Shown one piece after another: positions 1 to 64,000 of a DNA stretch of 64,000 nt (positions within the stretch are counted from its first letter, which is position 1; each line of letters opens with the position of its first letter). The stretch spans positions 32,068 through 96,067 of the forward strand of contig JAFLTI010000001.1 in assembly GCA_022510485.1 (NCBI GenBank). Reading direction: 5' to 3'. Source of the stretch: Lentimicrobiaceae bacterium. Its GTDB lineage: Bacteria; Bacteroidota; Bacteroidia; Bacteroidales; P3. The notes under the pieces were generated by a model. That model was not told the origin of the DNA, made no database searches, and worked only from the letters and a program-made list of their open reading frames with translations. Made by a program: the position numbers and the translations under genes.

Positions 1-250
1 TGGCTTATGCCGAAACGCAAAACTTTCAACGAAGCGAAGCGTAGTTAAAAGTACATAACCCAAGTAAGCTCCCTCGAAACCTGCTCCGCGCGCCTTGCAT
101 CTTACCGTTCTAACTGCTTTTTTCTCATTTCAGTCTTGAAGAAAACCAAGCTCCGCTTGGATTATGGCAAGACAGCGCCCCAAGCCACGTTTACGTGGCT
201 TATGCCGAAACGCAAAACTTTCAACGAAGCGAAGCGTAGTTAAAAGTACA
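1..250. repeat. 55-bp direct repeat, two copies 195 bp apart
   Basis: Positions 1-55 and 196-250 are identical (beginning TGGCTTATGCCGAAACGC and ending TTAAAAGTACA). Just before and into the second copy there is a hairpin: the arm AAGCCACGT at 182-190 pairs with ACGTGGCTT at 193-201. The equivalent left arm of the first copy would lie outside the window. No coding frame is apparent. Function unknown. Confidence 0.85.
62..106 (+). repeat. Dispersed repeat unit: two 15-bp blocks 15 bp apart
   Basis: AAGTAAGCTCCCTCG at 62-76 and GCCTTGCATCTTACC at 92-106 match 10768-10782 and 10798-10812 with one difference each. The intervening 15 bp are largely different but have the same length. The same layout recurs at 10910-10954. 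This is a repeat family dispersed across at least 10 kb. Confidence 0.7.
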
Positions 251-281
251 GAAGCCAAACGTAGAATAATAAATATATTGG

Positions 282-337
282 CACTGCGTAAAAATACGAG
301 ATACACTGCGTAAAAATACGAGATGCACTGCGTAAAA
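282..337. repeat. 22-bp tandem repeat, about 2.5 copies
   Basis: The unit CACTGCGTAAAAATACGAGA plus two bases starts at 282 and 304, with a partial third copy at 326-337. The first two copies differ only in the last base. It lies in AT-rich non-coding DNA, with no spacers and no neighbouring cas genes. Confidence 0.8.
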
Positions 338-500
338 TGTAATTATATGTACAAACGGTCTGAATATCTAATAATTAAACTCACCCGACAAACCCCTTTT
401 CCTAATCATAAATTCCGTTAAGAATCTGTTGCTTACAGGGGAGTATATAGATACGACAGGCTTGGCGGAAAAGCAGGAGGTAAATCCATTCTAAAAAAAA

Positions 501-545
501 GAGCGGCAGAGAGTTCAATTCAGCAACTCTCTGCCGCTCTTTTTT
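501..545. terminator. Bidirectional intrinsic terminator
   Basis: A perfect 15-bp stem (501-515 pairs with 525-539) encloses a 9-nt loop and is followed by a T-run at 540-545. An A-run at 493-500 precedes it and becomes a T-run on the minus strand. It lies about 35 bp past the stop of the minus-strand gene at 581-1504 and is its likely terminator. Confidence 0.9.
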
Positions 546-580
546 CTTTTGAGCTTAGACCGGAGTGGAATCCGAATAAA

Positions 581-1504
581 CTAAGGGAGAACCACCACGC
601 GGAAGCCGAAATTGCTGTAGCGGTTGCCGGGGCTATCGTAGTTCCGATACGAAACACGGCAGCTGACAGCACCGCCGTACCAGCTGCCGCCACGCGACAC
701 GCGGTCCGAACCCGCGGAGGGACCCGTAGGATTGGTGGCGGAAGATGAACTATACGAACCGTATCTGTCCAAACACCATTCACTTACGTTGCCGCTCATA
801 TCGTATAATCCCAATTCATTCGACTCTTTCTGAGCCACCGGGTGGTTTAAACTGTTGCTGTTTCCCGTATACCACGCTACCTCGTTTATCGTATTGCTCC
901 CCGCATACTTCGTACCCTTGGAATATTTGCCCCCGCGCGCCGCATACTCCCATTGAGCCTCAGTGGGCAGCACATAGTTCCTGCCTGTCATTTCGCTCAA
1001 TTTTGCGCAGAACGCTTGCGCCTCTTCCCAGCTTACATAATACATCGGATAATTATCTCCTTTTCCATAAAGAGAAAACGAAGGGTTAGCTTTGTCTCGT
1101 TGTTGTTCCAAGGTCGTTCCCATCACCGCATACCACTGCGCCTGCGTAATCTCGGTCTCTCCCATATAAAACCCATCCAATGTTACCGTATGCACCGGCT
1201 TTTCTCTATCATACGCATCCGAACCCTGCTCTGAGGTAGCCCCCATAGAGAACGTGCCTCCCTCCACTTTCCGCATCTTTAACGTAACTCCGCCACCCAA
1301 GTCATCCGTAAAATACTCCTCCGTACCTTCATCGCCCCCTTCTCCTGCGTTGAGAAGAAAGTTGATACTGTCCATCTGCGCCACATCGCGCATATACACT
1401 ACCTGCCCCCCATAAAAAATCCGCATGGTACGGGAAGCCTGCTCCTGTGCCGTCGCCGCAAGGCAGATCATCGCTGCCGCCAAGGCAAAAATTATCCGTT
1501 TCAT
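581..1504 (-). CDS. Secreted SUMF1/formylglycine-generating-enzyme-fold protein
   Basis: The 307-aa product has a signal peptide (about residues 1-20, ending in ATAQ) and a SUMF1/FGE-sulfatase fold from about residue 75 to the end. Hallmarks are GGTFSMGA, a YPMYYVSWEEAQAFC stretch, LPTEAQWEYAARGG, GNVSEWCLD, SRGGSW and a terminal FGFRVV. True FGEs use two cysteines near the C-terminus. Here only one cysteine of that area remains (AVSCRVSYR), so formylglycine synthesis is unlikely. Many Bacteroidetes relatives are thought to be binding or scaffold proteins. It follows the T9SS cargo gene ending at 1524 by 19 bp, so the two are probably co-transcribed. It carries no T9SS sorting signal. Confidence 0.85.
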   Translation of the reverse strand: MKRIIFALAAAMICLAATAQEQASRTMRIFYGGQVVYMRDVAQMDSINFLLNAGEGGDEGTEEYFTDDLGGGVTLKMRKVEGGTFSMGATSEQGSDAYDREKPVHTVTLDGFYMGETEITQAQWYAVMGTTLEQQRDKANPSFSLYGKGDNYPMYYVSWEEAQAFCAKLSEMTGRNYVLPTEAQWEYAARGGKYSKGTKYAGSNTINEVAWYTGNSNSLNHPVAQKESNELGLYDMSGNVSEWCLDRYGSYSSSSATNPTGPSAGSDRVSRGGSWYGGAVSCRVSYRNYDSPGNRYSNFGFRVVVLP

Positions 1505-1523
1505 CTGTATTTCTGTTTATTTA

Positions 1524-2294
1524 TTATCGAATGATTACTTTTCTCGTTTCTTCCCCTTCGATGCTGCACACCTTAAGTATATATACCCCCGACGCCACGT
1601 TTCCGGCATGGAGCAGCATTTGATGCGCTCCCTGCGCGGAATTTTGAGTACGGAGCAGGCGTCCGCCCATATCCAACAATTCAGCGCGTTTTAGCTCGCA
1701 GGTACTTTCGATATGGATTTCACGACCTTGTACATATACGTTCAGCAAGTTCCGTTCTCCGCTTTCTATGCCCGTTTCTTTTACAAACTCCACTTCTACA
1801 TAAAGTCCCTCTGCGTGGAGTTCCTTATCCAAAACCACCCGCTGCTCGGTGGCGGCGGTTTCCTTATACACTTCGTTTATATACCAGCCGCGTATCTTAC
1901 TCCCTTGTGCCGGTTCCGCACGGAACACTACCGTATTGCCGGCTTCCACTTCTCCGCCCGAAAGTAGGGCTTGATTGGTTTCCAGCACAAACGCCGTAAG
2001 CGTACCGGTGCCGTTGCCGGTGGCGGCAAAACTTACAGGAACCCCAAACGCTTCATGGGGCTCACCAAACGTAATCTTGCGGATAGTTCCCAATTTAACC
2101 CTTACCGGTTCGTTCCTCCCGACAAACTGTAGGTTGTCGCCCGAAAATTCTATCCGGTTGAATTCCGTAAAGGCTGCCGTAATGATATTGCCGTCTCGCT
2201 GATGGAGGTTTATCGTTTCCGGCGGCGCACCTGCCCTTACTATCGGCACCACAAACATCGCCAATAGGAGGCAAAAAGATTTGAGTGTTTTCAT
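1524..2294 (-). CDS. Small T9SS cargo with one InlB-like repeat
   Basis: The 256-aa product has a signal peptide (about 1-21). A region up to about residue 85 contains EFNRIEFSG, of a type often seen at the start of Bacteroidales surface proteins. One InlB-B-like module follows at about 88-165, with the core pattern of GTGTL, SGGEVEAGNTVVFRAEP and GSKIRGWY. A type-A T9SS sorting domain covers about 180-256, with VASGVYILKV and a basic end. The module is the same class used about 20 times in each giant protein at 14915-38210, so this looks like a miniature version. It is the first gene of a two-gene unit with the SUMF1-fold gene. Exact TAnnTTTG boxes occur on the minus strand at 2328-2335 and 2348-2355, but neither has a clear -33 element. 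Confidence 0.75.
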   Translation of the reverse strand: MKTLKSFCLLLAMFVVPIVRAGAPPETINLHQRDGNIITAAFTEFNRIEFSGDNLQFVGRNEPVRVKLGTIRKITFGEPHEAFGVPVSFAATGNGTGTLTAFVLETNQALLSGGEVEAGNTVVFRAEPAQGSKIRGWYINEVYKETAATEQRVVLDKELHAEGLYVEVEFVKETGIESGERNLLNVYVQGREIHIESTCELKRAELLDMGGRLLRTQNSAQGAHQMLLHAGNVASGVYILKVCSIEGEETRKVIIR

Positions 2295-2394
2295 TATCCT
2301 TTTGTTTTTTAACTCATTACATCGCTACAAAAATAAATAGCATAATGCAAATATAATTTTTTTAGAATAAAATACGTTTTGCTTTCTAATATAT

Positions 2395-2504
2395 AAAATT
2401 TATATTATTATAATTTTCCAGTGCTTGAACATCCTTAAAAGACAGTATTTGCATATTGTCTTTTAGTTACCTTAACTGTCGCAAATTATAATAATATAAA
2501 TTTT
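2395..2504. repeat. Nested inverted repeat (22-bp arms, inner 13-bp hairpin)
   Basis: Arms at 2395-2416 and 2483-2504 are perfect reverse complements over 22 bp. Inside, 2436-2448 pairs with 2453-2465 around a TTGC loop with one mismatch. The 110-bp element could extrude as a cruciform or fold as RNA. It encodes nothing. A foldback/MITE-like element or a transcription barrier are both possible. Confidence 0.75.
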
Positions 2505-2518
2505 TATGATACACAAAA

Positions 2519-2611
2519 AAGTACAAGACACTCACTGCCACCGGCGATTTTGCCTACCGGCGTCCCGAAGACGGCATCTATGTAGTTCCTCTCGGCTGCC
2601 TCCGTTCATAG
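2519..2611 (+). pseudogene. Possible 3' remnant of an unidentified gene
   Basis: In the frame 2519-2611 the DNA reads 30 codons ending in TAG, including ATGDFAYRRPEDGIYVVPLG, with no start and an in-frame TGA at 2507-2509. The patch is clearly richer in G and C than the flanking AT-rich spacer and its translation looks protein-like. I do not recognise the family. It may be a leftover C-terminus from a deletion. Chance cannot be excluded for so short a piece. Confidence 0.3.
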
Positions 2612-2632
2612 CTCCGTGCAAGCGGGGCAGCC

Positions 2633-2744
2633 AGTCGAAAAAAGTGTCACAATGTGACAGTAATTTCGACTGAAAATTGGAACATATTGAAAAATAACTA
2701 TCTTTGTAGTCGAAAAAAGTGTCACACTGTGACAGTAATTTCGA
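2633..2744. repeat. Pair of 37-bp repeats, each with a 15-bp palindrome
   Basis: Positions 2633-2669 and 2708-2744 are the same 37-bp sequence with one base difference, starting 75 bp apart. Each contains TGTCACA-N-TGTGACA (2645-2659 and 2720-2734). The first copy also has outer arms AGTCGAAA/TTTCGACT. The one variable base is the centre of the palindrome. This is the expected look of a dimeric repressor site. The second copy covers the predicted transcription start of the ATPase gene. Confidence 0.8.
2676..2706 (+). promoter_or_regulatory. Bacteroidetes-type promoter of the ATPase gene
   Basis: ATTG at 2676-2679 is followed after exactly 19 bp by TATCTTTG at 2699-2706, matching the TTTG-N19-TAnnTTTG consensus. 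The box sits between the two palindromic repeats, so binding to both could loop or block the promoter. It places the transcription start near 2710, about 40 nt before the chosen ATG at 2753. Confidence 0.7.
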
Positions 2745-2752
2745 ATGAAGCA

Positions 2753-4003
2753 ATGATAGAGCGAAAAAAATATCTTGACGAACTCATCTCCCTGCAACAA
2801 AACGGCATGATTAAGGTAATAACGGGAATGCGGCGATGTGGAAAATCTTACCTGCTGTTTACATTATTTGCAGACTATCTTGAAAAAAGAGGTATTGCGC
2901 CTGACCATATCATTAAAATTGATTTAGAAAACTTCAAAAACAGGGAACTCCGTAATCCCGATAATCTTTATGCTCACATAGAGGCTCGGATTACCGATAC
3001 AGACACCTATTATATTCTTTTAGACGAGGTACAGTTGCTCGAATATTTTGAAGAAGTATTGAACGGGCTGCTGCATATTCCGAATGTGGATGTTTATGTA
3101 ACGGGAAGCAATGCAAAATTTTTATCGAAAGACATCATAACCGAATTTCGGGGAAGGGGCTTTGAAATCAAGATGCACCCTCTGCGCTTTGCCGAATATA
3201 TGTCTGTATACCAAGGTTCCGTACAAGCCGGTTTGAATGAATACCTGCTGTACGGTGGTCTGCCCCAAATCATCTCCTACCCCACCGAAGAACTCAAAAT
3301 CAGGTTCTTGCAAAACTTATTCACCGAAACCTATCTTCGGGATATCATAGACCGCTACAAGATTCAAAAAGATGATGATTTGGAGGAAATCATCAACATA
3401 CTGGCATCGGGGGTGGGTTCGCTGACCAATCCCAATAAATTGGCTAACACATTCAAAAGCAATAAAAAATCGGAAATTTCCTACGATACGGTTAAAGGTT
3501 ACGTAGATTACCTATGCGACTCTTTTCTGATAGAAAAAGCCACCCGGTATGATATCAAGGGAAAAACTTATATTAATACACCTTTCAAATACTATTTTAT
3601 GGATTTGGGCTTACGCAATGCCCGAATCAATTTCCGACAGACAGACCGAGGGCATCTGATGGAAAACTTAATCTATAATGAACTGCGTATCAGGGGATAT
3701 AATGTAGATGTGGGCGTAATGCCGGTAGTGGTAAGAAATGAAAACGGACAGCAACAGCGTTCTCAGCTTGAGGTTGATTTTGTTTGCAATGCCGGCAGCA
3801 GACGCTATTACATTCAATCGGCATACAGAATGGATACGGAGGAAAAAATGGCGCAGGAAAAAGCCTCCCTGCTAAAAGTGGATGACTCGTTTAAAAAAAT
3901 TATCATTCTTGGAGAGGAATCTCCTGTCATCAGAGACGAAAACGGCATCACCTCTATCAGCATCTATGATTTTCTACTGAAAGAGAACGCCTTGGAATTG
4001 TAA
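2753..4003 (+). CDS. AAA ATPase, DUF4143 family
   Basis: The start at ATG 2753 (MIERKKYLDELISL) gives 416 aa. The open frame runs further upstream, but that stretch is the repeat and promoter DNA. The Walker A motif is GMRRCGKSYLL near residues 25-35 and Walker B is YYILLDEVQLLEY near 90. The C-terminal DUF4143 domain has LEVDFVCNAG. The family (COG1373) has P-loop proteins of unclear role, sometimes found with toxin-antitoxin or defence genes. The DUF4143 part resembles a nuclease-like fold in some predictions; that is family knowledge, not something shown here. The gene stands alone with its own promoter, flanked by palindromic operators suggesting tight control. Confidence 0.85.
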   Translation: MIERKKYLDELISLQQNGMIKVITGMRRCGKSYLLFTLFADYLEKRGIAPDHIIKIDLENFKNRELRNPDNLYAHIEARITDTDTYYILLDEVQLLEYFEEVLNGLLHIPNVDVYVTGSNAKFLSKDIITEFRGRGFEIKMHPLRFAEYMSVYQGSVQAGLNEYLLYGGLPQIISYPTEELKIRFLQNLFTETYLRDIIDRYKIQKDDDLEEIINILASGVGSLTNPNKLANTFKSNKKSEISYDTVKGYVDYLCDSFLIEKATRYDIKGKTYINTPFKYYFMDLGLRNARINFRQTDRGHLMENLIYNELRIRGYNVDVGVMPVVVRNENGQQQRSQLEVDFVCNAGSRRYYIQSAYRMDTEEKMAQEKASLLKVDDSFKKIIILGEESPVIRDENGITSISIYDFLLKENALEL

Positions 4004-4026
4004 TGAACGGCTAAGAAGCGAAAAAA

Positions 4027-4057
4027 CTTGCATTTTAAAAAAAACGCACTACCTTTG
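4027..4057 (+). promoter_or_regulatory. Promoter of the efflux operon
   Basis: CTTG at 4027-4030, a 19-bp spacer and TACCTTTG at 4050-4057 match the Bacteroidetes promoter consensus. The predicted start near 4062 falls just before the inverted repeat at 4064-4091. The promoter would drive the tetR-tolC-adaptor-pump genes. Confidence 0.7.
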
Positions 4058-4063
4058 CGCCCC

Positions 4064-4091
4064 GGAAACGATTTATAAAAAAAACGTTTCC
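4064..4091. promoter_or_regulatory. Inverted repeat, candidate TetR operator
   Basis: GGAAACG (4064-4070) and CGTTTCC (4085-4091) are perfect 7-bp arms separated by 14 bp. They lie at the predicted transcription start and end 7 bp before the TetR start codon. An autoregulatory operator is the natural reading. A leader hairpin is the alternative. Confidence 0.5.
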
Positions 4092-4098
4092 TTGTTTT

Positions 4099-4743
4099 AT
4101 GAGTATCGAAAGAAAAGATTCACTGCCGTCTAACTCGCAAATGTTAGAGCAAATCTCGGATTTGTTCCTTAAATACGGTTTGCGCAGTACCTCTATGGAC
4201 GATATTTGCCGGCATCTGAATATTTCAAAGAAAACGCTTTACCAATACTTTGAAAATAAGGAGCAGTTGGTGGAGGAGGTTTTTATGATGCGGCACCGGA
4301 ATTTCGACTTTGAGGAAATCAAGAAGAAAATCCAGCCCGTATCTGCCATTCAGATACTTTTTGGCACAGTTGAACACTTTTTGCAGATGCAGCAAGGCTT
4401 GGTGCCTACCAATATGTTCGACCTCAAGAAATATCATCCAGCGGTGTTCGACAAGCTTAGCCAGCATTTTGAACTCTTTATCCAGCAGTTCTATTCGATG
4501 GTATTCAAAAAAGGTCAGGCGGAGGGCGTGTTCAGAACCGATATAGATACCGATATGCAGATTTGGCTTTTGGTGGAACAATTTTGCATACTTAGGGATC
4601 CTGAAAAACGGGACAACCTAAAATATCCTCTCGGGGATATTGTCTATACCGTTACCGAAAACGCTATCCGCAGCGTGGCAACCTCAAAAGGCATCGAAGA
4701 ATTAGACAAGTTTAAGAAATCGAAAAAACTGAATTTTAAATGA
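4099..4743 (+). CDS. TetR/AcrR-family regulator of the efflux operon
   Basis: The 214-aa product has an N-terminal TetR-type helix-turn-helix at about residues 15-65, with FLKYGLRSTSMDDICRHL and ISKKTLYQYFENKEQLV. The C-terminal all-alpha domain is variable, as expected of a ligand-binding and dimerisation domain. Its stop overlaps the TolC gene start (ATGA, 4740-4743), so it is translationally coupled to the efflux genes. By analogy with AcrR-type regulators it probably represses its own operon and releases DNA on binding a pump substrate. The inverted repeat at 4064-4091 is the likely site. Confidence 0.9.
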   Translation: MSIERKDSLPSNSQMLEQISDLFLKYGLRSTSMDDICRHLNISKKTLYQYFENKEQLVEEVFMMRHRNFDFEEIKKKIQPVSAIQILFGTVEHFLQMQQGLVPTNMFDLKKYHPAVFDKLSQHFELFIQQFYSMVFKKGQAEGVFRTDIDTDMQIWLLVEQFCILRDPEKRDNLKYPLGDIVYTVTENAIRSVATSKGIEELDKFKKSKKLNFK

Positions 4744-6074
4744 AAAGAAAAAAACTTCTTCTCTGTTTGACCGCGATTGGCGTGTGGTCCTTACCGCCCT
4801 TTTCGCGTGCACAGGAACAAGGCTCTTACCAAGGCGTTCCCGAAGAAGCCACCGACGCTCCCTTGCACCTTAGATTGGAGGATGCCGTTGACTTCGCTAT
4901 TGAAAACAACAAGACCCTGCAATCTTCTCAATTAGATATAGAGTTATATAAGAAAAAGGTGCTGGAAGCCGCTTCGGCAGGTATTCCTCAAATAAACGGA
5001 AACCTTGGCTATTCCACTTATTTTAGGCAGGAAATGGCGTTGGGCAATCTTCCGGGCGGTATTACGATGGACGACCAGTTGAATCTTGTAGCTTCCGTGC
5101 AGTGGAACTTTAGCGGACAGTGGATTGTAGGCATACAGACGTCTAAAATTGCCCGCACCTTGGCAGAACAACAGAGCGACATTACCGAACTGGATATAAA
5201 AGGTACGGTATATAATTCGTACTACACCATTTTGGTTTGCGAACATCTGCTCAATATTTTAGACGAGAATCTGCAAAATATGGAGGAAATTTTGCAGCAC
5301 ACGCAAAACCTCTACAATGCCGGAGTTTTGGAAATAAGCGACGTGGATCAGCTGCGCATTACCGTAGGGCAGCTCAAAAACTCCAAGCTCGCTATGGAAC
5401 GTACCGTAGATGTAAACTACAACCTTTTGCGCATACAGTTGGGCGTAAAGGCAGGCACGCCTTTGGTGCTTACCGAACCGCTCGAGCGTTTTCTCAAGGT
5501 GGAAGTGTTTGCCGAATGGGCGTTTAAGGATTTGGATGTTAACGAAAACCTGAGTTATCAGGCAACGCTCACACAGGAAAAGATACAGCAAAAATCGCTC
5601 ACTTCCGCCTATCTGGCTTGCGTTCCCACGCTCAGCGCGGGCTACAACTACCAGTATCAGATTATCAAGGGCGGCTTTATGAATATGCCGCATACGGCTA
5701 CCGTGAGCCTGAACGTGCCTATTTTCGGCGGTCTGCAACGGGCATCCAAGATAAGTCAGGCAAAGATTAGCCTGCAACAGACCCGGCTCAACAAGAGTCT
5801 TTTGGAAGACCAGCTGCACCTGCAGGAAGCCCAACACAAATACAACCTCCAGAACGCAACCGAAAATTTCAAGTTGCAGAAAGAAAACATGGAGGTGGCA
5901 AAAAGCGTTTTGGGGCATTACAAGGCTAAATACGAAGTGGGCGCGATTTCCAGTTTGGATCTGACCCAAGCCAACAACAATTACTTAGGAGCGGCAAACA
6001 ACTATACCTCCGCCTGCCTCGACTTGTTGCAGGCTCAGACCGAACTGCTCAAACTTTACAACGAACTTCCGTAA
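4740..6074 (+). CDS. TolC-family outer-membrane efflux protein
   Basis: The 444-aa product has a signal peptide (about 1-24, ending SRAQ) and two OEP repeats typical of TolC, rich in long amphipathic helices. It begins LHLRLEDAVDFAIENNKTLQ and the second half carries ISSLDLTQANNNYL. It should form the trimeric outer-membrane channel of the tripartite pump with the adaptor (6114) and the RND transporter (7180). Its start codon overlaps the TetR stop by 4 nt. Length and order fit a Bacteroidales efflux operon. Confidence 0.92.
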   Translation: MKRKKLLLCLTAIGVWSLPPFSRAQEQGSYQGVPEEATDAPLHLRLEDAVDFAIENNKTLQSSQLDIELYKKKVLEAASAGIPQINGNLGYSTYFRQEMALGNLPGGITMDDQLNLVASVQWNFSGQWIVGIQTSKIARTLAEQQSDITELDIKGTVYNSYYTILVCEHLLNILDENLQNMEEILQHTQNLYNAGVLEISDVDQLRITVGQLKNSKLAMERTVDVNYNLLRIQLGVKAGTPLVLTEPLERFLKVEVFAEWAFKDLDVNENLSYQATLTQEKIQQKSLTSAYLACVPTLSAGYNYQYQIIKGGFMNMPHTATVSLNVPIFGGLQRASKISQAKISLQQTRLNKSLLEDQLHLQEAQHKYNLQNATENFKLQKENMEVAKSVLGHYKAKYEVGAISSLDLTQANNNYLGAANNYTSACLDLLQAQTELLKLYNELP

Positions 6075-6113
6075 CAAACCATACATTCACTCACCCGAAA
6101 AATTAAAAATATC

Positions 6114-7151
6114 ATGATAAAGAAAACTTTGTTGGGAATTGCCGCCGTGATGCTCCTTGCTTCTTGCGGTTCCAAGAAAAACGAACAGACCGCACAAAAG
6201 GAAGAAATGAAAATCCCGGTTAAGGTGCAAAAATTAAGCAAGCAGAAAATATCCCGCACGCTCGATTATTCGGCGAACCTGCAAGCGTATGAGCAGGTGT
6301 TCTTTGCTCCTGCCACCGCCGGTCGTATTCAAAAAATATATGTGGAAGTGGGCGACCGGGTAAAGAAAGGTCAGCTTCTGGTGGAAATGGATAAGACCCA
6401 GTTGCTCCAGACCGAAGCCCAGTTTGAAAATATCAAGACCGAATACGACCGTGCCGTTAAGCTTAAAAAGACCAACAGTATCAGCCAGCAGGCATACGAC
6501 CAAGCGGTTACCCAATACGAGGTAACAAAAACCAACCTTGAGTTCTTGCGCGAAAACACGCGCATGGTGGCTCCTTTTGACGGAGTGATTACAGGCAAAT
6601 ACTTTGAAGACGGCGAAATGTACACCGGAGGGGCTTTCGGCGGGGCATCCAAACCTTCTATCATCGCCCTCGAAAAGATTCATCCGCTCAAGGCGTACGT
6701 AAATCTGTCGGAACAATACTTTTTGCAAGTAAAGGAAGGCACTAAGGTAAATCTTCGCTGTTCTATCTTTCCCGACCGCGTGTTTGGCGGTGAAGTAAAA
6801 ATCGTGTATCCCACAATTGACCCCGCTTCCCGTACTTTCTCGGTGGAGGTTCAGATACCTAACACCAAAGAGGAACTGCGTCCGGGTATGTACGCCACGC
6901 TTGAATTTGCCGTAAGCCAGAGCGAGGCTGTGGTGGCTCCTGCCATTGCCGTACTCAAGATGCAGGGTTCCAACGACCGTTACGCTTTTGTAAACCGCAA
7001 CGGCAAGGCAAAACGCATAAGCCTTACTATCGGCAAGCGTTTTGAAGACCAGCTGGAAATCATCAGCCCCGATATTCAGGAGGGCGACGAAATAGTGGTT
7101 GTAGGTCAAGGCAGGCTTGTAGACGGTTCTCCCCTGCAAATTCTGCAATAG
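6114..7151 (+). CDS. RND efflux periplasmic adaptor (MFP), lipoprotein
   Basis: The 345-aa product starts with a lipoprotein signal (LLASC lipobox, Cys at about residue 18), so it is probably anchored by lipid. The membrane-fusion core follows: a biotinyl-lipoyl half (YVEVGDRVKKGQLLVEMD), a helical hairpin, the second lipoyl half (MVAPFDGVITGKYFEDGE) and beta-barrel plus membrane-proximal domains with ELRPGMYATLEF. It bridges pump and TolC channel. It lies 39 bp after tolC and 28 bp before the pump gene. Confidence 0.93.
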   Translation: MIKKTLLGIAAVMLLASCGSKKNEQTAQKEEMKIPVKVQKLSKQKISRTLDYSANLQAYEQVFFAPATAGRIQKIYVEVGDRVKKGQLLVEMDKTQLLQTEAQFENIKTEYDRAVKLKKTNSISQQAYDQAVTQYEVTKTNLEFLRENTRMVAPFDGVITGKYFEDGEMYTGGAFGGASKPSIIALEKIHPLKAYVNLSEQYFLQVKEGTKVNLRCSIFPDRVFGGEVKIVYPTIDPASRTFSVEVQIPNTKEELRPGMYATLEFAVSQSEAVVAPAIAVLKMQGSNDRYAFVNRNGKAKRISLTIGKRFEDQLEIISPDIQEGDEIVVVGQGRLVDGSPLQILQ

Positions 7152-7179
7152 TTTCTTTCATCTCTAAAGACTAACAAGC

Positions 7180-10100
7180 ATGAGCATATTCACAACAGCA
7201 GTAAACAAGCCCATCTCAACCTTGATGATCTTTGTTGCCGTCTTGGTTCTTGGGATTGCTTCGTATTTAAGCCTGCCGGTGGATCAATACCCCAAGATGG
7301 ACCCACCTTATATTACGGTAATGGCAACCTACCCCGGTGCCAATGCCGCCGACATCGAAGAGAATGTAACCAAGATATTGGAAGACCAGCTCAATTCGGT
7401 AGACGACTTAAAGGAAATCACCTCTACTTCTTACGACAATCTGGCGGTAATCAGCCTTGAGTTTGAATGGGAAGTGAACCTTGACGAGGCATCTAACGAT
7501 GTGCGCGATGCGGTGGACAAGTCGATGCAACGCTTGCCCGACGACATAGACCGACCTACTATTATGAGGTTCAACACCTCTATGATGCCTATCTTGATTT
7601 ATGCCGTAACCGCCAAGGAATCGTATTCGGGTCTGGATAAGATTATCGACGACAAACTGATTACCCGCCTTAACCGCGTTGACGGCGTGGCTTCTGTAAC
7701 CCTTGCCGGCGCGCCTGAGCGTGTGGTCTACATAGACCTCGACCCCAACCAGTTAGACGCCTACCACCTTACCGTAGAGCAGATCGGCAACAAAATTCTT
7801 GCCGAAAACCAAGATATTTCTTCGGGTAGCGTAAAAATCGGACTGATGGACTACAGTCTGCGTGTGGAAGGCGAGTTTGACGAGAGCGACCAGATTAAGG
7901 ACATCGTTTTGGGAACGCTCAACAACCGCACCATTTATTTGCACGATGTGGCTAAGGTTCGCGATACGATTAAGGATATTACGCTCGAACAGACCATTAA
8001 CCGAGGGGATGGCGGAGTGTTGCTCATTACCAAGCAGACCGATGCCAATGCCGTTGCAGTGGCTAAAGAAGCCAAGAAGCAGTTGGAACTGGCGCAAAAG
8101 GAAATGCCGACAGATATACATTTCCAGATTATTACCGACAACTCCGACTTTATTGTAAAATCTATCAATAACTTACAGGAAACCTTGCTCTACGCCTTGG
8201 TATTCGTAATATTGGTGGTGTTCCTTTTCTTGGGCAGGTGGCGCGCTACCTTTATCGTAGCCCTTACCATTCCTATCTCGCTTATCGTGGCGTTCATCTA
8301 TCTGTTCGCCACCGGAGAATCCTTGAACGTAATTTCGCTCTCCTCCCTCTCTATCGCTATCGGTATGGTGGTTGACGACGCGATTGTGGTTCTTGAAAAC
8401 GTAACCAAACACATCGACCGAGGAAGCCGTCCTCGGGAAGCCGCCAAATACGGTACCAACGAAGTATGGCTTTCGGTTATCGTAACCACGCTCGTTACCG
8501 TAGCGGTGTTCTTTCCCCTTACTTTGGTTACCGGTATGACGGGTATCTTGTTCAAGCAACTGGGCTGGATTGTCTGCATTACCGTATGTACTTCCACAGC
8601 AACGGCTATCTCGCTTACGCCCATGCTCTGCTCGCAGTTGCTTAAATTGCACGACAAAACCAAGCTCAAGAAATTTTCTTTCTACGCTATTTCTTCCCGT
8701 GCCCTCGATAAATTAGACTCTTTCTACGAAAACCTTATCCGCTGGGTACTCCGCCATAAGACCGTAACTATCTGCACTATGTTCGCGCTCTTTTTCGGCT
8801 CTATGTATCTGGTTCGGTTCGTCAAGACCGACTTTATGCCGCAGAACGACCAAAACTCGCTTTCTGCCTATGTAAAGATGCAGTCGGGTCAAAGGGTTGA
8901 AGAAACCAAGCGTGTGGCATTGCTTATCGACTCGGCAATCCGTGCCAACGTTCCCGAAATTACGGTAATGAACCTTTCTTACGGTAGCGAGGAAGAGGCT
9001 TCTTTTGCCTCTATGATGAATACTACCGGGAACAACATTCTCAATATGCGTATCCGCACTGTGGATATGAAAGACCGCGACCGCAGCGTATTTGAAATGG
9101 CAGACCAAATTCGCGGAATACTCAGAAGTTTTCCCGATGTGCTGCAATATACCGTTTCTACCGGTTCGGGCGGTTTTGGAGGAAGCAACTCTGTGGATGT
9201 TGAAATCATAGGGCACGACTTTAACGTTACCAGTGAACTGGCGCAGGTGGTTTCGCGCAAGGCTCTTGAAATTCCCGGTGTGGGCGACGTAAAGATAAGC
9301 CGCGACGACGACAAGTCGGAACTTCAGGTTCTTCTTGACCAAAACAAGCTGGCGCAGCACAACCTTACCACCTCGCAAGTGGGGATGTACCTGCGTAACC
9401 GCATTTACGGCTTTAGAAACAGTAAGTTTAAGGAAGACGGTGAAGAATACGACATTATTGTGCGTTTGGACGAATCATACCGTTCTTCGATTACCGATGT
9501 GGAAAACTTTTTGATTCCTGACGGATACGGACAGAAAGTCCGTTTGAAAGAACTCGGTTCCATACGTGAATACTATTCGCCACCCAATATCGAAAGAAAG
9601 AGCAAGCAGCGTTATCTGAAAGTGAGCATCTCGCCTGCCGCCGGAGTATCGCTCGGTCAGATTGCCAACTATGCCCAGCAGATTATCGACAATTTAGAAG
9701 AAGTGCCCGGCGACGTTACCTTCTACTTGGGCGGTAACTACGAAGATCAGCAGGAATCTTTCAGCTCGCTTACAATCTTGCTCCTGCTCTCGCTTATGTT
9801 GGTATATATCGTAATGGCGGCGCAGTTTGAAAGCTTCAAGATGCCTTTCATCATTATGATGGCAATTCCCTTTGCCTTTACCGGGGTAATCCTCGCCTTG
9901 CTGTTGACCGGTACTTCCTTGAGTATCGTGGCGGCTTTGGGTGCGGTATTGCTGGTAGGTATCGTTACCAAGAACGGTATTGTGCTTATCGACTTTATCA
10001 ACCTTTTGCGTGAACGCGGATTGCCGCTCTACGAAGCTATCGAAAAGGCTTGCCGTTCCCGTCTGCGCCCGGTATTGATGACTTCGTTAACCACCATTCT

Positions 10101-10335
10101 CGGTATGGTTCCTATGGCTTTGAGTATGGGCGAAGGTGCCGAAACATGGCGTCCTATGGGGGTAGCGGTTATCGGGGGTATGATTTTCTCTACCCTGATT
10201 ACGATGATTATCGTGCCTGCCATCTATGCCGCCACCAACAAGAGCGGAAACAGGAACAAGCAGAAGTCGGTTGCCAAGCAATACACTTTTATGCACGGCT
10301 TCGATCCTCAGGAACTTCCGCAGGTAACGCAATAA
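7180..10335 (+). CDS. RND multidrug efflux transporter, AcrB/HAE1 type
   Basis: At 1051 aa this is full length for an AcrB-like pump. It begins with the typical N-terminal helix (VNKPISTLMIFVAVLVLGI) and the PGANAADIEENVTKILED porter motif. The proton-relay aspartates are in IGMVVDDAIVVLENV (TM4), the lysine in GIVTKNGIVLIDF (TM10) and the arginine in RLRPVLMTS. All relay residues are present, so it should be active. It imports protons and exports hydrophobic drugs or other toxic compounds through the TolC partner. The substrate cannot be told from sequence. Confidence 0.95.
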   Translation: MSIFTTAVNKPISTLMIFVAVLVLGIASYLSLPVDQYPKMDPPYITVMATYPGANAADIEENVTKILEDQLNSVDDLKEITSTSYDNLAVISLEFEWEVNLDEASNDVRDAVDKSMQRLPDDIDRPTIMRFNTSMMPILIYAVTAKESYSGLDKIIDDKLITRLNRVDGVASVTLAGAPERVVYIDLDPNQLDAYHLTVEQIGNKILAENQDISSGSVKIGLMDYSLRVEGEFDESDQIKDIVLGTLNNRTIYLHDVAKVRDTIKDITLEQTINRGDGGVLLITKQTDANAVAVAKEAKKQLELAQKEMPTDIHFQIITDNSDFIVKSINNLQETLLYALVFVILVVFLFLGRWRATFIVALTIPISLIVAFIYLFATGESLNVISLSSLSIAIGMVVDDAIVVLENVTKHIDRGSRPREAAKYGTNEVWLSVIVTTLVTVAVFFPLTLVTGMTGILFKQLGWIVCITVCTSTATAISLTPMLCSQLLKLHDKTKLKKFSFYAISSRALDKLDSFYENLIRWVLRHKTVTICTMFALFFGSMYLVRFVKTDFMPQNDQNSLSAYVKMQSGQRVEETKRVALLIDSAIRANVPEITVMNLSYGSEEEASFASMMNTTGNNILNMRIRTVDMKDRDRSVFEMADQIRGILRSFPDVLQYTVSTGSGGFGGSNSVDVEIIGHDFNVTSELAQVVSRKALEIPGVGDVKISRDDDKSELQVLLDQNKLAQHNLTTSQVGMYLRNRIYGFRNSKFKEDGEEYDIIVRLDESYRSSITDVENFLIPDGYGQKVRLKELGSIREYYSPPNIERKSKQRYLKVSISPAAGVSLGQIANYAQQIIDNLEEVPGDVTFYLGGNYEDQQESFSSLTILLLLSLMLVYIVMAAQFESFKMPFIIMMAIPFAFTGVILALLLTGTSLSIVAALGAVLLVGIVTKNGIVLIDFINLLRERGLPLYEAIEKACRSRLRPVLMTSLTTILGMVPMALSMGEGAETWRPMGVAVIGGMIFSTLITMIIVPAIYAATNKSGNRNKQKSVAKQYTFMHGFDPQELPQVTQ

Positions 10336-10344
10336 TGTAAATTT

Positions 10345-10384
10345 GGAGAGGAGGCGGGGTCGCTGGCGACCCCGCCTCCTCTCC
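10345..10384. promoter_or_regulatory. Very strong GC-rich stem-loop inside the efflux operon
   Basis: Positions 10345-10363 and 10366-10384 are perfect 19-bp complements with only two bases between them. The hairpin starts 9 bp after the pump stop codon and ends just before the next gene. There is no T-run after it, so it is not a classical terminator. It may protect the upstream mRNA, attenuate transcription or set the level of the downstream protein. Confidence 0.75.
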
Positions 10385-10405
10385 TCCGATTCAATGATCC
10401 GAAAA

Positions 10406-10702
10406 ATGAAAAAAGCAGTTTTTATAGCCTATAACCAAGCCCTGACCGAAAGGGTCGATTATATTCTCAAAACCCTCAACATAAAGGGTTACACGCAATG
10501 GCCTACCGTTAACGGTGCCGGAAGTTACACAGGGGAACCGCGTATGGGAAACCATACTTGGCCCGAAATGAACTCGGCTACCATGACTGTGGTGGAGCCT
10601 GAAATGGTGCCCATCTTGTTAAAGTACATCAAGCAGCTTGATGAGATTAATAAGGAGAATGGGATTCGGGCTTTTGTGTGGGATATTACTGAAATGTATT
10701 AA
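10406..10702 (+). CDS. PG0541-family transporter-associated PII-like protein
   Basis: Starting at MKKAVFIAYNQ the product is 98 aa. The frame is open further upstream, but that part is the hairpin DNA and its translation (RRGRWRPR) is not protein-like. ATG 10394 is an alternative start. The small alpha/beta protein resembles GlnB/PII-fold proteins, with TLNIKGYTQWPTVNG and AFVWDITEMY. The same gene follows the RND pump in Porphyromonas gingivalis (PG0538-PG0541 order, recalled). It may sense a ligand and modulate the pump; this role is inference. Confidence 0.75.
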   Translation: MKKAVFIAYNQALTERVDYILKTLNIKGYTQWPTVNGAGSYTGEPRMGNHTWPEMNSATMTVVEPEMVPILLKYIKQLDEINKENGIRAFVWDITEMY

Positions 10703-11057
10703 AAAGAGCGGATTTAAGGGGCAAGCTGCTGCCTTGCCTTCGGGATTCGCACTTCGGTCACGTACCTAAGTACGCTCCCTCGTGCTCACCCTTGGCAGCC
10801 TTGCATCTCACCCCTTAAATCCACTCTTTACTTTCAATCACGCACACTCCTCGCCCCCTGCGGGTTGCGCCTCGCATCTCACCTCTTAATCGCTCTTTTA
10901 CTTTCAATCACACACGCTCCCTTGTGCTCACCCTTGGCTGCCTTGCATCTCACCCCTAAAATCCACTCTTTACTTTCAATCACGCACACTTCCTCCCACT
11001 CACACTTGACAAGCCTTAAATCCGTTCTTTTGCTTTTCAAGTTTATGTAATCAAGTT
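10703..11057. other. Non-coding stretch with 71-bp tandem repeats
   Basis: The short open frames here are low-complexity artefacts of the repeat. A palindrome CGTAC-CTAA-GTACG lies at 10761-10774. The rest is mostly the tandem array annotated at 10768-11020. No terminator with a T-run is obvious after the PG0541-like gene. Confidence 0.7.
10768..11020 (+). repeat. 71-bp tandem repeat array, about 3.5 copies
   Basis: The block GCCTTGCATCTCACC (second copy GCCTCGCATCTCACC) begins at 10798, 10869 and 10940, exactly 71 bp apart. Each copy continues with a variant of CTTTACTTTCAATCACGCAC. Two copies also carry GCTCCCTCGTGCTCACCCTT or a near match 30 bp upstream. The last copy is truncated and diverged. 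The first unit matches the dispersed repeat at 62-106. Confidence 0.8.
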
Positions 11058-11735
11058 CTATAATTTGCTTAAAAGGGCTTTTAATAGCGTAAAGTTCTTC
11101 TTGGGGGCGAGGGTCCAGAAATCGTTGTATTGAGACATATTGTCGGCTTTCTTGCCGGGAGTGTCGCTGATTACGCGCAGGGATAAGAAAGGTATCTGCC
11201 ATATATGGCAAACCTGCGCCATAGCGGCACTTTCCATATCTACCGCCAGCACTTGGGGAAAATGTTTTTTGATTGCCTGCAACTGTTGCGGGTCTTGAAT
11301 AAATTGATCTCCGGTGCAGATTAAGCCTTGTTTTACGCCTGCCCCTTTTACGGCAGAAAGCAAGTGCGCATCGGCGGCATAGCGGGCGGGAAATCCCTGC
11401 ACCTGTCCGTATTCGTTGCCTGTACCGCAATCCACATCGTGGTAAACGCAAAAATCGCCTGCCACCACATCACCCACTTCCAAACAGCTGTCCATACCGC
11501 CTGCCACGCCCGAATTAATCAGGGCTTGGGGCGCATAGTCATATTGCAGCAAATTTACGCCCGTAGCGGCTGCCACCTTGCCGATACCCGATTTCATCAA
11601 GACCACTTCTTTGTCTTCCACGCGCCCCGCAGCTATCCGGAAGCCCTGTCGGCTCACATCTTGCTTATCCTGCAAAAGGTCTTCCAGCAAGGCAAATTCC
11701 TTGTCCATAGCTACCACAATGGCTATTCTTTTCAT
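11058..11735 (-). CDS. mtnN: 5'-methylthioadenosine/S-adenosylhomocysteine nucleosidase
   Basis: With the start at MKRIAIVVAMDKEF the product is 225 aa, normal for MTAN. It hydrolyses methylthioadenosine and S-adenosylhomocysteine, recycling adenine and feeding methionine salvage and LuxS-type metabolism. Diagnostic parts are the N-terminal GAM-like AMDKEFALLEDLL, LINSGVAGGMD, CTGDQFI, and AVDMESAAMAQVC with the substrate-binding Met-Glu and RVISDTPG with the catalytic Asp. The open frame extends 11 codons upstream without a supporting feature. It is a cytoplasmic single gene, divergent from the phosphatase at 11837. Confidence 0.93.
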   Translation of the reverse strand: MKRIAIVVAMDKEFALLEDLLQDKQDVSRQGFRIAAGRVEDKEVVLMKSGIGKVAAATGVNLLQYDYAPQALINSGVAGGMDSCLEVGDVVAGDFCVYHDVDCGTGNEYGQVQGFPARYAADAHLLSAVKGAGVKQGLICTGDQFIQDPQQLQAIKKHFPQVLAVDMESAAMAQVCHIWQIPFLSLRVISDTPGKKADNMSQYNDFWTLAPKKNFTLLKALLSKL

Positions 11736-11836
11736 CGGCAATGTTTTGAATAAAGTTAAACCTTGCAAAAGTAAAAGTTTTTACGCTGCCTTGTCCCGAT
11801 TTTTATATTTTTGCCCCTACCTCAACACTTATCAAG

Positions 11837-13588
11837 ATGAACGTAAAGAAACCCATCGGCACTATTTTGCTCTTGCTCGCCCTCTATCCGCTTGGATTCG
11901 GGCAGGTTCAGATAAGAAACACCACCACCGACCAACAGCGGCGTAAAGACATAGAATATATCGACAGGCAACCCCTGCAGCTAACCAGAGTAACGCCCGC
12001 TGGCATCAAGAATGTGATTGTGATGATTCCCGACGGTTGCAGCACCGAACTGCTGGCTTTGGGGCGCTGGATGAACAATGGGCTGCCTTTGGCTCTCGAC
12101 AGCCGGATCAGCGGCTTAGTGCGCACTTATTGCTCCGACAGCCCTATCGGTGATTCGGCGCCTACCGGCAGCACCTACGCCACCGGTCATCGTTCTCAAG
12201 ACGGCTTTATAGCCACCTATCCTGCCCGCAGTATGGACAGCGCCGGCAATCGTTTCGACACCGATCCCGACTTGGCGTATCAACCCATGTTTACGCTTTT
12301 GGAAGCCGCCCAACAGCAAGGCAAGGCTACCGGTATGGTGGTTACCTGCTATTTTACCCATGCCACGCCTGCCGACTTTCTGGCGCATACTCCCAATCGC
12401 AACCAATATAACCGTATTGCCAAGCAAATGGTTCACCACCCTTGCGACTTGCTGTTGGGCGGCGGTTCTTATTGGATTGATTCCTCAAAAAATGCCGGGT
12501 ATAACGCGCAAAAGGAACTTAAGAAGCGGGATATTTTCTATACCAAAAACTTTGCAGAGGCAAAGCAGTCTGCCGAGCAAGGCAACTACAAGATATGGGG
12601 GCTTTTTTCTTCTAAGGAGATGGATTACGAGATAGACCGCGACCCGCAGGAACAGCCGTCTTTGGAAGAAATGACCCGCCTTGCCTTGGATGCCCTTTCA
12701 AAACAGGAAAACGGTTTCTTTTTGATGATTGAGGGCAGCAAAGTGGATTGGGGCGCGCACAACAACGACCTGCCGGGTACCGTGTTCGATTTTTTGGCTT
12801 TTGACCGTGCGGTGGGCGCCGTTATGGACTTTGCCCAAAAAGACGGACAAACCTTGGTAGTGGTGATGCCCGACCATCAGACCGGAGGTCTTAGCATAGG
12901 CAACCGCCGCATCAATTCGGGCTATGCCCAAAAGAGCGCGCAAGAACTGTTTGAACCCTTAAAGAACTGCAAGGCTTCTTACGAACAGACGGTAAAAGCC
13001 CTTTTTACGGAAGATACCGGCAAAAACCTTGCTGAACGCCTGCAAGAGAGCATCCGTAACAATTTCGGCATTGACAGCATAGCACAGGATAAGATTGACG
13101 CCCTTATACCGATTCTGCAAGAAAACAAAGCCGCAAGAAAGAGCGTGCGGGCACTGAGCGATGTACTGAACGCTCACTTTTACATGGGCTGGACCACTTT
13201 CGGGCATAACGGAGGCGATGTCTTCTTTGCCGCCTACCACCCTTATGGCAAAGAGCTTAAAGGCATTATCGACAACGAAGAAATCAATCCCTATATCTGC
13301 CGTGAGGCAAAATACCCCTCTTTAGACGAGCTTACGCAGACCTATTACGCTCCTGTAGGGCGCGTATTTCCTCAAGCCTCCTACCGAGCCGTTTACAAGA
13401 ACAACAAGCCTGACGAGGAATCCGACCCCCTCTATCTTGAACTTAGGCTCAAAAACAAAACGCTCAAGATTTTTCCGAATACCGACCGCGCCGAACTCAA
13501 CCAAAAGGAAATTACGCTGCCGGGTATCTGTATCTTTAACGGTAAAGGGGCTTACCTGCCTGCCGAATGTGCCAAACTCCTTAAGTGA
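11837..13588 (+). CDS. Secreted alkaline phosphatase (PhoA superfamily)
   Basis: The 583-aa product has a signal peptide (about 1-22) and an alkaline-phosphatase domain. Metal and catalytic residues look complete: Asp in VIVMIPDGCS, the phosphorylated Ser in IGDSAPTGSTYATG, Glu/Asp/His in MIEGSKVDWGAHNND, Asp-His in VVMPDHQTGGL and a late His in TTFGHNGGD. It should release phosphate from monoesters in the periplasm or outside the cell. There is no T9SS signal at the C-terminus. A TATTTTTG -7-like box lies about 30 bp upstream without a clear -33 element. Confidence 0.92.
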   Translation: MNVKKPIGTILLLLALYPLGFGQVQIRNTTTDQQRRKDIEYIDRQPLQLTRVTPAGIKNVIVMIPDGCSTELLALGRWMNNGLPLALDSRISGLVRTYCSDSPIGDSAPTGSTYATGHRSQDGFIATYPARSMDSAGNRFDTDPDLAYQPMFTLLEAAQQQGKATGMVVTCYFTHATPADFLAHTPNRNQYNRIAKQMVHHPCDLLLGGGSYWIDSSKNAGYNAQKELKKRDIFYTKNFAEAKQSAEQGNYKIWGLFSSKEMDYEIDRDPQEQPSLEEMTRLALDALSKQENGFFLMIEGSKVDWGAHNNDLPGTVFDFLAFDRAVGAVMDFAQKDGQTLVVVMPDHQTGGLSIGNRRINSGYAQKSAQELFEPLKNCKASYEQTVKALFTEDTGKNLAERLQESIRNNFGIDSIAQDKIDALIPILQENKAARKSVRALSDVLNAHFYMGWTTFGHNGGDVFFAAYHPYGKELKGIIDNEEINPYICREAKYPSLDELTQTYYAPVGRVFPQASYRAVYKNNKPDEESDPLYLELRLKNKTLKIFPNTDRAELNQKEITLPGICIFNGKGAYLPAECAKLLK

Positions 13589-13604
13589 GGCAGTTTGAAC
13601 GGTA

Positions 13605-14822
13605 TTATTTAAGACGGCGCAGGGCACTCCACCAGCGCGAGGGTATTTCGTTTTGCTGGGCGGTCTGGTAGTCTTGGTACGAACACGCCAGATAACAGTG
13701 CTTGCCGTAACGCTGCTTCTGATCTTCGGTGCAGGGCAGTTCTATCCACCAGCGGTCGGTCTGCTTGCATTTGTAAAATATCAGATCCTGCTCCAATTCT
13801 TCGAGCGGTACGATATACTGTTTGAATTCAACGCCTGTGGCTGTGAGCGGATGATCGTCGCCCCGGTGTTCCATACCGTCTAAGAAGCACCATATCATTT
13901 CGGCTAACAGCGCGGCACTGTCGTTGCCCTTGTCTAAGGCCGGATAATACTCAAAAAGTCCCAATACGCCCACCTGTCGGCTTATACCTGCATAACGCGC
14001 CAACTGGCATGCCTGTTCAGCTGTAAAGCCCGTAGGGCGTGCCCAAGGATTGGCAGGGCTTTCGGATTTCTTTATCGCGCAGAGGTCAAAGCTCACGCAA
14101 TCCGCATCGCGCACATAGGGTTCTGCCGCCTGCAAATTATCGCGCAACATTCCGTAACGGCAGGAATCAAAGAACAGGCGGTTCATAAGACCTATCGCAT
14201 CGTTATCCACCAAATAGGTCTGGTAGCCGATATTCATATAGTTGAACAGATAATTATCGGGTTCCACCACCATGCGGGCAGCAAAGGAATTATGACTGAG
14301 CGGCTCTGCGAGGGGATCGAAATTGGAATCAACCCCTTCGGCTATATTGAGTCTGGAATCTACGGTAAGTATATTGGTCATGCGGCGCAGGCGCACGTAG
14401 GCACGGTAAACGGCATACGTCAGGTCTTGGGTTCCGCCCAAAAGCACTACGGCGGTGTTCTGCGCCAATAAACAAGAAATTACTTCGGAAAGGGCAAAAT
14501 AGGTATCCTGTATGGTCTTGCCGCATTTCAAATCGCCCAAATCGACTATTTTTCCCCAAGATGCGGAACCATAGAGGTTATAGAGTTCGCGGCGCACGCT
14601 TTCCGCTCCGTTGCAGCGCAGGTCTTCTTTAGAATAACTGCCGCCACGACTTTCGTCTATGCCGATAAAAGCCACCGAAGCTCCTTGTACCGACGGAAAA
14701 TGTTCGGGTACCGTGTACTTTTGAACCATTCTGCCCATACGGGCGGTGTTGTCGGCATAAAAGGCTCCCGCCTCCATATACGGGCAGGGATTGAAATACA
14801 GGCTCAAATCGATTTCTTTCAT
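13605..14822 (-). CDS. Arginase/formimidoylglutamase-fold protein, metal site degenerate
   Basis: Starting at MKEIDLSLYFNP the product is 405 aa. The ureohydrolase fold is recognisable, but the manganese-ligand motifs are altered. The usual GGxH site reads VVLLGGTQDLTYA (His to Gln). The DAHxD site reads TVDSRLN (His to Arg, Asp to Asn). The SxDxD site reads SFDLCAI (second Asp to Cys). Two of the expected ligands appear to remain, so normal arginase or formimidoylglutamase activity is doubtful. The N-terminal and C-terminal parts are longer than in classical arginases. The gene converges on the phosphatase with a 16-bp gap. Exact function unknown. Confidence 0.7.
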   Translation of the reverse strand: MKEIDLSLYFNPCPYMEAGAFYADNTARMGRMVQKYTVPEHFPSVQGASVAFIGIDESRGGSYSKEDLRCNGAESVRRELYNLYGSASWGKIVDLGDLKCGKTIQDTYFALSEVISCLLAQNTAVVLLGGTQDLTYAVYRAYVRLRRMTNILTVDSRLNIAEGVDSNFDPLAEPLSHNSFAARMVVEPDNYLFNYMNIGYQTYLVDNDAIGLMNRLFFDSCRYGMLRDNLQAAEPYVRDADCVSFDLCAIKKSESPANPWARPTGFTAEQACQLARYAGISRQVGVLGLFEYYPALDKGNDSAALLAEMIWCFLDGMEHRGDDHPLTATGVEFKQYIVPLEELEQDLIFYKCKQTDRWWIELPCTEDQKQRYGKHCYLACSYQDYQTAQQNEIPSRWWSALRRLK

Positions 14823-14914
14823 TTCCGTGCAGGCTTTAATTTTTGACAAAAATAGCACAAGCCATCTTGCAAAAACAGCCCTTCGGAATCAATCCATTCA
14901 CAAGCCAAGGTTAA

Positions 14915-17900
14915 TTACAGTTTTATCAGCTTGCCTTTTTTACGCGAGCCTCCGGTAAGTCCGATTTCGTAGAAATAGCAGCCTGCCTGTATGTTTGCCA
15001 AGCGTACCCTTGCCGATTTCACGCCGTCTTCGGAGAACTTGCGGTATAGGATATACCGTCCCGTTACGGAGAAGATACGTATGCTTTTCAGATTTTCGTT
15101 TTCAGAAAGGATATGCAAATCCTCGCCCTCGCGCACGGGATTGGGATAAATCCGTATGCCGGATACCGAATCGGGATTTTCCGGAACAACCGGTTCGTCG
15201 GGATCAAGTGGAGGATCGGCAGGCTTGGGAGCATCCACCGAAGCGGTAAAGATTTCGGTATGCGTAACGATATAATCGTAGGAAGGGCTATTCGACACCT
15301 GTACAAAATCGGCATCGTTCCAAAACTTGAATACAACGCTGTCGTAAAGATAGATTCTTACCCGTGCGGTATCTCCCCAATAGTATGAACCGTCGCCATA
15401 ACTCAATCCGCCATAGCCGGGATATACCGAGGTTGCCACATTATAGCGTTTGGGCGTGAACACCGCCACATAATCGGCATCTTCTTTCACTTCAGGCCTC
15501 AATACGGCTTCCGTCTGCACCACTTCGCCATTTTTTGTCCACGCATAGAAAACATGATCGGCATCCGCCTTGGCTTCAAAAGAAAGCAAGGCTCCGTAGT
15601 CGAACATTCCTCCCTTGGTAACCGTACCTGTACCAAGAGGAGAAACCCCGGTTGAAATACGGAACTGCAAGGGTTCAAACATTGCCGTAAGCGAAATATC
15701 TTCGGTAACATACAGGCTCAATACCGGCAAAACCGCCTGTTTTTCATCAAGGTTTTCCGATTCCCAACGCACAAAACGATAGCCTGCATCGGGCACGGCT
15801 TCTACCTGCACCGAAGAAGCATACACCGCCTCTCCGCCGCCCGAAACACTGCCACCCTCGCTGGCTGCCACCCCAACGTTCACCACAGTGGGAATAAATC
15901 CGGCACGAACCGAAGTACTTCCGTTCAATGTGAGTGTATAGGGATTCTGCCTGCTCAGGCGGTTGCCCGACAAGTCGTACCATGCATCAAAAGCGTATCT
16001 TCCAAAGGCTTCGGCTTGCAATACCGCCACAGAACCCTTAAGATAATCGCCTCCGCCTGAAACCACGCTGCCGCCAAGCCCGGCATATACCGAAAGCCGC
16101 ACCGAATCTTGCGACAAATAAGCCGTGAGCGTAGTATCCTTGTTTACCGTAAAAGTATATTCCGCGCTGTCGGAAACCCAGCCATCGGCGGTTTTCCAGC
16201 CTTTGAACACATAGTTGCCGTAAACGGCGTTTACAGTAACCTCCGCACCATAGGGATACATACCGCCCCCCTGCACGCTGCCGAAAGCAGCGGGAGAGGC
16301 TGCCACCTGCACATGAAAGAGTTTGGGTTCAAAAACGGCTTCTATTTCCATATCATCGTCTACCGTCAATTCCAAAACAGCGGTCGCCCCCAAGAAACCG
16401 CCTCCGCTACCGGAAGTGGTCTTGCGCCAACTCGAAAAATTGTAGTTTTCGTTAGGTTCGGCGTGCAGTATTACCTTGCTGCGCTGTTCCACTATCGCGT
16501 AACGACCTTCGGGCAGCGTATCGTTAGGCTGCACAACTTCCAGCCATACCTCGCCGGCACTCTGATTGTTGGAGAAAATCTTGAGTTCCCGCTGCTTGAG
16601 CCTGAAATGTGCCGTAAAGGAAGTATCCTGTGTAATGAATACCGAAAGGATAGAAGAACGCGATACAATCTGTTCCGGGGCATTTTCTAAAACCCAGCTG
16701 TCAAATTCGTAGTCTCCCGTAGGCACAGCCTCTACCGTTACCGTACTGCCGTAAGGCTGGCTGTTGCTGTAATCTACAGAACCTTTCCTTATATCTTCCG
16801 GTTCGGCGCTGAACCTTTTATTTTCCGGAACAAAATCGGCATACACCGAGGTATCGCAGCGCATGGTAAGCGTAAATTCCGCCGTACGAGACACCCTCTT
16901 GCCCCAACGGTCGCGCCATTGGGAAAAACGGTAGTTCGGTTCGGCTGTCGCCTTGAGTGCAACCTGCGTTCCATAACCCAATCGGCTGCTATAGGGCACG
17001 CTGGTTTCAACCTTACCCTGTTCGCTGTCTGAAGAAAATACCTGCAAGGAATACGGAGTAGGTTCAAAATAAGCCAGCACACGCAGATCCTTGTCTACCC
17101 TTAGACCCGCAAAATCTTCCCTCATCGTGTCGTATTGCTGTTCGCCGCGTTCCAGCAACATATACTTCAAAGCATATCCATCCTCGGGTACCGGCAGCAG
17201 CATAGCCTCGGTAAGGTAATTGTAGGTACCCGTTCCGTTTACGCTACCCTGTCCTTCCACCACCTCAACCACCACGCTGAACTTATCAGGAGCGAAGTCG
17301 GCGGCAAGCCTTGTGTTTTCCTCTATGGTAAAAGAATAGACCGTATCTCTCGACAGGCAGTGTTTCTTTAAGGTATCGGCGGCTTCATACCAGCCGGCAA
17401 ATACATATCCGTATTCCGCCTTAGCCGCCAACCGGGCTTCATCTCCATAGATGTAGCTGCGTTCTCCCGATACGCTGCCGCGATCCTTTCCGCCCCAGAT
17501 TTCCACATCCACTTTGGGGGTGGCGTGTGTAAACACGGCAGTAAACGAGGTATCGTTAAACGACTGCAACTGCAAACGGTTTGAGGGTTGAGCCACGATA
17601 TTGCCGGCAGCATCGAGCCAATGGTCAAACGCGTGTCCCTTTGCCGGTTTTGCCTCCAATTCCATCCACAATTCGTTGCGGTAGTAACCTTGGTTCAGCA
17701 CTTCTCCGCAATCCGCCTCCGGAGAAACCGAAGCCGTTATATGGTGTGCGTTCTGACTGAAATACGCCACAATACGGGCATCTCCCCTTACTACATAAAC
17801 GGCATTGCTGTTTCGGGAATAGAGAGAATCCCTAACTTTGCCGTCTTTGGTATAAACCGTACGCCACTGAATAAAGGCGTAGCCATCCTTGAGGGTTTCC

Positions 17901-20707
17901 GCCACCAAACGGAGCGTATCGCCATAATAGACGTCTTGGGTGTGCATGGTGCCGAATCCGCCGGTTTGCGTACCTCTGTCAATGCGAACATGCCCTACGG
18001 CAGAAGAGCCTTCGGTCATCAAGTCCAAGGTATAGCGCAGGGGCGAAAAGCGGGCGTAAACCGTAGTATCGTTCTTAACTTGCAGATACAGGTTATTGTC
18101 TTTGGAACCTACGTGCTGCAAACTGTCTTCCCATTGCGAAAAACGGTACCCATAGGCAGGCTCAGCCCTTAAAACGGCATATTCGCCCGCAGCATAAAGT
18201 CCTTCTCCCGAAATGCTTCCGGCATTAAGGGGACGGCAAACCGCCCGTATGTCCTTACGGCGTTCACTGAACACCCCCACCAAGTCTAAATCTTCCAACA
18301 CTTCCACCTTGTAAGGATTTTCTTCCGAAACCTTGGTGATGTTCAAGCCCCGGCGGGTTCCCCAGTAGAGAAATTCGTAACCTGTTTTTGCCTGTGCCTG
18401 CAAGATGGCGGTATCAAAATGAACATATTCGCCCTCGCCGCTCACCGTACCGTAGCCGGAGGGTTCCATCGAAAGCCTTACATTATGCCGTTTAAGTTCA
18501 AACAAAGCCCTATAGACCCTATCCTTACCCTCTTCGATAGTAAATACCAACGGATTATCGCGAACGGTATCCAACATGCCGTGATCGGTTCTTACCCATG
18601 CCACAAAATTGTAGTGGTCGAGAGGTCTTGCCCGGAGGCTTACCGATGTTCTGAACGGATAAGTGCCTGCCCCCTCTATGGAGCCTGCCCCGGCAGGAAC
18701 AGCCACTGCGGAGATATTGAATTCCTGTAGGGCGAAATATGCCGTAAACGACATATCTTTTGATAAACGACCCCTATCCAATGCCGTGTAGGGGTTGTCT
18801 TCGTATATCGTACCGTCATCGTTCGACTGCCAATAAAGAAATTCGTAGCCCGTATTGGGTTCGGCTTTCAAGATAATGGTAGTGTTGCTCGCGGCGGCGG
18901 AATAGCGGCCTCCCCCCGACACTATCCCTGCTCCCGGTATATTGGATACCACCGAAACCGTGTGGGTTTCTTGTATAAAGAGAGCCTTCAATATGCGGTT
19001 TTTCTGCGCCGTAAAGGTATAGGTCGGCTCATAGCTTACCGTATCGCGCCCTTCTATCCATGCTACGAAATTACAGTACGGAAACGGCGTGGCAACAAGT
19101 TCTACGGTACTGCCGAATTCTTTCAGACCGCCGCCGCTCACGCTCCCCATACCCTCGGAGATTTCCGCCACCGAGGCATCAATATTTACCTTGCCTTTTT
19201 CAAACACGGCGGTAACCTGCATATCCGACAGGATATTGAAGATATATATCGCTTCGTTAGAAAGCAGCGTTCCATTGGCAGTTCCCAAATAATAGCCTTT
19301 GAAAACATAACCCTCATCGGCAACCGCCTCCAAACGTACCCTATCGTTATGATTGAAGGTTGTACCGGGAGAAACCACCGAACCCTGCCCCTCCGTAAGC
19401 AGGGTAAGCCGGTATGTATTGATTGCAAAAATGGCTTCGAGCCTGCGGTCGGCATTTGCCGTAAAGCTATAGGTGGCACCCGCGCCCTCCACTTTTTTAC
19501 CGTTTTCTTCCCAATGGTCAAAATGATAGCCGGTAAACGCTTCCGCCACCAAAGTAACGGTGGAGCCTTCCTCATAACCGCCCGCTCCCTTTACCGTACC
19601 GTATCTTTCGTCTGCCGTAGCGGTAATGGTATAACCGCGCATCAATACAAGTTCTTCGGAATATGGCTCACTGAGCAGGTTGCGGTCAAGGGCGCGCAAC
19701 CTCACTTTATAGTGCGTTCCTAAAGGAGTGTTTGCCGGAATGGTGGCATTAATCACTCCGCCGGTTTCGGTTTCTATGCTGCCTATCTGTATGGCATTGC
19801 TAAAATTGCCCGCAGCATCGGAAAGTTCCGCCACTACCCGGCTTTTCTGCGCCGAGTTGGCATTGAGGGCTATCGTACCCTTTACCGTAAAGGGTATATC
19901 GATATATGCCGCACCATTGCGCATATTGATGCTGGTAACGGACAGCGTGCTGATGGATATTTCGGGATTGTAGACAAACAGCAAATCGTCTACATACATA
20001 TCCGCCACTGCACCGCCCGGCTCTCTGTTGGTGTTGATGTTTACCAGAATATAACGGGCATCATTGCTGCCACATCCGCTGCGGTCAAAGGCTGCGCTGT
20101 AACGTACCCAGCCTCCGTTGCCTTTTTGGGGCTGTATGGTAGCTATCGCCACCGACTGATTCACATCCGTTCCCGGATCTTGAATAGTGTTGTCGTTGTG
20201 TATAATAGCCTTTATCTGCCCTCGGCTGGAAGCATTTCCGGAAGAGTATTTTACCCATATCACCAAAGAATCGGGTACGGTGGTAAAGGGAAAATTAAAA
20301 CCCTCCGAAGAACGGTCGGTATAGGCGTTGTTGCTTAGATGGGTAGCCGTCATGTTCCCCATATTGATACGGCCGGTGGTTATAATTCCGTTGGCGTTTA
20401 CTCCGATTATACTATTGCCCCATAAATGCACACTGTAAGAACCCGCCGAACCGGGACGGATATCGGTAACCCGTTCCAGACAAACTTGCGCCATATTGGA
20501 GTAGCCCCCGCTGGCGTGCATAAACGAGTTCCAGCCCACCGGTTCCACTTTGTTCGTGCCTAAATCATCGTATTCTTCAAAACCCCGGTTATGCACCTGC
20601 TGGGTTCCGTTCACCTCCTGCGCCGAAACTTCCGGCATACCCAAAAAAAGACCGAAAAGCGACAATAAAAGTCCGCACGTTTTGCCAAAAGATATATTCA
20701 TTTTCAT
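14915..20707 (-). CDS. Giant InlB-repeat surface protein B1 with T9SS signal
   Basis: The 1930-aa product has a signal peptide (about 1-29). A PCMD-like N-terminal domain (about 33-250) begins NRGFEEYDDLG and ends ADMYVDDLLFVYNPE. An Ig-like domain (about 250-357) follows, then by my count 19 InlB-B-like repeats of 70-95 aa (about 359-1830). A short Pro/Asp-rich linker leads to a type-A T9SS sorting domain (last 80 aa: IRIYPNP, FSVTGRYILYRKF, AGCYFYEI, basic end). Typical repeat cores are GTVSGEGEY, AKTGYEFLYW and LVGVFS. It should cross the outer membrane through T9SS and be attached to the surface or released. It starts 9 bp after gene A1 and has no promoter of its own. InlB-type repeats suggest an adhesin, but the ligand is unknown. 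Confidence 0.85.
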   Translation of the reverse strand: MKMNISFGKTCGLLLSLFGLFLGMPEVSAQEVNGTQQVHNRGFEEYDDLGTNKVEPVGWNSFMHASGGYSNMAQVCLERVTDIRPGSAGSYSVHLWGNSIIGVNANGIITTGRINMGNMTATHLSNNAYTDRSSEGFNFPFTTVPDSLVIWVKYSSGNASSRGQIKAIIHNDNTIQDPGTDVNQSVAIATIQPQKGNGGWVRYSAAFDRSGCGSNDARYILVNINTNREPGGAVADMYVDDLLFVYNPEISISTLSVTSINMRNGAAYIDIPFTVKGTIALNANSAQKSRVVAELSDAAGNFSNAIQIGSIETETGGVINATIPANTPLGTHYKVRLRALDRNLLSEPYSEELVLMRGYTITATADERYGTVKGAGGYEEGSTVTLVAEAFTGYHFDHWEENGKKVEGAGATYSFTANADRRLEAIFAINTYRLTLLTEGQGSVVSPGTTFNHNDRVRLEAVADEGYVFKGYYLGTANGTLLSNEAIYIFNILSDMQVTAVFEKGKVNIDASVAEISEGMGSVSGGGLKEFGSTVELVATPFPYCNFVAWIEGRDTVSYEPTYTFTAQKNRILKALFIQETHTVSVVSNIPGAGIVSGGGRYSAAASNTTIILKAEPNTGYEFLYWQSNDDGTIYEDNPYTALDRGRLSKDMSFTAYFALQEFNISAVAVPAGAGSIEGAGTYPFRTSVSLRARPLDHYNFVAWVRTDHGMLDTVRDNPLVFTIEEGKDRVYRALFELKRHNVRLSMEPSGYGTVSGEGEYVHFDTAILQAQAKTGYEFLYWGTRRGLNITKVSEENPYKVEVLEDLDLVGVFSERRKDIRAVCRPLNAGSISGEGLYAAGEYAVLRAEPAYGYRFSQWEDSLQHVGSKDNNLYLQVKNDTTVYARFSPLRYTLDLMTEGSSAVGHVRIDRGTQTGGFGTMHTQDVYYGDTLRLVAETLKDGYAFIQWRTVYTKDGKVRDSLYSRNSNAVYVVRGDARIVAYFSQNAHHITASVSPEADCGEVLNQGYYRNELWMELEAKPAKGHAFDHWLDAAGNIVAQPSNRLQLQSFNDTSFTAVFTHATPKVDVEIWGGKDRGSVSGERSYIYGDEARLAAKAEYGYVFAGWYEAADTLKKHCLSRDTVYSFTIEENTRLAADFAPDKFSVVVEVVEGQGSVNGTGTYNYLTEAMLLPVPEDGYALKYMLLERGEQQYDTMREDFAGLRVDKDLRVLAYFEPTPYSLQVFSSDSEQGKVETSVPYSSRLGYGTQVALKATAEPNYRFSQWRDRWGKRVSRTAEFTLTMRCDTSVYADFVPENKRFSAEPEDIRKGSVDYSNSQPYGSTVTVEAVPTGDYEFDSWVLENAPEQIVSRSSILSVFITQDTSFTAHFRLKQRELKIFSNNQSAGEVWLEVVQPNDTLPEGRYAIVEQRSKVILHAEPNENYNFSSWRKTTSGSGGGFLGATAVLELTVDDDMEIEAVFEPKLFHVQVAASPAAFGSVQGGGMYPYGAEVTVNAVYGNYVFKGWKTADGWVSDSAEYTFTVNKDTTLTAYLSQDSVRLSVYAGLGGSVVSGGGDYLKGSVAVLQAEAFGRYAFDAWYDLSGNRLSRQNPYTLTLNGSTSVRAGFIPTVVNVGVAASEGGSVSGGGEAVYASSVQVEAVPDAGYRFVRWESENLDEKQAVLPVLSLYVTEDISLTAMFEPLQFRISTGVSPLGTGTVTKGGMFDYGALLSFEAKADADHVFYAWTKNGEVVQTEAVLRPEVKEDADYVAVFTPKRYNVATSVYPGYGGLSYGDGSYYWGDTARVRIYLYDSVVFKFWNDADFVQVSNSPSYDYIVTHTEIFTASVDAPKPADPPLDPDEPVVPENPDSVSGIRIYPNPVREGEDLHILSENENLKSIRIFSVTGRYILYRKFSEDGVKSARVRLANIQAGCYFYEIGLTGGSRKKGKLIKL

Positions 20708-20716
20708 CTCTCCTGC

Positions 20717-23700
20717 TTATTGGTTGGTGGTTTTACGGGTTCTGGCATCAAGTTTTATGGGGCGTGTAACCGTAAAAGTATCTTCTACCTGTACCGATAT
20801 GGGGGTGTCTGAACCTACCTCGAACCAGCCTATAAATTCGTAGCCTTGCCGAACCGTAACTTTCAGTTTGGTAGTTTCGCCCTTGTAAAAAGAACCCGCT
20901 CCGCTCAAATTGCTCAAACCCTCGGGCGTGGTGCTGCTTAATTCTACATACAGCACATCGGGCATAAAGTGCGCCTCCGTATGCAGGGCGGTAGCCCTAT
21001 CCGTTTCAAATTCTTGGTCGGTGCTTATAATGCTGTCGCCTAAGCTCCAGTAGGCAAAATGGTAATCGGGTTTTGCCTGAGCCTGCAAAACGAGCGTGTC
21101 GGCGGTTTCCGATTCTTCAATAACGGAGATAGAACCGCCCTCAGCCCTGTTTACATAGGCTTCTACCGGGGTAATGTCCTTTTCAAAAACGGCAGTCAGG
21201 GCAAGGTCTGAAACAACGGCAAACGACAAGGTGTCTTTTTCCGAAAACAGATTCTTTCCGCAATACCATGCCTTGAGGCGGTAATCTTCGGCAGGGGTCG
21301 CCGTGAGCAAGGCTTCTTCGCCAAAACCGTATTCAGCCGCGCCCGATACGGAGCCTTCTCCCTCAAGCTGCAAATCAATACGGTAACGTTCCGCCTGCCA
21401 TTGGGCTACCAAGTCTGTATTCTGCCTAAGCGGCATCACGAAATCGGGTTCCTGAGAAACGGTTTCGCCCGATGCGTTTTTCCATGCCACAAAACGGTAG
21501 CCGGCTGGCATTTCGGCTATCCAGATATTGGCATTGCTTTCGTAGGCATAAACGCCCGAACCGAACACTTGCGCCCCTTCTACGGAGGGATTCAAACTTA
21601 GGTTAAAGGTATCGGGTTCAAAAACGGCTTCTATATCGCGGTTCTGCCGCATAACAAGCCTTATTGCCGCTTGACTGCCCAAATGTATGCCGCGTTCCTG
21701 CCACGCTGCAAAATGATAGCCCGGCTCGGCTTGCGCCACCAGTTCCGCCGCGCTGCCGTGTTCATAAACCTCTTCGCCGTCTACACTGCCTTTTCCGTTT
21801 ACTTTTACCTTTAACAGGTGGCTTACGGGCTTAAAGAATGCCGTTAAAACAGTATCGCCTGCCACTTTATGGCTCATCTGCGCCGAAAGCGAAGCCGTAT
21901 CGCGTCCGTCTTCATAATGGCTCCAATAGGCAAACTCCACGCTGTCGCTCCAAGCAAAGGCTTCTAATGTTACGGTGGAACCGTAAGCATACATACCTTC
22001 TCCGCCAACACCGCCTTGATTGTAGTCTGCCGGAACAGGCTTAATCAGATAATCTTTCGGACTGAACACCGCCCTTACTTCCATAGCCGAATCTACCTGC
22101 AAGGCATACGCGCTGTCGTAAGAAAGCACTTTTCCGTCTACCATATAGGCGTAAAAACGATAGTGTTCATCAGGCTGAGCGTTCAAATCCGCCCACGTGC
22201 TGTACTTGTATTTTCCATCGCCCTGCGCGCTTCCGCTGCCGGCAGGCTCTACCTTTAACGAAACTTCATATTCTACGGTGTCGAACAGTGCCGTAAGCGT
22301 ACGACCGCCCTGAGGCACAAAAGCGTGTTGCGCGCTTTCCCATACAGCAACCGTATCGGTATCATCTTCGCTCTCTACAAGAATATACTTATTGAACTCC
22401 ATACCCTGCGCCGGAATAATATCAAGGCGGATACTGTCTTCGTATAATACCGCTATCTCGCCCAGCATCTGTCCGCCCTCATATTGAATCCTGCCGGCAT
22501 TCTGAGGTTCCACCACCAAAGTGGAAATCACCGGCAGAGGTTCAAACCATGCAATAACATCAAGTTCTCCGCTTACCGTAAAAGTCCATCTATGCTGGTA
22601 ACTTACCACCTCTCCGTTTTGGTTGTGCCAACCGGCAAAATCGTAATGGAGGTCGTGTTCAACAAACAATTCACAGGTAGAAAGGTATTTATAATAGTAT
22701 GCACCGTCTTTTTCTATGTAATCGCCAGCCGGTGTAACCGAACCCCTAAGAGGATTGCGCGGTTTTGCCGCAATGCGGAACAGGGCAGAGTCGAACACGG
22801 CTGTAAAGGAAGTATCTCCTTTGCTTATAAAATGTAAGGCTGGATCGTCAGAAACAATCTCGCCCGCTTGGTTTTTCCAGTGCGAAAACACATATCCGTA
22901 GGCGGGAACAGCCGTTGCCGTAGCCTCGATACCGTAAAACACCTCGCCGCTACGCACCCTGCCGGCATCTTCCGGTTCAACGGTAAACTCAGGATAAAGT
23001 TTTTCCGGGCGTATCACGGCGGTTAACTGCTCCGCCCCCTCCACATCGTGCAGATAAGGATTGAGGCGGCTCACCGTATCGCCTTGCGCATTGAGCCATG
23101 CCGCCACTTCATAGCCTTGTTTGGCATAAGCATAAACATTGGCGTTATAGGCATACTGATAGTCGCCCGCGCCGAAAAGCGAATCCACCTTGGCGGTATC
23201 ATCGGCTCGTACATCAATAAAAAATTTATGTTCTTGGAACTTGGCTGTAAAATAGCGGTCGGAAGTCAGTTTAACGGTAAATGCCAGATTCGTCTCAACC
23301 AGCGTATCCGCCTCGTACCAACCCAAAAATTCGTAGCCTTCCGAACCATCCACGCTTATCGGTACTTCCATTCCTCCGGTATAACGCCCCATTCCATGCA
23401 GTACCCCTATATCCAAGGGCCATACGAACAAGCCCACCGTGTACTGCTGCTGTATAAAACGCCCCCTCAGCACCGTGTCGCGGTTTACCGAAAAGCCTTC
23501 TTGCGTATAAGGACTGCACAAATTTTCGTTTTTATCATACCAGCCCTCAAATTCATAACCGCTTTCCGGCACGGCGTGAACCTGAACAAAATCCATATAG
23601 CCGAAATCCTTTACCGTCTGGCTTTCTTCCCCAACAAACATTACTTTACCCTCGCCAACGGCTTGCAGCTCTACCTTAAACATATTTGCCGAGAATACGG

Positions 23701-26491
23701 CGGTAAGCACCGTATCGCCCTCTATCAGAGGGATTGAAATCACAGGCTCTTTAGAAACCGTATCTTCCTGTTCCGAAATCCAGCACACAAAACGGTGCCC
23801 CGGAAAAGCCTCGGCTTTAATCTCAACCGGACTATGCCATTCGTAAATGCCCGCACCGCTCACCTTACCGTACAAAGAGTTGGATACATAGAGGTTTACA
23901 TGAGAACGGACATGGCTGAAGACGGCAAGCACCGTGCAGGAATCCGATACCGTAAAATCCAAAAGAGCACTTGTATTGGCAAGCGTGTCGTTATCCACCA
24001 CCCAATAGCGGAACTCCGCAGCCTCAAGAGGTTCTGCAACAAGATGCAGCACACTGTCATAAGGAAAAACTCCTCCCGGATTATTTACGCTGCCCAAATC
24101 CGCATCGTTAGAAAGAATCTTAACCGCATATCGGTTGGGCTCGCAAACGGCAACAATGCTGCTGTCGCGCAATATCTTTACCAACAGGGTGTCTGCTGTT
24201 CCCAAAACCTCAGAACCGCTTTCCCATCTGGCAAAATGATAGCCTTTATCGGGAGTTGCCCGCAAAATTACATTCGCTCCGTACATATAGGTTCCCGTTC
24301 CCTCGGCATAGCCGTGCAGGGCAGAAACCGCAAGCGTATAGTTGAGGGTATCAAAAACGGCAACAAACTCATAATCGGCATCCAAATGCGTGTTATCGGT
24401 AAGATTATACGGGTTTTCTTCGATAATAAAAGTAGAATCGACAGCCAATTTTTTGGTTACTTCCCACCAGCGGAATCCCACACCCAAAAACGGCACCGCC
24501 CTAAGCGTGATATGGGTAGGGTCAAACGCGCTGTAGGTGCTGTCTGCCTTGCGTTGCTCGCATTGCAGCACATAACCGTCGGTAACATCGGCAACCCCTG
24601 CTTTTACATTAAAAAAGCTTTCTTCAAAAACAGCGCGGTAACTGCCGCCTCGACTTATATTCTCAAGCCGCAATACCGGATCGCTTCCCACCATATTGCC
24701 CTCTGCATCTTCCCAATGCAGGAAATGGCTGTATTGTTTCGGTTCCTTAGGCTCTGCCGTTGCCGTTACGGTACTGAAATGCTTATAGGTACCGCTCCCG
24801 CTCGCCGTACCCAACTTGGCATCCGGAACTACCGTAAACTCAAATTGGTAGGGAATACTGTCGGTTAACACATAAATGGTGCCGCCCCGCCCTGCCGACC
24901 AATCGTAACCCACCACATCGCCCTCTCTATCTACTTGGTTTACGGTTACCGGATCAAGGCGAAATCCTTGAAAAACATAACCCTCTTTGATACGGGCGCG
25001 CACCTTAAGCATTTCGCCGTTCAACAAAGTTATCTCTTGGGCGTTGTTATTCTCAAAATAAGGATCCGCCCCTACCGTTTCGGCAAAACGGAGCGTAAAA
25101 GTAGTATCGAAAATCGCCGTCAGGTCGCGGTCCCGGGTAATATTGAAAGTGTATTCGGCAAGAGCGTCTTCTACGGTCTTGCCACCTTCTTCCCAACGCA
25201 AAAAGCGACATTCGGCGTTGTTTACGGTGGCTATCGCCGTTTGCTGGCTGCCGTTTCGGCAAAGCTGGCGGTACACCGCATTGGTGGTGCCATATTGAGA
25301 AGACTGGTTAATGGTAAGATACCACTGCTTGTAGATATTCAGTTCTATGATATTGCTTTGCAAAGGATAGTTTGAAGCCTCTATCCGCACACGGTATTTA
25401 TCCGAATCGGGCAGGTCGGCAGGCAGGGTAATGCTGATATGCCCCTGATGCTTGATGTTGTCGCCTCCGTTTACATTGGCGGTGGAGAGCAGGCGTTTAT
25501 TGTCGAAACTTCCGTTCTCATCCGAAAGATATACGCGCAACTGGTTCTGAGCCGAAGCGTTCAAGGGGTCCTGTGTACCCGAATAAAACGTGTAGGGCAG
25601 GTTGATGGTTACGCTTTGGTTTCCGTGGTGCGGCACCTGCAAGGGAGTTGCGGTGTCTATGCTCAGAATGGGATTGTAGATAAACTTTACATCGTCTATC
25701 CAAAGTTCATCGCCATCCACTACCTCGCGAAAATTGTTACCCGCCGTAAAACTCAGCAACAGATAAGCGGGATTTTCCTCACTTTGATATGAAATGGGAA
25801 CACTATATCTGGTCCACTGCCTATTGGCAGGAATCTTATAGTTGGCAGAGCCTATCGGCGAGGTTGAGGCGGTACCTGTGTATTCGACAGCCTGCCCTAC
25901 CGAATATCGTCCGGTCAATCTCTTAACGCCATTGGGATTGAAATCGCCGAACATTTCGTCTTTATGCAGATAAAGCGTCATATCCGAATTACGATTGCCG
26001 TTGGCAGCCGTTTTTGCCCAAAACACAATGGAGTCGGGACGTCCGTTGAACGGCCATCTTTTAGAACCGTCTCCGGTGTGGGTGTAGATACAAGACGATG
26101 CGTTTTCTTTCTCGTCATAATAATAGAGCGTTCCGGTAGTCAGGGTTCCCATATGCGCATACGAGGTTGTTCCAAATGGAACCCTGTAACGAAACCAACT
26201 GGACTGGGTAACCTTGATATAAACCGAATGAGACCCTTTGCTCTGAGCGGGAATATCAGTGGAACTCCATACTGACTGATTCCGCTTCTGTTGACTTGCA
26301 CTGTGTCCAGCCTCAAAGCAAGAACTTGAATTCCAGCCCCAAGGTTCGGGATTTTCCCATACCTCAAAGTCGAAATTGGGTGCTTGCGGCGTATTGTATA
26401 GGGTTTGATTTTGTGCCTGAATACGGGAAAAGAAAAAACTTCCCGGCGTGCATAACATTAAAAACAAGAGAATCCTTACTGTTGTTTTCAT
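20717..26491 (-). CDS. Giant InlB-repeat secreted protein A1, no sorting signal
   Basis: The 1924-aa product has a signal peptide (about 1-26, ending RIQAQ). A PCMD-like domain (about 35-275) begins NFDFEVWENPEPWGWNSS and ends ELWIDDVKFIYNP. An Ig-like domain follows to about residue 390, then about 20 InlB-B-like repeats up to the end. It stops abruptly after the last repeat (KLDARTRKTTNQ) with no T9SS domain, anchor or lipobox. It is therefore at least periplasmic. Reaching the surface would need a partner, for which B1, 9 bp downstream, is the obvious candidate. An exact TAnnTTTG box lies just upstream (26512-26519). Confidence 0.85.
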   Translation of the reverse strand: MKTTVRILLFLMLCTPGSFFFSRIQAQNQTLYNTPQAPNFDFEVWENPEPWGWNSSSCFEAGHSASQQKRNQSVWSSTDIPAQSKGSHSVYIKVTQSSWFRYRVPFGTTSYAHMGTLTTGTLYYYDEKENASSCIYTHTGDGSKRWPFNGRPDSIVFWAKTAANGNRNSDMTLYLHKDEMFGDFNPNGVKRLTGRYSVGQAVEYTGTASTSPIGSANYKIPANRQWTRYSVPISYQSEENPAYLLLSFTAGNNFREVVDGDELWIDDVKFIYNPILSIDTATPLQVPHHGNQSVTINLPYTFYSGTQDPLNASAQNQLRVYLSDENGSFDNKRLLSTANVNGGDNIKHQGHISITLPADLPDSDKYRVRIEASNYPLQSNIIELNIYKQWYLTINQSSQYGTTNAVYRQLCRNGSQQTAIATVNNAECRFLRWEEGGKTVEDALAEYTFNITRDRDLTAIFDTTFTLRFAETVGADPYFENNNAQEITLLNGEMLKVRARIKEGYVFQGFRLDPVTVNQVDREGDVVGYDWSAGRGGTIYVLTDSIPYQFEFTVVPDAKLGTASGSGTYKHFSTVTATAEPKEPKQYSHFLHWEDAEGNMVGSDPVLRLENISRGGSYRAVFEESFFNVKAGVADVTDGYVLQCEQRKADSTYSAFDPTHITLRAVPFLGVGFRWWEVTKKLAVDSTFIIEENPYNLTDNTHLDADYEFVAVFDTLNYTLAVSALHGYAEGTGTYMYGANVILRATPDKGYHFARWESGSEVLGTADTLLVKILRDSSIVAVCEPNRYAVKILSNDADLGSVNNPGGVFPYDSVLHLVAEPLEAAEFRYWVVDNDTLANTSALLDFTVSDSCTVLAVFSHVRSHVNLYVSNSLYGKVSGAGIYEWHSPVEIKAEAFPGHRFVCWISEQEDTVSKEPVISIPLIEGDTVLTAVFSANMFKVELQAVGEGKVMFVGEESQTVKDFGYMDFVQVHAVPESGYEFEGWYDKNENLCSPYTQEGFSVNRDTVLRGRFIQQQYTVGLFVWPLDIGVLHGMGRYTGGMEVPISVDGSEGYEFLGWYEADTLVETNLAFTVKLTSDRYFTAKFQEHKFFIDVRADDTAKVDSLFGAGDYQYAYNANVYAYAKQGYEVAAWLNAQGDTVSRLNPYLHDVEGAEQLTAVIRPEKLYPEFTVEPEDAGRVRSGEVFYGIEATATAVPAYGYVFSHWKNQAGEIVSDDPALHFISKGDTSFTAVFDSALFRIAAKPRNPLRGSVTPAGDYIEKDGAYYYKYLSTCELFVEHDLHYDFAGWHNQNGEVVSYQHRWTFTVSGELDVIAWFEPLPVISTLVVEPQNAGRIQYEGGQMLGEIAVLYEDSIRLDIIPAQGMEFNKYILVESEDDTDTVAVWESAQHAFVPQGGRTLTALFDTVEYEVSLKVEPAGSGSAQGDGKYKYSTWADLNAQPDEHYRFYAYMVDGKVLSYDSAYALQVDSAMEVRAVFSPKDYLIKPVPADYNQGGVGGEGMYAYGSTVTLEAFAWSDSVEFAYWSHYEDGRDTASLSAQMSHKVAGDTVLTAFFKPVSHLLKVKVNGKGSVDGEEVYEHGSAAELVAQAEPGYHFAAWQERGIHLGSQAAIRLVMRQNRDIEAVFEPDTFNLSLNPSVEGAQVFGSGVYAYESNANIWIAEMPAGYRFVAWKNASGETVSQEPDFVMPLRQNTDLVAQWQAERYRIDLQLEGEGSVSGAAEYGFGEEALLTATPAEDYRLKAWYCGKNLFSEKDTLSFAVVSDLALTAVFEKDITPVEAYVNRAEGGSISVIEESETADTLVLQAQAKPDYHFAYWSLGDSIISTDQEFETDRATALHTEAHFMPDVLYVELSSTTPEGLSNLSGAGSFYKGETTKLKVTVRQGYEFIGWFEVGSDTPISVQVEDTFTVTRPIKLDARTRKTTNQ

Positions 26492-26511
26492 AGTAATACT
26501 TCAAAACACAA

Positions 26512-26519
26512 CAAATTTA
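26512..26519 (-). promoter_or_regulatory. -7 box of A1 gene
   Basis: On the minus strand the sequence reads TAAATTTG, an exact TAnnTTTG match, about 20 bp upstream of the A1 start codon. No good -33 element is visible 19 bp further upstream. Confidence 0.5.
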
Positions 26520-26685
26520 GAGCACATTCCCCTCCTCTTTTCCCGATTACCTACCGAACTTCGTCGCCCACACTCCACTTTTACAATGGTAAAAGAATAT
26601 AACATATATGATAATCAATAAAATAAATTAAAATTTCTCTATATAGCACTCCTTTCTCAAAAATTACCGAACACAACTCACTCAT

Positions 26686-26722
26686 AAAAAAAAAGAGGAG
26701 GGGTGTCCCCTCCTCTTTTTTT
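26686..26722. terminator. Bidirectional terminator after B2
   Basis: GAGGAGGGG (26695-26703) and CCCCTCCTC (26707-26715) form a perfect 9-bp stem with a TGT loop. An A-run (26686-26694) and a T-run (26716-26722) flank it and extend the stem. It lies 13 bp beyond the stop codon of the minus-strand gene B2. Confidence 0.92.
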
Positions 26723-26735
26723 ATAGCAAAGCAAA

Positions 26736-29700
26736 TTAGGTCGTTATCAATTTGCCTTTCTTGCGAGCTCCTCCCGTCAGATTGATTTCGTAGAAGTAGC
26801 AACCTGCCTGTACGTCTAACAGATATACCGAAACCGATTGCACACCGTCTTGAGAGAACCTACGGTATAAAATCTGTCTTCCCGTTACAGAGAAAATACG
26901 TATGCTCTGTATGTTCTTGCGATCCGACTCGATATGGAGTTCCTCGTCTTTGCCTAAGGGTATGGGATATACCCGTACCTTGATGTGCCTGTCGGGATTT
27001 AGCGTATCCTGATTGGGATCATCGCCGCCCTCGGACTTGACAGTAAAAGTCGCTTCTGCCACAGCTGAATTTACCCTTTCTTCCTTAATGGCGAAAGCCT
27101 TGATTGTCATTGCCTCGTCTATAACAATAGGTTCGGTGTATTCTTGGCTGTTTTCTACAGTAGGATCTTCTCCGTTTACGGTATAATAAATCGTAGCACC
27201 GGCGGTGGCACAACTGATGCTTACGGTGCTGCCCCTTTCAATTTCACCTCCGTCGGGAGTGAACACGGGCGTTTTTACCGTATCTCCGGGCTTATCCGGA
27301 TCAGGTCCGGGACCGGGTCCGGGTCCAACGGTATCGCCGCCGCCGTCACCACCACCGCTGCCGGGTCTAATAGTATAGGTGGCTACTGCCACAGCAGAAC
27401 TTACCATACTGTCTTTAACGGCAAAAGCCCTTATGGTCATTGCCTCATTGATAACAATGGGCGCATCGTATCTGGCACTGTTTTCGGTAGGATTATTTCC
27501 GTTAATGGTATAGTAAATCGTAGCATCGGCAGTGGCGCAAGAAATGCTTACCGTGCTGCCGCTATCCACCATACCTCCGGCAGGAGTGAAAACAGGCATG
27601 AATACCGTATCGAGGTTGGGCTTATGCGGATTATCCGGGTCATCATCGGGATCTCTAAGCGATTCGGGTGCGTCTACCCAAGCGGTAAAGTTTCCTGCAC
27701 TCAGAACCGGATACAGATAGGTTTCCAAAACCGACAATTGTTCGTCGTCGGCATTGCTCCAATACTTGAATGTAACGCTGTCGTAAAGATAGATACCTAA
27801 CTTTGCGGTATCGCCCCAATAATAGGAACCGCCTCCGTAACTCAAACCTCCGTATTGAGGTTCAACCCACGTATCCACATTATAGCGTTTGGGCACGAAC
27901 AATGCCACGTATGCGGCATCTTCCATTACTTCCATGTTCAGGCTGGGGTTTGTTTCCACCACTTCGCCGTTCCTTGTCCAAGCAAAGAAATCATGATTGG
28001 CGTCAGGTCTTGCCACAAGCGATGCCGAAGCACCGTAGTTGAATGTTCCACCGCCGCTAACCGTTCCTGCCAGCAGGGGCGACGCTTCAACCTCAACATA
28101 GTATCGCAAAGGTTCAAACACTGCCGTAAACGTAACATTTTCGGTAACATACCAATTCAAAACCGGCAGGCTTGCCCGTTGCCGGTCAAGATTTGCCGAT
28201 TCGCTCTCCCAACGGACAAAACGGTAGCCCAAGTCGGGTATCGCCTCTAATTGTACCGAAGAAGCATAGAACGTCTTTCCGCCACCTTCTACCTTTCCGC
28301 CTTCGGTGGCAACAACGCCCACATTCAATTCGGTAGCAATAAACTTGGCACGCATCGAGCTGCTTTCGTTCAAGGTTAAAGTGTAGGGATTCTTGTTGCT
28401 CAAGCGTTTGCCCGACAAGTCGTACCATGCGTCAAAAGTATATTTTTCAGAGGCTGTGGCACGCGCAACCGCCGTTGTTCCTTTTAAGTAACTTCCGTCT
28501 CCCGAAACACTGCCTCCAAGGTCGGCATAGAGGGCAAGGCGTACCGAATCATACGAAAAATATGCTATAACCGTAGTGTCTTTGGTTACTGTAAGCATAT
28601 ATTCCGGATTATAGGAAATCCAGCCGTCGGCAGTTTTCCAGCCTTTGAACGCATAGTCGCCGGGAGTTGCCTTGATGGTAACCTTTTCTCCGTATCCATA
28701 ATAGCCGCTTCCCTGAACGCTCCCCAAATTCGCATCCGCCTTTACTTGTATATGGAAAAGTTTCGGTTCAAAAACCGCCTCGATTTCTATATTCTCATCC
28801 ACTTCTATCGACACAACCGGTTCTTTTCCCAAATTGATTCCTCCCAATCGGGCAGAAGAATTTCGCCTAAGCCAAGAGGAAAATTCGTAGTTATGGGCAG
28901 GATCGGCATGGAGAATCGCCCTGCTGTTTTGTTTCACATAGGCATAACGCCCCTCGTTTACGGTATTTTCCGGGTCTTGATCCTGCACGATTTCTAACCA
29001 TATATCGCCGCCTCCCTGAATATTGGGACGGAGATTAATCGTTCTGTGAATCGGTCTGAAACGTGCCACAAGCGAAGAATCCTGCGTAACATATACCGAA
29101 AGGATAGAGGAATTAGACACTACCTGATCCGGCTTATTTTTCAAAACCCAGCTGTCGAACTCGTAACCCTCGGCAGGAAGCGCTTCCACCCTTACCGTAT
29201 TACCGTAATACGGCTGGTTGGTATAGATTACCTCGCCCTGCAAAATGTTCTCTGATTCGGCAATGAGTGTTTTGTTTTCCGGAAGAAAATCGGCATAAAC
29301 CACCGTATCGCGCCATACCGTTACCGTATAGTCTTCCGAACGCGACAACCTCTTACCCCAACGGTCACGCCATTGGAAAAAACGATAGTTCTGCCCGGGT
29401 TTCGCCACGAGCTTAATCTCGGATCCGGCTTCCAAGTCCTTATAGGAGTCCTCGGTTACCACGCTTCCCATATCCACATTCGACGAGAATACCTGCAAAG
29501 CATAGGTAATAGGCTCAAAATAAACCTCCAATTTCCAATCCTGCGTCATATTCACACCCGCAAAATATTCCCTGAACGTGTCGTAAGCCGGCTCCCGTAC
29601 CAACAGCATATACTTTATTTCATATCCGGGGGCGGGATCCGGTATCAGCAACACTTCGTCTAAATAATCATATTCGCCAATGCCGATTATATTACCCTCT

Positions 29701-32207
29701 CCTTCTTGCTTTACCACTTTTATCGTAAACTTTTGCGGAACAAAGTCAGCGGCAAGCCATCTATGTTCCTCTATGTTAAAGGTATAAGTGGCGCTTTTCT
29801 CCAAACAGTTGGTTCTCAAAGTGTCGGCAGCATCATACCAACCCGAAAAAACATATCCGTATTCCGGCGTGGCTGTCAACGTAACAGCAGTTTCATATTT
29901 ATAAGCACCTTCCCCTTCCACGCTGCCGCAATTGTTTCTTCCCCAAATATCCACATCCACTTGCAAGGTGGCTTGAGTAAAGACCGCCTTTACCGTTGTA
30001 TCGTGGAACGACTGTATTTGCAGGCGGTTCGACGTTTGAGGCATAGGATTCCCTTCTTCATCCAGCCAATGTGAAAAATCGTAACCCTTTGCCGGTGCGG
30101 CTTCCAGTTCCATCCACAATTCGTCTCGATAATAGCCTTGGTTAAGCACTTCTCCGCTCGCTTCGGGTTCAACCGAGGCAGTTATAAGATGGGCATCGGT
30201 ATGAAAGTATCCCACAATACGGCTATATCCCCTTACCACATAAATGGCTTCTTGATTACGGGAGTAGAGCGAATCCTTAACCTTTCCGTCTTTATCGGTA
30301 TAGAGTGTGCGCCATTGGATAAAGGCATAGTTTTCGTCCGTATTCGCCTGTGCTTCCAAATGCAGGGTATCGCCGTAATAAACCTCCAAGGTGTGCATCG
30401 TTCCCAGATCCACCTTGCCTTTGGCTCCCACCTTGCCGCCCACCGAAGACGCCCCTTCGGTCATCAGGATAAAATCATAGCGCAAGGGCGTAAAACTGGC
30501 GTATACGGTGGTATCGGACTGCACCCACAGGTTCAGCTGCGGGCTTCTCGAAACCACCTCGTGCTCTCCGTTTTCCCAATGAGAAAAACGGTAGCCCTCG
30601 GCAGCCTCCGCCGTTAAAGTGGCATATTCGCCTGCCACATAGGGGCCTTCGCCCGATATGGTTCCGGCATTGGCAGGCAGGCTCTCCGCCTTTACGTGAT
30701 TGCGCAGTACGCTGAACACGGCAACTAAGTCCACATCCTGCAACACTTCCACCTTATAAGGATTCTCTTCCGAAACCTTGGTGATATTCAAACCTCTGCG
30801 GGTACCCCAATAGTTAAATTCGTAACCCTCTTCCGGCATGGCTTTCAAAACGGCAGTATCGAAATGGGCATACGAACCGTCGCCACTCACCGTACCATAG
30901 CCCTCTTCAGGCTGGGTCGAAAGCCTTACGGTATGCCGTTTAAGTTCAAACAAAGCCTTGTATGTTCTATCTAAACCCTGATATATGGTAAATATGAGAG
31001 GATTGTTGATATTGGTATCCGCACTGCCTCCGGGCTTACCGGCATCGGTCCTTACCCACGCCACAAAATTATAATTGTCATAGGGTATGGCACGGAGCGT
31101 TACCGACGAGTTATATTCATAAGTACCGGCGCCTTCGATAACCGCCGCTCCCTCGGGAACGGTTTCTACCGCAATATGAAAGTCTTTTATTGCAAAATAT
31201 GCCGTATAAGACAGATCTTCCCTTAAATGTCCGTTCTTCAAAACCGTTATGGCGGAGTCTTCGTACACAGCACCGTCTTTATCCGATTGCCAATACAGAA
31301 ATTCGTAGCCTGTATTCGGTCTGGCAGTTAATACAATGGTATTATTATCCGCTGCCGAATATCTCCCCGCTCCGGTAACCGTTCCCGACCCAAATATATT
31401 TGCCGTAGCGGAAACCGTGTGGTATTCCATACTAAATAAAGCCCTGACGGTACGTTTTCTCTCTGCCACAAAGGAATATACAGGATTCTTGCTTACCGTA
31501 TCGCGACCTTCCATCCATGCCACAAAGCGGTGAAACGGATTGGGATAAGCGGTAAGGGTTACAGGGCTTCCTGCCTCATACTTTCCAGCTCCTTTCACGG
31601 TACCCATGCTCACCGAGGTTTCCGCAACCGAGGCATCAATTTCTATCTTGCCTATTTCAAACACCACAGCAATCTGCATATCCGACTGGATATAAAATAC
31701 ATATACCACAGAATCGGAAAGCAGCGTACCTGCTGAAGAACCCAAATAATAGCCCTTGAACGAGTAACCCGAACTCGGACTGGATTCCAGACGTACCCTA
31801 CTGTTGTGTTCAAAGGTGGTTCCGGGAGGAATAACAATCCCATCTCCCTGCTTAACCAAAGACAGCCTATAGGTATTGATTACGAACACCGCTCTGAGCG
31901 TACGGTTGGCATTCGCCACAAAACGGTAGGTGGCTTCCGCTCCTTCCACTTTTTGACCGTTTTCTTCCCAACGGTCAAAATGGTAGCCCGTAAACGGAGT
32001 TGCCGTCAAAGTAACGGTATCGCCTTCCTGATAGGTACCGTCGCCTTTTACCATACCTGTCCTGTCGTCGGATACCGTAGCCCTGATGGTATAAGTTTGC
32101 CGGGCTTCGTTCCCCGATTGTGCAAAAACTTTCGGCATACCTAAAAGGAGACCGAAAAGCGACAATAAAAGTCCGCACAATTTACCAAAAGATATATTCA
32201 TTTTCAT
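26736..32207 (-). CDS. Giant InlB-repeat surface protein B2 with Fn3_assoc domains and T9SS signal
   Basis: The 1823-aa product has almost the same signal peptide as B1 (MKMNISFGKLCGLLLSLFGL). It passes straight into the repeats: the PCMD-like and Ig-like domains of B1 are missing. I count 19 repeats that line up one-to-one with those of B1. After the repeats come two domains of about 80 aa resembling chitobiase/Fn3_assoc modules (about 1535-1615 and 1650-1730). Each has GSTVSISCATA and ATIYYT and is followed by a VNSAVAEATF-like stretch. A Gly/Pro/Asp linker separates them. A type-A T9SS sorting domain covers about 1743-1823. It starts 9 bp after A2 and should be displayed or released at the surface. 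Confidence 0.85.
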   Translation of the reverse strand: MKMNISFGKLCGLLLSLFGLLLGMPKVFAQSGNEARQTYTIRATVSDDRTGMVKGDGTYQEGDTVTLTATPFTGYHFDRWEENGQKVEGAEATYRFVANANRTLRAVFVINTYRLSLVKQGDGIVIPPGTTFEHNSRVRLESSPSSGYSFKGYYLGSSAGTLLSDSVVYVFYIQSDMQIAVVFEIGKIEIDASVAETSVSMGTVKGAGKYEAGSPVTLTAYPNPFHRFVAWMEGRDTVSKNPVYSFVAERKRTVRALFSMEYHTVSATANIFGSGTVTGAGRYSAADNNTIVLTARPNTGYEFLYWQSDKDGAVYEDSAITVLKNGHLREDLSYTAYFAIKDFHIAVETVPEGAAVIEGAGTYEYNSSVTLRAIPYDNYNFVAWVRTDAGKPGGSADTNINNPLIFTIYQGLDRTYKALFELKRHTVRLSTQPEEGYGTVSGDGSYAHFDTAVLKAMPEEGYEFNYWGTRRGLNITKVSEENPYKVEVLQDVDLVAVFSVLRNHVKAESLPANAGTISGEGPYVAGEYATLTAEAAEGYRFSHWENGEHEVVSRSPQLNLWVQSDTTVYASFTPLRYDFILMTEGASSVGGKVGAKGKVDLGTMHTLEVYYGDTLHLEAQANTDENYAFIQWRTLYTDKDGKVKDSLYSRNQEAIYVVRGYSRIVGYFHTDAHLITASVEPEASGEVLNQGYYRDELWMELEAAPAKGYDFSHWLDEEGNPMPQTSNRLQIQSFHDTTVKAVFTQATLQVDVDIWGRNNCGSVEGEGAYKYETAVTLTATPEYGYVFSGWYDAADTLRTNCLEKSATYTFNIEEHRWLAADFVPQKFTIKVVKQEGEGNIIGIGEYDYLDEVLLIPDPAPGYEIKYMLLVREPAYDTFREYFAGVNMTQDWKLEVYFEPITYALQVFSSNVDMGSVVTEDSYKDLEAGSEIKLVAKPGQNYRFFQWRDRWGKRLSRSEDYTVTVWRDTVVYADFLPENKTLIAESENILQGEVIYTNQPYYGNTVRVEALPAEGYEFDSWVLKNKPDQVVSNSSILSVYVTQDSSLVARFRPIHRTINLRPNIQGGGDIWLEIVQDQDPENTVNEGRYAYVKQNSRAILHADPAHNYEFSSWLRRNSSARLGGINLGKEPVVSIEVDENIEIEAVFEPKLFHIQVKADANLGSVQGSGYYGYGEKVTIKATPGDYAFKGWKTADGWISYNPEYMLTVTKDTTVIAYFSYDSVRLALYADLGGSVSGDGSYLKGTTAVARATASEKYTFDAWYDLSGKRLSNKNPYTLTLNESSSMRAKFIATELNVGVVATEGGKVEGGGKTFYASSVQLEAIPDLGYRFVRWESESANLDRQRASLPVLNWYVTENVTFTAVFEPLRYYVEVEASPLLAGTVSGGGTFNYGASASLVARPDANHDFFAWTRNGEVVETNPSLNMEVMEDAAYVALFVPKRYNVDTWVEPQYGGLSYGGGSYYWGDTAKLGIYLYDSVTFKYWSNADDEQLSVLETYLYPVLSAGNFTAWVDAPESLRDPDDDPDNPHKPNLDTVFMPVFTPAGGMVDSGSTVSISCATADATIYYTINGNNPTENSARYDAPIVINEAMTIRAFAVKDSMVSSAVAVATYTIRPGSGGGDGGGDTVGPGPGPGPDPDKPGDTVKTPVFTPDGGEIERGSTVSISCATAGATIYYTVNGEDPTVENSQEYTEPIVIDEAMTIKAFAIKEERVNSAVAEATFTVKSEGGDDPNQDTLNPDRHIKVRVYPIPLGKDEELHIESDRKNIQSIRIFSVTGRQILYRRFSQDGVQSVSVYLLDVQAGCYFYEINLTGGARKKGKLITT
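27030..27605 (-). repeat. Duplicated Fn3_assoc-coding segment in B2
   Basis: Two segments of about 240 bp within B2 are close copies at DNA and protein level. They are separated by a low-complexity GGTCCGGGACCGGG-type stretch (about 27300-27360) encoding a Gly/Pro/Asp linker. This points to a local tandem duplication inside the gene. B1 has neither copy. Confidence 0.75.
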
Positions 32208-32216
32208 CTCTCTTTC

Positions 32217-35200
32217 TTATTGGTTGGTGGTTTTACGGGTTCTGGCATCAAGTTTTATAGAACGGCTCACCTTAAAGGTATATTCCGTCTGGGTTGATAT
32301 GGGGGTGGTTGAATCTTCTTCAAACCATCCTATAAATTCGTAACCCTTCCTTACATCCACTTTCAGCGTGGCTTGATCATCCTTGTAGAAAGATCCCGAA
32401 CCTATCAGTTCCCTTAAGCCTTCGGGCGTGGTACTGCTCAGTTCCACATAGAACACATCGGGCATAAAATGCGCCAATGCACGTAAGGAGGTTGCCTTAT
32501 CCGTTTCTATGCGTGGGTCGGTGCTTATTACAGTGTCGCCCAACGTCCAATAGGCAAAGTGGAATGAGGGTTCAGGCTGTGCCTGCAAAATAAGCGTGTC
32601 ACCGCTGCCGGTTTTTTCCGTAACCGAAACATATCCGCCCTCCAGTCTGTTGATAAAGGCATCCGGATCCGTATTTTCTTCAAAAACAGCGGTCAGCGTA
32701 AGATTTGAAAAAACGGTAAGAGTTAAGGTTGCTCTTTCGGAAAACAACTCTCCTGAACGATACCATGCCTTAAAGCGCGACGAGGCTTTAGGTATTGCCG
32801 TCAGTTCTGCCGGGGCGCCATAGGGGTATCCGTTGGCTTGGGCACCTTTCACATCGCCCCTGCCCTCAACTTTCAACTCTATGCGGTAACGTTCCGCCTG
32901 CCATTCGGCACGCAAGGAAGTGTCTTGCGTAACAGGCAATACAAAATCGGGCACTATGGAAACCGTGTCGCCGGCATCGTTTACCCATGCCACAAAACGG
33001 TAGCCTGCCGGTGTACCGTCGGTATAGATGTTAACATGGCTGCCATAAGCATAACTGCCTGCGCCGAACACATGCACGCTTGTGGGCAAAGAAGCCAGAC
33101 TTACACGGAGCATATCGGGTTCAAAAATGGCTTCTATCGTACGGCTTCTCTTCATATCAAACGAGATTTCCGTTTCTGTACCGAGTATTATGCCATTTTC
33201 TTTCCATGCCGAAAAATGATAACCCGCCTCGGCTTGCGCCACCAACGAAACTTCGCTGCCATGCACATAAACGTTTTCTTTCGGCAATTCTTCTCCCTCT
33301 GCCAGCAACACTTTGCCGTTACCGCTCACTTGCAGCCTCAATTGGTAGGAAGCGGGCTTAAAGAATGCCGTAAATCCCGTATCTCCCCTTACCTCATGGC
33401 TTATCCTCGCAATAAGCGCTACCGTATCGCGACCGTCGGCATAGCGGCTCCAATAATCAAATTCCACGCTATCGCTCCACGTATATGCCTCCAGCGTTAC
33501 CGTAGAACCGTACGCATACCGACCCTTGCCGCTCACATTGCCTTGCGTGCTGTCTGAGGTGCGGGGCTCTACTAAATATTCTTTCGGACTGAACACCGCC
33601 CGTATTTCCATAGCCGAATCTACCTGCAAGGCATACGCGCTGTCGTAAGAAAGCACTTCATCCCCTGCCTTATAGGCATAGAACAGGTAGTGTTCGTCTG
33701 CCTCCGCCTTCAGTGAAGCCCACGTGCCATACTTGTATTCTCCATCACCCTGCACGCTTCCACTGCCTGCCGGTTCAACCGATAAGCCTATATTATAGCC
33801 TATCGTGTCAAAAAAGGCAGTAACCGTACGTCCGCCCTGCGGAACAAAGGCATGCTGCGCGTTTTCCCAAACGGCAACCGTATCGGTATTGTCTTTGCTT
33901 TCTACAAGAATATACTTATTGAACTCCATACCCTGCGCCGGTATAACGTCAAGACGGATGCTGTCTTCGTATAACACCGATACATCGCCCAGCATCTGTC
34001 CGCCCTGATACTGTACCGTTCCTCCTGTTTCGGGTTCCACCCGTAAGGTAGAAACAACAGGCTTGGGTTCAAACCATGCGATAACATCCATATCGCCGGT
34101 TACCGTAAAAATCCAACGGTGCTGGTAGCTCACCACCTCTCCCGTTTCATTATCGTGAAAACCGGCAAAATCGTAATGCAGGTCGTGTACAACAAACAAT
34201 TCACAGGTAGAAAGGTATTTGTAATCCAGCTCTAAATACGTGCTGTCTCCTACCATATTTTCATAGCCGCTTGCCGTTATCCAGCCACGAAGCGGATTGC
34301 GCGGTTTTGCCACGATATGGAATATTGCCGAGTCGAACACTGCCTTAAAGGTCGTATCCACTTTCGTTACAAAATCCAAAGAGGCATTTTCTGTAATCTT
34401 TACGCCCGCCGCATTTTCCCAATGCGAGAAAACATATCCGTATGCAGGCTTAGCCGTTGCCGTTGTATGCTCCCCGTAAAAAACATCCCCGCAAGCCACG
34501 CTGCCGGCATCTTCCGGTTCGATGATGAAAGTAGGATAAAGCTTTGCCTTGCGTATCACGGCGGTCAATGTTTCATTGCCCTCGATATCATGCAGATAGG
34601 GATTGCGGCGGCTCACCGTATCGCCTTGCGAGTTTATCCATGCCTCTACCTCGTAGCCTTGCTTAACATCGGCATACACATTGGTATTGAACGAATACTT
34701 GTATTCGCCATCTCCCGACAGTCCGTTTACCAATTCAGGAGAATCGGTTTCCAGATTAATCGTATATCTGTTTTTCTCGAACCGGGCGGTAAAATAGCGG
34801 TCGGTCAACACTTGTATCGAAAAACTCGGACTCTCTGTATATAAAGTGTCTTCCTCCCACCAGCCTTCAAAAGTATAACCCTCTGAAATATTTATCGATA
34901 TATCTGCCGTTGTACCATGCGCATAACGACCCATACCGCTAAGTTCCCCTACATCCATAGGCCATGCAAACAAGCCCACCGCATGCAGCTGCTCCACAAA
35001 ACGCCCTATAATCACCGTATCGCGGATAACCGAAAAACTTTCTTCCTTATATGAACTTTGCAGATTGCCATTTTTGTCATACCAGCCCGCAAACTCATAC
35101 GTTTCATCCGGCACGGCTTGAATCTCTATAAAATCCTCAAAATCGAACTTCTCGGTTTTTGTATCAGGTCCGGTTATGGTTTCTTCGGAAATCCGCATTT

Positions 35201-38200
35201 CCGTGCTTTTTATTACCACCTTACCATGTTCTCCGGCTTGAATTTTTACCGTAAACTGATCTGCCAAGAACCTTGCTTCAAGGGTGGTATCGCCCTCTAT
35301 CGCCTCAATAAAAATTCTCAACTCTTTAGAAACCTCTACTCCGTTAGAGAACCAACCCACAAACGTATGTCCGGGAAAAACTTCTGCCAAAATCTCAACC
35401 GGGCTGTGCCATTCGTAAACACCGCCGCCGCTAACCCACCCATAGGAGGGGTTGTTGGATGTAACGGTAACATGAGAACGGGGTTCGCTAAAAATGGCAA
35501 CAATCTCCGTACTCTCTTTTGACACCGTAAAATCATAAACAGGGTTTGATGTGGGAAGCGTATCGCCGTCTACAATCCAATAGCGGAACTCCTTGCCTGT
35601 TGCAGGCTCTGCGGTCAATTGCAGCGTGCTGCCATAAGGGTAAAGGTTTTGATCATTGGCTTCCGGATTATTTACCCTACCTAAACTTTCATCGTTGGAG
35701 CTGATTTCCACCTTAAACTGTTCAGCTTCAAAAACGGCACGGATAACACTGTCTTGCAGCACCGTTACATAATGCGTTTGGGATGTGCCCAATTCGGTAG
35801 AACCGCTTACCCATTTTACAAAACGATAACCGAAATTGGGGGTGGCCTGCAAAGTTACCCTTGTGCCGTAGGGATATGTTCCCGAACCCGAAGCGGAGCC
35901 ATAGGCAGCGGGATCTGCCGCTACATTCAAGGTATAGTCGAGCGGACCGAAGAATGCCGTAAACTCATAATTGGCATCCAAATGTTCGTTTTTAGTTACA
36001 TAATACACTCCATCTTCCAAATCTTGCACAGTAAGGGTATCGTAAATTTCCCCATTTCTGCTTACCGTCCAATAACGGAAACTCCAACCCGTATTGGCTA
36101 CCGCCCTGATAAAAATGGAGGTACGGTTAAACGCACTGTACGTACTGTCTGCTTTTGCTGCCGCACATTGCAGTACATAACCGCCTCCCGCTTCAGATAC
36201 CCTTACGCTTACCTTAAAGGTGGTTTCTGTAAACACAGCTTGATAGCTACCGCCTGCACCGGTACCGATGTTTTCAAAACGTAATTCCGGATTGGTCGGA
36301 TCCGCTCCCTCAGGCAGGCTGCCCCTTAAGACGTTCCAACGTGAAAAATGGCTGTACTCCTGCGGTTCCTTAGGTTCCGCCTTGGCTACTACGGTAGTAA
36401 AATGCTTGAATGAATGATTTCCGCTGGGGTTTACCGTAGCAAGCCTGTCGTCGGATACCGAAAACTCAAATTCATACTCAATCGTGTCTGTTCTTACCTC
36501 AATGGCGCCGCCACGTTCCACAGGCCAGTTGATACAGACAACCCCATCGTCTTGGGAAAACACCCGGGGGTCATTTTCCGTTGTTCCGATAGGATCAAGA
36601 TAGAATTGACGGAACACATAGCCCTCTTTGATACGGGCGCGCACCAATGCCGTTTCTCCGCGCACTATGGTCAGTTCCTGACGATTATTTATCGCATTCT
36701 CGTTTTCAAACCAAGGCTCAGCCCCTACCGATTCGGCAAAGGTAAGGGTAAAGGTGGTATCGAAAATAGCCATCAGGTTGCGATCCCGGGTAATGTGGAA
36801 CGTATAGTCCGCAGCTGCCGGCTGCTCACCGTCCATTACGGTAGTTCCATTTTCTTCCCAACGTAAAAAGCGGCATTTTTCATTGTTTGCGCGGGCAAAG
36901 GCGTTTATCACGCTGTCGTGGGCGCAGTGCTGCATATACACATTGTTGGTAATTCCGTAATTGGTTCCGCTAATGGTGAGATTCCACCAGCGGTAGAGAT
37001 CCAAGCTTATGGTATCGCCCGGCAAATCATAATTGGTAGATTCTATCCTTATCTTGTAATTGGGCGAATTTGCCGCGTCGGCAGGCAGGGTAACACGAAT
37101 GGAGGTCTGATGCAGAACATTGTCGCCTCCGTTTACGTTGACGGAGCCGATTAAGGTTTGGGTAGTGAAATTGCCGTTAACATCCGAAAGATAAACATTC
37201 AACTGGTTCTGAGCTCCGGGATTCTTGGGATCTTGCGAACCGGAATAGAATGTATAGGGTAAATCCAAAGTAGCCGCGCCACCGTGCTGATTTATAACCC
37301 TTTTGCTTTTGTCGTCAAAGCGCAGAATGGGATTATATACAAATATCACGTCGTCTATCCACATCTGATCGTCTTTCCATACCTCTTTCATACTGGGAGC
37401 TGCCGTAAAGAGCAACAACAGATAAGAGGGATTTTCGTCTCGGACATATTCGATAGGGAAACTATACCTTTTCCATTCTTGACCTTCAGTTCTACCTATG
37501 TAATATCTCGAACCACCGATATAATCTTCGTTGGCGTTTTCTAACCTGTCCGGCTCCCCTCTATCATTCATCACCCACTTTTGATAAGGGTGCTCGCTAT
37601 CTCCATAATTCATATCAGGCCATGAAACAAAGTTGACAGGTCCATGTAAAAAGAGCTTTACCGAAACAGAGTCTGATTGGTTGGTTACTGCCGTTTTTGC
37701 CCAAAACGTAATGGAGTCGGGGCGTCCGGTAAATTTCCAACTTTTCGATTCATCTCCAATTTTAGAATAGATACAACTACCGTCAATCTCCTTACCGGCA
37801 TAGTAAATCGTTCCCGTAGTCAAAGTTCCGAAGTCGTCCTGACCATCGAAGTTTTCTGGACCATCTCCCTTTCCCCACCTATTTTTTTCCGAAACCTGCA
37901 GGCGAGCGGAATGTCCGGTACCACCAAGATGAGGTTCATCCTGAAATACCGATGGCTTGGGATAGACGTCGGTGGAAGGGTAACCCTTTACGTCAAAGGT
38001 CAGACTCGAATTCCAGCCCCAAGGCTCAAAAGCCGTTCCCGGCGAACCGTCATCTTTCCTATAGGTTATTTCATCCCATCTCTCAAAATTGAAGTTGGGA
38101 GCCTGCAACGTTCCGTTCAGGGTTACGTCTTGAGCCTGCGTACGGGTCGTACCCAAGAGCCCCGCTACCCCTATAACTAAAATAATAAAAATCCTGACTG

Positions 38201-38210
38201 TTGTTTTCAT
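32217..38210 (-). CDS. Giant InlB-repeat secreted protein A2, no sorting signal
   Basis: At 1997 aa this is the longest of the four. It has a signal peptide (about 1-26, ending RTQAQ) and a PCMD-like domain (about 35-300, beginning NFNFERWDE and ending QMWIDDVIFVYNP). An Ig-like domain reaches about residue 410, and about 20 InlB-B-like repeats follow. It ends exactly like A1 (KLDARTRKTTNQ), without a T9SS domain. Some repeats are nearly identical to A1, for example FNKYILVES and QHAFVPQGGRT, while others differ considerably. It is the first gene of the A2-B2 unit, with a -7 box at 38237-38244. Confidence 0.85.
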   Translation of the reverse strand: MKTTVRIFIILVIGVAGLLGTTRTQAQDVTLNGTLQAPNFNFERWDEITYRKDDGSPGTAFEPWGWNSSLTFDVKGYPSTDVYPKPSVFQDEPHLGGTGHSARLQVSEKNRWGKGDGPENFDGQDDFGTLTTGTIYYAGKEIDGSCIYSKIGDESKSWKFTGRPDSITFWAKTAVTNQSDSVSVKLFLHGPVNFVSWPDMNYGDSEHPYQKWVMNDRGEPDRLENANEDYIGGSRYYIGRTEGQEWKRYSFPIEYVRDENPSYLLLLFTAAPSMKEVWKDDQMWIDDVIFVYNPILRFDDKSKRVINQHGGAATLDLPYTFYSGSQDPKNPGAQNQLNVYLSDVNGNFTTQTLIGSVNVNGGDNVLHQTSIRVTLPADAANSPNYKIRIESTNYDLPGDTISLDLYRWWNLTISGTNYGITNNVYMQHCAHDSVINAFARANNEKCRFLRWEENGTTVMDGEQPAAADYTFHITRDRNLMAIFDTTFTLTFAESVGAEPWFENENAINNRQELTIVRGETALVRARIKEGYVFRQFYLDPIGTTENDPRVFSQDDGVVCINWPVERGGAIEVRTDTIEYEFEFSVSDDRLATVNPSGNHSFKHFTTVVAKAEPKEPQEYSHFSRWNVLRGSLPEGADPTNPELRFENIGTGAGGSYQAVFTETTFKVSVRVSEAGGGYVLQCAAAKADSTYSAFNRTSIFIRAVANTGWSFRYWTVSRNGEIYDTLTVQDLEDGVYYVTKNEHLDANYEFTAFFGPLDYTLNVAADPAAYGSASGSGTYPYGTRVTLQATPNFGYRFVKWVSGSTELGTSQTHYVTVLQDSVIRAVFEAEQFKVEISSNDESLGRVNNPEANDQNLYPYGSTLQLTAEPATGKEFRYWIVDGDTLPTSNPVYDFTVSKESTEIVAIFSEPRSHVTVTSNNPSYGWVSGGGVYEWHSPVEILAEVFPGHTFVGWFSNGVEVSKELRIFIEAIEGDTTLEARFLADQFTVKIQAGEHGKVVIKSTEMRISEETITGPDTKTEKFDFEDFIEIQAVPDETYEFAGWYDKNGNLQSSYKEESFSVIRDTVIIGRFVEQLHAVGLFAWPMDVGELSGMGRYAHGTTADISINISEGYTFEGWWEEDTLYTESPSFSIQVLTDRYFTARFEKNRYTINLETDSPELVNGLSGDGEYKYSFNTNVYADVKQGYEVEAWINSQGDTVSRRNPYLHDIEGNETLTAVIRKAKLYPTFIIEPEDAGSVACGDVFYGEHTTATAKPAYGYVFSHWENAAGVKITENASLDFVTKVDTTFKAVFDSAIFHIVAKPRNPLRGWITASGYENMVGDSTYLELDYKYLSTCELFVVHDLHYDFAGFHDNETGEVVSYQHRWIFTVTGDMDVIAWFEPKPVVSTLRVEPETGGTVQYQGGQMLGDVSVLYEDSIRLDVIPAQGMEFNKYILVESKDNTDTVAVWENAQHAFVPQGGRTVTAFFDTIGYNIGLSVEPAGSGSVQGDGEYKYGTWASLKAEADEHYLFYAYKAGDEVLSYDSAYALQVDSAMEIRAVFSPKEYLVEPRTSDSTQGNVSGKGRYAYGSTVTLEAYTWSDSVEFDYWSRYADGRDTVALIARISHEVRGDTGFTAFFKPASYQLRLQVSGNGKVLLAEGEELPKENVYVHGSEVSLVAQAEAGYHFSAWKENGIILGTETEISFDMKRSRTIEAIFEPDMLRVSLASLPTSVHVFGAGSYAYGSHVNIYTDGTPAGYRFVAWVNDAGDTVSIVPDFVLPVTQDTSLRAEWQAERYRIELKVEGRGDVKGAQANGYPYGAPAELTAIPKASSRFKAWYRSGELFSERATLTLTVFSNLTLTAVFEENTDPDAFINRLEGGYVSVTEKTGSGDTLILQAQPEPSFHFAYWTLGDTVISTDPRIETDKATSLRALAHFMPDVFYVELSSTTPEGLRELIGSGSFYKDDQATLKVDVRKGYEFIGWFEEDSTTPISTQTEYTFKVSRSIKLDARTRKTTNQ

Positions 38211-38236
38211 GGCATATCAGCTACGCAAAAATGTGG

Positions 38237-38244
38237 CAAAGTTA
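38237..38244 (-). promoter_or_regulatory. -7 box of A2 gene
   Basis: The minus strand reads TAACTTTG, an exact TAnnTTTG match, about 27 bp before the A2 start. The -33 position is AT-rich without a clear TTTG. Only the A genes, not the B genes, have such a box. Confidence 0.5.
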
Positions 38245-38392
38245 GAAAAAATTTTTTCTTGTTAATTGATTTATTGGCAAAATCTTTATAGTATCACATT
38301 TCGGTATGGACAGCATATCAAATAGCCGCTTATATTCAATATTTTGAAAAGGCATATAAGGTTAACCCTTACGGACTTATCGGGGTACAACG

Positions 38393-38427
38393 ATGCCCTG
38401 CCTCCAAAAATTTTGGAGGCAGGGCAT
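38393..38427. terminator. Strong hairpin after the PCMD/T9SS gene
   Basis: Positions 38393-38409 and 38411-38427 are perfect 17-bp complements around one base. On the minus strand the hairpin lies 29 bp past the stop of the gene at 38457 and before the A2 promoter. It lacks a T-run, so its efficiency as an intrinsic terminator is uncertain, but its position separates the two transcripts. Confidence 0.65.
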
Positions 38428-38456
38428 TGATATAAGGGTTTGGATAAACCTCTATC

Positions 38457-39425
38457 TTAGCGTTTAATCGCCTTGAGGACTGCCGAACCCTGCCTGTTGG
38501 TTAAGCGGATATAGTAAACGCCGGTGGCAAAGCGCGACAAATCTACCGTATAGGCGCCGGCAGCAACAAAATCTTGCTGCATCATCAACATACCCGTAGC
38601 CGAAACCACATCCATTTGGCAAGCCTCTTTTACACTGAGGTTAAAGATGCCGTTGCGGGAGGGATTGGGATAGAGTTTGGAAGATGCCAGTACCGGATTT
38701 TCGTTTACCGAAGAGCCTTCGTAAACAAATTCCACATCGTCTACCCAAAGCGTGCTGCCCACCTGACCTTCGCAGGCAAACAAGTCGTCGAAGTTATAAC
38801 CGGCGCTGGAAACAAAGAGAACCGTAATGGAGTCGGGAGTGGCATCTGAATTGTACGTAATGGGCAATTCAAATGGAGTCCAATCCGTTATGGCTTCTTT
38901 ATAAAACTTTTCTACTTTGCCAATAGTCTGCCGTCTACCTGCATTTGCGTCGTAGCGATAAACTTCCACAAAGATGCTTGCGCTATCTCCCTCTACCGGG
39001 GCATACTTCATATATCCCTTGATTTTTGCAGGACGGCTCACAAACGGACGACCGAACTCGGCACTTTGTTCATCAACCAATACTCTCAATGCGCCTACTA
39101 CACCCGGTAAGAATATCAGCTTACCGTCAGTTCCGAATCGCATGGTATCGGATCTCATTTTGGGCGCAAAATCTCCTTCGGCACCGGAACGACCTTGGTC
39201 TTTGAACAGGGTTACGGGACCGGTAAACATATCGGGAGGCAAGGTGGCTATCAAATTGAGGGAAGCCCAAAAAGGATTGGCAACATCATCGTAAATAGTT
39301 CCCCAATACGTGGTATTCTGTTCCCATTGTTCAAACTTGCCGTCAGGCAGAGGTTGCTGATTCTGAGACATCGACTTTCCTATAAACAAGGAAAGCACTC
39401 CCAAAAGTAAAATCGTCTTTTTCAT
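38457..39425 (-). CDS. PCMD-domain protein with T9SS sorting signal
   Basis: The start at MKKTILLLGVLSLF gives 322 aa; the frame has another Met three codons earlier. A signal peptide (about 1-20) is followed by one PCMD-like domain (about 22-235). This starts LPDGKFEQWEQ and ends STLWVDDVEFVYEG, the same layout as the N-termini of A1, A2 and B1 but with no InlB repeats. The last 70 aa form a type-A T9SS domain (SKLYPNPSRNGIFNL, ATGVYYIRLTN). It is the second gene of a unit with the TonB-dependent receptor, 27 bp downstream of it. It is probably a surface-exposed or released binding protein that works with that receptor; the ligand is unknown. Confidence 0.8.
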   Translation of the reverse strand: MKKTILLLGVLSLFIGKSMSQNQQPLPDGKFEQWEQNTTYWGTIYDDVANPFWASLNLIATLPPDMFTGPVTLFKDQGRSGAEGDFAPKMRSDTMRFGTDGKLIFLPGVVGALRVLVDEQSAEFGRPFVSRPAKIKGYMKYAPVEGDSASIFVEVYRYDANAGRRQTIGKVEKFYKEAITDWTPFELPITYNSDATPDSITVLFVSSAGYNFDDLFACEGQVGSTLWVDDVEFVYEGSSVNENPVLASSKLYPNPSRNGIFNLSVKEACQMDVVSATGMLMMQQDFVAAGAYTVDLSRFATGVYYIRLTNRQGSAVLKAIKR

Positions 39426-39452
39426 CTCAATCAAATTATTTTGTTTATTTCA

Positions 39453-42062
39453 TTAAAGTCTTGCTACATCCGCCCTGTTCCGTCTGAACCACGTAACCGG
39501 ATTTATATCTTGAAAACGGTATGTGATTTGCAGCGTATAGGTACGCGGAGCTTCGATATAAAGCGGGCGCAAGGAATATTCGGCATTGAGCAGATTGTTT
39601 ACCACAAAAGAAACGGTAAAGCGATTGATGTCTACGCTGGCACGCAAATCCAACACCAAAGAACCCCACGAATGTTTTTGCATAAACTCGTCTATACCGT
39701 AAAAAGGCAAATCCATGTCTACACTATTAAGCCAAGCGGCATATCCTTTTTTGTTTTTATCCATATCCACAAACACTCCGTCTACATTCTTCATCGCACT
39801 CATATACTGCACCCCCATCCCCACCGAAAAATTCTTGAAAAACTTGATATCGAAATCGAATTTTGCCATGTGTTGAATACGGTACTTAAGTATATTGCCA
39901 TCGGTGTTCGACGACGAATTGCTGTACATATAGTCTTTGGTGGATGTGCTTTTATATACCTTGTCCGTTTCCTTGCACACCGGCAAGGAATAAGTATAGT
40001 TAGCCTGCATCTGAATCTGCAAGTTGGTAAGTATATCGAACTGCAAACCGAGGGAGGCTTCCGCCCCCGTTATCGTGGCACGACCGGTATTAAAGAACTC
40101 AAACCCGAAACGCTTAGCCAAAGGAGTACTTTCATCTAAATTCCAAGGCCCCATAAAGAACTCTATATAGTTCCAATAAATCTGGTGGAATGCCGCCACA
40201 TCCAAGTAGCCTGTAACCACATCGGTTTTAAGATATTGCCGGATTCCGAACTCCGTATTGATACTCTTTTCTGACTTTAAGTCGGGATTAGGATAGAAGC
40301 CGTACATCCCTACCCTTGTGGTGATAAACTTTTCGCCGATTGTGGCGGCGCGATAGCCTTGTCCTGCCGAAATACGGAATATGGTTCCCGACTGGGTTAC
40401 GGCATAATTAAGCCCTATCTGAAAAACGGGGCTCATTTCGTGCCAGTCGTCAACAAAACAGTTTTCCAAGCGTCCGCCCAATTCTATCCTCAAGTTTTTT
40501 TCTTTGAGAAATGGTTTTTCCAATTTGGCGAAAACAGCCAAGTTGTCGGCTGTATGCGAACCCTTGCTGCCCATATCATATATATTGCCCGAAAAAACCT
40601 CGCCGTTAGAATAGGTGTACTGATTAGATACGCCCACAGTCAAACCTAAATCCGCCGCCTTTTCAAAGGTTTTGCGGTAACGGTAGGTATTGTAAACCGA
40701 CTGGGAACGGGCATCCTGACCCGATATATTGATAACATTGTTGTTGGAAAACATATAGCGGTTGTCCAGCTCATGAACTCCACCTTTGGGCGAAACATAC
40801 TTAAGGTGGGGATCCACCAAAAGCACCACATCTTTGAAATGGCTCAATGTAGTAGCCCAAACGCCGTCTTCGGGATTTCCGAAAGGTCGGTATTTTCCGT
40901 CGAGGGCATTCGCCCAAAAGTTATACATCCGGTTATCAGAATACATAAAATTGGCATTGAGTGCCAAGGTCCAATGGTCGTTGATATGAAAGCGGTTGCC
41001 CATACTGGCGCGAACCCTCTTTTCGGCAGGTTCCACCCGTTCTCCCGGCTTCTGTTCAGGACCAAGACGGTAACCGTCATCATAGGAGTAATCGGCATTG
41101 GCGCTAAAATCCCACCATTTAGCCAACTGACGGGAATGGTTGAGCGATACCCCCGTCTTGATAGGGCAGCCGCGAGTCCACGAATGGTCTTTTACTTTTT
41201 CGTCTTTTTCAACCCACTTCCATTCATAAGTCATAGGATCATACTCCTTATCCTTTATGTGCTTGGCAAGCGGAATACTGTTAGGCTTTTCGTAAACACC
41301 GGCATACACTTTAATCGAACTTACCGGCTCATCGGAGGCGTATTTGGTATGCACGTTAATCGCGCCGTTAATGGCTGCCGAACCATACAATACCGAAGCC
41401 GCCCCCTTAAGCACGTCTATCTGCTCCACATCGTCCATAGAAACCAAGTTCCAAGCCGGACGACCGGCATCGGCACGCAACATCGGCATATCGTCAAGGA
41501 GCAGCATCACACGGCTTCCCATACCGGAACTGAAGCCGCTTCCGCCGCGCATCTGAGGCTCGTTATCCACAATCGCCAGCCCGGCAACCCCCTTAAGCGC
41601 TCTATCCAAAGTGGTTACATTATTCTTGGCTATATTTTCCAAGCCCACCACCTCCATTGTCTGAATGGAAGTCTTGCCATCGCGTTGCAGACGGGTTCCC
41701 TCCACCTGTACCGCTTCCAAAGTGGTGGCAAAAGATGCCAAGCCCACATTCAAAACCTTGGTCTCTTCTCCTTTATTAAAGGTTACCTTTATGTTCTTGC
41801 TTTCGTAACCGAGATAGCGAAAAATCAATTCCACTTCAGCGCGTTCCACCGCCAGCGTATAATTACCGTCTATATCGGCAACCGCCCCCTGCCCCGATCT
41901 GTCTGCCACCATTACCTGTGCCTGAGGCAATACCATTTTGTCTTTTTGGTCGTAAATCTGCCCCTTGATAATTCTATAATGCTGGGCTTGGGCAAAAACA
42001 GGAAATAGCAGAAGAACGCAAATCGCTATTTTTCCGAAAGCAGGCTGTATATATCGAGTCAT
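39453..42062 (-). CDS. TonB-dependent outer-membrane receptor
   Basis: Starting at MTRYIQPAFGKIAIC the product is 869 aa. It has a signal peptide (ending FAQAQ), a carboxypeptidase-regulatory-like domain (about 27-105, YRIIKGQIYDQKDK, GYESKNIKV), a plug (about 115-235, with GGSGFSSGMGSRVMLLLDD and VEQIDVLKGAASVLYGSAA) and a 22-strand barrel. It ends in NNLLNAEYSLRP and TLQITYRF. It imports a large ligand powered by TonB/ExbBD. It is not a typical SusC, because no susD follows. The T9SS PCMD protein directly downstream may capture the same ligand. An inverted repeat lies in the promoter region. Confidence 0.9.
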   Translation of the reverse strand: MTRYIQPAFGKIAICVLLLFPVFAQAQHYRIIKGQIYDQKDKMVLPQAQVMVADRSGQGAVADIDGNYTLAVERAEVELIFRYLGYESKNIKVTFNKGEETKVLNVGLASFATTLEAVQVEGTRLQRDGKTSIQTMEVVGLENIAKNNVTTLDRALKGVAGLAIVDNEPQMRGGSGFSSGMGSRVMLLLDDMPMLRADAGRPAWNLVSMDDVEQIDVLKGAASVLYGSAAINGAINVHTKYASDEPVSSIKVYAGVYEKPNSIPLAKHIKDKEYDPMTYEWKWVEKDEKVKDHSWTRGCPIKTGVSLNHSRQLAKWWDFSANADYSYDDGYRLGPEQKPGERVEPAEKRVRASMGNRFHINDHWTLALNANFMYSDNRMYNFWANALDGKYRPFGNPEDGVWATTLSHFKDVVLLVDPHLKYVSPKGGVHELDNRYMFSNNNVINISGQDARSQSVYNTYRYRKTFEKAADLGLTVGVSNQYTYSNGEVFSGNIYDMGSKGSHTADNLAVFAKLEKPFLKEKNLRIELGGRLENCFVDDWHEMSPVFQIGLNYAVTQSGTIFRISAGQGYRAATIGEKFITTRVGMYGFYPNPDLKSEKSINTEFGIRQYLKTDVVTGYLDVAAFHQIYWNYIEFFMGPWNLDESTPLAKRFGFEFFNTGRATITGAEASLGLQFDILTNLQIQMQANYTYSLPVCKETDKVYKSTSTKDYMYSNSSSNTDGNILKYRIQHMAKFDFDIKFFKNFSVGMGVQYMSAMKNVDGVFVDMDKNKKGYAAWLNSVDMDLPFYGIDEFMQKHSWGSLVLDLRASVDINRFTVSFVVNNLLNAEYSLRPLYIEAPRTYTLQITYRFQDINPVTWFRRNRADVARL

Positions 42063-42096
42063 GTATTTCGTTTTGAAACACGCGAATTTAGGCTTA

Positions 42097-42115
42097 GGCG
42101 TACTACAAATACGCC
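42097..42115. promoter_or_regulatory. Inverted repeat upstream of the TonB receptor gene
   Basis: GGCGTA (42097-42102) and TACGCC (42110-42115) are perfect 6-bp arms with a 7-bp spacer. They lie just upstream of a TAAATTCG -7-like box on the minus strand (42083-42090), at the -33 position. This is the expected place for a metabolite- or metal-responsive regulator. Confidence 0.45.
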
Positions 42116-42159
42116 ACAAAATGCCGAATCCATTAACAAAAGTCTGTTAATTACAATAT

Positions 42160-42211
42160 AAAAAGCAGTATATGAAATACTTACAGAAAAGTAGACCACA
42201 TACTGCTTTTT
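42160..42211. terminator. Candidate bidirectional terminator
   Basis: AAAAAGCAGTAT (42160-42171) pairs perfectly with ATACTGCTTTTT (42200-42211) around a 28-nt loop. Terminal A and T runs lie on both sides. On the minus strand it follows the purM stop at 42260, so it probably ends the OmpA-purM transcript. Confidence 0.65.
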
Positions 42212-42259
42212 GACCGAAATTTCGGGATTATAGAGGTGTCCCGAATGGAAAATCCGTTT

Positions 42260-43447
42260 CTAATAGGTAAAGGAACCGTATTCTCCCTCTATGGTGAGCA
42301 TATTTCGGGAACTGTTTTCGCAATAACCTATCACCTTGGCTTCCAAATCGAAATAGCGGGCTATCTTGATAAGGTCGGAGGCGATGTTTTCTTTTACGTA
42401 CAGTTCCATACGGTGTCCCATATTGAACACTTGGTACATTTCCTGCCACGAAGTGCCGCTTTCCGCCTGAATCATGCTGAATACGGGAGGGGTGGAAAAC
42501 AGGCTGTTCTTTACTACATGAAGGTTCTTTACAAAGTTCATCACTTTGGTCTGCGCGCCGCCGGTGCAGTGGATAATGCCGTGAATACTGGGGCGGTAGT
42601 TTTCTAAAATAGCCTTTATTACCGGCGCATAACTGCGGGTGGGCGAAAGGAGGAGCTTGCCCACGTTCAGCCCCTCTATGCCCGTTTCGTCGGTAAGAGA
42701 CTTGCTGCCGCCGTAAATCAAACTTTTATCCACCGCCGGGTCAAAGGTTTCGGGATATTTTTCGGCATATTCGTGCTTTAGCACATCGTGGCGCGCGCTG
42801 GTAAGTCCGTTGCTGCCTATACCGCTGTTATACTCGTCTTCGTAAGTGGTTTTTCCAAAAGAAGCCAACCCGATAATCACATCGCCTGCCTGAATACGGT
42901 TGCAGGCTATCACCTCGCTCTTCTTCATACGGGCGCATACCGTACTGTCTACCACAATAGTGCGCACGCTGTCGCCCAAGTCGGCGGTTTCGCCTCCGGC
43001 AAAGGTGATATTGATATGGTTCTGTGCCATTTTATCTACAAACTCCTGCGTTCCCTCGATAATTGCCTTAAGCACCTCGCCGGGAATAAGGAATTTATTA
43101 CGTCCTATGGTAGAAGAAAGTATAAGGTTGGAGGTGGCTCCCACGCAGAGCAAATCGTCGGTGTTCATCACCACCGCATCTTGGGCAATGCCGCGCCAAA
43201 CCGAAAGGTCGCCGGTTTCTTTCCAATAGAGGTATGCCAACACAGCTTTGGTGCCTGCTCCGTCGGCGTGCATAATATTGCAGTACGAAGGTCCGAACAC
43301 GCTCTTTTTGTTATCGCCCATCACATCGGGAATGATTTTGCAAAACGAATTGTCAAAGAGTCCCTTGTCCAATCCGTCGATAGCGTTCTTTACATCGGTC
43401 TTGGCTGCCGAAACGCCTCTTTGTTCATACTTGGTATTTGCTTCCAT
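42260..43447 (-). CDS. purM: Phosphoribosylformylglycinamidine cyclo-ligase (AIR synthase)
   Basis: Starting at MEANTKYEQRGVSA the product is 395 aa, the longer form usual in Bacteroidales. It carries out the ATP-dependent closure of FGAM to AIR, step five of purine synthesis. Recognisable parts are HADGAGTKAVLAY, the MNTDDLLCVGA metal/ATP motif, FAGGETADLGD, SGIGSNGLTSARH and a C-terminal VFNMGHRMELYV. The open frame extends 14 codons further upstream, which I discount. It starts 25 bp after the stop of the OmpA-like gene and likely shares its transcript. Confidence 0.92.
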   Translation of the reverse strand: MEANTKYEQRGVSAAKTDVKNAIDGLDKGLFDNSFCKIIPDVMGDNKKSVFGPSYCNIMHADGAGTKAVLAYLYWKETGDLSVWRGIAQDAVVMNTDDLLCVGATSNLILSSTIGRNKFLIPGEVLKAIIEGTQEFVDKMAQNHINITFAGGETADLGDSVRTIVVDSTVCARMKKSEVIACNRIQAGDVIIGLASFGKTTYEDEYNSGIGSNGLTSARHDVLKHEYAEKYPETFDPAVDKSLIYGGSKSLTDETGIEGLNVGKLLLSPTRSYAPVIKAILENYRPSIHGIIHCTGGAQTKVMNFVKNLHVVKNSLFSTPPVFSMIQAESGTSWQEMYQVFNMGHRMELYVKENIASDLIKIARYFDLEAKVIGYCENSSRNMLTIEGEYGSFTY

Positions 43448-43472
43448 ACGTTTATAGTTTATCGGTTTTATC

Positions 43473-46013
43473 CTATTCTTCTTCCACAATAATCTGCCGT
43501 GCGTCCATATCTATGGTGTACTCGCCTATCTTAGCCAGGCCCGAGGCGTTAATCAGCATTTCCGCCGGCAAATCCTCGGCGGTTACAAACTCCATACGCG
43601 GCAGTATATACTTGCCTATCTTGAGTTCTTTAAGTTGCAGGTGCTGACCGGGCAAGACCTCGCCGTCGGCATTGAACGCCTTTTCTTTATTCTTAAAGCT
43701 GTTCTTGCCCAAGTTGCCTACCTGCAAAAGACGCATGGCGGCATCTACGCTTATGGCGCATACCTTAGCCTTTGGGTCGTACACCGCACGCATACCCATA
43801 CCGTTGGCTATCACGCGGATTTCGGGCTTATCGTCGGGATTGAGCGTAAAAGGTATCTTGTTCATGTTAGACCAATCGCCCATGCCCACCAAGGCACTTA
43901 TATTACTCTTTCCGGTGGGTATAAAGTCTTCGCGCAACACGCTGAACTCGGTACGGCGGTTCAACTGATGGGCGGCTTCCTGCTTATTCTTGTCTTTAAT
44001 CGAAGCGATATAGGCATCGGTGAGCACCACTCCCGAATCGAACATATAGGGCGTGTTGTTGTAGTACGAAACCATAGCGTGCGAAAGGGTGCGCGGCACG
44101 TGGGAACCGTAGCCCTTGGCAACCAAGCGTTCACTGTGTATGCCTCGTTTTATCATATAGTCCACCACCGACTGGGCGCGGTACTGCGAGAGGGAATCGT
44201 TGGTCATGGCTATGGGGCGGCTGTCGGTATGCGATGCCAGTTCTATAACCAAGCGGGGGTTCTTTTCCAAAAGCACAATCAAGTCCATCAAGGAATCTTG
44301 ATATTGTTCCCTTAAATCCCATTTACCGAGGTCATAGAGAATTTCGGGCAATACAACCGGACCGCGCGGCATGGGCGTAAGCACAAAGTTGTGCTCAAAA
44401 TCCGTGCTGGCTATCAAACCCACCGTAGTTTCGGAGCCTTCCGCTCCCAAATAATTGCGTTTTTCAACAATCAGTTTGTAGGTGGTGTTTTCGTTTACCT
44501 GACCGGCATCGAACATATAGAAACCTTTGGAGTCGGTAGTTGCCGAAACCAGCATACCGTCGGTTCCCGCCAATGTAACCTCAGCATTGGCAACAGGTTG
44601 CAAAGTAGACTCATCGGTAATCGTTCCCGAAATGGTAAAGAGGATATCGGGCAAGTGAAACCAATAGATGTCGTCGCTACCCCGTCCCCCGCCCCGGTTG
44701 GAACTGAAAAGCCCCTTGTTCTGCCCCGGCATGAAGCATATACCGAAATCATCGGCATTGGTATTGATGGGATAGTCTAAGTTTTCAACATCGGTAAAGA
44801 TACCGTTGCGCAAAACTGCCCTGAAAATATCGTAACCGCCCAAAGAATTGTGCCCTGTGGAGGCAAAATACAAGAGCGTATCGTTACGCAGGTAGGGATA
44901 GGCTTCCTTATATGATGAATTTACCCTGCTGTCGCCGAATTTCTGTCCTCGCTGCCGGCGTATCTCTTCAGGCGAATCGTCTTTGCTCCAGTTCACATTG
45001 ACAGGTTCTGAAAAGGCAGCGCCGCTCCCCTCCGCATACCATATATCAAGGTCTCCGAAACCACCCTCGCGGTTAGAAGCAAAAAAGAGGCGGGTACCGT
45101 CTTCGGTAATAAAAGGATGCACAAAATCCGACACGGAATCTTCGCCTATAATCACTTCTTCGGGATCTCCCCACGCCTTGCCGTCAAAAGTGGAGGTCTT
45201 AATTACACAACGGTTTTTCTGCTTGTTTTCGTTACCGCAATAAGTGTAGTACATTACCGTGCCGTCTTTGCAGAAAGAAGCGTCGCTTTCGTTAGCTCCC
45301 GTGCTGGTTTTGCCTAATTGATCCAACTTTTCCGCCTGACTCCAGCCTCCTTTGGCATCTTGTTTGGCTACAAAGATATCCGAGAACCGCTGCCCTGTCC
45401 ACGCATCGTTCTTTTTACCCGTAACGCCTTCGCGGGTAGACGAAAAAGCCACAATCGTGCCTTCGGCATCGTAATAGCGGGGAGTCCAATCGCCCGAGTT
45501 CGTATTGAGCTTGCGCACGTTTTCTATTTGGTAGCGTGTACCTTGCGTAGCCGCCTTACGGGCAACGATTGCAGCCCGCAAACCCTGTATGCCGGCACTG
45601 TCGTCGGGAATATAGTCTAAGTAGTCACGGTAGTTATTTATAGCGTTATCGAACTCTCCCTCTGCCAATTGCAGGTTTGCCAAATGGAAATACACCTTGG
45701 GGTTCACTTTGAAATAGCCGCTACGGATACAGCGTTGGTATTGACGTACCGCCGACTTTTGCTGCCCGCTGTAACGATACGCCTCCGCTATCTGGAACAG
45801 GAGACGGTTTTTCTCATCGGGATCGGATTTGGCTTTACGTCCCATACGGGCAAATGCCTTTTGATATTGGGTAACAGACACATCGTACATATGGTAGCGA
45901 AATGCCGTATCCGCCTTCTTTATCTGCCGCGCCTGCGCCATAAGCCTGCCGCCGGCAAAAGCAAAAGCCAACAGCAGCACAAAGACATACCTTAAAATTA
46001 TTCTCAGCTTCAT
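43473..46013 (-). CDS. PorE-like TPR/PD40/CRD/OmpA protein with extra C-terminal domain
   Basis: The 846-aa product has a signal peptide (about 1-26), TPR-type helices (about 30-150), a PD40 beta-propeller (about 170-440; FSSTREGVTG, FFASNREGGFGDLDIWY, SSNRGGGRGSDDIYWF), a carboxypeptidase-regulatory domain (about 455-545) and an OmpA peptidoglycan-binding domain (about 555-690; IELASHTDSR, NRRTEFSVL). This order matches PorE (PG1058) of the type IX secretion system in P. gingivalis. The last 130 aa are additional and resemble a degenerate retropepsin-like fold (YDPKAKVCAIS in place of DTGAS; LKIGKYILPRMEF; SGLAKIGEYTID). It probably links the outer-membrane secretion machinery to peptidoglycan. 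Confidence 0.8.
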   Translation of the reverse strand: MKLRIILRYVFVLLLAFAFAGGRLMAQARQIKKADTAFRYHMYDVSVTQYQKAFARMGRKAKSDPDEKNRLLFQIAEAYRYSGQQKSAVRQYQRCIRSGYFKVNPKVYFHLANLQLAEGEFDNAINNYRDYLDYIPDDSAGIQGLRAAIVARKAATQGTRYQIENVRKLNTNSGDWTPRYYDAEGTIVAFSSTREGVTGKKNDAWTGQRFSDIFVAKQDAKGGWSQAEKLDQLGKTSTGANESDASFCKDGTVMYYTYCGNENKQKNRCVIKTSTFDGKAWGDPEEVIIGEDSVSDFVHPFITEDGTRLFFASNREGGFGDLDIWYAEGSGAAFSEPVNVNWSKDDSPEEIRRQRGQKFGDSRVNSSYKEAYPYLRNDTLLYFASTGHNSLGGYDIFRAVLRNGIFTDVENLDYPINTNADDFGICFMPGQNKGLFSSNRGGGRGSDDIYWFHLPDILFTISGTITDESTLQPVANAEVTLAGTDGMLVSATTDSKGFYMFDAGQVNENTTYKLIVEKRNYLGAEGSETTVGLIASTDFEHNFVLTPMPRGPVVLPEILYDLGKWDLREQYQDSLMDLIVLLEKNPRLVIELASHTDSRPIAMTNDSLSQYRAQSVVDYMIKRGIHSERLVAKGYGSHVPRTLSHAMVSYYNNTPYMFDSGVVLTDAYIASIKDKNKQEAAHQLNRRTEFSVLREDFIPTGKSNISALVGMGDWSNMNKIPFTLNPDDKPEIRVIANGMGMRAVYDPKAKVCAISVDAAMRLLQVGNLGKNSFKNKEKAFNADGEVLPGQHLQLKELKIGKYILPRMEFVTAEDLPAEMLINASGLAKIGEYTIDMDARQIIVEEE

Positions 46014-46055
46014 AAACTCTCTTTGTCCGTTTTCCTTACGGACCTACCAACTTTG

Positions 46056-46086
46056 CGAATTTACGATTATTCTTTCAAGCTACAAA
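46056..46086 (-). promoter_or_regulatory. Promoter of the OmpA-purM unit
   Basis: On the minus strand TTTG (46083-46086) is followed after exactly 19 bp by TAAATTCG (46056-46063), one base off the TAnnTTTG consensus. A leader hairpin GTCCGT/ACGGAC (46025-46030 with 46038-46043) lies between the promoter and the start codon. A TAAATTCG box also precedes the TonB receptor gene. Confidence 0.6.
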
Positions 46087-46107
46087 AAAACTACCCACAC
46101 ATTTTCG

Positions 46108-46115
46108 TATTTTTG
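46108..46115 (+). promoter_or_regulatory. -7 box of the aminopeptidase C gene
   Basis: TATTTTTG is an exact TAnnTTTG match 40 bp before the start codon. No TTTG element is found 19 bp upstream. Confidence 0.4.
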
Positions 46116-46155
46116 TAGGATTCATAGCGCATGAAAAAATAAAAACAAACTCATA

Positions 46156-47547
46156 ATGAAACCTATCTTTTTTAAGGCGGCGGTCGGAGCCATCGCCCTT
46201 ACCTGTTGCAGTATGCTCAAGGCTCAGGAACTGGGCGAGCCGCAATTAAAACAACTCAGGGAAAGTTTTGTGCTGGATGCCCCCACCCGCGCCATTCAGA
46301 ACGCGCTCACAAGCAACGCCAACATACGTTCCCTTGTGCTAAACCGTGAAAAACAGGGCAAAACAGACCACTTTTTCAAATATCGGGTAGATGTAAAAGG
46401 CATTACCGACCAAAAACAGTCCGGACGTTGCTGGATGTTCACCTCTATGAACGTGCTTCGCCCCAGCATCATCAAGAAATACAATATCGAAGACTTTGAC
46501 TTTTCGCATAACTACCTCTATTTCTACGATATGCTCGAAAAAGCCAATCTCTTTCTCGAAAACATCATCCGAACCGCCAAAACCGATATGGATAATCGCG
46601 AGGTGGCAACGTATTTTTCCGCTCCCGTAAACGACGGCGGGGTCTGGAACCTTTATTATAACCTCGCTACCAAATACGGAGTGGTGCCCGCACAAGTGAT
46701 GCCCGAAACCGAACACGCCAACAACACTTCGCAAATGGTGAGCCTTATTAACGAAAGCCTGCGCCGCAGCGGTATGGAGATAAGGCACATGGCAGAAAAA
46801 GGCAGCAAAGCGGAAGCCCTGCGCAAACAAAAGATGCAGGCTTTGCAAGACGTTTACCGTATTCTCGCCCTCTGTCTGGGTGAACCCCCTGCCCGCTTTA
46901 CATGGCGCTACAAAGACAAAGACGGCAATATTCAGGAGCTCAAAGACTATACTCCCCTGCAGTTCTATGCCGAAGTTACACCCGAGGGCTACACTCCCGA
47001 CAACTACATTATGATTATGAACGACCCTACTAGACCTTACTATGCCGTGTATGAGATACAGAACTACCGCAACAGCTACGAAGGCATCAACTGGGTCTAT
47101 CTGAACCTGCCCAACGAAGACATAAAGCAAGCCGCCTTGGCATCTATCAAGAACAACGAAGCCATGTATGCTTCCTGCGACGTAGCCAAGCAATTTGACG
47201 GCAAAAAAGGCGTTTCCGATCCCGGAATGTATGATTACGCCTCGCTTTTGGGCGTAAAATTAGATATGGAAAAATCAGACCGTATCTTGAGCCGTCAAAG
47301 CGGTTCGAGCCATGCCATGACGCTTATCGGCTGCGATGTAGACCAAAACGAAAATCCTGTAAAATGGGAATTTGAAAACAGCTGGGGTGCCGACGCCGGG
47401 CATAAGGGTTACATTACCTTTACCGACGATTGGTTCTCGGAATATATGTTCCGCTTGGTTATCCGCAAAACCTACCTGAACGAAAAAGCGGCGGAAGCCT
47501 TAAAGAAAAAGCCTGTTTTGTTGCCTGTCTGGGACTATATGTTTTAG
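46156..47547 (+). CDS. pepC: Secreted aminopeptidase C / bleomycin-hydrolase-type C1 peptidase
   Basis: The 463-aa product has a signal peptide (about 1-23), unlike the cytosolic PepC of Gram-positives. The papain-type catalytic residues are intact: Gln and Cys in DQKQSGRCWMFT, His in GSSHAMTLIG and Asn in EFENSWGADAG. PepC enzymes are hexameric aminopeptidases whose C-terminus enters the active site. Here the end reads VLLPVWDYMF. It probably trims peptides in the periplasm, useful to an amino-acid-fermenting bacterium. It is followed by a second secreted enzyme gene after 37 bp. Confidence 0.92.
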   Translation: MKPIFFKAAVGAIALTCCSMLKAQELGEPQLKQLRESFVLDAPTRAIQNALTSNANIRSLVLNREKQGKTDHFFKYRVDVKGITDQKQSGRCWMFTSMNVLRPSIIKKYNIEDFDFSHNYLYFYDMLEKANLFLENIIRTAKTDMDNREVATYFSAPVNDGGVWNLYYNLATKYGVVPAQVMPETEHANNTSQMVSLINESLRRSGMEIRHMAEKGSKAEALRKQKMQALQDVYRILALCLGEPPARFTWRYKDKDGNIQELKDYTPLQFYAEVTPEGYTPDNYIMIMNDPTRPYYAVYEIQNYRNSYEGINWVYLNLPNEDIKQAALASIKNNEAMYASCDVAKQFDGKKGVSDPGMYDYASLLGVKLDMEKSDRILSRQSGSSHAMTLIGCDVDQNENPVKWEFENSWGADAGHKGYITFTDDWFSEYMFRLVIRKTYLNEKAAEALKKKPVLLPVWDYMF

Positions 47548-47584
47548 TTTTTACATTATCTTCGCAATAGAAAAACTTAAAGAG

Positions 47585-48643
47585 ATGAAGCAGAAAACCA
47601 CTTTATTCCTCTTATCCTTTTTCCTTGTCCTCTCCTTGGCGGGGCAGGCGCAAGAAAAAAAACAATACCAGTTGGGTATGGTGGGGTTCTACAACCTTGA
47701 GAACCTGTTCGACACCATCGACGACCCGCTTACCAACGATCAGGAATTTCTTCCCAACGGCAGTTATGGCTGGACAAGTATGAAATACCACAACAAACTG
47801 CACAATTTAGCAGTAGCCATATCCTCTATCAGTCAGGAAGTGGGCGGCGTTACCTTGAGAACTCCCGATGTACTCGGCGTAAGTGAAATAGAAAACCGCT
47901 TGGTGCTGGAAGACTTGGTGTCTCAACCCGAATTGCAGCCTTACAACTTTGGCATAGTGCATTACGACGGTCCCGACAGACGGGGCGTAGATGTGGGGTT
48001 ACTCTATAAAAAAGACAAATTCACCGTGTTGGGAAGCCGCTCGGTACGGCTCTACGACTCGGTCAATCCCAATTTTTTAACCCGCGACCAATTGGTGGTT
48101 ACCGGGCTTTATATGGGCGATACCCTGCATTTTATCGTGAATCACTGGCCCTCCCGCTTAGGCGGCGAAAAACGCAGTTCTCCCAAAAGGGAAATGGCTG
48201 CCCGTCTTACCCGCCGTATCGTAGACAGCATTTTGGCAGTAAGTCCGCAGGCTAAGATTATCGTTACCGGCGACTTGAACGATGACCCCATCAACAAAAG
48301 CGTAGTGGAAGTATTGCGTGCGCCAAAAGAAGACGATCCTTCTAAATTGAAACCGGGCGAAATGTTCAACGCTTCTTACGGTCTGTTCAAACGCGGGGTG
48401 GGTACCTTGTGTTATCGTGGCAACTGGAATCTGTTTGACCAGATGATCATTAGCCAAGGGCTTCTCGGAAAAGACCGCTCCACCCTTAAATTTTACGGGG
48501 CACGTATCTTTAACGACCCCATGCTCAAGCAGAAAGATGGCCGCTACATCGGTTATCCCTTGCGTACACACGCCGGAGGGGTATATCTGAACGGATATAG
48601 CGACCACTTTCCTGTATATATGATTTTGATCAAAGAAAAATAA
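47585..48643 (+). CDS. Secreted endonuclease/exonuclease/phosphatase-fold protein
   Basis: The 352-aa product has a signal peptide (about 1-22). The EEP fold shows VGFYNLENLFDT, VLGVSEIENRLVLEDL, IVNHWPSRLGG, VTGDLNDDP and a final YSDHFPVY, which carry the Mg-binding Glu, Asp and catalytic His residues. The family includes DNases, sphingomyelinases and phosphatases. The NHWPSR motif is common in Bacteroidetes secreted nuclease-like members. It would act in the periplasm or outside. The substrate cannot be decided. It sits between pepC and the CoA-transferase, 6 bp before the latter. Confidence 0.85.
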   Translation: MKQKTTLFLLSFFLVLSLAGQAQEKKQYQLGMVGFYNLENLFDTIDDPLTNDQEFLPNGSYGWTSMKYHNKLHNLAVAISSISQEVGGVTLRTPDVLGVSEIENRLVLEDLVSQPELQPYNFGIVHYDGPDRRGVDVGLLYKKDKFTVLGSRSVRLYDSVNPNFLTRDQLVVTGLYMGDTLHFIVNHWPSRLGGEKRSSPKREMAARLTRRIVDSILAVSPQAKIIVTGDLNDDPINKSVVEVLRAPKEDDPSKLKPGEMFNASYGLFKRGVGTLCYRGNWNLFDQMIISQGLLGKDRSTLKFYGARIFNDPMLKQKDGRYIGYPLRTHAGGVYLNGYSDHFPVYMILIKEK

Positions 48644-48649
48644 TCAGAT

Positions 48650-49954
48650 ATGTTGACCTCTATGAAAATTGTTACCGCCGAAGAAGCGGTTAAAGTGATC
48701 AAGACGAACGATCGGGTTCACATCCATGCTATCGGTTGCGCTCCGCAAAAGCTGATTCAAGCCATGTGCGAACGCGGCAGACGCAAAGAGTTCAAGAACG
48801 TGCGGTTGCAGCACCTGCACACCGAGGGTCCCGCTCCTTACACGGCTCCCGAATTTGAAGGCGTATTCCTTTTGGAATCGTTTTTTGCCGGCGCCAATGT
48901 GCGAAAGGACACACAGGCGGGTTACGCCGACTATATTCCCGGATTTCTGCAAGACACCCAACGCCTTATCCGCGAGGGTTACTGCCGCCCCAATGTGGCT
49001 CTTATTCAAACCACGCCGCCCGACAAACACGGCTTTGTATCTTTGGGCTGCTCGGTAGATGCCACCTTGGCTGCCATCGAAACCGCCGACACGGTGATTG
49101 CCACCATCAATCCCCGTATGCCGCGTTCTTTCGGAGACGCCCTTATCCCGATGGATATGATCGACATCTTTACCGAAGACGACGCGCCGCTTATCGAGGG
49201 GCATTTTGCCGAACCATCGCCCGAAGAAGCCCAAATCGGTAAGTATGTGGCAGAACTGATTGAAGACGGCGCCACCTTGCAGATGGGTATAGGCTCCATT
49301 CCCAATGCCGTGCTTTCACAGCTTAACAACCACAAAAACTTGGGAATCCATACCGAAATGTTTGCCGACGGGGTGCTGAACTTGGTGCGCAAAGGCATCA
49401 TCAACGGTAAGAACAAGGCTATCGACAGGGGCAAGATCGTTTCTACCTTCGTAATGGGCAGCAAAGAAGTTTACGACTTTTTAGACGACAACCCGGGCGT
49501 TGCCATGATGGATGTGGGCTATACCAACAATGAATTCATCATTGCCAAGAACCCCAAGGTAACGGCTATCAACTCGGCTTTGCAAATTGATTTGACCGGG
49601 CAGGTATGCGCCGACTCCTTAGGTACCAAATTCTATTCGGGCGTTGGCGGACAAGTGGATTTTGTACGCGGTGCTTCCTTGAGCCCCGGCGGTAAGGCCA
49701 TTATCGCCATGCAGTCGGTTACCAATAAAGGCATCAGCAAAATCGCTCCCGTTCTGGCTAACGGTGCGGGCGTAGTTACCACCCGCGCTCACGTGCAATG
49801 GATAGTTACCGAATACGGTGCGGTGAACCTTTACGGCAAGACTATGCAGGAACGCGCCAAGATGCTTATATCCATAGCGCATCCCGACCACCGCGAAGAG
49901 TTAGACCGTGCGGCTTTTGAACGCTTCGGACCTCACTTCCACTTTGTGGGATAG
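48650..49954 (+). CDS. Acetyl-CoA hydrolase/transferase family (butyrate/acetate CoA-transferase type)
   Basis: The 434-aa product belongs to the family with 4-hydroxybutyrate and butyryl-CoA:acetate CoA-transferases. The catalytic Glu is in LGIHTEMFADGVLNL. Other family parts are TTPPDKHGFVSLGCSVD, LQMGIGSIPNAVLSQL and the glycine-rich SGVGGQVDFVRGASLSPGG. It moves CoA between acyl-CoA and acetate, a cytosolic last step of short-chain acid fermentation. It starts 6 bp after the previous gene; a second Met (MKIV) four codons in is another possible start. A strong terminator follows. Confidence 0.88.
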   Translation: MLTSMKIVTAEEAVKVIKTNDRVHIHAIGCAPQKLIQAMCERGRRKEFKNVRLQHLHTEGPAPYTAPEFEGVFLLESFFAGANVRKDTQAGYADYIPGFLQDTQRLIREGYCRPNVALIQTTPPDKHGFVSLGCSVDATLAAIETADTVIATINPRMPRSFGDALIPMDMIDIFTEDDAPLIEGHFAEPSPEEAQIGKYVAELIEDGATLQMGIGSIPNAVLSQLNNHKNLGIHTEMFADGVLNLVRKGIINGKNKAIDRGKIVSTFVMGSKEVYDFLDDNPGVAMMDVGYTNNEFIIAKNPKVTAINSALQIDLTGQVCADSLGTKFYSGVGGQVDFVRGASLSPGGKAIIAMQSVTNKGISKIAPVLANGAGVVTTRAHVQWIVTEYGAVNLYGKTMQERAKMLISIAHPDHREELDRAAFERFGPHFHFVG

Positions 49955-49970
49955 GCTTTGCCTGCGGTAT

Positions 49971-50010
49971 AAAAGGGAAGGGGGTGGCGAAAGCCACCCC
50001 CTTCCCTTTT
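49971..50010. terminator. Bidirectional terminator with GAAA tetraloop
   Basis: AAAAGGGAAGGGGGTGGC (49971-49988) pairs perfectly over 18 bp with 49993-50010 around a GAAA loop. It ends in TTTT. It serves both converging genes, the CoA-transferase (plus) and the membrane protein at 50032 (minus). Confidence 0.93.
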
Positions 50011-50031
50011 ATCGGCTCTTGGAGCCTACCT

Positions 50032-50871
50032 CTATCTTACACTTTCCACAGCCTCACCGCTTTCCGGTTGCAGTTCCGAGCCGTTGGCACTGTGGGGAAT
50101 ACAGAACACGCCCAACATCACGATACTTGCCGCCAACACGACCCAACGGGCTTGCTTGCGGAACACCAAGATACCCTCTGCCGTCAAAAAGGCGAGCAGG
50201 GCAATCAGGGTCTTGTTGTCGGTAAAGTCGCTTCCTATGGGAAATCCCGACCAATACACCCCAAACGCATAATGCTGCACGAGACATCCGAACACAAAAC
50301 CGCCCAGAAGCAGGCACAAAAGCGTAAGCAGGGTATAGCGTTTGTATGGAGGCTTGTTGAATATAGCCGCCAAACCTGCCATAACGGCAAAAAACATAGA
50401 CAGAAACATCAGCAGGATATGCGGAATAAGGATTCCTGCCGGAACATCGCCTTTGTAACGGATAATAACCGGCTCGTCGGCAAAATAAGAAACGCCTTCC
50501 GCCTGCACGTAATACGCCCATTTGCCCGCCTGCGGACGGGAGGGTAAGGATGCGGTCCATTTACCGTCTTGCCAACGCATGGGCACTTGGGTATATTCCT
50601 CTCCCTCTACCAAAGGGTACTGACGGTAATACAGAAAAGCCCCCTGACTTGCTTTCTGCGTGCTGGCGCCTGAGGTATTGTCTATCACATTAGGAAATTT
50701 CACCACAGTTTCTTTGCCGGTGGTGCCGCTCCGGGGCAGTTTGTAGGCATAGTTCTTGCCGTTTACCGTTACCTTGCCGCTTTTAGGATAAGTAGGGCCG
50801 CTCATACGCTGAAATACGGCAAAGAACATGGTAAGCACTACCGAGAGCAATATCATCCAAGATTTTTTCAT
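50032..50871 (-). CDS. Conserved membrane protein of unknown function
   Basis: The 279-aa product has an N-terminal hydrophobic segment (about 5-21), then a soluble domain to about residue 145 that looks beta-rich (KVTVNGKNYAYKLPRSG, WTASLPSRPQAGKWAYYV). At least four hydrophobic helices follow (about 145-165, 178-200, 220-240, 242-262) with a polar C-tail. I do not recognise a named family. It is the last gene of the operon with the M28 peptidase and two-component genes (14-bp gap). Confidence 0.6.
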   Translation of the reverse strand: MKKSWMILLSVVLTMFFAVFQRMSGPTYPKSGKVTVNGKNYAYKLPRSGTTGKETVVKFPNVIDNTSGASTQKASQGAFLYYRQYPLVEGEEYTQVPMRWQDGKWTASLPSRPQAGKWAYYVQAEGVSYFADEPVIIRYKGDVPAGILIPHILLMFLSMFFAVMAGLAAIFNKPPYKRYTLLTLLCLLLGGFVFGCLVQHYAFGVYWSGFPIGSDFTDNKTLIALLAFLTAEGILVFRKQARWVVLAASIVMLGVFCIPHSANGSELQPESGEAVESVR

Positions 50872-50885
50872 AAGGCTTTTAAGTT

Positions 50886-52199
50886 TTATACGTGCGCCAC
50901 GTAAACCGTCTTTTTTCCGTCAGACTTACGGATGGCTTTAATCTTTACTTTCATTCCTTGCCTCAAGGTGGCAAGAAACTCCATATATTGTTCTATGCTG
51001 GTTATTTTTTGTCCGTTGAGGCTGCACATAATGTCGCCGCTGCGCAAGCCTGCCTTGTAGGCGGGTTTGCCCTCCACCACAATCATGGCGGTAAGCCCTT
51101 CTTTACTGGTGTTGTTGATGTCGGGCATCAAGCCGAGCGTTACCTTAAAATCGCCCATACCCTTGGTGGGGCGCTGGGGTTCGCCTGCCGAGGTAAAATG
51201 CAGGGATTTAAGCGTACCTGCCTGTTTTATCAGATTACCCGCCAAGGCGGCGATACGCGCCATGCCCTCATAGTTGAGCGTGGCGGGGTCGTCGTCGGGG
51301 GTGTGGTATGTGGGCGTGGGCGGAGTGCAGAAAAAGAACACCGGTATCTGCCGGGCATAAAAGGCGGCATGGTCGGAGGGTCCGTGTCCGTCGGGAGAAA
51401 CCGACAGCTCCAAATCGGTATGCCTGCGGGCTTCTTCCACCATCGCACCGGCTTCTTGGCTCGTGCCTGTACCGGTTATCCTAAAGGCATCGCCCTGTAA
51501 GCCGCCCAACATATCGAGATTGAACATTACGTCTATATCCTTTAGGTCTACAGGAAATTCATCCAAAAGTGCCGTAGAACCGAGCAAGCCGAGTTCCTCG
51601 CCGCTGAATGCCACAAACACCAAGGTTTTGGGCAAGGGATATTGCGAATAATACCGCATAAGCTCCAACATCACCGCCACTCCGCTGGCGTTGTCGTCCG
51701 CTCCGTTGTGTATTTCGTAAACGCCCTTGCGCATGGAGGTTTCCGCCTTGTCGCCCCAGCCTAAATGGTCAAAGTGCGCGCCCACCACTATCAAGCGTTC
51801 CGACAAAACCGAGTCGGTTCCTTTTACCACCCCTGCCACATTACGCGAATAAACCTGTTCGCCCCAGCGTGCCTTAAAAGTGTACGGAAGCCAATAATCG
51901 GTCTGGGTAACGCCCACTTCTGCCGTTTTGTAACCGGAGGTAAACGGAACCAATCCGTTTTCCATAAATCTCGCTCCGATATACAATGCACTCAAACTGT
52001 CCTGCAACGAGCCGGTGAGCCGCCCCTCCATCTGGTCGCAGGCAAGCATCAGCACCTCGTGCCGCAACATCTGCACCCGGGCACAAAAAGAATCGGGCAC
52101 AAAGTCTTCTATCTTCGGGGCTATCGGTTCATCTTGAACATCCTGTGCCAAAGCAAGCACAGGCAAAGCCGCCAAAAGACAAAACCAAAGTTTTTTCAT
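50886..52199 (-). CDS. Secreted M28 zinc aminopeptidase with PDZ domain
   Basis: I chose the second of two adjacent ATGs because AAGGAGG lies at ideal distance upstream; the product is 437 aa. It has a signal peptide (about 1-18), an M28 domain with all metal ligands (VVGAHFDHLG, GADDNASG, FSGEELGLLG, FNLDMLGG, YHTPDDD) and a C-terminal PDZ domain (about 350-437; GLTAMIVVEGKPAYKAGLR, GDIMCSLNGQKI). It should be a periplasmic aminopeptidase. It follows the LytTR regulator gene by 27 bp, so it is probably co-transcribed with its own signalling genes. Confidence 0.92.
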   Translation of the reverse strand: MKKLWFCLLAALPVLALAQDVQDEPIAPKIEDFVPDSFCARVQMLRHEVLMLACDQMEGRLTGSLQDSLSALYIGARFMENGLVPFTSGYKTAEVGVTQTDYWLPYTFKARWGEQVYSRNVAGVVKGTDSVLSERLIVVGAHFDHLGWGDKAETSMRKGVYEIHNGADDNASGVAVMLELMRYYSQYPLPKTLVFVAFSGEELGLLGSTALLDEFPVDLKDIDVMFNLDMLGGLQGDAFRITGTGTSQEAGAMVEEARRHTDLELSVSPDGHGPSDHAAFYARQIPVFFFCTPPTPTYHTPDDDPATLNYEGMARIAALAGNLIKQAGTLKSLHFTSAGEPQRPTKGMGDFKVTLGLMPDINNTSKEGLTAMIVVEGKPAYKAGLRSGDIMCSLNGQKITSIEQYMEFLATLRQGMKVKIKAIRKSDGKKTVYVAHV

Positions 52200-52226
52200 C
52201 ATTCTTCTCCTCCTTACGGGCATCCC

Positions 52227-53024
52227 TCAGTAATTGAGCCAAAGTTTGAAGCTTTCCGCCTTTTCTTTGCTCACCAGCACCTGTTCCTTAAATTCGGGTA
52301 TCAAAGACACCGACACCTTGCCCTGAAAATAATTCTCTATCTTGTTTACCGCACGGCTGCACAGCAGAATCTGCCGGGTGGCACGGAAAAACAAAGCCGG
52401 GTCAAGTTCTTCGCCCAAGCGGTCTAAGGAATAATCCACCACCATAGAACCCTGCTTAAAGGTCTGGGCATAGGTTATCTTGTTTTCGCTAAAGAAATAC
52501 GCCACATCTTCCACTAACAGCACTTCCATCTGATTGCCCCGCTGCATAAGGAAACGCTTGCGGTAGTTCTTTTCGCCCGCCGCCATTTTTTCGGGAAAAC
52601 CTTTCCAGTCGCTCTTTTCGTTTACCTGACTGAAATAGGCTGCCGAAAGCCTTTCAAATTTTTCCACGCTCTGGCGCAGCCTATCTTTTTCGATAGGCTT
52701 GAGCAGGTAGTCGATACTGTCTACCGAAAAGGCACGCACCGCATATTCATCGTAAGCCGTAGTAAATACAATCATGCCTTTGGGGCGAACCTCATCCAAA
52801 AACTCAAAAGACACGCCGTCGCTCAACTCAATATCCAAAAACAGGATGTCGGGTTCCCGCTTGCAAGCCTTGAACCACGCCACCGCCTCTTCGTTGCTGC
52901 CGCCAATATGCTCCACTTCCCAATCGGGCCGCAAGGAATGTAACATACTTTTTAACAGGCGCGCGGCAGGTAACTCATCTTCCAAGATGGCTACCTTTAC
53001 TTTATTTTCTCTATTAGTCTCCAT
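52227..53024 (-). CDS. LytTR-family response regulator
   Basis: The 265-aa product has a receiver domain (about 8-125) with acidic EDE, phospho-acceptor Asp in DILFLDIELSDG, and the TTAYDEYA and YLLKPIE signature. A LytTR DNA-binding domain follows (about 155-262; FLMQRGNQMEVLLVEDVAYF, FFRATRQILLCSRAV). It acts as a transcription factor. Its start overlaps the end of the histidine-kinase gene by 11 bp, so the two form a pair. LytTR targets are often nearby; the M28 peptidase and membrane protein downstream are candidates. Confidence 0.93.
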   Translation of the reverse strand: METNRENKVKVAILEDELPAARLLKSMLHSLRPDWEVEHIGGSNEEAVAWFKACKREPDILFLDIELSDGVSFEFLDEVRPKGMIVFTTAYDEYAVRAFSVDSIDYLLKPIEKDRLRQSVEKFERLSAAYFSQVNEKSDWKGFPEKMAAGEKNYRKRFLMQRGNQMEVLLVEDVAYFFSENKITYAQTFKQGSMVVDYSLDRLGEELDPALFFRATRQILLCSRAVNKIENYFQGKVSVSLIPEFKEQVLVSKEKAESFKLWLNY

Positions 53025-54135
53025 TCAACATCGGTAATTTTACACTAAAAGTCTTTTCGGTTTTCTCCACCGTTATCTCCCTCCCCGACAAGAGCCGGTA
53101 GCGTTTTGCCAAGTTTTCCAAACCGGTGCCCAACGACTGTACGTTCTTTTTGGGATTGATGTTGTTGGAAACCACCAGATACGACAAATCTTCGGTAAAA
53201 GAAACCCGGATATACAAAGGCTTTAAGCCGGATATAACGTTATGCTTCAAAGCATTTTCAACCAAAAGCTGCAAAGACAGGGAGGGCAGATAGTTTTCTT
53301 GCAGAAAATCGAGATTGCTTCTGTCGGGATATATACATTCGTAATGCAGGCTCTCTCCTACCCTTACCCGATTAAGGTTGATATAGGCTTTCAAAAAGTC
53401 TAATTCCTCAAATACCGTTACTGTGGGTTTGTTCTGCTTTTGCAGGATATAACGGTAAACTCCCGCCAAGTCGATGGTAAACTGTTTGGCTGCCGCCGGG
53501 TCGTAATCTATTTCCGACACCAAGGTGTTGAGGCTGTTGAACAGGAAATGGGGATTAAGCTGGGTCTGCAATGCCTGTATCTCGGACCTCACCTGCACCT
53601 GCCGCAAGTCTTCGCTTTCCTTATAGAGCTTAATCGTATAACGCGCCGCATGATTGAGCGTTATCAAACACATCACCACCAACTCTGCCAGCGTTATGAA
53701 CACCAGCGTAAACCAAATGGGTTCGGTAGGCACAAACGGAGATTGCCCATCGCCACCGCTCCCTGCCACCGCTCCCACATACAGAAGGTAGTTGTAGGCA
53801 TAAAAACACAGACCTATCAGCACAAAAAAGCCCACCATACCGAAAGAGCCATAATAACGGAATGGATAACGGCGGTTGGCTTTGACATTGAGCCTCAGCA
53901 GCAACAGGCAAAGTATGTTGAACGCCAAAAGATTGACAACAAAAACAGGAAATGAGAACACATCGCCGTTTACGTTGCGTTTGAGAATATCGGTAAAGAA
54001 AATAACGCATATATAGGCAAACTCCGCCAATGCCGCGAACAAAACCACATTGAGAAAACTGTAAATCCCAAAGCGGTTGCTTTTTCGCCCAAGCCCCGCT
54101 CTGCGACCCGGTTTTATTTTTTTTCCGCCTGCCAT
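53014..54135 (-). CDS. LytS/YehU-type sensor histidine kinase
   Basis: Starting at MAGGKKIKPGRRAG the product is 373 aa; a longer frame beginning at TTG 54159 overlaps the -7 box and is rejected. Four hydrophobic helices lie at about 25-165. The His-kinase domain has QLNPHFLFNSLNTLVSE, LSLQLLVENALKHNV (N box) and GTGLENLAKRYRLL. There is no periplasmic sensor domain of note, so it may sense a membrane or envelope state. An exact TAAATTTG box on the minus strand at 54157-54164 puts the transcript start about 15 bp before the ATG. Confidence 0.92.
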   Translation of the reverse strand: MAGGKKIKPGRRAGLGRKSNRFGIYSFLNVVLFAALAEFAYICVIFFTDILKRNVNGDVFSFPVFVVNLLAFNILCLLLLRLNVKANRRYPFRYYGSFGMVGFFVLIGLCFYAYNYLLYVGAVAGSGGDGQSPFVPTEPIWFTLVFITLAELVVMCLITLNHAARYTIKLYKESEDLRQVQVRSEIQALQTQLNPHFLFNSLNTLVSEIDYDPAAAKQFTIDLAGVYRYILQKQNKPTVTVFEELDFLKAYINLNRVRVGESLHYECIYPDRSNLDFLQENYLPSLSLQLLVENALKHNVISGLKPLYIRVSFTEDLSYLVVSNNINPKKNVQSLGTGLENLAKRYRLLSGREITVEKTEKTFSVKLPMLNGD

Positions 54136-54156
54136 ACGTATATCTTCATTTATCGG

Positions 54157-54164
54157 CAAATTTA
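54157..54164 (-). promoter_or_regulatory. -7 box of the kinase-regulator operon
   Basis: The minus strand reads TAAATTTG, an exact TAnnTTTG match 22 bp before the kinase ATG at 54135. No clear -33 element is seen. This box rules out the longer open frame as coding. Confidence 0.5.
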
Positions 54165-54256
54165 CAAAATGCCCCGGCTTATCCCCTTATTTTTTTACCG
54201 AAACTTCAGACACTATGGTTTGGATTTTGCATAAAGTATGTATTTTTCCGCTGTTG

Positions 54257-54290
54257 TGTCACAAAATGGCACACCTTCTGTTTAACTTTG
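54257..54290 (+). promoter_or_regulatory. Promoter region of the WYL regulator with imperfect inverted repeat
   Basis: TAACTTTG at 54283-54290 is an exact -7 match, 20 bp before the ATG. The -33 position lies in TGTGTCA-CAAAA-TGGCACA (54255-54273), arms with one mismatch. The half-site TGTCACA also occurs in the palindromes before the DUF4143 gene. Autoregulation is plausible for WYL proteins. Confidence 0.45.
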
Positions 54291-54309
54291 CGGTATCAAA
54301 ACAAAACGG

Positions 54310-55212
54310 ATGAACCAACTGCAAAAATACACATGGCTGATTGAGACCATACGCCGTGCCGGAAAAATCTCGCACAAAGACCTTTCCGCGCGTTGGGAAC
54401 GCAATGCCGAATTGAGCGATTCCAAACCGCTTTGCCGAGCCACCTTTAACCGCTGGAAAGATGCCATCTCCGACCAATTCGGTATCACTATCCAATGCCA
54501 AAAAACAGGCGGGTATCTCTACTTTATCGCCAATCCCGAAGATATATCCCAAGACAGGCTTAAGAAATGGATGCTCGATTCCTTTGCGGTAGGCAATACC
54601 ATAGGAGAAAACCTCTCGCTCAAAGGGCGTATTTTAGTGGATGAAATTCCCTCCGGTCGCTATCATCTTACCACGATGCTCGAAGCGATGAAAGAGAACC
54701 GGGTGGTAAACCTTACTTACAAATCTTTCATACTGCCGGAACCCTTTACTGTTCTGCTTGAACCTTATTGCGTAAAACTATTTGATAACCGTTGGTACGT
54801 ACTGGGGCGCAACGAAACGGGACAAATACGGATTTACGGGCTTGACCGGATACAAAACGCCGAGTTGACGGAAAAGCCTTTCAAGCTACCCAAAGACTTT
54901 GATGCCGCCGACTATTTCTCAACGGTATTCGGAATCGTTATCGGACATGATGGAGAACCGGAAAAGATTGTTATCCGTGCCCACAACAGCCACAAACATT
55001 ACCTTAACTCCCTGCCGCTTCACCATAGCCAGCAATTGATAGCGGATTGCGATAAGTACGCCGACTTTGAGTTATACTTAGCCCCTACCTACGATTTTAT
55101 AATGAGGCTTCTCCATTACGGCTCGATGATTGAGGTTATCAGCCCCGCCTCCTTACGCAAAACCATGAAAGGCAAGATCTCCGATATGTACCAATTTTAT
55201 AAAAACGATTGA
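54310..55212 (+). CDS. WYL-domain transcriptional regulator
   Basis: The 300-aa product has an N-terminal winged-helix region (about 1-75; SHKDLSARWER, RATFNRWKDAISDQFG) and a WYL domain (about 125-200; VVNLTYKSF, LLEPYCVKLFDNRWYVLGRN, IRIYGLDRIQNAEL). The C-terminal extension (about 210-300) is typical of WYL proteins. The family binds nucleotides or nucleic acid and often regulates DNA repair or phage-defence genes. It converges on the UDG-like gene with only 9 bp between them and sits next to an AbiE pair, which fits a defence-island setting. Confidence 0.85.
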   Translation: MNQLQKYTWLIETIRRAGKISHKDLSARWERNAELSDSKPLCRATFNRWKDAISDQFGITIQCQKTGGYLYFIANPEDISQDRLKKWMLDSFAVGNTIGENLSLKGRILVDEIPSGRYHLTTMLEAMKENRVVNLTYKSFILPEPFTVLLEPYCVKLFDNRWYVLGRNETGQIRIYGLDRIQNAELTEKPFKLPKDFDAADYFSTVFGIVIGHDGEPEKIVIRAHNSHKHYLNSLPLHHSQQLIADCDKYADFELYLAPTYDFIMRLLHYGSMIEVISPASLRKTMKGKISDMYQFYKND

Positions 55213-55221
55213 ACGCTGAAA

Positions 55222-55941
55222 CTACTGCAGCCAATACTCCTTCAATATCTTTTTCAGACGCGCTTTGCCCTTCTCTCCATTATTTCTATTCCACCAAATA
55301 GATGATGGATGCGAGACCCTATCGATTTTAATAGCATCATACTTCGTCTTCAACCCATTATATTCTATATACCAATTAAAATCATCATATGCAGGCTTGC
55401 TAAAAAACACAATAAGCTGCGGTTGCAAGCGTTCTATAATCCCACATAAAGCAACTCCCGCCACTTCTTTATCAATTGATTCAGGCTTAATTTTTTTAGC
55501 CACGCCCGGACCCGGGTTCAATGCCGGTCGCAAGTAATAATTATAAAATGCTGTTTCGTCAAGTCTATCGCCTACCGATTCAACGCCATTATCGTTTAAA
55601 ACTTCACGAGCGATGTCAAACACACGGTTAAATGTCTTGTACCCTATATCATTGCTCACTGCCACACGCATTTCTTCCGGGATTAGTTTGTCTGTATCTT
55701 CTTTATACCATCTTTCTGCCTCTTGGAATACGCTCACGGATTCAAGACTCTTATCAAAATAGTTGCTTTCACCAACAAGCAGCATTTTTTTATGCTTTCC
55801 ATCCGTTCTTTCGTAGTTCATGCCAACACAAGGTATAAGTTCCGGAAAACGTTCGAATATACCTTCCCGGATTATATTTGTTCCAATTCCGTAAAAAAAT
55901 TTCCGTTGTTCAGCAATCGGATATTGATTATTAATTTCCAT
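55222..55941 (-). CDS. Uracil-DNA-glycosylase-fold-like protein of unknown role
   Basis: The 239-aa product has scattered UDG-superfamily features: an N-terminal KKMLLVGESNYF (position of the GExP motif), RLQPQLIVFFSKPAYDD in the middle and a late VSHPSSIWWNR, which resembles the HPS motif. Classic catalytic residues are not all identifiable, so the function may have shifted. The sequence is more AT-rich than the neighbouring housekeeping genes, suggesting transfer. It converges with the WYL gene. Similar UDG-like proteins occur in mobile and defence regions; this link is inference. Confidence 0.5.
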   Translation of the reverse strand: MEINNQYPIAEQRKFFYGIGTNIIREGIFERFPELIPCVGMNYERTDGKHKKMLLVGESNYFDKSLESVSVFQEAERWYKEDTDKLIPEEMRVAVSNDIGYKTFNRVFDIAREVLNDNGVESVGDRLDETAFYNYYLRPALNPGPGVAKKIKPESIDKEVAGVALCGIIERLQPQLIVFFSKPAYDDFNWYIEYNGLKTKYDAIKIDRVSHPSSIWWNRNNGEKGKARLKKILKEYWLQ

Positions 55942-56012
55942 AGTAATACGATTATTTAGATAATTAAAAGAACGTTTAATCCTACAGTATCAATTGAAAC
56001 CGGGCTCTTGAA

Positions 56013-56041
56013 AAGCCGGTGGACTGAGAGTCCACCGGCTT
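56013..56041. terminator. Hairpin terminator after the 45-aa ORF
   Basis: AAGCCGGTGGACT (56013-56025) pairs perfectly over 13 bp with AGTCCACCGGCTT (56029-56041) around GAG. On the minus strand it is followed by a short T-run and lies 12 bp after the stop of the small gene at 56054. It also separates that gene from the UDG-like gene. Confidence 0.85.
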
Positions 56042-56053
56042 GCCTTTACGCAC

Positions 56054-56191
56054 TTATTTGTTAGGTACAAATACGTAAATATCGCCTGAAACCCGTTTCA
56101 CGTCTCCCCCCATTGCTCGTGCCGCACTGCACATAGAAGAGTAATCCGGATAAGTTTGAGAGCTTCCGTTAGAGAAATTTAAAGTGTACAT
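56054..56191 (-). CDS. Small 45-aa protein, unknown function
   Basis: On the minus strand ATG 56191-56189 opens a 45-codon frame ending in TAA 56056-56054. The product begins MYTLNFSNGSSQTYPDY, has a central ARAMGGDVKRVSG and ends IYVFVPNK. It reads as a compact beta-alpha-beta module. Support for it being real: a TATTTTTG -7 box (minus strand, 56235-56242), a perfect palindrome upstream, and a dedicated terminator right after the stop. It was found by reading the strand by eye. No family recognised. It lies between the AbiE toxin gene and the UDG-like gene. Confidence 0.6.
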   Translation of the reverse strand: MYTLNFSNGSSQTYPDYSSMCSAARAMGGDVKRVSGDIYVFVPNK

Positions 56192-56234
56192 AATTGTAAA
56201 TTTTAATTGGTTAATAAATAGGGTTAACTCGCCA

Positions 56235-56270
56235 CAAAAATATCTGCCATGTGTATCAAAAATTGATACA
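56235..56270 (-). promoter_or_regulatory. Promoter and palindromic operator of the 45-aa gene
   Basis: TGTATCAA-AAA-TTGATACA (56252-56270) is a perfect palindrome with 8-bp arms. It covers the -33 position of a promoter whose -7 box reads TATTTTTG on the minus strand (56235-56242). A dimeric repressor bound here would block transcription of the small gene. The leader would be about 40 nt. Confidence 0.55.
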
Positions 56271-56361
56271 GCTTCAAATATTTTGCCACGTCCTCACAAA
56301 ATTACTACGCCCTCACAAAATTAATAAAATACGGATACAATTACAACCTACATACGCAGCA

Positions 56362-57183
56362 CTACTTAAACAAAATCATATCGGCTAATTGCAGAAAATA
56401 CTCATTCGACCAAATCTGCAAACTGTCTTTGTTGCGGAGAAACGGCATCACATCTTGCTTAACCTGCTTGATATCCGTCGAGGCTATCCGTTCTTTCAGC
56501 AAGCGTACAAAATCCTCTTGGTTTATTTCCTTACCGTTAAATGCCTTGATACGTTCTTGCAGATGTGCAAAATCAAGCGGAATTTTCTTGCGCACATACC
56601 ACTCAAAATCATACCAATCCCGCCCTTTTACACGCTGTTTCCATGCCCGGAACACCATTGCGTGCATCTTTCCCGCATAAAGATCCGGCAAGGTATAACA
56701 GCGTGTCATAAACGAACTCGGCTGTAACAGCAGGCGTTCTTCCGTACTGAACTTCATCGGAGGGCAGGTATCCACCTCTATCTTGATACGGATATTCTTC
56801 TCTGTTTGAAAGGTAAGGTCGTAAACATCCGTATTGTCTTTTAGAAAAGCCGATTCCACCTTACCGAACTTTTTATCCTTGCGCCTTATCTCAACCTTTC
56901 GCCCCACAAGCGCAAATTCATCGACAATAAACGGAAAATACACCTCAAAATCGAATTCCTCATTCGGGGCAAGCAACGAAAAGTCCATATCTTCGCTAAA
57001 CCGTTCCAATCCATAAAAAATACGCAGGCAGGTTCCTCCGTAAAAAGCCACCTGATTAAAAAATCCACCTCGATACAATCCGGCAAGAATAATTTGTTGG
57101 CTCACCTCAAATATGGCATTCCGCTTTGCCTGTTCGGTTGTCAAATCATAGGCGGACAGCATTTCTTGGTAGATTCCGTTCAT
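56362..57183 (-). CDS. abiEii: AbiEii/AbiGii-type nucleotidyltransferase toxin
   Basis: Starting at MNGIYQEMLSAYD the product is 273 aa, and the ATG overlaps the antitoxin stop by 4 nt (ATGA). The nucleotidyltransferase motif is FYGGTCLRIFYGLERFSEDM with DFSLL. A second family motif is DLYAGKMHAMVFRAWKQRVK with GRDWYDFEWY. AbiEii toxins transfer nucleotides to target RNAs such as tRNA and stop growth, for example on phage infection. With the partner at 57180 it forms a type IV toxin-antitoxin module. The key motifs are intact, so it is probably functional. Confidence 0.88.
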   Translation of the reverse strand: MNGIYQEMLSAYDLTTEQAKRNAIFEVSQQIILAGLYRGGFFNQVAFYGGTCLRIFYGLERFSEDMDFSLLAPNEEFDFEVYFPFIVDEFALVGRKVEIRRKDKKFGKVESAFLKDNTDVYDLTFQTEKNIRIKIEVDTCPPMKFSTEERLLLQPSSFMTRCYTLPDLYAGKMHAMVFRAWKQRVKGRDWYDFEWYVRKKIPLDFAHLQERIKAFNGKEINQEDFVRLLKERIASTDIKQVKQDVMPFLRNKDSLQIWSNEYFLQLADMILFK

Positions 57184-57803
57184 CCTTGCAAAAGTTTGAT
57201 TAAAAGATTCAGCGTATTTTTTTTCTTTCCCATTTGCGCACACTGCCTGATAATATCCACATTCAATTTCGGAAAAGCTTCCATATCGAAACGCAGGTCT
57301 TCTTCCAGATAGGACAGCACTTGCTTGCGGTAACGCAAATTCAAGTTGGGCGTGTAGGCTATCAGGTCGCAAAGAGCCTTTTCAGGAGTAGCGATTACAA
57401 ACGAGTATCCATCCTTTACTATATGGGTAATGCCAATGGAGAAATAATCCCGCGTACAAGCAACGTAATCAAAATACCCAAAAGGTGTTTCAAAACTGCG
57501 GGAATGTTTTACGGTTACCGATTGAACCCTATAAACCGTTTCGGGTATCAGTCCATAATAGCGCAATGCCGTCTGCAAGGAAACATACGAAGGTCCGTAG
57601 AGCCTGTTGGCAACCAACTCCGTTGAAACAGCCTTTCCACTCAATTCAGGGTTCACCACATAAAGCCCCCGCTTTACACGGATAATCTGACCCGCCCGCT
57701 CCAACGCGCTTGCCTTTTGGTTCTTTCCTACAATTTCAGGAAAAAACGAAGCCAAGACACCGCTGTCTATCGGTATATTTCCTAAGCGTAATAAAACATT
57801 CAT
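57180..57803 (-). CDS. abiEi: AbiEi-type antitoxin
   Basis: The start at MNVLLRLGNIPIDS gives 207 aa. An N-terminal winged-helix region (about 10-55; ALERAGQIIRVKRGLYVV) precedes the AbiEi antitoxin domain (YGPSYVSLQTALRYYGLIP, FSIGITHIVKDGYSFVIATP and ALCDLIAY). AbiEi represses its own promoter and neutralises AbiEii without forming a stable complex. It is the first gene of the pair, with an exact TATATTTG -7 box only about 5 nt upstream of the ATG, so the leader is nearly absent. Confidence 0.85.
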   Translation of the reverse strand: MNVLLRLGNIPIDSGVLASFFPEIVGKNQKASALERAGQIIRVKRGLYVVNPELSGKAVSTELVANRLYGPSYVSLQTALRYYGLIPETVYRVQSVTVKHSRSFETPFGYFDYVACTRDYFSIGITHIVKDGYSFVIATPEKALCDLIAYTPNLNLRYRKQVLSYLEEDLRFDMEAFPKLNVDIIRQCAQMGKKKNTLNLLIKLLQG

Positions 57804-57807
57804 GCTA

Positions 57808-57815
57808 CAAATATA
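57808..57815 (-). promoter_or_regulatory. -7 box of the AbiE operon
   Basis: The minus strand reads TATATTTG, an exact TAnnTTTG match ending 4 bp before the antitoxin ATG. The message would be leaderless or nearly so. Confidence 0.5.
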
Positions 57816-57933
57816 GTAATTTTTCGTACACTTAATCATATTTTACTTGATTTTCTGTTCAAAATTTTACCATTTATAAATACAGTAATTCACTAAATTT
57901 TTTAGAAATTTGCTTCACCAACATTAAAATACC

Positions 57934-59223
57934 ATGAAAAAACTCCTCAGCCTTACCGCCGTATTGTTCGCAACGCTGTTCTTCGCTCAGGCACAGATAG
58001 AAAGTTGGTCAGGGAACATAGAGGTTCAGGGCATCAAACTCCCCTTGGTGTTTCATCTCGAAGGAGACTTTCCCACTATGGATTCCCCTAATCAAGGGGC
58101 TAAGGGCATACCCATACAAGTGGAACAAAAGGACAAGGGGCAGCTTATCATTCGTATTCCGTCTATCAACGCCCTATATCAGGCTCAAATTTCAGAAAAC
58201 AGGATAGAGGGAACCTTTACCCAGCATGGAATGTCCTTTCCGCTGAGCCTTATTCCGGGCGAACAAAAGATGTACCGCCCCCAGACACCGCAGCCACCTT
58301 TCCCCTATACGCAAGAAGAAGTTACTTTTAGCAATGCCGATGCCGTATTGAAAGGAACACTTGTACTGCCGCCAAACTACAGCCGCAACACCCCCGTTCT
58401 CCTGATGATTACCGGCAGCGGCTTGCAGAACCGGGATGAAGAGATTTTTGAACACAAACCTTTTACGGTAATCGCCGATGCTTTGGCACGAGCCGGAATA
58501 GCCAGCCTACGCTACGACGACCGGGGTTTCGGGGAATCTACCGGCGATATTCTCAACTGCACGACACTCGACCTTAAAAACGATGCGCTTTCGGGAATCC
58601 GTCTGCTCAGGGAACGTTTTAATCACGTGGGCGTTATCGGGCACAGCGAGGGCGGCACCATCGCGCTGATGCTGGCAGCAGAGCAACAAGCCGATTTTAT
58701 CGTGAGCCTTGCCGGAATGGTCGTTTCGGGAAAAGAAACCTTGCTGTGGCAGAACCGCCTTGTCCTTGCCGACAACTATCCGCAAAACATTGTCGATACC
58801 TATTGCGAACTCCTTTCCGAAGCCTTTGATGCAAGATTGAACAACAAGCCCGCCCCCTCGGCAGATTCGTTGAATCTCCCCGACGCGCTCAAGCAAAATT
58901 ACAAGGCAGTCATAAAGCAACTGCAACTGCCCTATCTCGCTTATTTCCTCTCCTTGGATATGCGTTCACTCTTAAGCAAAATCAGCTGTCCGGTGCTTGC
59001 CCTTAACGGCACCAAAGACACCCAAGTGTTTTATGAATCCAATTTAGACGCGCTCCGCAGCGGGTTGCCTCAAAATAAGGCGAACCGCATAGAAGCCGCA
59101 GCGGGATTGAACCACCTTTTTCAGCATTGCCAAACAGGCACTGTTGCCGAATATCAAGATATAGAAGAAACTTTCTCTCCCGAAGTGATAGCCACCATAA
59201 TCCAATGGATTCAGTCGCTATAA
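57934..59223 (+). CDS. Secreted alpha/beta hydrolase (esterase/peptidase-like)
   Basis: The 429-aa product has a signal peptide (about 1-20). An N-terminal beta-rich domain (about 22-110; WSGNIEVQGIKLPLVF) is common in Bacteroidetes hydrolases of this type. An alpha/beta-hydrolase domain follows (about 125-429). The nucleophile elbow is GVIGHSEGGTIALML. The acid is probably Asp in LNGTKDTQVF and the His is in GLNHLFQHC. The oxyanion region is MITGSGLQNRDEE. It acts on an ester or amide in the periplasm. Substrate unknown. Confidence 0.87.
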   Translation: MKKLLSLTAVLFATLFFAQAQIESWSGNIEVQGIKLPLVFHLEGDFPTMDSPNQGAKGIPIQVEQKDKGQLIIRIPSINALYQAQISENRIEGTFTQHGMSFPLSLIPGEQKMYRPQTPQPPFPYTQEEVTFSNADAVLKGTLVLPPNYSRNTPVLLMITGSGLQNRDEEIFEHKPFTVIADALARAGIASLRYDDRGFGESTGDILNCTTLDLKNDALSGIRLLRERFNHVGVIGHSEGGTIALMLAAEQQADFIVSLAGMVVSGKETLLWQNRLVLADNYPQNIVDTYCELLSEAFDARLNNKPAPSADSLNLPDALKQNYKAVIKQLQLPYLAYFLSLDMRSLLSKISCPVLALNGTKDTQVFYESNLDALRSGLPQNKANRIEAAAGLNHLFQHCQTGTVAEYQDIEETFSPEVIATIIQWIQSL

Positions 59224-59227
59224 TTCG

Positions 59228-59235
59228 TATTTTTG
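59228..59235 (+). promoter_or_regulatory. -7 box immediately before ispH
   Basis: TATTTTTG ends 5 bp before the chosen ispH ATG (59241). If used, transcription starts at or next to the ATG, giving a leaderless message. No -33 TTTG is found 19 bp upstream. Confidence 0.35.
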
Positions 59236-59240
59236 CACCT

Positions 59241-60140
59241 ATGTCTACCACCGTTACCATAGACCGTAATTCGGGATTTTGCTTTGGCGTTACAAGAGCC
59301 ATAGAAGAAGCCCAGCGACGGCTTTCCGCTATGAAATCCCCCCTTTACTGCTTAGGCGAAATCGTACACAACAACGAAGAAGTGCGGCGCTTGGAAGATG
59401 CCGGCCTACGGGTTATTGACAATCAAACCTTTTCCACCCTCCGCAATGCCCAAGTGCTTATCCGCGCTCACGGAGAACCACCCCAAACCTATCAGAAAGC
59501 CCAAGAAAACCATATCGAGTTAATAGACGCCACCTGCCCCATCGTGCTTAAATTGCAGCAAAGAATCAAAGCCGGTTACGAGCAGATGATGCAGATGGGC
59601 GGACAAGTGCTTATCTACGGCAAGCCCGGTCACGCCGAAGTAATCGGACTCAACGGACAGACCGGCAACCGCGCCCATGTAGTAAGCTCACCCGAAGATG
59701 TGCAGACTATGGATTTTTCGGTTCCCACCCTGCTCTATTCCCAAACCACGATGAATACCGGGAATTACAGCCAAATCGTAGATTTCGTGCGGGCAGCCTG
59801 CCACCAGAACGGCGTTTATTTCAAGGCGGTGAACAGTATCTGCAAGAGCATGAGCCGGCGGGCGGAGCAATTGGAAGAATTTGCCAAAGCCAACCAAGGC
59901 GTGGTGTTCGTAAGCGGCAGGCAAAGCTCAAACGGCAGATACCTCTACGAAATATGCCGAAAGTTTAACGGAAACACTTTTTTTGTAAGCAGCCCCGACG
60001 AACTCAGACCCGAAGATTTTACCGCCCCGGACGGCAAACCCCGCTTTAACAGCATAGGCGTCTGCGGCGCCACTTCCACCCCCATGTGGCTTATGGAATC
60101 CGTAGCCCGGCGCATCAACACCCTTACCGAATGTATTTAG
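59241..60140 (+). CDS. ispH: 4-hydroxy-3-methylbut-2-enyl diphosphate reductase
   Basis: The start at MSTTVTIDRNSGF gives 299 aa, normal for IspH; the frame further upstream belongs to the hydrolase gene. The three [4Fe-4S] cysteines are in GFCFGVTRAIE, DATCPIV and NSICKSMSRR. Other conserved parts are IRAHGEPP, YGKPGHAEVIG and SGRQSSNGRYLYEI. It makes IPP and DMAPP at the end of the non-mevalonate pathway. It overlaps recF by 10 bp, so translation of the two is probably coupled. An additional Cys occurs in GVCGATSTP, where many homologues have Ala or Gly. Confidence 0.93.
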   Translation: MSTTVTIDRNSGFCFGVTRAIEEAQRRLSAMKSPLYCLGEIVHNNEEVRRLEDAGLRVIDNQTFSTLRNAQVLIRAHGEPPQTYQKAQENHIELIDATCPIVLKLQQRIKAGYEQMMQMGGQVLIYGKPGHAEVIGLNGQTGNRAHVVSSPEDVQTMDFSVPTLLYSQTTMNTGNYSQIVDFVRAACHQNGVYFKAVNSICKSMSRRAEQLEEFAKANQGVVFVSGRQSSNGRYLYEICRKFNGNTFFVSSPDELRPEDFTAPDGKPRFNSIGVCGATSTPMWLMESVARRINTLTECI

Positions 60141-61225
60141 AATACCTGTACATAAACAACTTTAAGAACTACACCGAAGCCGAAACCGACTTCTGCCCCC
60201 GCATCAACTGCTTGGTGGGAAACAACGGCAGCGGCAAGACCAACCTGTTGGACGCCATCTACCACCTTTCGTTTTCCAAGAGCTATTTCGGTGCCACCGG
60301 GCGCGACCATATCCGCTACGGCGAAGACTACTACGCCCTCAAAGGCAGATATATCTTAGACCGCAACGAGGCGGAAGTAAATTTAGTGCAACGCAAAGGG
60401 CAGCGCAAATCGCTAAAGTTCAACCAAAAAGAATATGAACGCCTGTCAGACCACGTGGGGCGTATTCCCTTGGTAATGATAAGTCCTCAGGATCAAGAAC
60501 TTATTTACGGAGGCAGCGACTTGAGGCGTAAATTTATGGATTCCGCCATTTCCCAATCCAATCACGCCTACTTAGAAAACCTGCTTCTCTACAACAAAGC
60601 CTTAGAACAGCGCAACCGCCTGCTAAAGCAAGACGGCATAGATCTTTCCCTGCTCGAAGTGTTCGATTTGCAGCTATGCCGCTACGGCAATCTTATCTTT
60701 GAAGAAAGGGCACGCTTTATAGAACGCTTCATTCCCGTTTTTGAACGCTTTTACAACCTCCTTGCCGAAAACAACGAAAAATCGGGTCTGGAATACAAAT
60801 CCTCCCTGCACGACAAGTCTTTTGATGAACTGCTGCGGGAATCGGCGCAGAAAGACCGTATTCTGCAATTTACCACGGCAGGCATACACAAAGACGACCT
60901 GTCGCTGCTGCTCAACGGACATCCCATCCGCCTGTGCGGTTCCCAAGGGCAGCAAAAATCCTACCTCTTGGCGTTGCGGCTCTCCCAACTGCAATATTTA
61001 GCCGAAACAGGGCAGGCATACCCCATTCTGCTCTTAGACGATATGTTCGACAAATTGGATCTGCGGCGCATCCACCGCCTTATGGAATTGATAGGAAAAG
61101 ACGATTTCGGACAGGTTTTTCTAAGCGATACCCACGACAGCCGGGTATTGGATCTCTTTGCCCACAATCCGGTGGAACACCGCGTTTACCGCATCGAAAA
61201 CGCGCAGCCAATCTTGATAAGCTAA
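60131..61225 (+). CDS. recF: DNA replication and repair protein RecF
   Basis: Starting at MYLEYLYINNFKNY the product is 364 aa, normal length. The SMC-like ATPase shows Walker A NNGSGKTNLLDAIY, the ABC signature LCGSQGQQKSYLLALRLSQL and Walker B YPILLLDDMFDKLD. It loads RecA at single-stranded gaps with RecO and RecR. The start lies within the end of ispH. Only 3 bp separate it from the DUF721 gene downstream, a common Bacteroidetes arrangement. Confidence 0.95.
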   Translation: MYLEYLYINNFKNYTEAETDFCPRINCLVGNNGSGKTNLLDAIYHLSFSKSYFGATGRDHIRYGEDYYALKGRYILDRNEAEVNLVQRKGQRKSLKFNQKEYERLSDHVGRIPLVMISPQDQELIYGGSDLRRKFMDSAISQSNHAYLENLLLYNKALEQRNRLLKQDGIDLSLLEVFDLQLCRYGNLIFEERARFIERFIPVFERFYNLLAENNEKSGLEYKSSLHDKSFDELLRESAQKDRILQFTTAGIHKDDLSLLLNGHPIRLCGSQGQQKSYLLALRLSQLQYLAETGQAYPILLLDDMFDKLDLRRIHRLMELIGKDDFGQVFLSDTHDSRVLDLFAHNPVEHRVYRIENAQPILIS

Positions 61226-61228
61226 GCC

Positions 61229-61507
61229 ATGATCCGTAAGATAGACCAACTGTTGGAAAGCCTTGCCCGGCACTATGGCTGGGAACACCGGCTCGATGAA
61301 GAAAAGGCAAAAAGCGTGTTCAAAAGCCTGCTTGATGAAGCTACGGCGCAAACGGTAACGGAACTGAGGGTGCAGAACCAAATCCTTTACGTGCGTATGA
61401 ACAACGCCGCCTCCCGCAGCAATCTTTCATTTCGTCTTTCCTCACTACTGGATCAGACCAATCAGGCTCTCGGCAAGCCTTTTCTCCTAGAAATCCGTTT
61501 GGCATAG
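61229..61507 (+). CDS. DUF721/DciA-like protein
   Basis: The 92-aa product has the DUF721 pattern: an N-terminal helix (KIDQLLESLARHYGWE), then VTELRVQNQILYVRMNNAA with the conserved strand-helix and SLLDQTNQALGKPFLLEIRL. DciA proteins help load the replicative helicase in bacteria without DnaC. This copy is short, as usual in Bacteroidetes. It lies 3 bp after recF and is probably its operon partner. Confidence 0.8.
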   Translation: MIRKIDQLLESLARHYGWEHRLDEEKAKSVFKSLLDEATAQTVTELRVQNQILYVRMNNAASRSNLSFRLSSLLDQTNQALGKPFLLEIRLA

Positions 61508-61598
61508 CCCATACTTTTTTGTAATTTTACACCTTTGTGCGCCCCCGCATTAACAAAGGCGTATTTATTTTATTATCAAAATATTAAAAACAAGAACA

Positions 61599-62111
61599 AT
61601 GATCCAACGGATTCAATCGGTATTTTTGGCTTTGGCTATGCTTTTAGTCTGTCTGCTATTTTATTTTGTGCTTTGCGACTTTCACTTTCCCAACGGAGAG
61701 ATAGCGGAAATGAAGATGAACGGTTTTATCGGACCCTATCAATACCTCAACAACCAAGTTGTAAGTTCATCCCGTTTTCCCTTGCTCTTGGTGCTTTCGG
61801 CAGGCTTGTTCATACTGCTTGCCGTAACCCTTTTCTCCTACCGTAACCGCCCGCGTCAACTACGGCTTTGCACTATAGCCTTTTTTATTAATATTATTTT
61901 GTTGGGATTCCTGTTTCTCGGGCCAGATATGCTCTCAACCAAACTGTCTATGGCTCTGGATTTAGGTCTTGACAAACAGGCCGCCCGCAAGATGGTGCAC
62001 TACCAATGGGCAACTTTCTTTCCTTTCGCATCGCTTCTGTGCATCAACTTTGCGGCACGCCGCATCAAGAAAGACGAAGCTTTGGTACGCTCGGCAGAAC
62101 GCCTGCGCTAA
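61599..62111 (+). CDS. DUF4293-family membrane protein
   Basis: The 170-aa product starts with the family hallmark MIQRIQSVFLALAM and has four hydrophobic helices (about 7-27, 62-82, 88-108 and 133-150), with a charged cytoplasmic tail. Found mainly in Bacteroidetes; function unknown. It lies 91 bp after the DUF721 gene and 12 bp before the phosphoesterase gene. Confidence 0.82.
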   Translation: MIQRIQSVFLALAMLLVCLLFYFVLCDFHFPNGEIAEMKMNGFIGPYQYLNNQVVSSSRFPLLLVLSAGLFILLAVTLFSYRNRPRQLRLCTIAFFINIILLGFLFLGPDMLSTKLSMALDLGLDKQAARKMVHYQWATFFPFASLLCINFAARRIKKDEALVRSAERLR

Positions 62112-62123
62112 TTTTTCCACATT

Positions 62124-62627
62124 ATGGAGAAGGTAGGTATCATATCCGACACCCACGGCATCTTTCTGCCTCAGGTACGCCGCTTTTTGGAGCCTTGCGC
62201 CCAAATATGGCATGCCGGCGATATTGGCGGACTGCCTACCTTGCAGGAAATTTCATCCTTTCGCCCCACCGTGGCGGTCTACGGCAATATCGACGATTAC
62301 GTGCTGCGCCGCCATGTACCCCAAACCGCCGTATTTGAATGTGAAGCCTGCAAAATTGTTATGACCCATATAGGCGGCTATCCCGGCAAGTATTATTCCG
62401 ACGTAAAGCAAGTCTTGCTGCATGAAAAGCCCGATATTTTCGTATGCGGTCACTCGCATATCCTAAAAGTGATGCGCGACGGACAACTGAACCTTATGCA
62501 CATCAATCCCGGAGCGGCGGGCAACAAAGGCTTTCATCATGTGGTTACGGCGGTGCGTTTGGACATAAACGGAAAAACGCTCTCCAACCTTGAAGTTTTT
62601 GAACTCGACCGAAACGAAATTTTATAA
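62124..62627 (+). CDS. YfcE/MJ0936-type metallophosphoesterase
   Basis: The 167-aa product has the calcineurin-like metal motifs ISDTHG, HAGDIGG, YGNIDDY, MTHIGGYPG, VCGHSHILKV and a final HINPGAAGN. YfcE-type enzymes hydrolyse phosphodiesters in the cytoplasm; the natural substrate is unclear. It lies 10 bp before rel and 12 bp after the DUF4293 gene. Confidence 0.9.
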   Translation: MEKVGIISDTHGIFLPQVRRFLEPCAQIWHAGDIGGLPTLQEISSFRPTVAVYGNIDDYVLRRHVPQTAVFECEACKIVMTHIGGYPGKYYSDVKQVLLHEKPDIFVCGHSHILKVMRDGQLNLMHINPGAAGNKGFHHVVTAVRLDINGKTLSNLEVFELDRNEIL

Positions 62628-62637
62628 TCCGAAGCCA

Positions 62638-64000
62638 TGTACCAGATAGACGAAGCCTTGGAAAAAAAGGAAATCTTACGGCGATACAAGTTAATTTTCA
62701 AGCTGTTCAAGCGTGAAATCAGTCAGGAGGAACACGATCAGATACACAAGGCGTTCACTTTGGCGGTCAATGCGCACGAACACACCCGCCGCAAGTCGGG
62801 AGAACCCTATATCTATCATCCCTTGGAAGTGGCACATATCGTGGTGGAAGAAATCGGCTTAGGACCTACCGCAGTGGTCTGCGCCCTGCTGCACGATGTG
62901 GTGGAAGATACCGAATACACGCTTACCGATATCGAAAACGGCTTCGGACCCGTAGTGGCACGCATCGTAGACGGACTTACCAAAATTGATGCCATCTTCA
63001 AGCAGAATCAATCTTTCTCCATTCAGGCGGAAAACTTTAAGAAACTGCTGTTCTCCCTTTCTGACGATGTGCGCGTAATCCTCATCAAACTGGCAGACCG
63101 ACTGCACAATATGCGCACGCTCGACTCCATGCCGCGCGACAAACAGCTTAAAATCGCCTCCGAAACCATCAATATCTACGCACCCTTGGCTCACCGCCTC
63201 GGATTATTTACGATAAAGAGCGAGTTAGAAGACCTTTCGTTAAAATATACCGAACCCGAAACCTACGCCTTTGTAGCCGAAAAGATACGGCAGAGCGAGG
63301 AGGAACGTGAACACCTCATCAACAACTTTATCGCACCGATTCGCGACAGGTTAGAAAGGGAATGTATGAAGTTCTCCATTTCGGGACGTGTCAAATCCAT
63401 CTGCTCTATTTTGGGCAAGATGAAGAAAAAAGGCGTTCCGTTTGAAGAAGTGTACGACCTGTTCGCTATCCGTATCGTGCTCGATTCTCCCATAGAAACC
63501 GAAAAAGCCGACTGCTACCGGGTGTACGCCATCGTCAACAGCATTTACCGCGCCAAACCCGACCGTCTGCGCGACTGGATCGCCATTCCCAAGCCCAACG
63601 GTTACGAAGCCCTGCACACTACGGTAATGAGCAGTACCGGTAAGTGGATAGAGGTTCAGATACGCTCCAAGCGTATGGACGAAATAGCCGAACACGGTTA
63701 TGCCGCCCATTGGCGTTACAAGAACGAGGGTGTTGGAACCGAAATGGAATCGGGGCTTGATATATGGCTCAACAAGATAAAGGAAATGCTGGAACACTCG
63801 GCTTCCGACAATTCGCTGAGCTTCTTAAACGATTTCAGGCAGAATTTCTTTAACGGCGAAATATACCTCTACACGCCTACGGGAGAACTCAAGTCGCTGC
63901 CTGCCGGCTCCTCGGTGCTCGACTTCGCTTTCCTTATCCACTCCGAAATAGGCTTTACCGTTATCGGAGCCAAGGTAAACCACAAGCTTGTTCCTATCAA
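62638..64000 (+). CDS. rel: Bifunctional (p)ppGpp synthetase/hydrolase Rel, 5' part
   Basis: The start codon is ATG 62638 (MYQIDEALEKKEIL). The frame stays open to the window end, giving the first 454 codons of a protein normally about 730-750 aa. The hydrolase half has YIYHPLEVAHIVVEE, ALLHDVVEDTEYT and the conserved KLADRLHNMRT. The synthetase half has RVKSICSILGKMKKKG, YDLFAIRIVLD, WIAIPKPNGYEALHTTV and EIAEHGYAAHWRYK. The TGS domain begins near NGEIYLYTPTGELKSL. Both active sites look intact. Rel makes and degrades the stringent-response signal. The C-terminal part lies outside the window. Confidence 0.95.

What the first reader, a model, noticed from the sequence alone, without database searches (positions are those of the whole stretch)
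2633..2744. Two identical palindromic repeats bracket the promoter of a DUF4143 ATPase
TGTCACA-N-TGTGACA occurs twice within 37-bp near-identical repeats. One copy lies upstream of the -33 element and one over the transcription start. The only base difference is the palindrome centre. This is a textbook double operator, yet no regulator gene is adjacent. DUF4143 ATPases are poorly understood.
Basis: seen in the sequence. Interest (0 to 1): 0.55.

Follow-up and report, generated by a model that had tools for sequence, protein, structure and literature searches.

The report
DUF4143 ATPases read private operators
The two palindromes are a matched pair of binding sites around the gene's own promoter; more than a hundred related genes from several bacterial phyla carry the same kind of site, often in pairs but with different letters, and those letters track a few amino acids of the ATPase itself, so this widespread but unexplained candidate anti-phage protein probably switches itself off by reading a private DNA address.

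Summary
The two palindromes, 75 bp apart, bracket the promoter and occur nowhere else in the draft genome: neither a dispersed repeat nor a multi-gene regulon. Many AAA_14-DUF4143 homologs in several phyla carry the same design with other letters: a ~37-bp site of two nested inverted repeats around A-tracts, starting at the end of the -10/-7 box, often with a second copy usually 73-78 bp upstream. A site was found in 49 of 81 held-out homologs, against 9 of 203 other long ORFs. The letters co-vary with the ATPase: in those 49 loci recognition-helix residue 245 predicts one outer-arm base 43 times (baseline 20, nearest relative 24), best of 416 columns; residues 326 and 334, on a C-terminal beta-hairpin, best predict two core bases. 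No neighbour gene recurs. Best explanation: the ATPase is its own operator-binding autorepressor. PADLOC calls it PDC-S01, a phage-defence candidate. Binding is inferred from coevolution, not shown biochemically; the trigger and any immune function are unknown.

The parts
2632..2672 (.). Upstream operator: outer arms CAGTCGAAA / TTTCGACTG around core TGTCACA-A-TGTGACA (2645-2659)
   Evidence: same layout in homologs
2677..2706 (+). Promoter between the operators: TTG (2677-2679), 19 bp, TATCTTTG (2699-2706)
   Evidence: read; consensus recalled; in homologs the -10/-7 box ends -1 to +4 bp from the downstream site in 92 of 127 scored loci
2708..2745 (.). Downstream operator over the presumed start site and 5' UTR; core TGTCACA-C-TGTGACA (2720-2734)
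2753..4003 (+). AAA_14-DUF4143 ATPase (416 aa): ATPase/STAND-like module, winged helix about 207-282, C-terminal domain with hairpin 317-347; PADLOC PDC-S01
3476..3523 (+). Recognition-helix segment, residues 242-257; Y244 and D245 co-vary with outer-arm bases 3 and 4
3701..3793 (+). Beta-hairpin, residues 317-347; V326, Q334 and R336 co-vary with core bases 3, 2 and 5
4064..4091 (.). A different palindrome GGAAACG-N14-CGTTTCC before the downstream tetR gene, which argues that TetR uses another operator
   Evidence: read; TetR_N

Best explanation
The DUF4143 ATPase binds the two sites as a symmetric (at least dimeric) DNA-binding protein and represses its own promoter. On each half-site the winged-helix recognition helix (residues 244-245) reads the outer arm, and a beta-hairpin of the C-terminal domain (326, 334, 336) reads the core about one helical turn away. 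The downstream site covers the transcription start; the upstream site abuts the -35/-33 element; a protein bridge between them would lock the promoter. Shown here: paired sites, nested symmetry, position, locus-private sequence, replicated residue-base coevolution, no recurrent neighbour. Inferred: direct binding, dimerisation, repression rather than activation, bridging. Speculative: ATP state or a phage signal releases the protein, giving derepression and/or activity of the C-terminal domain.
For: Nested pairing is kept while letters change: 0 of 2000 column shuffles reach the observed value at core pairs 14-17 and outer pairs 2-6 in 53 non-redundant discovery loci, and at core 14-16 and outer 2-5 in 49 held-out loci. 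Sites in 49 of 81 held-out ATPase genes against 9 of 203 other long ORFs. In the 49, the own upstream region holds a copy at >=24/37 identity in 27, against 10 of 245 upstream regions of other loci. Held-out prediction from 82 discovery loci: residue 245 to outer base 4, 43 of 49 (baseline 20, nearest neighbour 24; next-best column 0.53); 326 to core base 3, 37 (24; 30); 334 to core base 2, 32 (11; 30); each the best of 416 columns for its base. For the 15 held-out loci under 60% identical to any discovery locus, 245 is right 14 times, nearest neighbour 3. Many pooled pairings are chemically sensible: 245 N->A 30/37, D/E->G 27/29, K/H->C 25/32; 326 R->C 23/34; 334 Q->A 11/12, K->G 12/16; 336 R->G 92/101. 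The window, left out of the map, fits (D245/G, V326/C, Q334/A). The model places these residues on the recognition helix (244-256) and the hairpin (317-328/334-347). Exact cores lie only at the own gene in G000, G015 and G036, the three genomes checked.
Against: No biochemical data. 32 of 81 held-out loci have no site above the threshold, some with no visible palindrome; a second copy is found in only 27 of 53 and 30 of 49 loci. Core pair 17/20 did not replicate in held-out loci (394 of 2000 shuffles). Of nine core columns set in advance, 332, 335, 237 and 239 did not replicate (ranks 262, 158, 95, 106), and 331 and 336 only weakly (50, 25). Residue 334 barely beats the nearest neighbour (32 against 30). 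Some pairings are not textbook, such as 326 N->G 32/43. Sister-pair cross-controls, which should be null, also reach p 0.03, 0.03 and 0.003, so shared ancestry is not fully removed. Residue 238 ranked first in the held-out pair correlation but predicts no base well. Several ATPase-domain columns score high in the mutual-information table. Helical phasing of spacings is not specific to 10.5 bp.
Confidence: 0.8

Rival explanations
1. A separate regulator encoded elsewhere binds the sites (conventional double operator in trans).
For: Double operators are usually bound by separate small regulators (recalled); a TetR gene is directly downstream here.
Against: No neighbour family recurs in more than 2 of the 47 loci with full flanks. 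Operator letters track residues of the ATPase beyond nearest-neighbour relatedness, clearly for 245 and 326. The TetR gene has its own, different palindrome. The site is unique in the genome.
Confidence: 0.08
2. The sites are a dispersed or mobile palindromic repeat (REP, MITE, terminal repeat) that happened to land at the promoter.
For: Two near-identical copies; relatives of the gene also occur on plasmids (249 of 72,556 records) and viral contigs (62 loci).
Against: Only two copies in the genome; the same layout with different letters stands at homologous promoters in several phyla; placed within a few bp of the -10/-7 box.
Confidence: 0.02
3. The ATPase binds the sites but as an activator, or uses them as a loading or recombination site rather than for repression.
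For: IniR, whose ATPase domain is predicted to resemble SSO1545, is needed to induce the iniBAC genes (PMC5760070, passages); Orc1/Cdc6 proteins, similar in fold, bind origin DNA.
Against: The downstream site starts within -1 to +4 bp of the end of the -10/-7 box in 92 of 127 scored loci, a position that should block polymerase.
Confidence: 0.12
4. An RNA structure in the 5' leader is the functional element.
For: The downstream copy is transcribed and palindromic.
Against: The upstream copy lies before the promoter and is not transcribed from it; the A-tracts interrupt pairing (four unpaired column pairs).
Confidence: 0.02

Closest known systems
PDC-S01, PADLOC phage-defence candidate
   Same: The window protein matches a PDC-S01 model over residues 1-411, E 1.9e-122; described as an ATPase domain fused to a member of the PD-(D/E)XK superfamily (PMC12988326, passages).
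   Different: The passages seen in two survey papers concern abundance and phylogeny; the words promoter, operator, palindrome and inverted repeat do not occur in the main text of PMC12988326. [quoted passage not shown]
BrxR-type WYL repressors of defence islands
   Same: BrxR binds inverted repeats downstream of a predicted -10 box and represses transcription; 193 of 347 homologues have upstream inverted repeats (PMC9122601, passages).
   Different: BrxR is a dedicated WYL-domain regulator; no WYL domain was found here, and here the candidate effector seems to be its own regulator, with hypervariable letters and two read-out domains.
RptR, repressor of a restriction-modification island
   Same: Represses a defence promoter through repeated sites with a palindromic core (PMC12255303, abstract and outline).
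   Different: RptR is a small dedicated regulator, and it and its 6-bp site are highly conserved; here the site is private to each gene.
STAND / SSO1545-like ATPases, Orc1/Cdc6
   Same: Residues 1-296 align with 2fna (Z 16.7, rmsd 3.7 A, 262 residues), plant NLR RPP1 (14.9, 4.3 A, 249), CED-4 (13.9, 4.3 A, 248), EfAvs5 (12.3, 4.3 A, 247).
   Different: I know of no STAND protein with a hypervariable self-operator code (recalled, not searched for as such); the C-terminal domain gave only weak matches.
Self-regulating R-M proteins (C proteins, M.EcoRII/M.SsoII; recalled)
   Same: A defence-linked protein represses its own promoter at a palindrome.
   Different: Those are small HTH regulators or methyltransferases; this is an ATPase.

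Membership tests
AAA_14-DUF4143 (Pfam PF13173 + PF13635) | Both domains above the gathering score | tested here: met
   106.8 bits (cut-off 27) and 76.4 bits (cut-off 28.1)
PDC-S01 (PADLOC) | Match to the PDC-S01 profile | tested here: met
   E 1.9e-122, residues 1-411
PDC-S01 (PADLOC) | Anti-phage activity | not testable with these tools
   Experimental validation pending for most PDCs according to PMC12988326 (passage)
STAND / Orc-like ATPase | AAA+ core followed by a winged helix | tested here: met
   AlphaFold2 pLDDT 90.1, pTM 0.90; 2fna Z 16.7, rmsd 3.7 A, 262 residues
PD-(D/E)XK nuclease | Restriction-endonuclease fold | tested here: inconclusive
   Domain model pLDDT 80.3; no PDB match with E <= 0.001; weak R.BspD6I-subunit and splicing-endonuclease matches
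PD-(D/E)XK nuclease | Canonical (D/E)xK catalytic motif | tested here: not met
   E340-x-D342 is kept, but the next strand reads Q355-S/V-A357 in 23 of 23 close homologs, with no lysine there (a distant one has S at 357); activity cannot be excluded
Dispersed palindromic repeat | Many genomic copies | tested here: not met
   Two copies only
Double operator | Two near-identical palindromes flanking one promoter | tested here: met
   (promoter by consensus, not mapped)
WYL regulator (BrxR) | WYL domain | tested here: not met
   Pfam scan at E <= 0.001 finds AAA_14 and DUF4143, and AAA_22 under its cut-off
Autorepressor | Protein binds and represses its own promoter | not testable with these tools
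   Coevolution only

The most novel reading that the evidence does not exclude
PDC-S01 ATPases are a large family of self-addressed immune switches. Each gene carries a private pair of operators read by a two-domain amino-acid code (winged helix for the outer arm, C-terminal hairpin for the core). Code and operator diversify together, giving many specificity groups; the operator-bound ATPase is the sensor, and infection or an ATP-state change releases it, both derepressing the gene and freeing the effector.
Probability: 0.3. Interest if true: 0.9.

Novelty: new variant of a known kind. Interest (0 to 1): 0.78.

Why it matters
A 2026 survey calls PDC-S01 the fourth most common defence across prokaryotes, with 9,986 detected in Archaea and 29,494 in Bacteria, and says that validation is pending for most such candidates (PMC12988326, passages); DUF4143 is named in one paper of the searched library. 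This work gives a concrete handle: for many members the likely DNA target can be read next to the gene itself, and single residues are predicted to control single bases. That makes binding, regulation and, through release, a possible immune trigger directly testable. It is also a natural data set for a protein-DNA recognition code that seems to use two domains.

Tried and rejected
Generic palindrome scoring on the last 70 bp was weak (22 of 109 loci at p <= 0.01, 37 at p <= 0.05), probably because the A-tracts interrupt the symmetry; an aligned 37-bp model replaced it. That model was seeded with 24 hand-picked loci and iterated, so one search is discovery. and the control comparison use loci under 90% identical to discovery loci with the model frozen; the box-distance and spacing counts pool both sets. 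The 79% against 42% within- and between-locus core identity is inflated, because the 27 two-copy loci were chosen by identity >= 20/37; the comparison (27 of 49 against 10 of 245) is the fairer one.

Helical phasing: spacings cluster at 73-78 bp (33 of 44 non-redundant two-copy loci) with smaller groups at 62-63, 69-70, 83-87 and 94-95, but periodicity is not specific to 10.5 bp. Not claimed.

Avoidance of cross-talk: 26 of 28 co-resident paralog pairs fall short of 0.7 similarity in core or outer arm, but they are no more different than between-genome pairs (core 0.50 against 0.43, outer 0.37 against 0.38). No evidence for selection against cross-talk.

More distant DUF4143 genes: an inverted repeat at p <= 0.05 in 8 of 18 against 2 of 23 control ORFs. 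Suggestive only; these have other geometries.

Residue 238 and ATPase-domain columns as base readers: not supported.

PDB sequence search with the family profile: 0 matches at E <= 0.01. NCBIfam: none at E <= 0.1. PHROGs: one weak match, E 0.028. The VIA alignment barely covers the C-terminal domain, and the domain-only search is weak.

Literature searches: DUF4143 (1 paper), AAA_14, PDC-S01 (3 papers), phage defence candidate with PADLOC, guilt-by-embedding, BrxR, archaeal ATPase/DUF234/SSO1545, and an autorepression combination. In the listings, abstracts and passages seen, none showed an operator or autoregulation for this family; subscription papers and preprints are not held.

Dropped rows: of 62 viral loci 18 entered the operator analysis (the rest more distant, cut or without upstream DNA); L059 was dropped from the protein alignment (94-aa frame). 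The window was left out and of the training map because its core is 15 bp, not 14. The neighbour test used 47 of the 76 loci L041-L116 (those longer than 5,800 bp).

Full report
What is there. At 2632-2672 and 2708-2745 lie two near-identical sites, 75 bp apart, around a promoter-like sequence (TTG 2677-2679, 19 bp, TATCTTTG 2699-2706) of a 416-residue AAA_14-DUF4143 gene (start 2753). Each site holds the reported core TGTCACA-N-TGTGACA and, beyond an A-rich spacer, an outer inverted repeat (TCGAAA...TTTCGA). With 0 or 1 mismatch the motif occurs nowhere else in the 1.96-Mb draft assembly, and the 16-mer GTGTCACANTGTGACA occurs in none of 60 relatives.

Relatives have the same design with other letters. 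The nearest homologs show two copies 75 bp apart: L006 and L007 (72 and 71% identical) have TGTCAAAAATGACA twice, and in their genomes that exact 14-mer occurs only at those two places. I then read upstream regions of 98 loci from public genome and viral contigs and 11 from the window genome and relatives (109 in all). An aligned model shows a 37-bp site: outer arm (columns 1-7), A-tract (8-11), core half (12-17), core half (20-25), A-tract (26-29), outer arm (30-36). Of 74 loci under 75% identical to each other, 53 pass the threshold (window not counted); in these, core and outer columns pair far more than column shuffles allow, while A-tract columns do not. Cores are diverse: TGCGTAAATACGCA, TGCGGATATCCGCA, TGTGTCAAGACACA, GGGCACATGTGCCC and others. 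Records labelled Bacteroidota, Firmicutes, Planctomycetota (L054), Verrucomicrobiota (L076) and Actinomycetota (L105) are among those with a site; most are metagenome-assembled, so labels may err.

Replication. From further genomes I took 81 loci under 90% identical to discovery proteins and to each other. With the model frozen, 49 of 81 have a site, against 9 of 203 other long ORFs of the discovery loci. The nested pairing replicates except at pair 17/20, and 30 of 49 have a second copy. Over all 133 loci with sites, 127 have a recognisable -10/-7 box, and in 92 of these it ends between 1 bp inside and 4 bp before the site; both TATAAT- and TAnnTTTG-type boxes occur (70 and 57). Of 44 non-redundant two-copy loci, 33 have spacings of 73-78 bp, just enough for a core promoter between the sites.

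Who reads it. No gene family recurs beside the ATPase in more than 2 of 47 loci. I asked whether operator letters follow protein columns beyond overall relatedness. In the discovery set, core similarity tracked columns 334, 326, 238, 332 and 336 among others, and outer-arm similarity tracked 245 and 243 among others. In held-out loci 238, 326 and 334 ranked 1, 2 and 10 of 361 for the core, 336 and 331 ranked 25 and 50, while 332, 335, 237 and 239 did not replicate; 243 and 245 ranked 2 and 5 for the outer arm, and the discovery hits 56, 133, 170, 66 and 185 fell to ranks 81-279. At the level of single bases, residue 245 predicts outer base 4, 326 predicts core base 3 and 334 predicts core base 2, each as the best of 416 columns. 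For 245 the accuracy is 43 of 49 and does not fall with distance: 14 of 15 in loci under 60% identical to any training locus, where copying the nearest relative gives 3. Much of the pooled table reads like textbook chemistry (recalled): at 245 Asn with A, Asp/Glu with G (C on the other strand), Lys/His with C (G on the other strand); Gln334 with A; Arg336 with the nearly invariant core G. Some entries do not, such as Asn326 with G. Residue 238 did not predict a base well.

Where these residues sit. The AlphaFold2 model (pLDDT 90.1, pTM 0.90) has an ATPase module, a winged helix (helices 207-219, 227-237, 244-256; wing strands 260-267 and 272-282) and a C-terminal domain whose hairpin (317-328/334-347) carries 326, 334 and 336. 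244 and 245 open the recognition helix. Columns 244, 327 and 334 are the 2nd, 4th and 5th most variable of 416, while T246 is invariant in that set. Outer base 4 and core base 3 are 11 bases apart, so one subunit could contact two successive major grooves on one face (inference).

Mechanism. I commit to autorepression by the ATPase. Shown: private paired sites, symmetry, position, replicated coevolution. Inferred: dimeric binding, repression, bridging between the sites. Not addressed: the inducing signal and the effector activity. The canonical catalytic lysine is missing in this clade (Q355-S/V-A357), so the C-terminal domain may serve mainly in DNA reading or use an altered active site.

Against known kinds. 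The protein is PDC-S01 in PADLOC; surveys report it as very abundant, with validation pending for most such candidates (PMC12988326 and PMC13356809, passages). BrxR (PMC9122601, passages) and RptR (PMC12255303, abstract and outline) also repress defence genes through palindromes, but they are dedicated regulators, and RptR's site is conserved. The combination found here, a candidate defence ATPase that seems to be its own repressor through a hypervariable, two-domain operator code, was not found in the searches named in Tried and rejected. The kind (autorepressor with paired operators) is known; the variant appears new.

Limits. All evidence for binding is coevolutionary. About 40% of held-out homologs (32 of 81) lack a site by this model. 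Ancestry is reduced but not removed as a confounder: cross-controls in sister pairs are not null, and residue 334 hardly beats the nearest neighbour. The model was seeded by hand in the discovery step.

Noticed in passing
window 2395-2504: A perfect 22-nt AT-rich inverted repeat (2395-2416 / 2483-2504) with a nested 13-nt inverted repeat (2436-2448 / 2453-2465, 92%) between the two divergent genes; possible terminator pair or invertible segment.
   Followed up: no
window 4050-4091: The downstream tetR gene (before genes that read like an efflux pump, not scanned) has TACCTTTG (4050-4057) followed by GGAAACG-N14-CGTTTCC, a likely TetR operator.
   Followed up: no
window 1-340: Repeated stretch around ccaagccacgtttacgtggcttatgccg...taaaagtaca at about 1-50 and 177-250, and tandem cactgcgtaaaaatacgaga units near 282-340.
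   Followed up: no
L313 (NZ_CP133466.1, whole record): A 2,630-bp circular record of Prevotella nigrescens DSM 13386 has only two annotated genes, this ATPase and a TaqI-like specificity-domain protein; two palindromic sites are visible upstream of the ATPase. Possibly an excised circle or tiny plasmid.
   Followed up: partly
L181, L187, L013, L023, L025 upstream regions: Two more distant DUF4143 genes (L181, L187) and L013 share a TGCATAAAAAA...TTTTATGCA palindrome before the -7 box; L023 and L025 share ATTATTAAAACTTG...CAAGTTTTAATAAT. Other subfamilies may have their own operator geometry.
   Followed up: partly
plasmid collection: 249 plasmid records encode relatives, 175 of them from Acinetobacter.
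   Followed up: no

Follow-up and report, generated by a model that had tools for sequence, protein, structure and literature searches.

In the 64,000-nucleotide stretch of DNA analysed here (the window), two tandem gene pairs, A1-B1 and A2-B2, encode giant paralogous proteins, predicted to be secreted, built as long rods of Ig-like beads, and the two partners are predicted to differ in their export signals: B ends in a T9SS type A sorting domain, whereas A, throughout its genus, has none. What makes the locus interesting is that one partner has apparently lost its export tag across a whole clade. With moderate confidence, we explain the pair as a co-made two-subunit surface fibre with CBM-like tips, in which B would be anchored by T9SS and A would be held and exported via B.

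Gene layout and pairing across genomes

The first-pass annotation had described four consecutive giant genes filling nearly 23 kb, proteins of 1823-1997 aa with about 19-20 InlB-B-like repeats each, identical 9-bp A-B gaps and promoter boxes only before A, and these statements all hold. The four open reading frames lie on the minus strand and span 23,296 bp (14915-38210), the protein lengths agree (Table 1), an iterated profile counts 20 repeats in each A and 19 in each B, and both A-B gaps measure 9 bp. The Bacteroidota-type -7 box TAnnTTTG occurs upstream of both A genes and is absent from the 300 bp before B; among relatives it precedes 11 of the 13 A genes with upstream sequence and none of 15 B genes, against a chance background of about 0.12 per 300 bp per strand, although the upstream regions are homologous and the cases are thus not independent. 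We infer from the sequence that A and B are co-transcribed from one operon. An invertible promoter was also considered and rejected: close to the A promoters, the inverted repeats amount to terminator-like hairpins and short pairs, with nothing to suggest a switchable segment.

Table 1. Features of the A-B locus and its neighbours (positions in the window)
Feature	Position	Strand	Description
A1	32217..38210	-	1997 aa; signal peptide (..TQAQ), PCMD/CBM-like + Ig-like N-terminal part, 20 InlB B-like repeats, without sorting domain
B1	26736..32207	-	1823 aa; signal peptide, head lost, 19 repeats, two CHB_HEX_C_1/Fn3_assoc domains, T9SS sorting domain
A2	20717..26491	-	1924 aa; signal peptide, PCMD/CBM-like + Ig-like N-terminal part, 20 repeats, without sorting domain
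B2	14915..20707	-	1930 aa; signal peptide, PCMD-like + Ig-like N-terminal part, 19 repeats, T9SS type A sorting domain
-7-like box before A1, TAACTTTG	38237..38244	-	consensus match only; 34 bp upstream of A1
-7-like box before A2, TAAATTTG	26512..26519	-	consensus match only; 28 bp upstream of A2
Terminator-like hairpin after B1, between B1 and A2	26685..26725	-	19-bp hairpin with T-run
A1 two-domain N-terminal head	36957..38129	-	homologous to modelled A2 head
A2 two-domain N-terminal head	25316..26410	-	jelly-roll (PCMD/CBM-like) + FnIII/Ig-like domain; AlphaFold2 pLDDT 85.8
B2 N-terminal head	19628..20617	-	homologous to A head; hhalign 100%, E 8e-45
A1 repeat array (20)	32241..36944	-	iterated profile
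A2 repeat array (20)	20741..25303	-	last repeat complete, then 7-residue tail
B1 repeat array (19)	27678..32075	-	iterated profile
B2 repeat array (19)	15239..19615	-	iterated profile
B1-only insert, two CHB_HEX_C_1/Fn3_assoc domains	27045..27584	-	between array and sorting domain; PF13290 E 1.7e-40
B1 T9SS type A C-terminal sorting domain	26739..26972	-	TIGR04183 E 5.4e-07, 29.5 bits (cut-off 23)
B2 T9SS type A C-terminal sorting domain	14918..15151	-	TIGR04183 E 6e-10, 39 bits (cut-off 23)
Arginase-family protein	13605..14858	-	flanks pair downstream in the genus
325-aa PCMD-domain protein with T9SS sorting domain	38457..39434	-	conserved neighbour; PF13201 + PF18962, synteny
TonB-dependent-receptor-like outer-membrane protein	39453..42119	-	conserved neighbour; genus distribution as A-B
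AIR-synthase-related protein	42260..43489	-	conserved neighbour
PorE-like T9SS component	43473..46013	-	TPR, PD40 propeller, CarboxypepD_reg, OmpA

We searched for A and B in 61 relatives, in 190 genomes from the family and in 393 from the order, and then read the loci. The adjacency test that the first-pass annotation had proposed comes out in favour of the pairing: each of the 15 genomes that carry both genes on one contig (11 of the genus and four of two sister genera) has A directly followed by B on the same strand, and the other cases stop at contig edges. The distance from A to the first possible B start is -4 to 19 bp in 12 of the 13 pairs measured and reaches 211 bp in one species. Wherever the contig reaches, the order porE-like, AIRS, TonB-receptor-like, PCMD with sorting domain, A, B, arginase is kept across the genus, and the porE-like-to-B part is also present in the sister-genus locus L117; in the third genus A-B has another location. 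The PorE-like protein has the architecture described for PG1058 (PMC5445135). The TonB-receptor-like neighbour was considered as a functional partner and set aside: its distribution matches that of A-B over the three genera, but common descent explains this equally well.

Beyond the three genera, most proteins with the head are shorter, and a B-like giant with head, 24 repeats and sorting domain stands alone in one other family, which points to the pairing as a trait that arose in this lineage and has stayed stable. The frequent occurrence of InlB-repeat proteins in these genomes and the solo giant might suggest that the pairing is accidental; this is very improbable given that A and B are never separated within a contig in 15 genomes of three genera, that their gap is short and near-constant and that their repeat numbers do not change. 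Still harder to credit is a single protein split by a stop codon, whether through assembly error or readthrough. The A stop and the B start do lie in the same frame, 9 bp apart, in the window genome, but in most relatives the frame differs (offsets 0, 1 and 2), B has its own signal peptide across species, and sister-genus A terminates in a sorting domain of its own; a readthrough or split-gene fusion was rejected on the first two of these grounds. Adjacency, protein ends and repeat counts agree across independent assemblies, making assembly error unlikely, the named relatives being metagenome-assembled genomes. No close match was found in a plasmid collection searched for signs of plasmid spread.

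Relatives carry a single A-B pair, and two pairs are peculiar to the window genome. Maximum-likelihood trees (a quick version for B) unite A1 with A2, and likewise B1 with B2, at full support, which identifies the two pairs as a tandem duplication of one ancestral A-B pair. The identical 9-bp gaps are consequently inherited and do not count as independent evidence. With G003 as outgroup, copy 1 has more unique changes than copy 2 in both partners (A, 365 versus 119, p 5e-29; B, 155 versus 69, p 9e-9), marking the upstream pair as the diverging one. A and B are themselves paralogous and share a conserved N-terminal part that B1 lacks; the first-pass annotation had overlooked both this relationship and the duplication.

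N-terminal heads and repeat arrays

The heads of A1, A2 and B2 are about 330-390 residues long, and the loss of this part from B1 suggests that a head is not required in every copy. The AlphaFold2 model of the A2 head is closest to 3s30 (BVU_0247, Z 16.0), 4jrl (BACOVA_00087, Z 15.7), 3hbz (BT_2081, Z 15.7) and 4het (BT_3745, Z 14.8), which we take to be PF13201 members, and clearly less similar to CBM16/CBM4-type modules (Z 10-12); the second domain of the model is similar to the FnIII-like domain found in beta-glucosidases (Z 9.3). PF13201 was not among the matches in direct scans of A or B, and hhalign relates the head to the neighbouring PF13201 (PCMD) protein at 96.7%. The PCMD-type proteins that share the predicted fold are short, annotated as putative glycoside hydrolases and have no assigned ligand, whereas here the fold caps a 20-bead rod. 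A glycan-binding role of the head is likely.

The repeats are divergent and match Pfam Flg_new_2 with per-protein E values from 2.7e-102 to 9.8e-144. Tandem arrays often gain and lose units. Here, the count is 20 in all 11 A sequences of the genus and 19 in all 14 B sequences with a complete array, from three genera, and it stays constant although identity drops to about 31%. In within-genus comparisons repeat i finds its best match in repeat i in 90% of cases for A and 94% for B, a positional orthology that holds over species about 40% identical. Together, the fixed and different repeat numbers and the positional orthology suggest that each bead has its place, arguing for individually specified parts of a defined assembly and not for a length-variable stalk. 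Foldseek searches of the PDB returned weak multi-domain matches only; the C-terminal rod of A is similar to numerous Ig-type rods, fragments of the Aureispira grappling-hook protein among them, but none stands out as a specific relative.

Export signals of A and B

Judged by eye, all four proteins carry signal peptides ending in A-Q, and that of B (MKMNISFGK..LLLSLFGL..VSA-Q) has a Q following the cleavage site, in keeping with the Bacteroidetes Q-rule (PMC5837995). At the C-terminus, TIGR04183 is found in 13 of 15 B entries, one of the two misses being truncated where its contig ends. Among the A entries it is found in 4 of 15, all of them sister-genus A. In these four sequences, without exception, repeat 21 is followed by the sorting domain, and the same ending is seen in L117; A of the genus stops after repeat 20 without a C-terminal sorting domain in 11 of 11 complete sequences. 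The presence of the domain in B and its absence from A had been overlooked by the first-pass annotation.

A profile built from the sorting domains of these proteins themselves, for which the positives but not the negatives are given by construction, gave no significant hit in genus A (the best, in A1, had E 0.027 and score 5.6). A type B or other sorting domain in A was likewise looked for and rejected, with none listed in NCBIfam and Pfam scans at E up to 1. The AlphaFold2 model of the last five repeats of A2 (mean pLDDT 92) shows that the final bead is complete and is followed by a short tail. Because both sister genera and the B paralogues have the sorting domain, its loss in genus A is the simplest direction of change by parsimony on a midpoint-rooted tree.

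Between two close species, shortened A has a dN/dS of 0.29 overall and 0.22 over the last 200 codons, compared with 0.24 for A with the domain and 0.21-0.30 for B, values that are rough where dS is above 1. By these estimates the shortened A is under purifying selection and not decaying. Purifying selection on A would look identical if A worked in the periplasm.

The genome encodes T9SS machinery, with a sortase PorU (954 bits) and the PorE-like protein, and holds 56 sorting domains over the cut-off. With its Sec signal, its type A sorting domain (TIGR04183 / PF18962) and this machinery, B is by sequence T9SS type A cargo. Sister-genus A classifies in the same way, whereas genus A, with a sorting domain in 0 of 11 sequences, does not. 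Export and anchoring of B would follow the standard T9SS route (PMC5445135).

Known systems and alternative readings

The first-pass annotation knew of no described system with this paired layout, a statement that cannot be upheld: in Tannerella forsythia, TfsA and TfsB are two large T9SS-dependent surface proteins encoded by the adjacent genes of the tfsAB operon, present in equal amounts and proposed to co-assemble equimolarly in the S-layer (PMC3354324, PMC4175972). Compared by layout and description, TfsA and TfsB have 1179 and 1364 aa and are both described with sorting domains, whereas A and B are InlB-bead rods of 1.8-2.0 kaa and A of this genus lacks the domain. By analogy, the paired layout already has a known counterpart. 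S-layer subunits typically belong to the most abundant proteins. For A and B, codon adaptation is 0.57-0.60, below the local median of about 0.61 and compared with 0.73 for ribosomal proteins, so that nothing suggests high expression; this is a mild argument against A-B being a two-protein S-layer. That reading is highly doubtful for further reasons. The layout is the same, two adjacent large secreted proteins in T9SS Bacteroidales with an operon and apparent equimolar co-assembly in the Tannerella case (PMC3354324), but long bead arrays with CBM-like heads look like fibres and not like compact lattice units, and A, unlike TfsA and TfsB as described, is not T9SS cargo with a sorting domain.

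Fibrillar adhesins combine arrays of stalk domains with an adhesive domain, and B likewise has a signal peptide, a possible N-terminal binding head, a long tandem Ig-like stalk and a C-terminal anchor (PMC8286594). The stalk of A and B consists of 20 and 19 Flg_new_2-type repeats, respectively, and the adhesive role of the head is putative. Unlike these adhesins, A-B is a constant paralogous rod pair with fixed, different repeat numbers, one partner of which has no anchor or export signal. Dependence on a partner is also known from type B sorting-domain cargo, where SprB needs SprF and PG1035 needs PorP, with PorE in the PG1035 complex (PMC9143113), and a porE-like gene stands in the A-B block; in those systems, however, the partner is an outer-membrane barrel and the cargo keeps its type B domain, whereas A and B are both predicted secreted rods.

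A sorting domain found in this genus on B only, and a signal peptide on A that keeps its A-Q cleavage motif, would also suit a history in which A and B were once both T9SS-exported fibrillar adhesins and genus A now serves as a periplasmic spacer or scaffold, with B alone at the surface. Purifying selection fits any function, this one included. We regard such a retreat of A as unlikely, since 20 Ig-like beads make a very long rod for the periplasm, the conserved A head is homologous to the B head, and the gene pairing is kept without exception. That A is exported alone, with B not needed, through an unrecognised T9SS signal or another outer-membrane pathway, is distinctly unlikely. Sorting-domain models are imperfect, and TIGR04183, with 13 of 15 found, missed one B entry besides the truncated one; however, the profile of the proteins' own sorting domains finds none in genus A, the scans reveal no other sorting-domain family, and the A2 model terminates in a plain repeat and a short tail.

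The two-subunit fibre accounts for A most economically: A has no visible way out of the periplasm, yet it is kept beside B, has a head of the same kind and holds its array constant, as would be expected of an A-B complex in which the signal of B serves both. The earlier suggestion of a surface fibre or adhesin of two co-made giant subunits thus stands as the simplest reading, with adjacency in 15 genomes in its favour, while the function it names is still putative. On this explanation, A and B would be paralogous subunits of one cell-surface fibre, co-made from one operon and both taken across the inner membrane by Sec. B would then be carried over the outer membrane and anchored by T9SS via its type A C-terminal sorting domain, and genus A, having lost its own, would leave the cell and stay at the surface through binding to B. 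Each subunit would be a rod with a fixed number of Ig-like beads, 20 for A and 19 for B, and would normally carry a CBM-like N-terminal head, a build for which attachment to a glycan or another cell is the likely job. The window genome carries this proposed operon in duplicate, with the upstream copy diverging. We infer physical contact between A and B, export of A through B and adhesion by the resulting fibre, and the A-B proteins are probably displayed on the surface of this gut bacterium.

Known T9SS cargo is defined by its C-terminal domain. A partial literature search gave no described case of T9SS cargo without a sorting domain, of piggyback T9SS export, or of a T9SS pair with one partner lacking the domain. 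We propose, tentatively, that A may pass the type IX translocon bound to B and without a sorting signal of its own, a form of piggyback secretion with one address label for two rods. A homologous giant pair that is never found apart, with one partner untagged genus-wide and under purifying selection, offers a sharp, testable case of T9SS co-export and, if the proposal is true, would represent a natural loss-of-signal experiment fixed in a whole genus.

Neighbours of the A-B genes

Orthologues of the TonB-receptor-like protein (E up to 1e-60) were confined to the three A-B-bearing genera. Its gene, paired with the PCMD/sorting-domain gene, adjoins porE in the window genus and at the sister-genus locus L117, and in the third genus it adjoins genes resembling porV, porP and porK instead; the pair thus has T9SS-gene neighbours two times, at differing locations. 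Upstream of A1 we noted a strong inverted repeat in which a T-run is not clear.

Coordinates of the features discussed
Feature	Location	Remark
TonB-receptor-like + PCMD/sorting-domain gene pair	window 38457-42119; relatives' loci L120 6978-10699, L121 6530-10365	
24-bp inverted repeat, 1-bp loop	window 38386-38434	between PCMD gene and A1
Solo giant + 370-aa head protein	L124 8730-16794 (G310)	
CHB_HEX_C_1 cassettes of B1	window 27045-27584	

Heads of A and of an unpaired giant

At the third-genus loci L027 and L030 (genomes G021 and G031), a glycine-rich stretch replaces the PCMD-like head at the A N-terminus, suggesting that the head of A is exchangeable while that of B is retained. The genome G310, from a different family, encodes an unpaired 2246-aa protein comprising a head, 24 repeats and a sorting domain; the next gene specifies a 370-aa protein with a similar head, lacking both repeats and sorting domain.

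CHB_HEX_C_1 cassettes

Among the A and B proteins, these cassettes occur only in B1. A related cassette breaks the PCMD/sorting-domain gene of a relative (G006, locus L099, contig C39, about 8624-8866). The cassette looks as if it were mobile among genes for cell-surface proteins.
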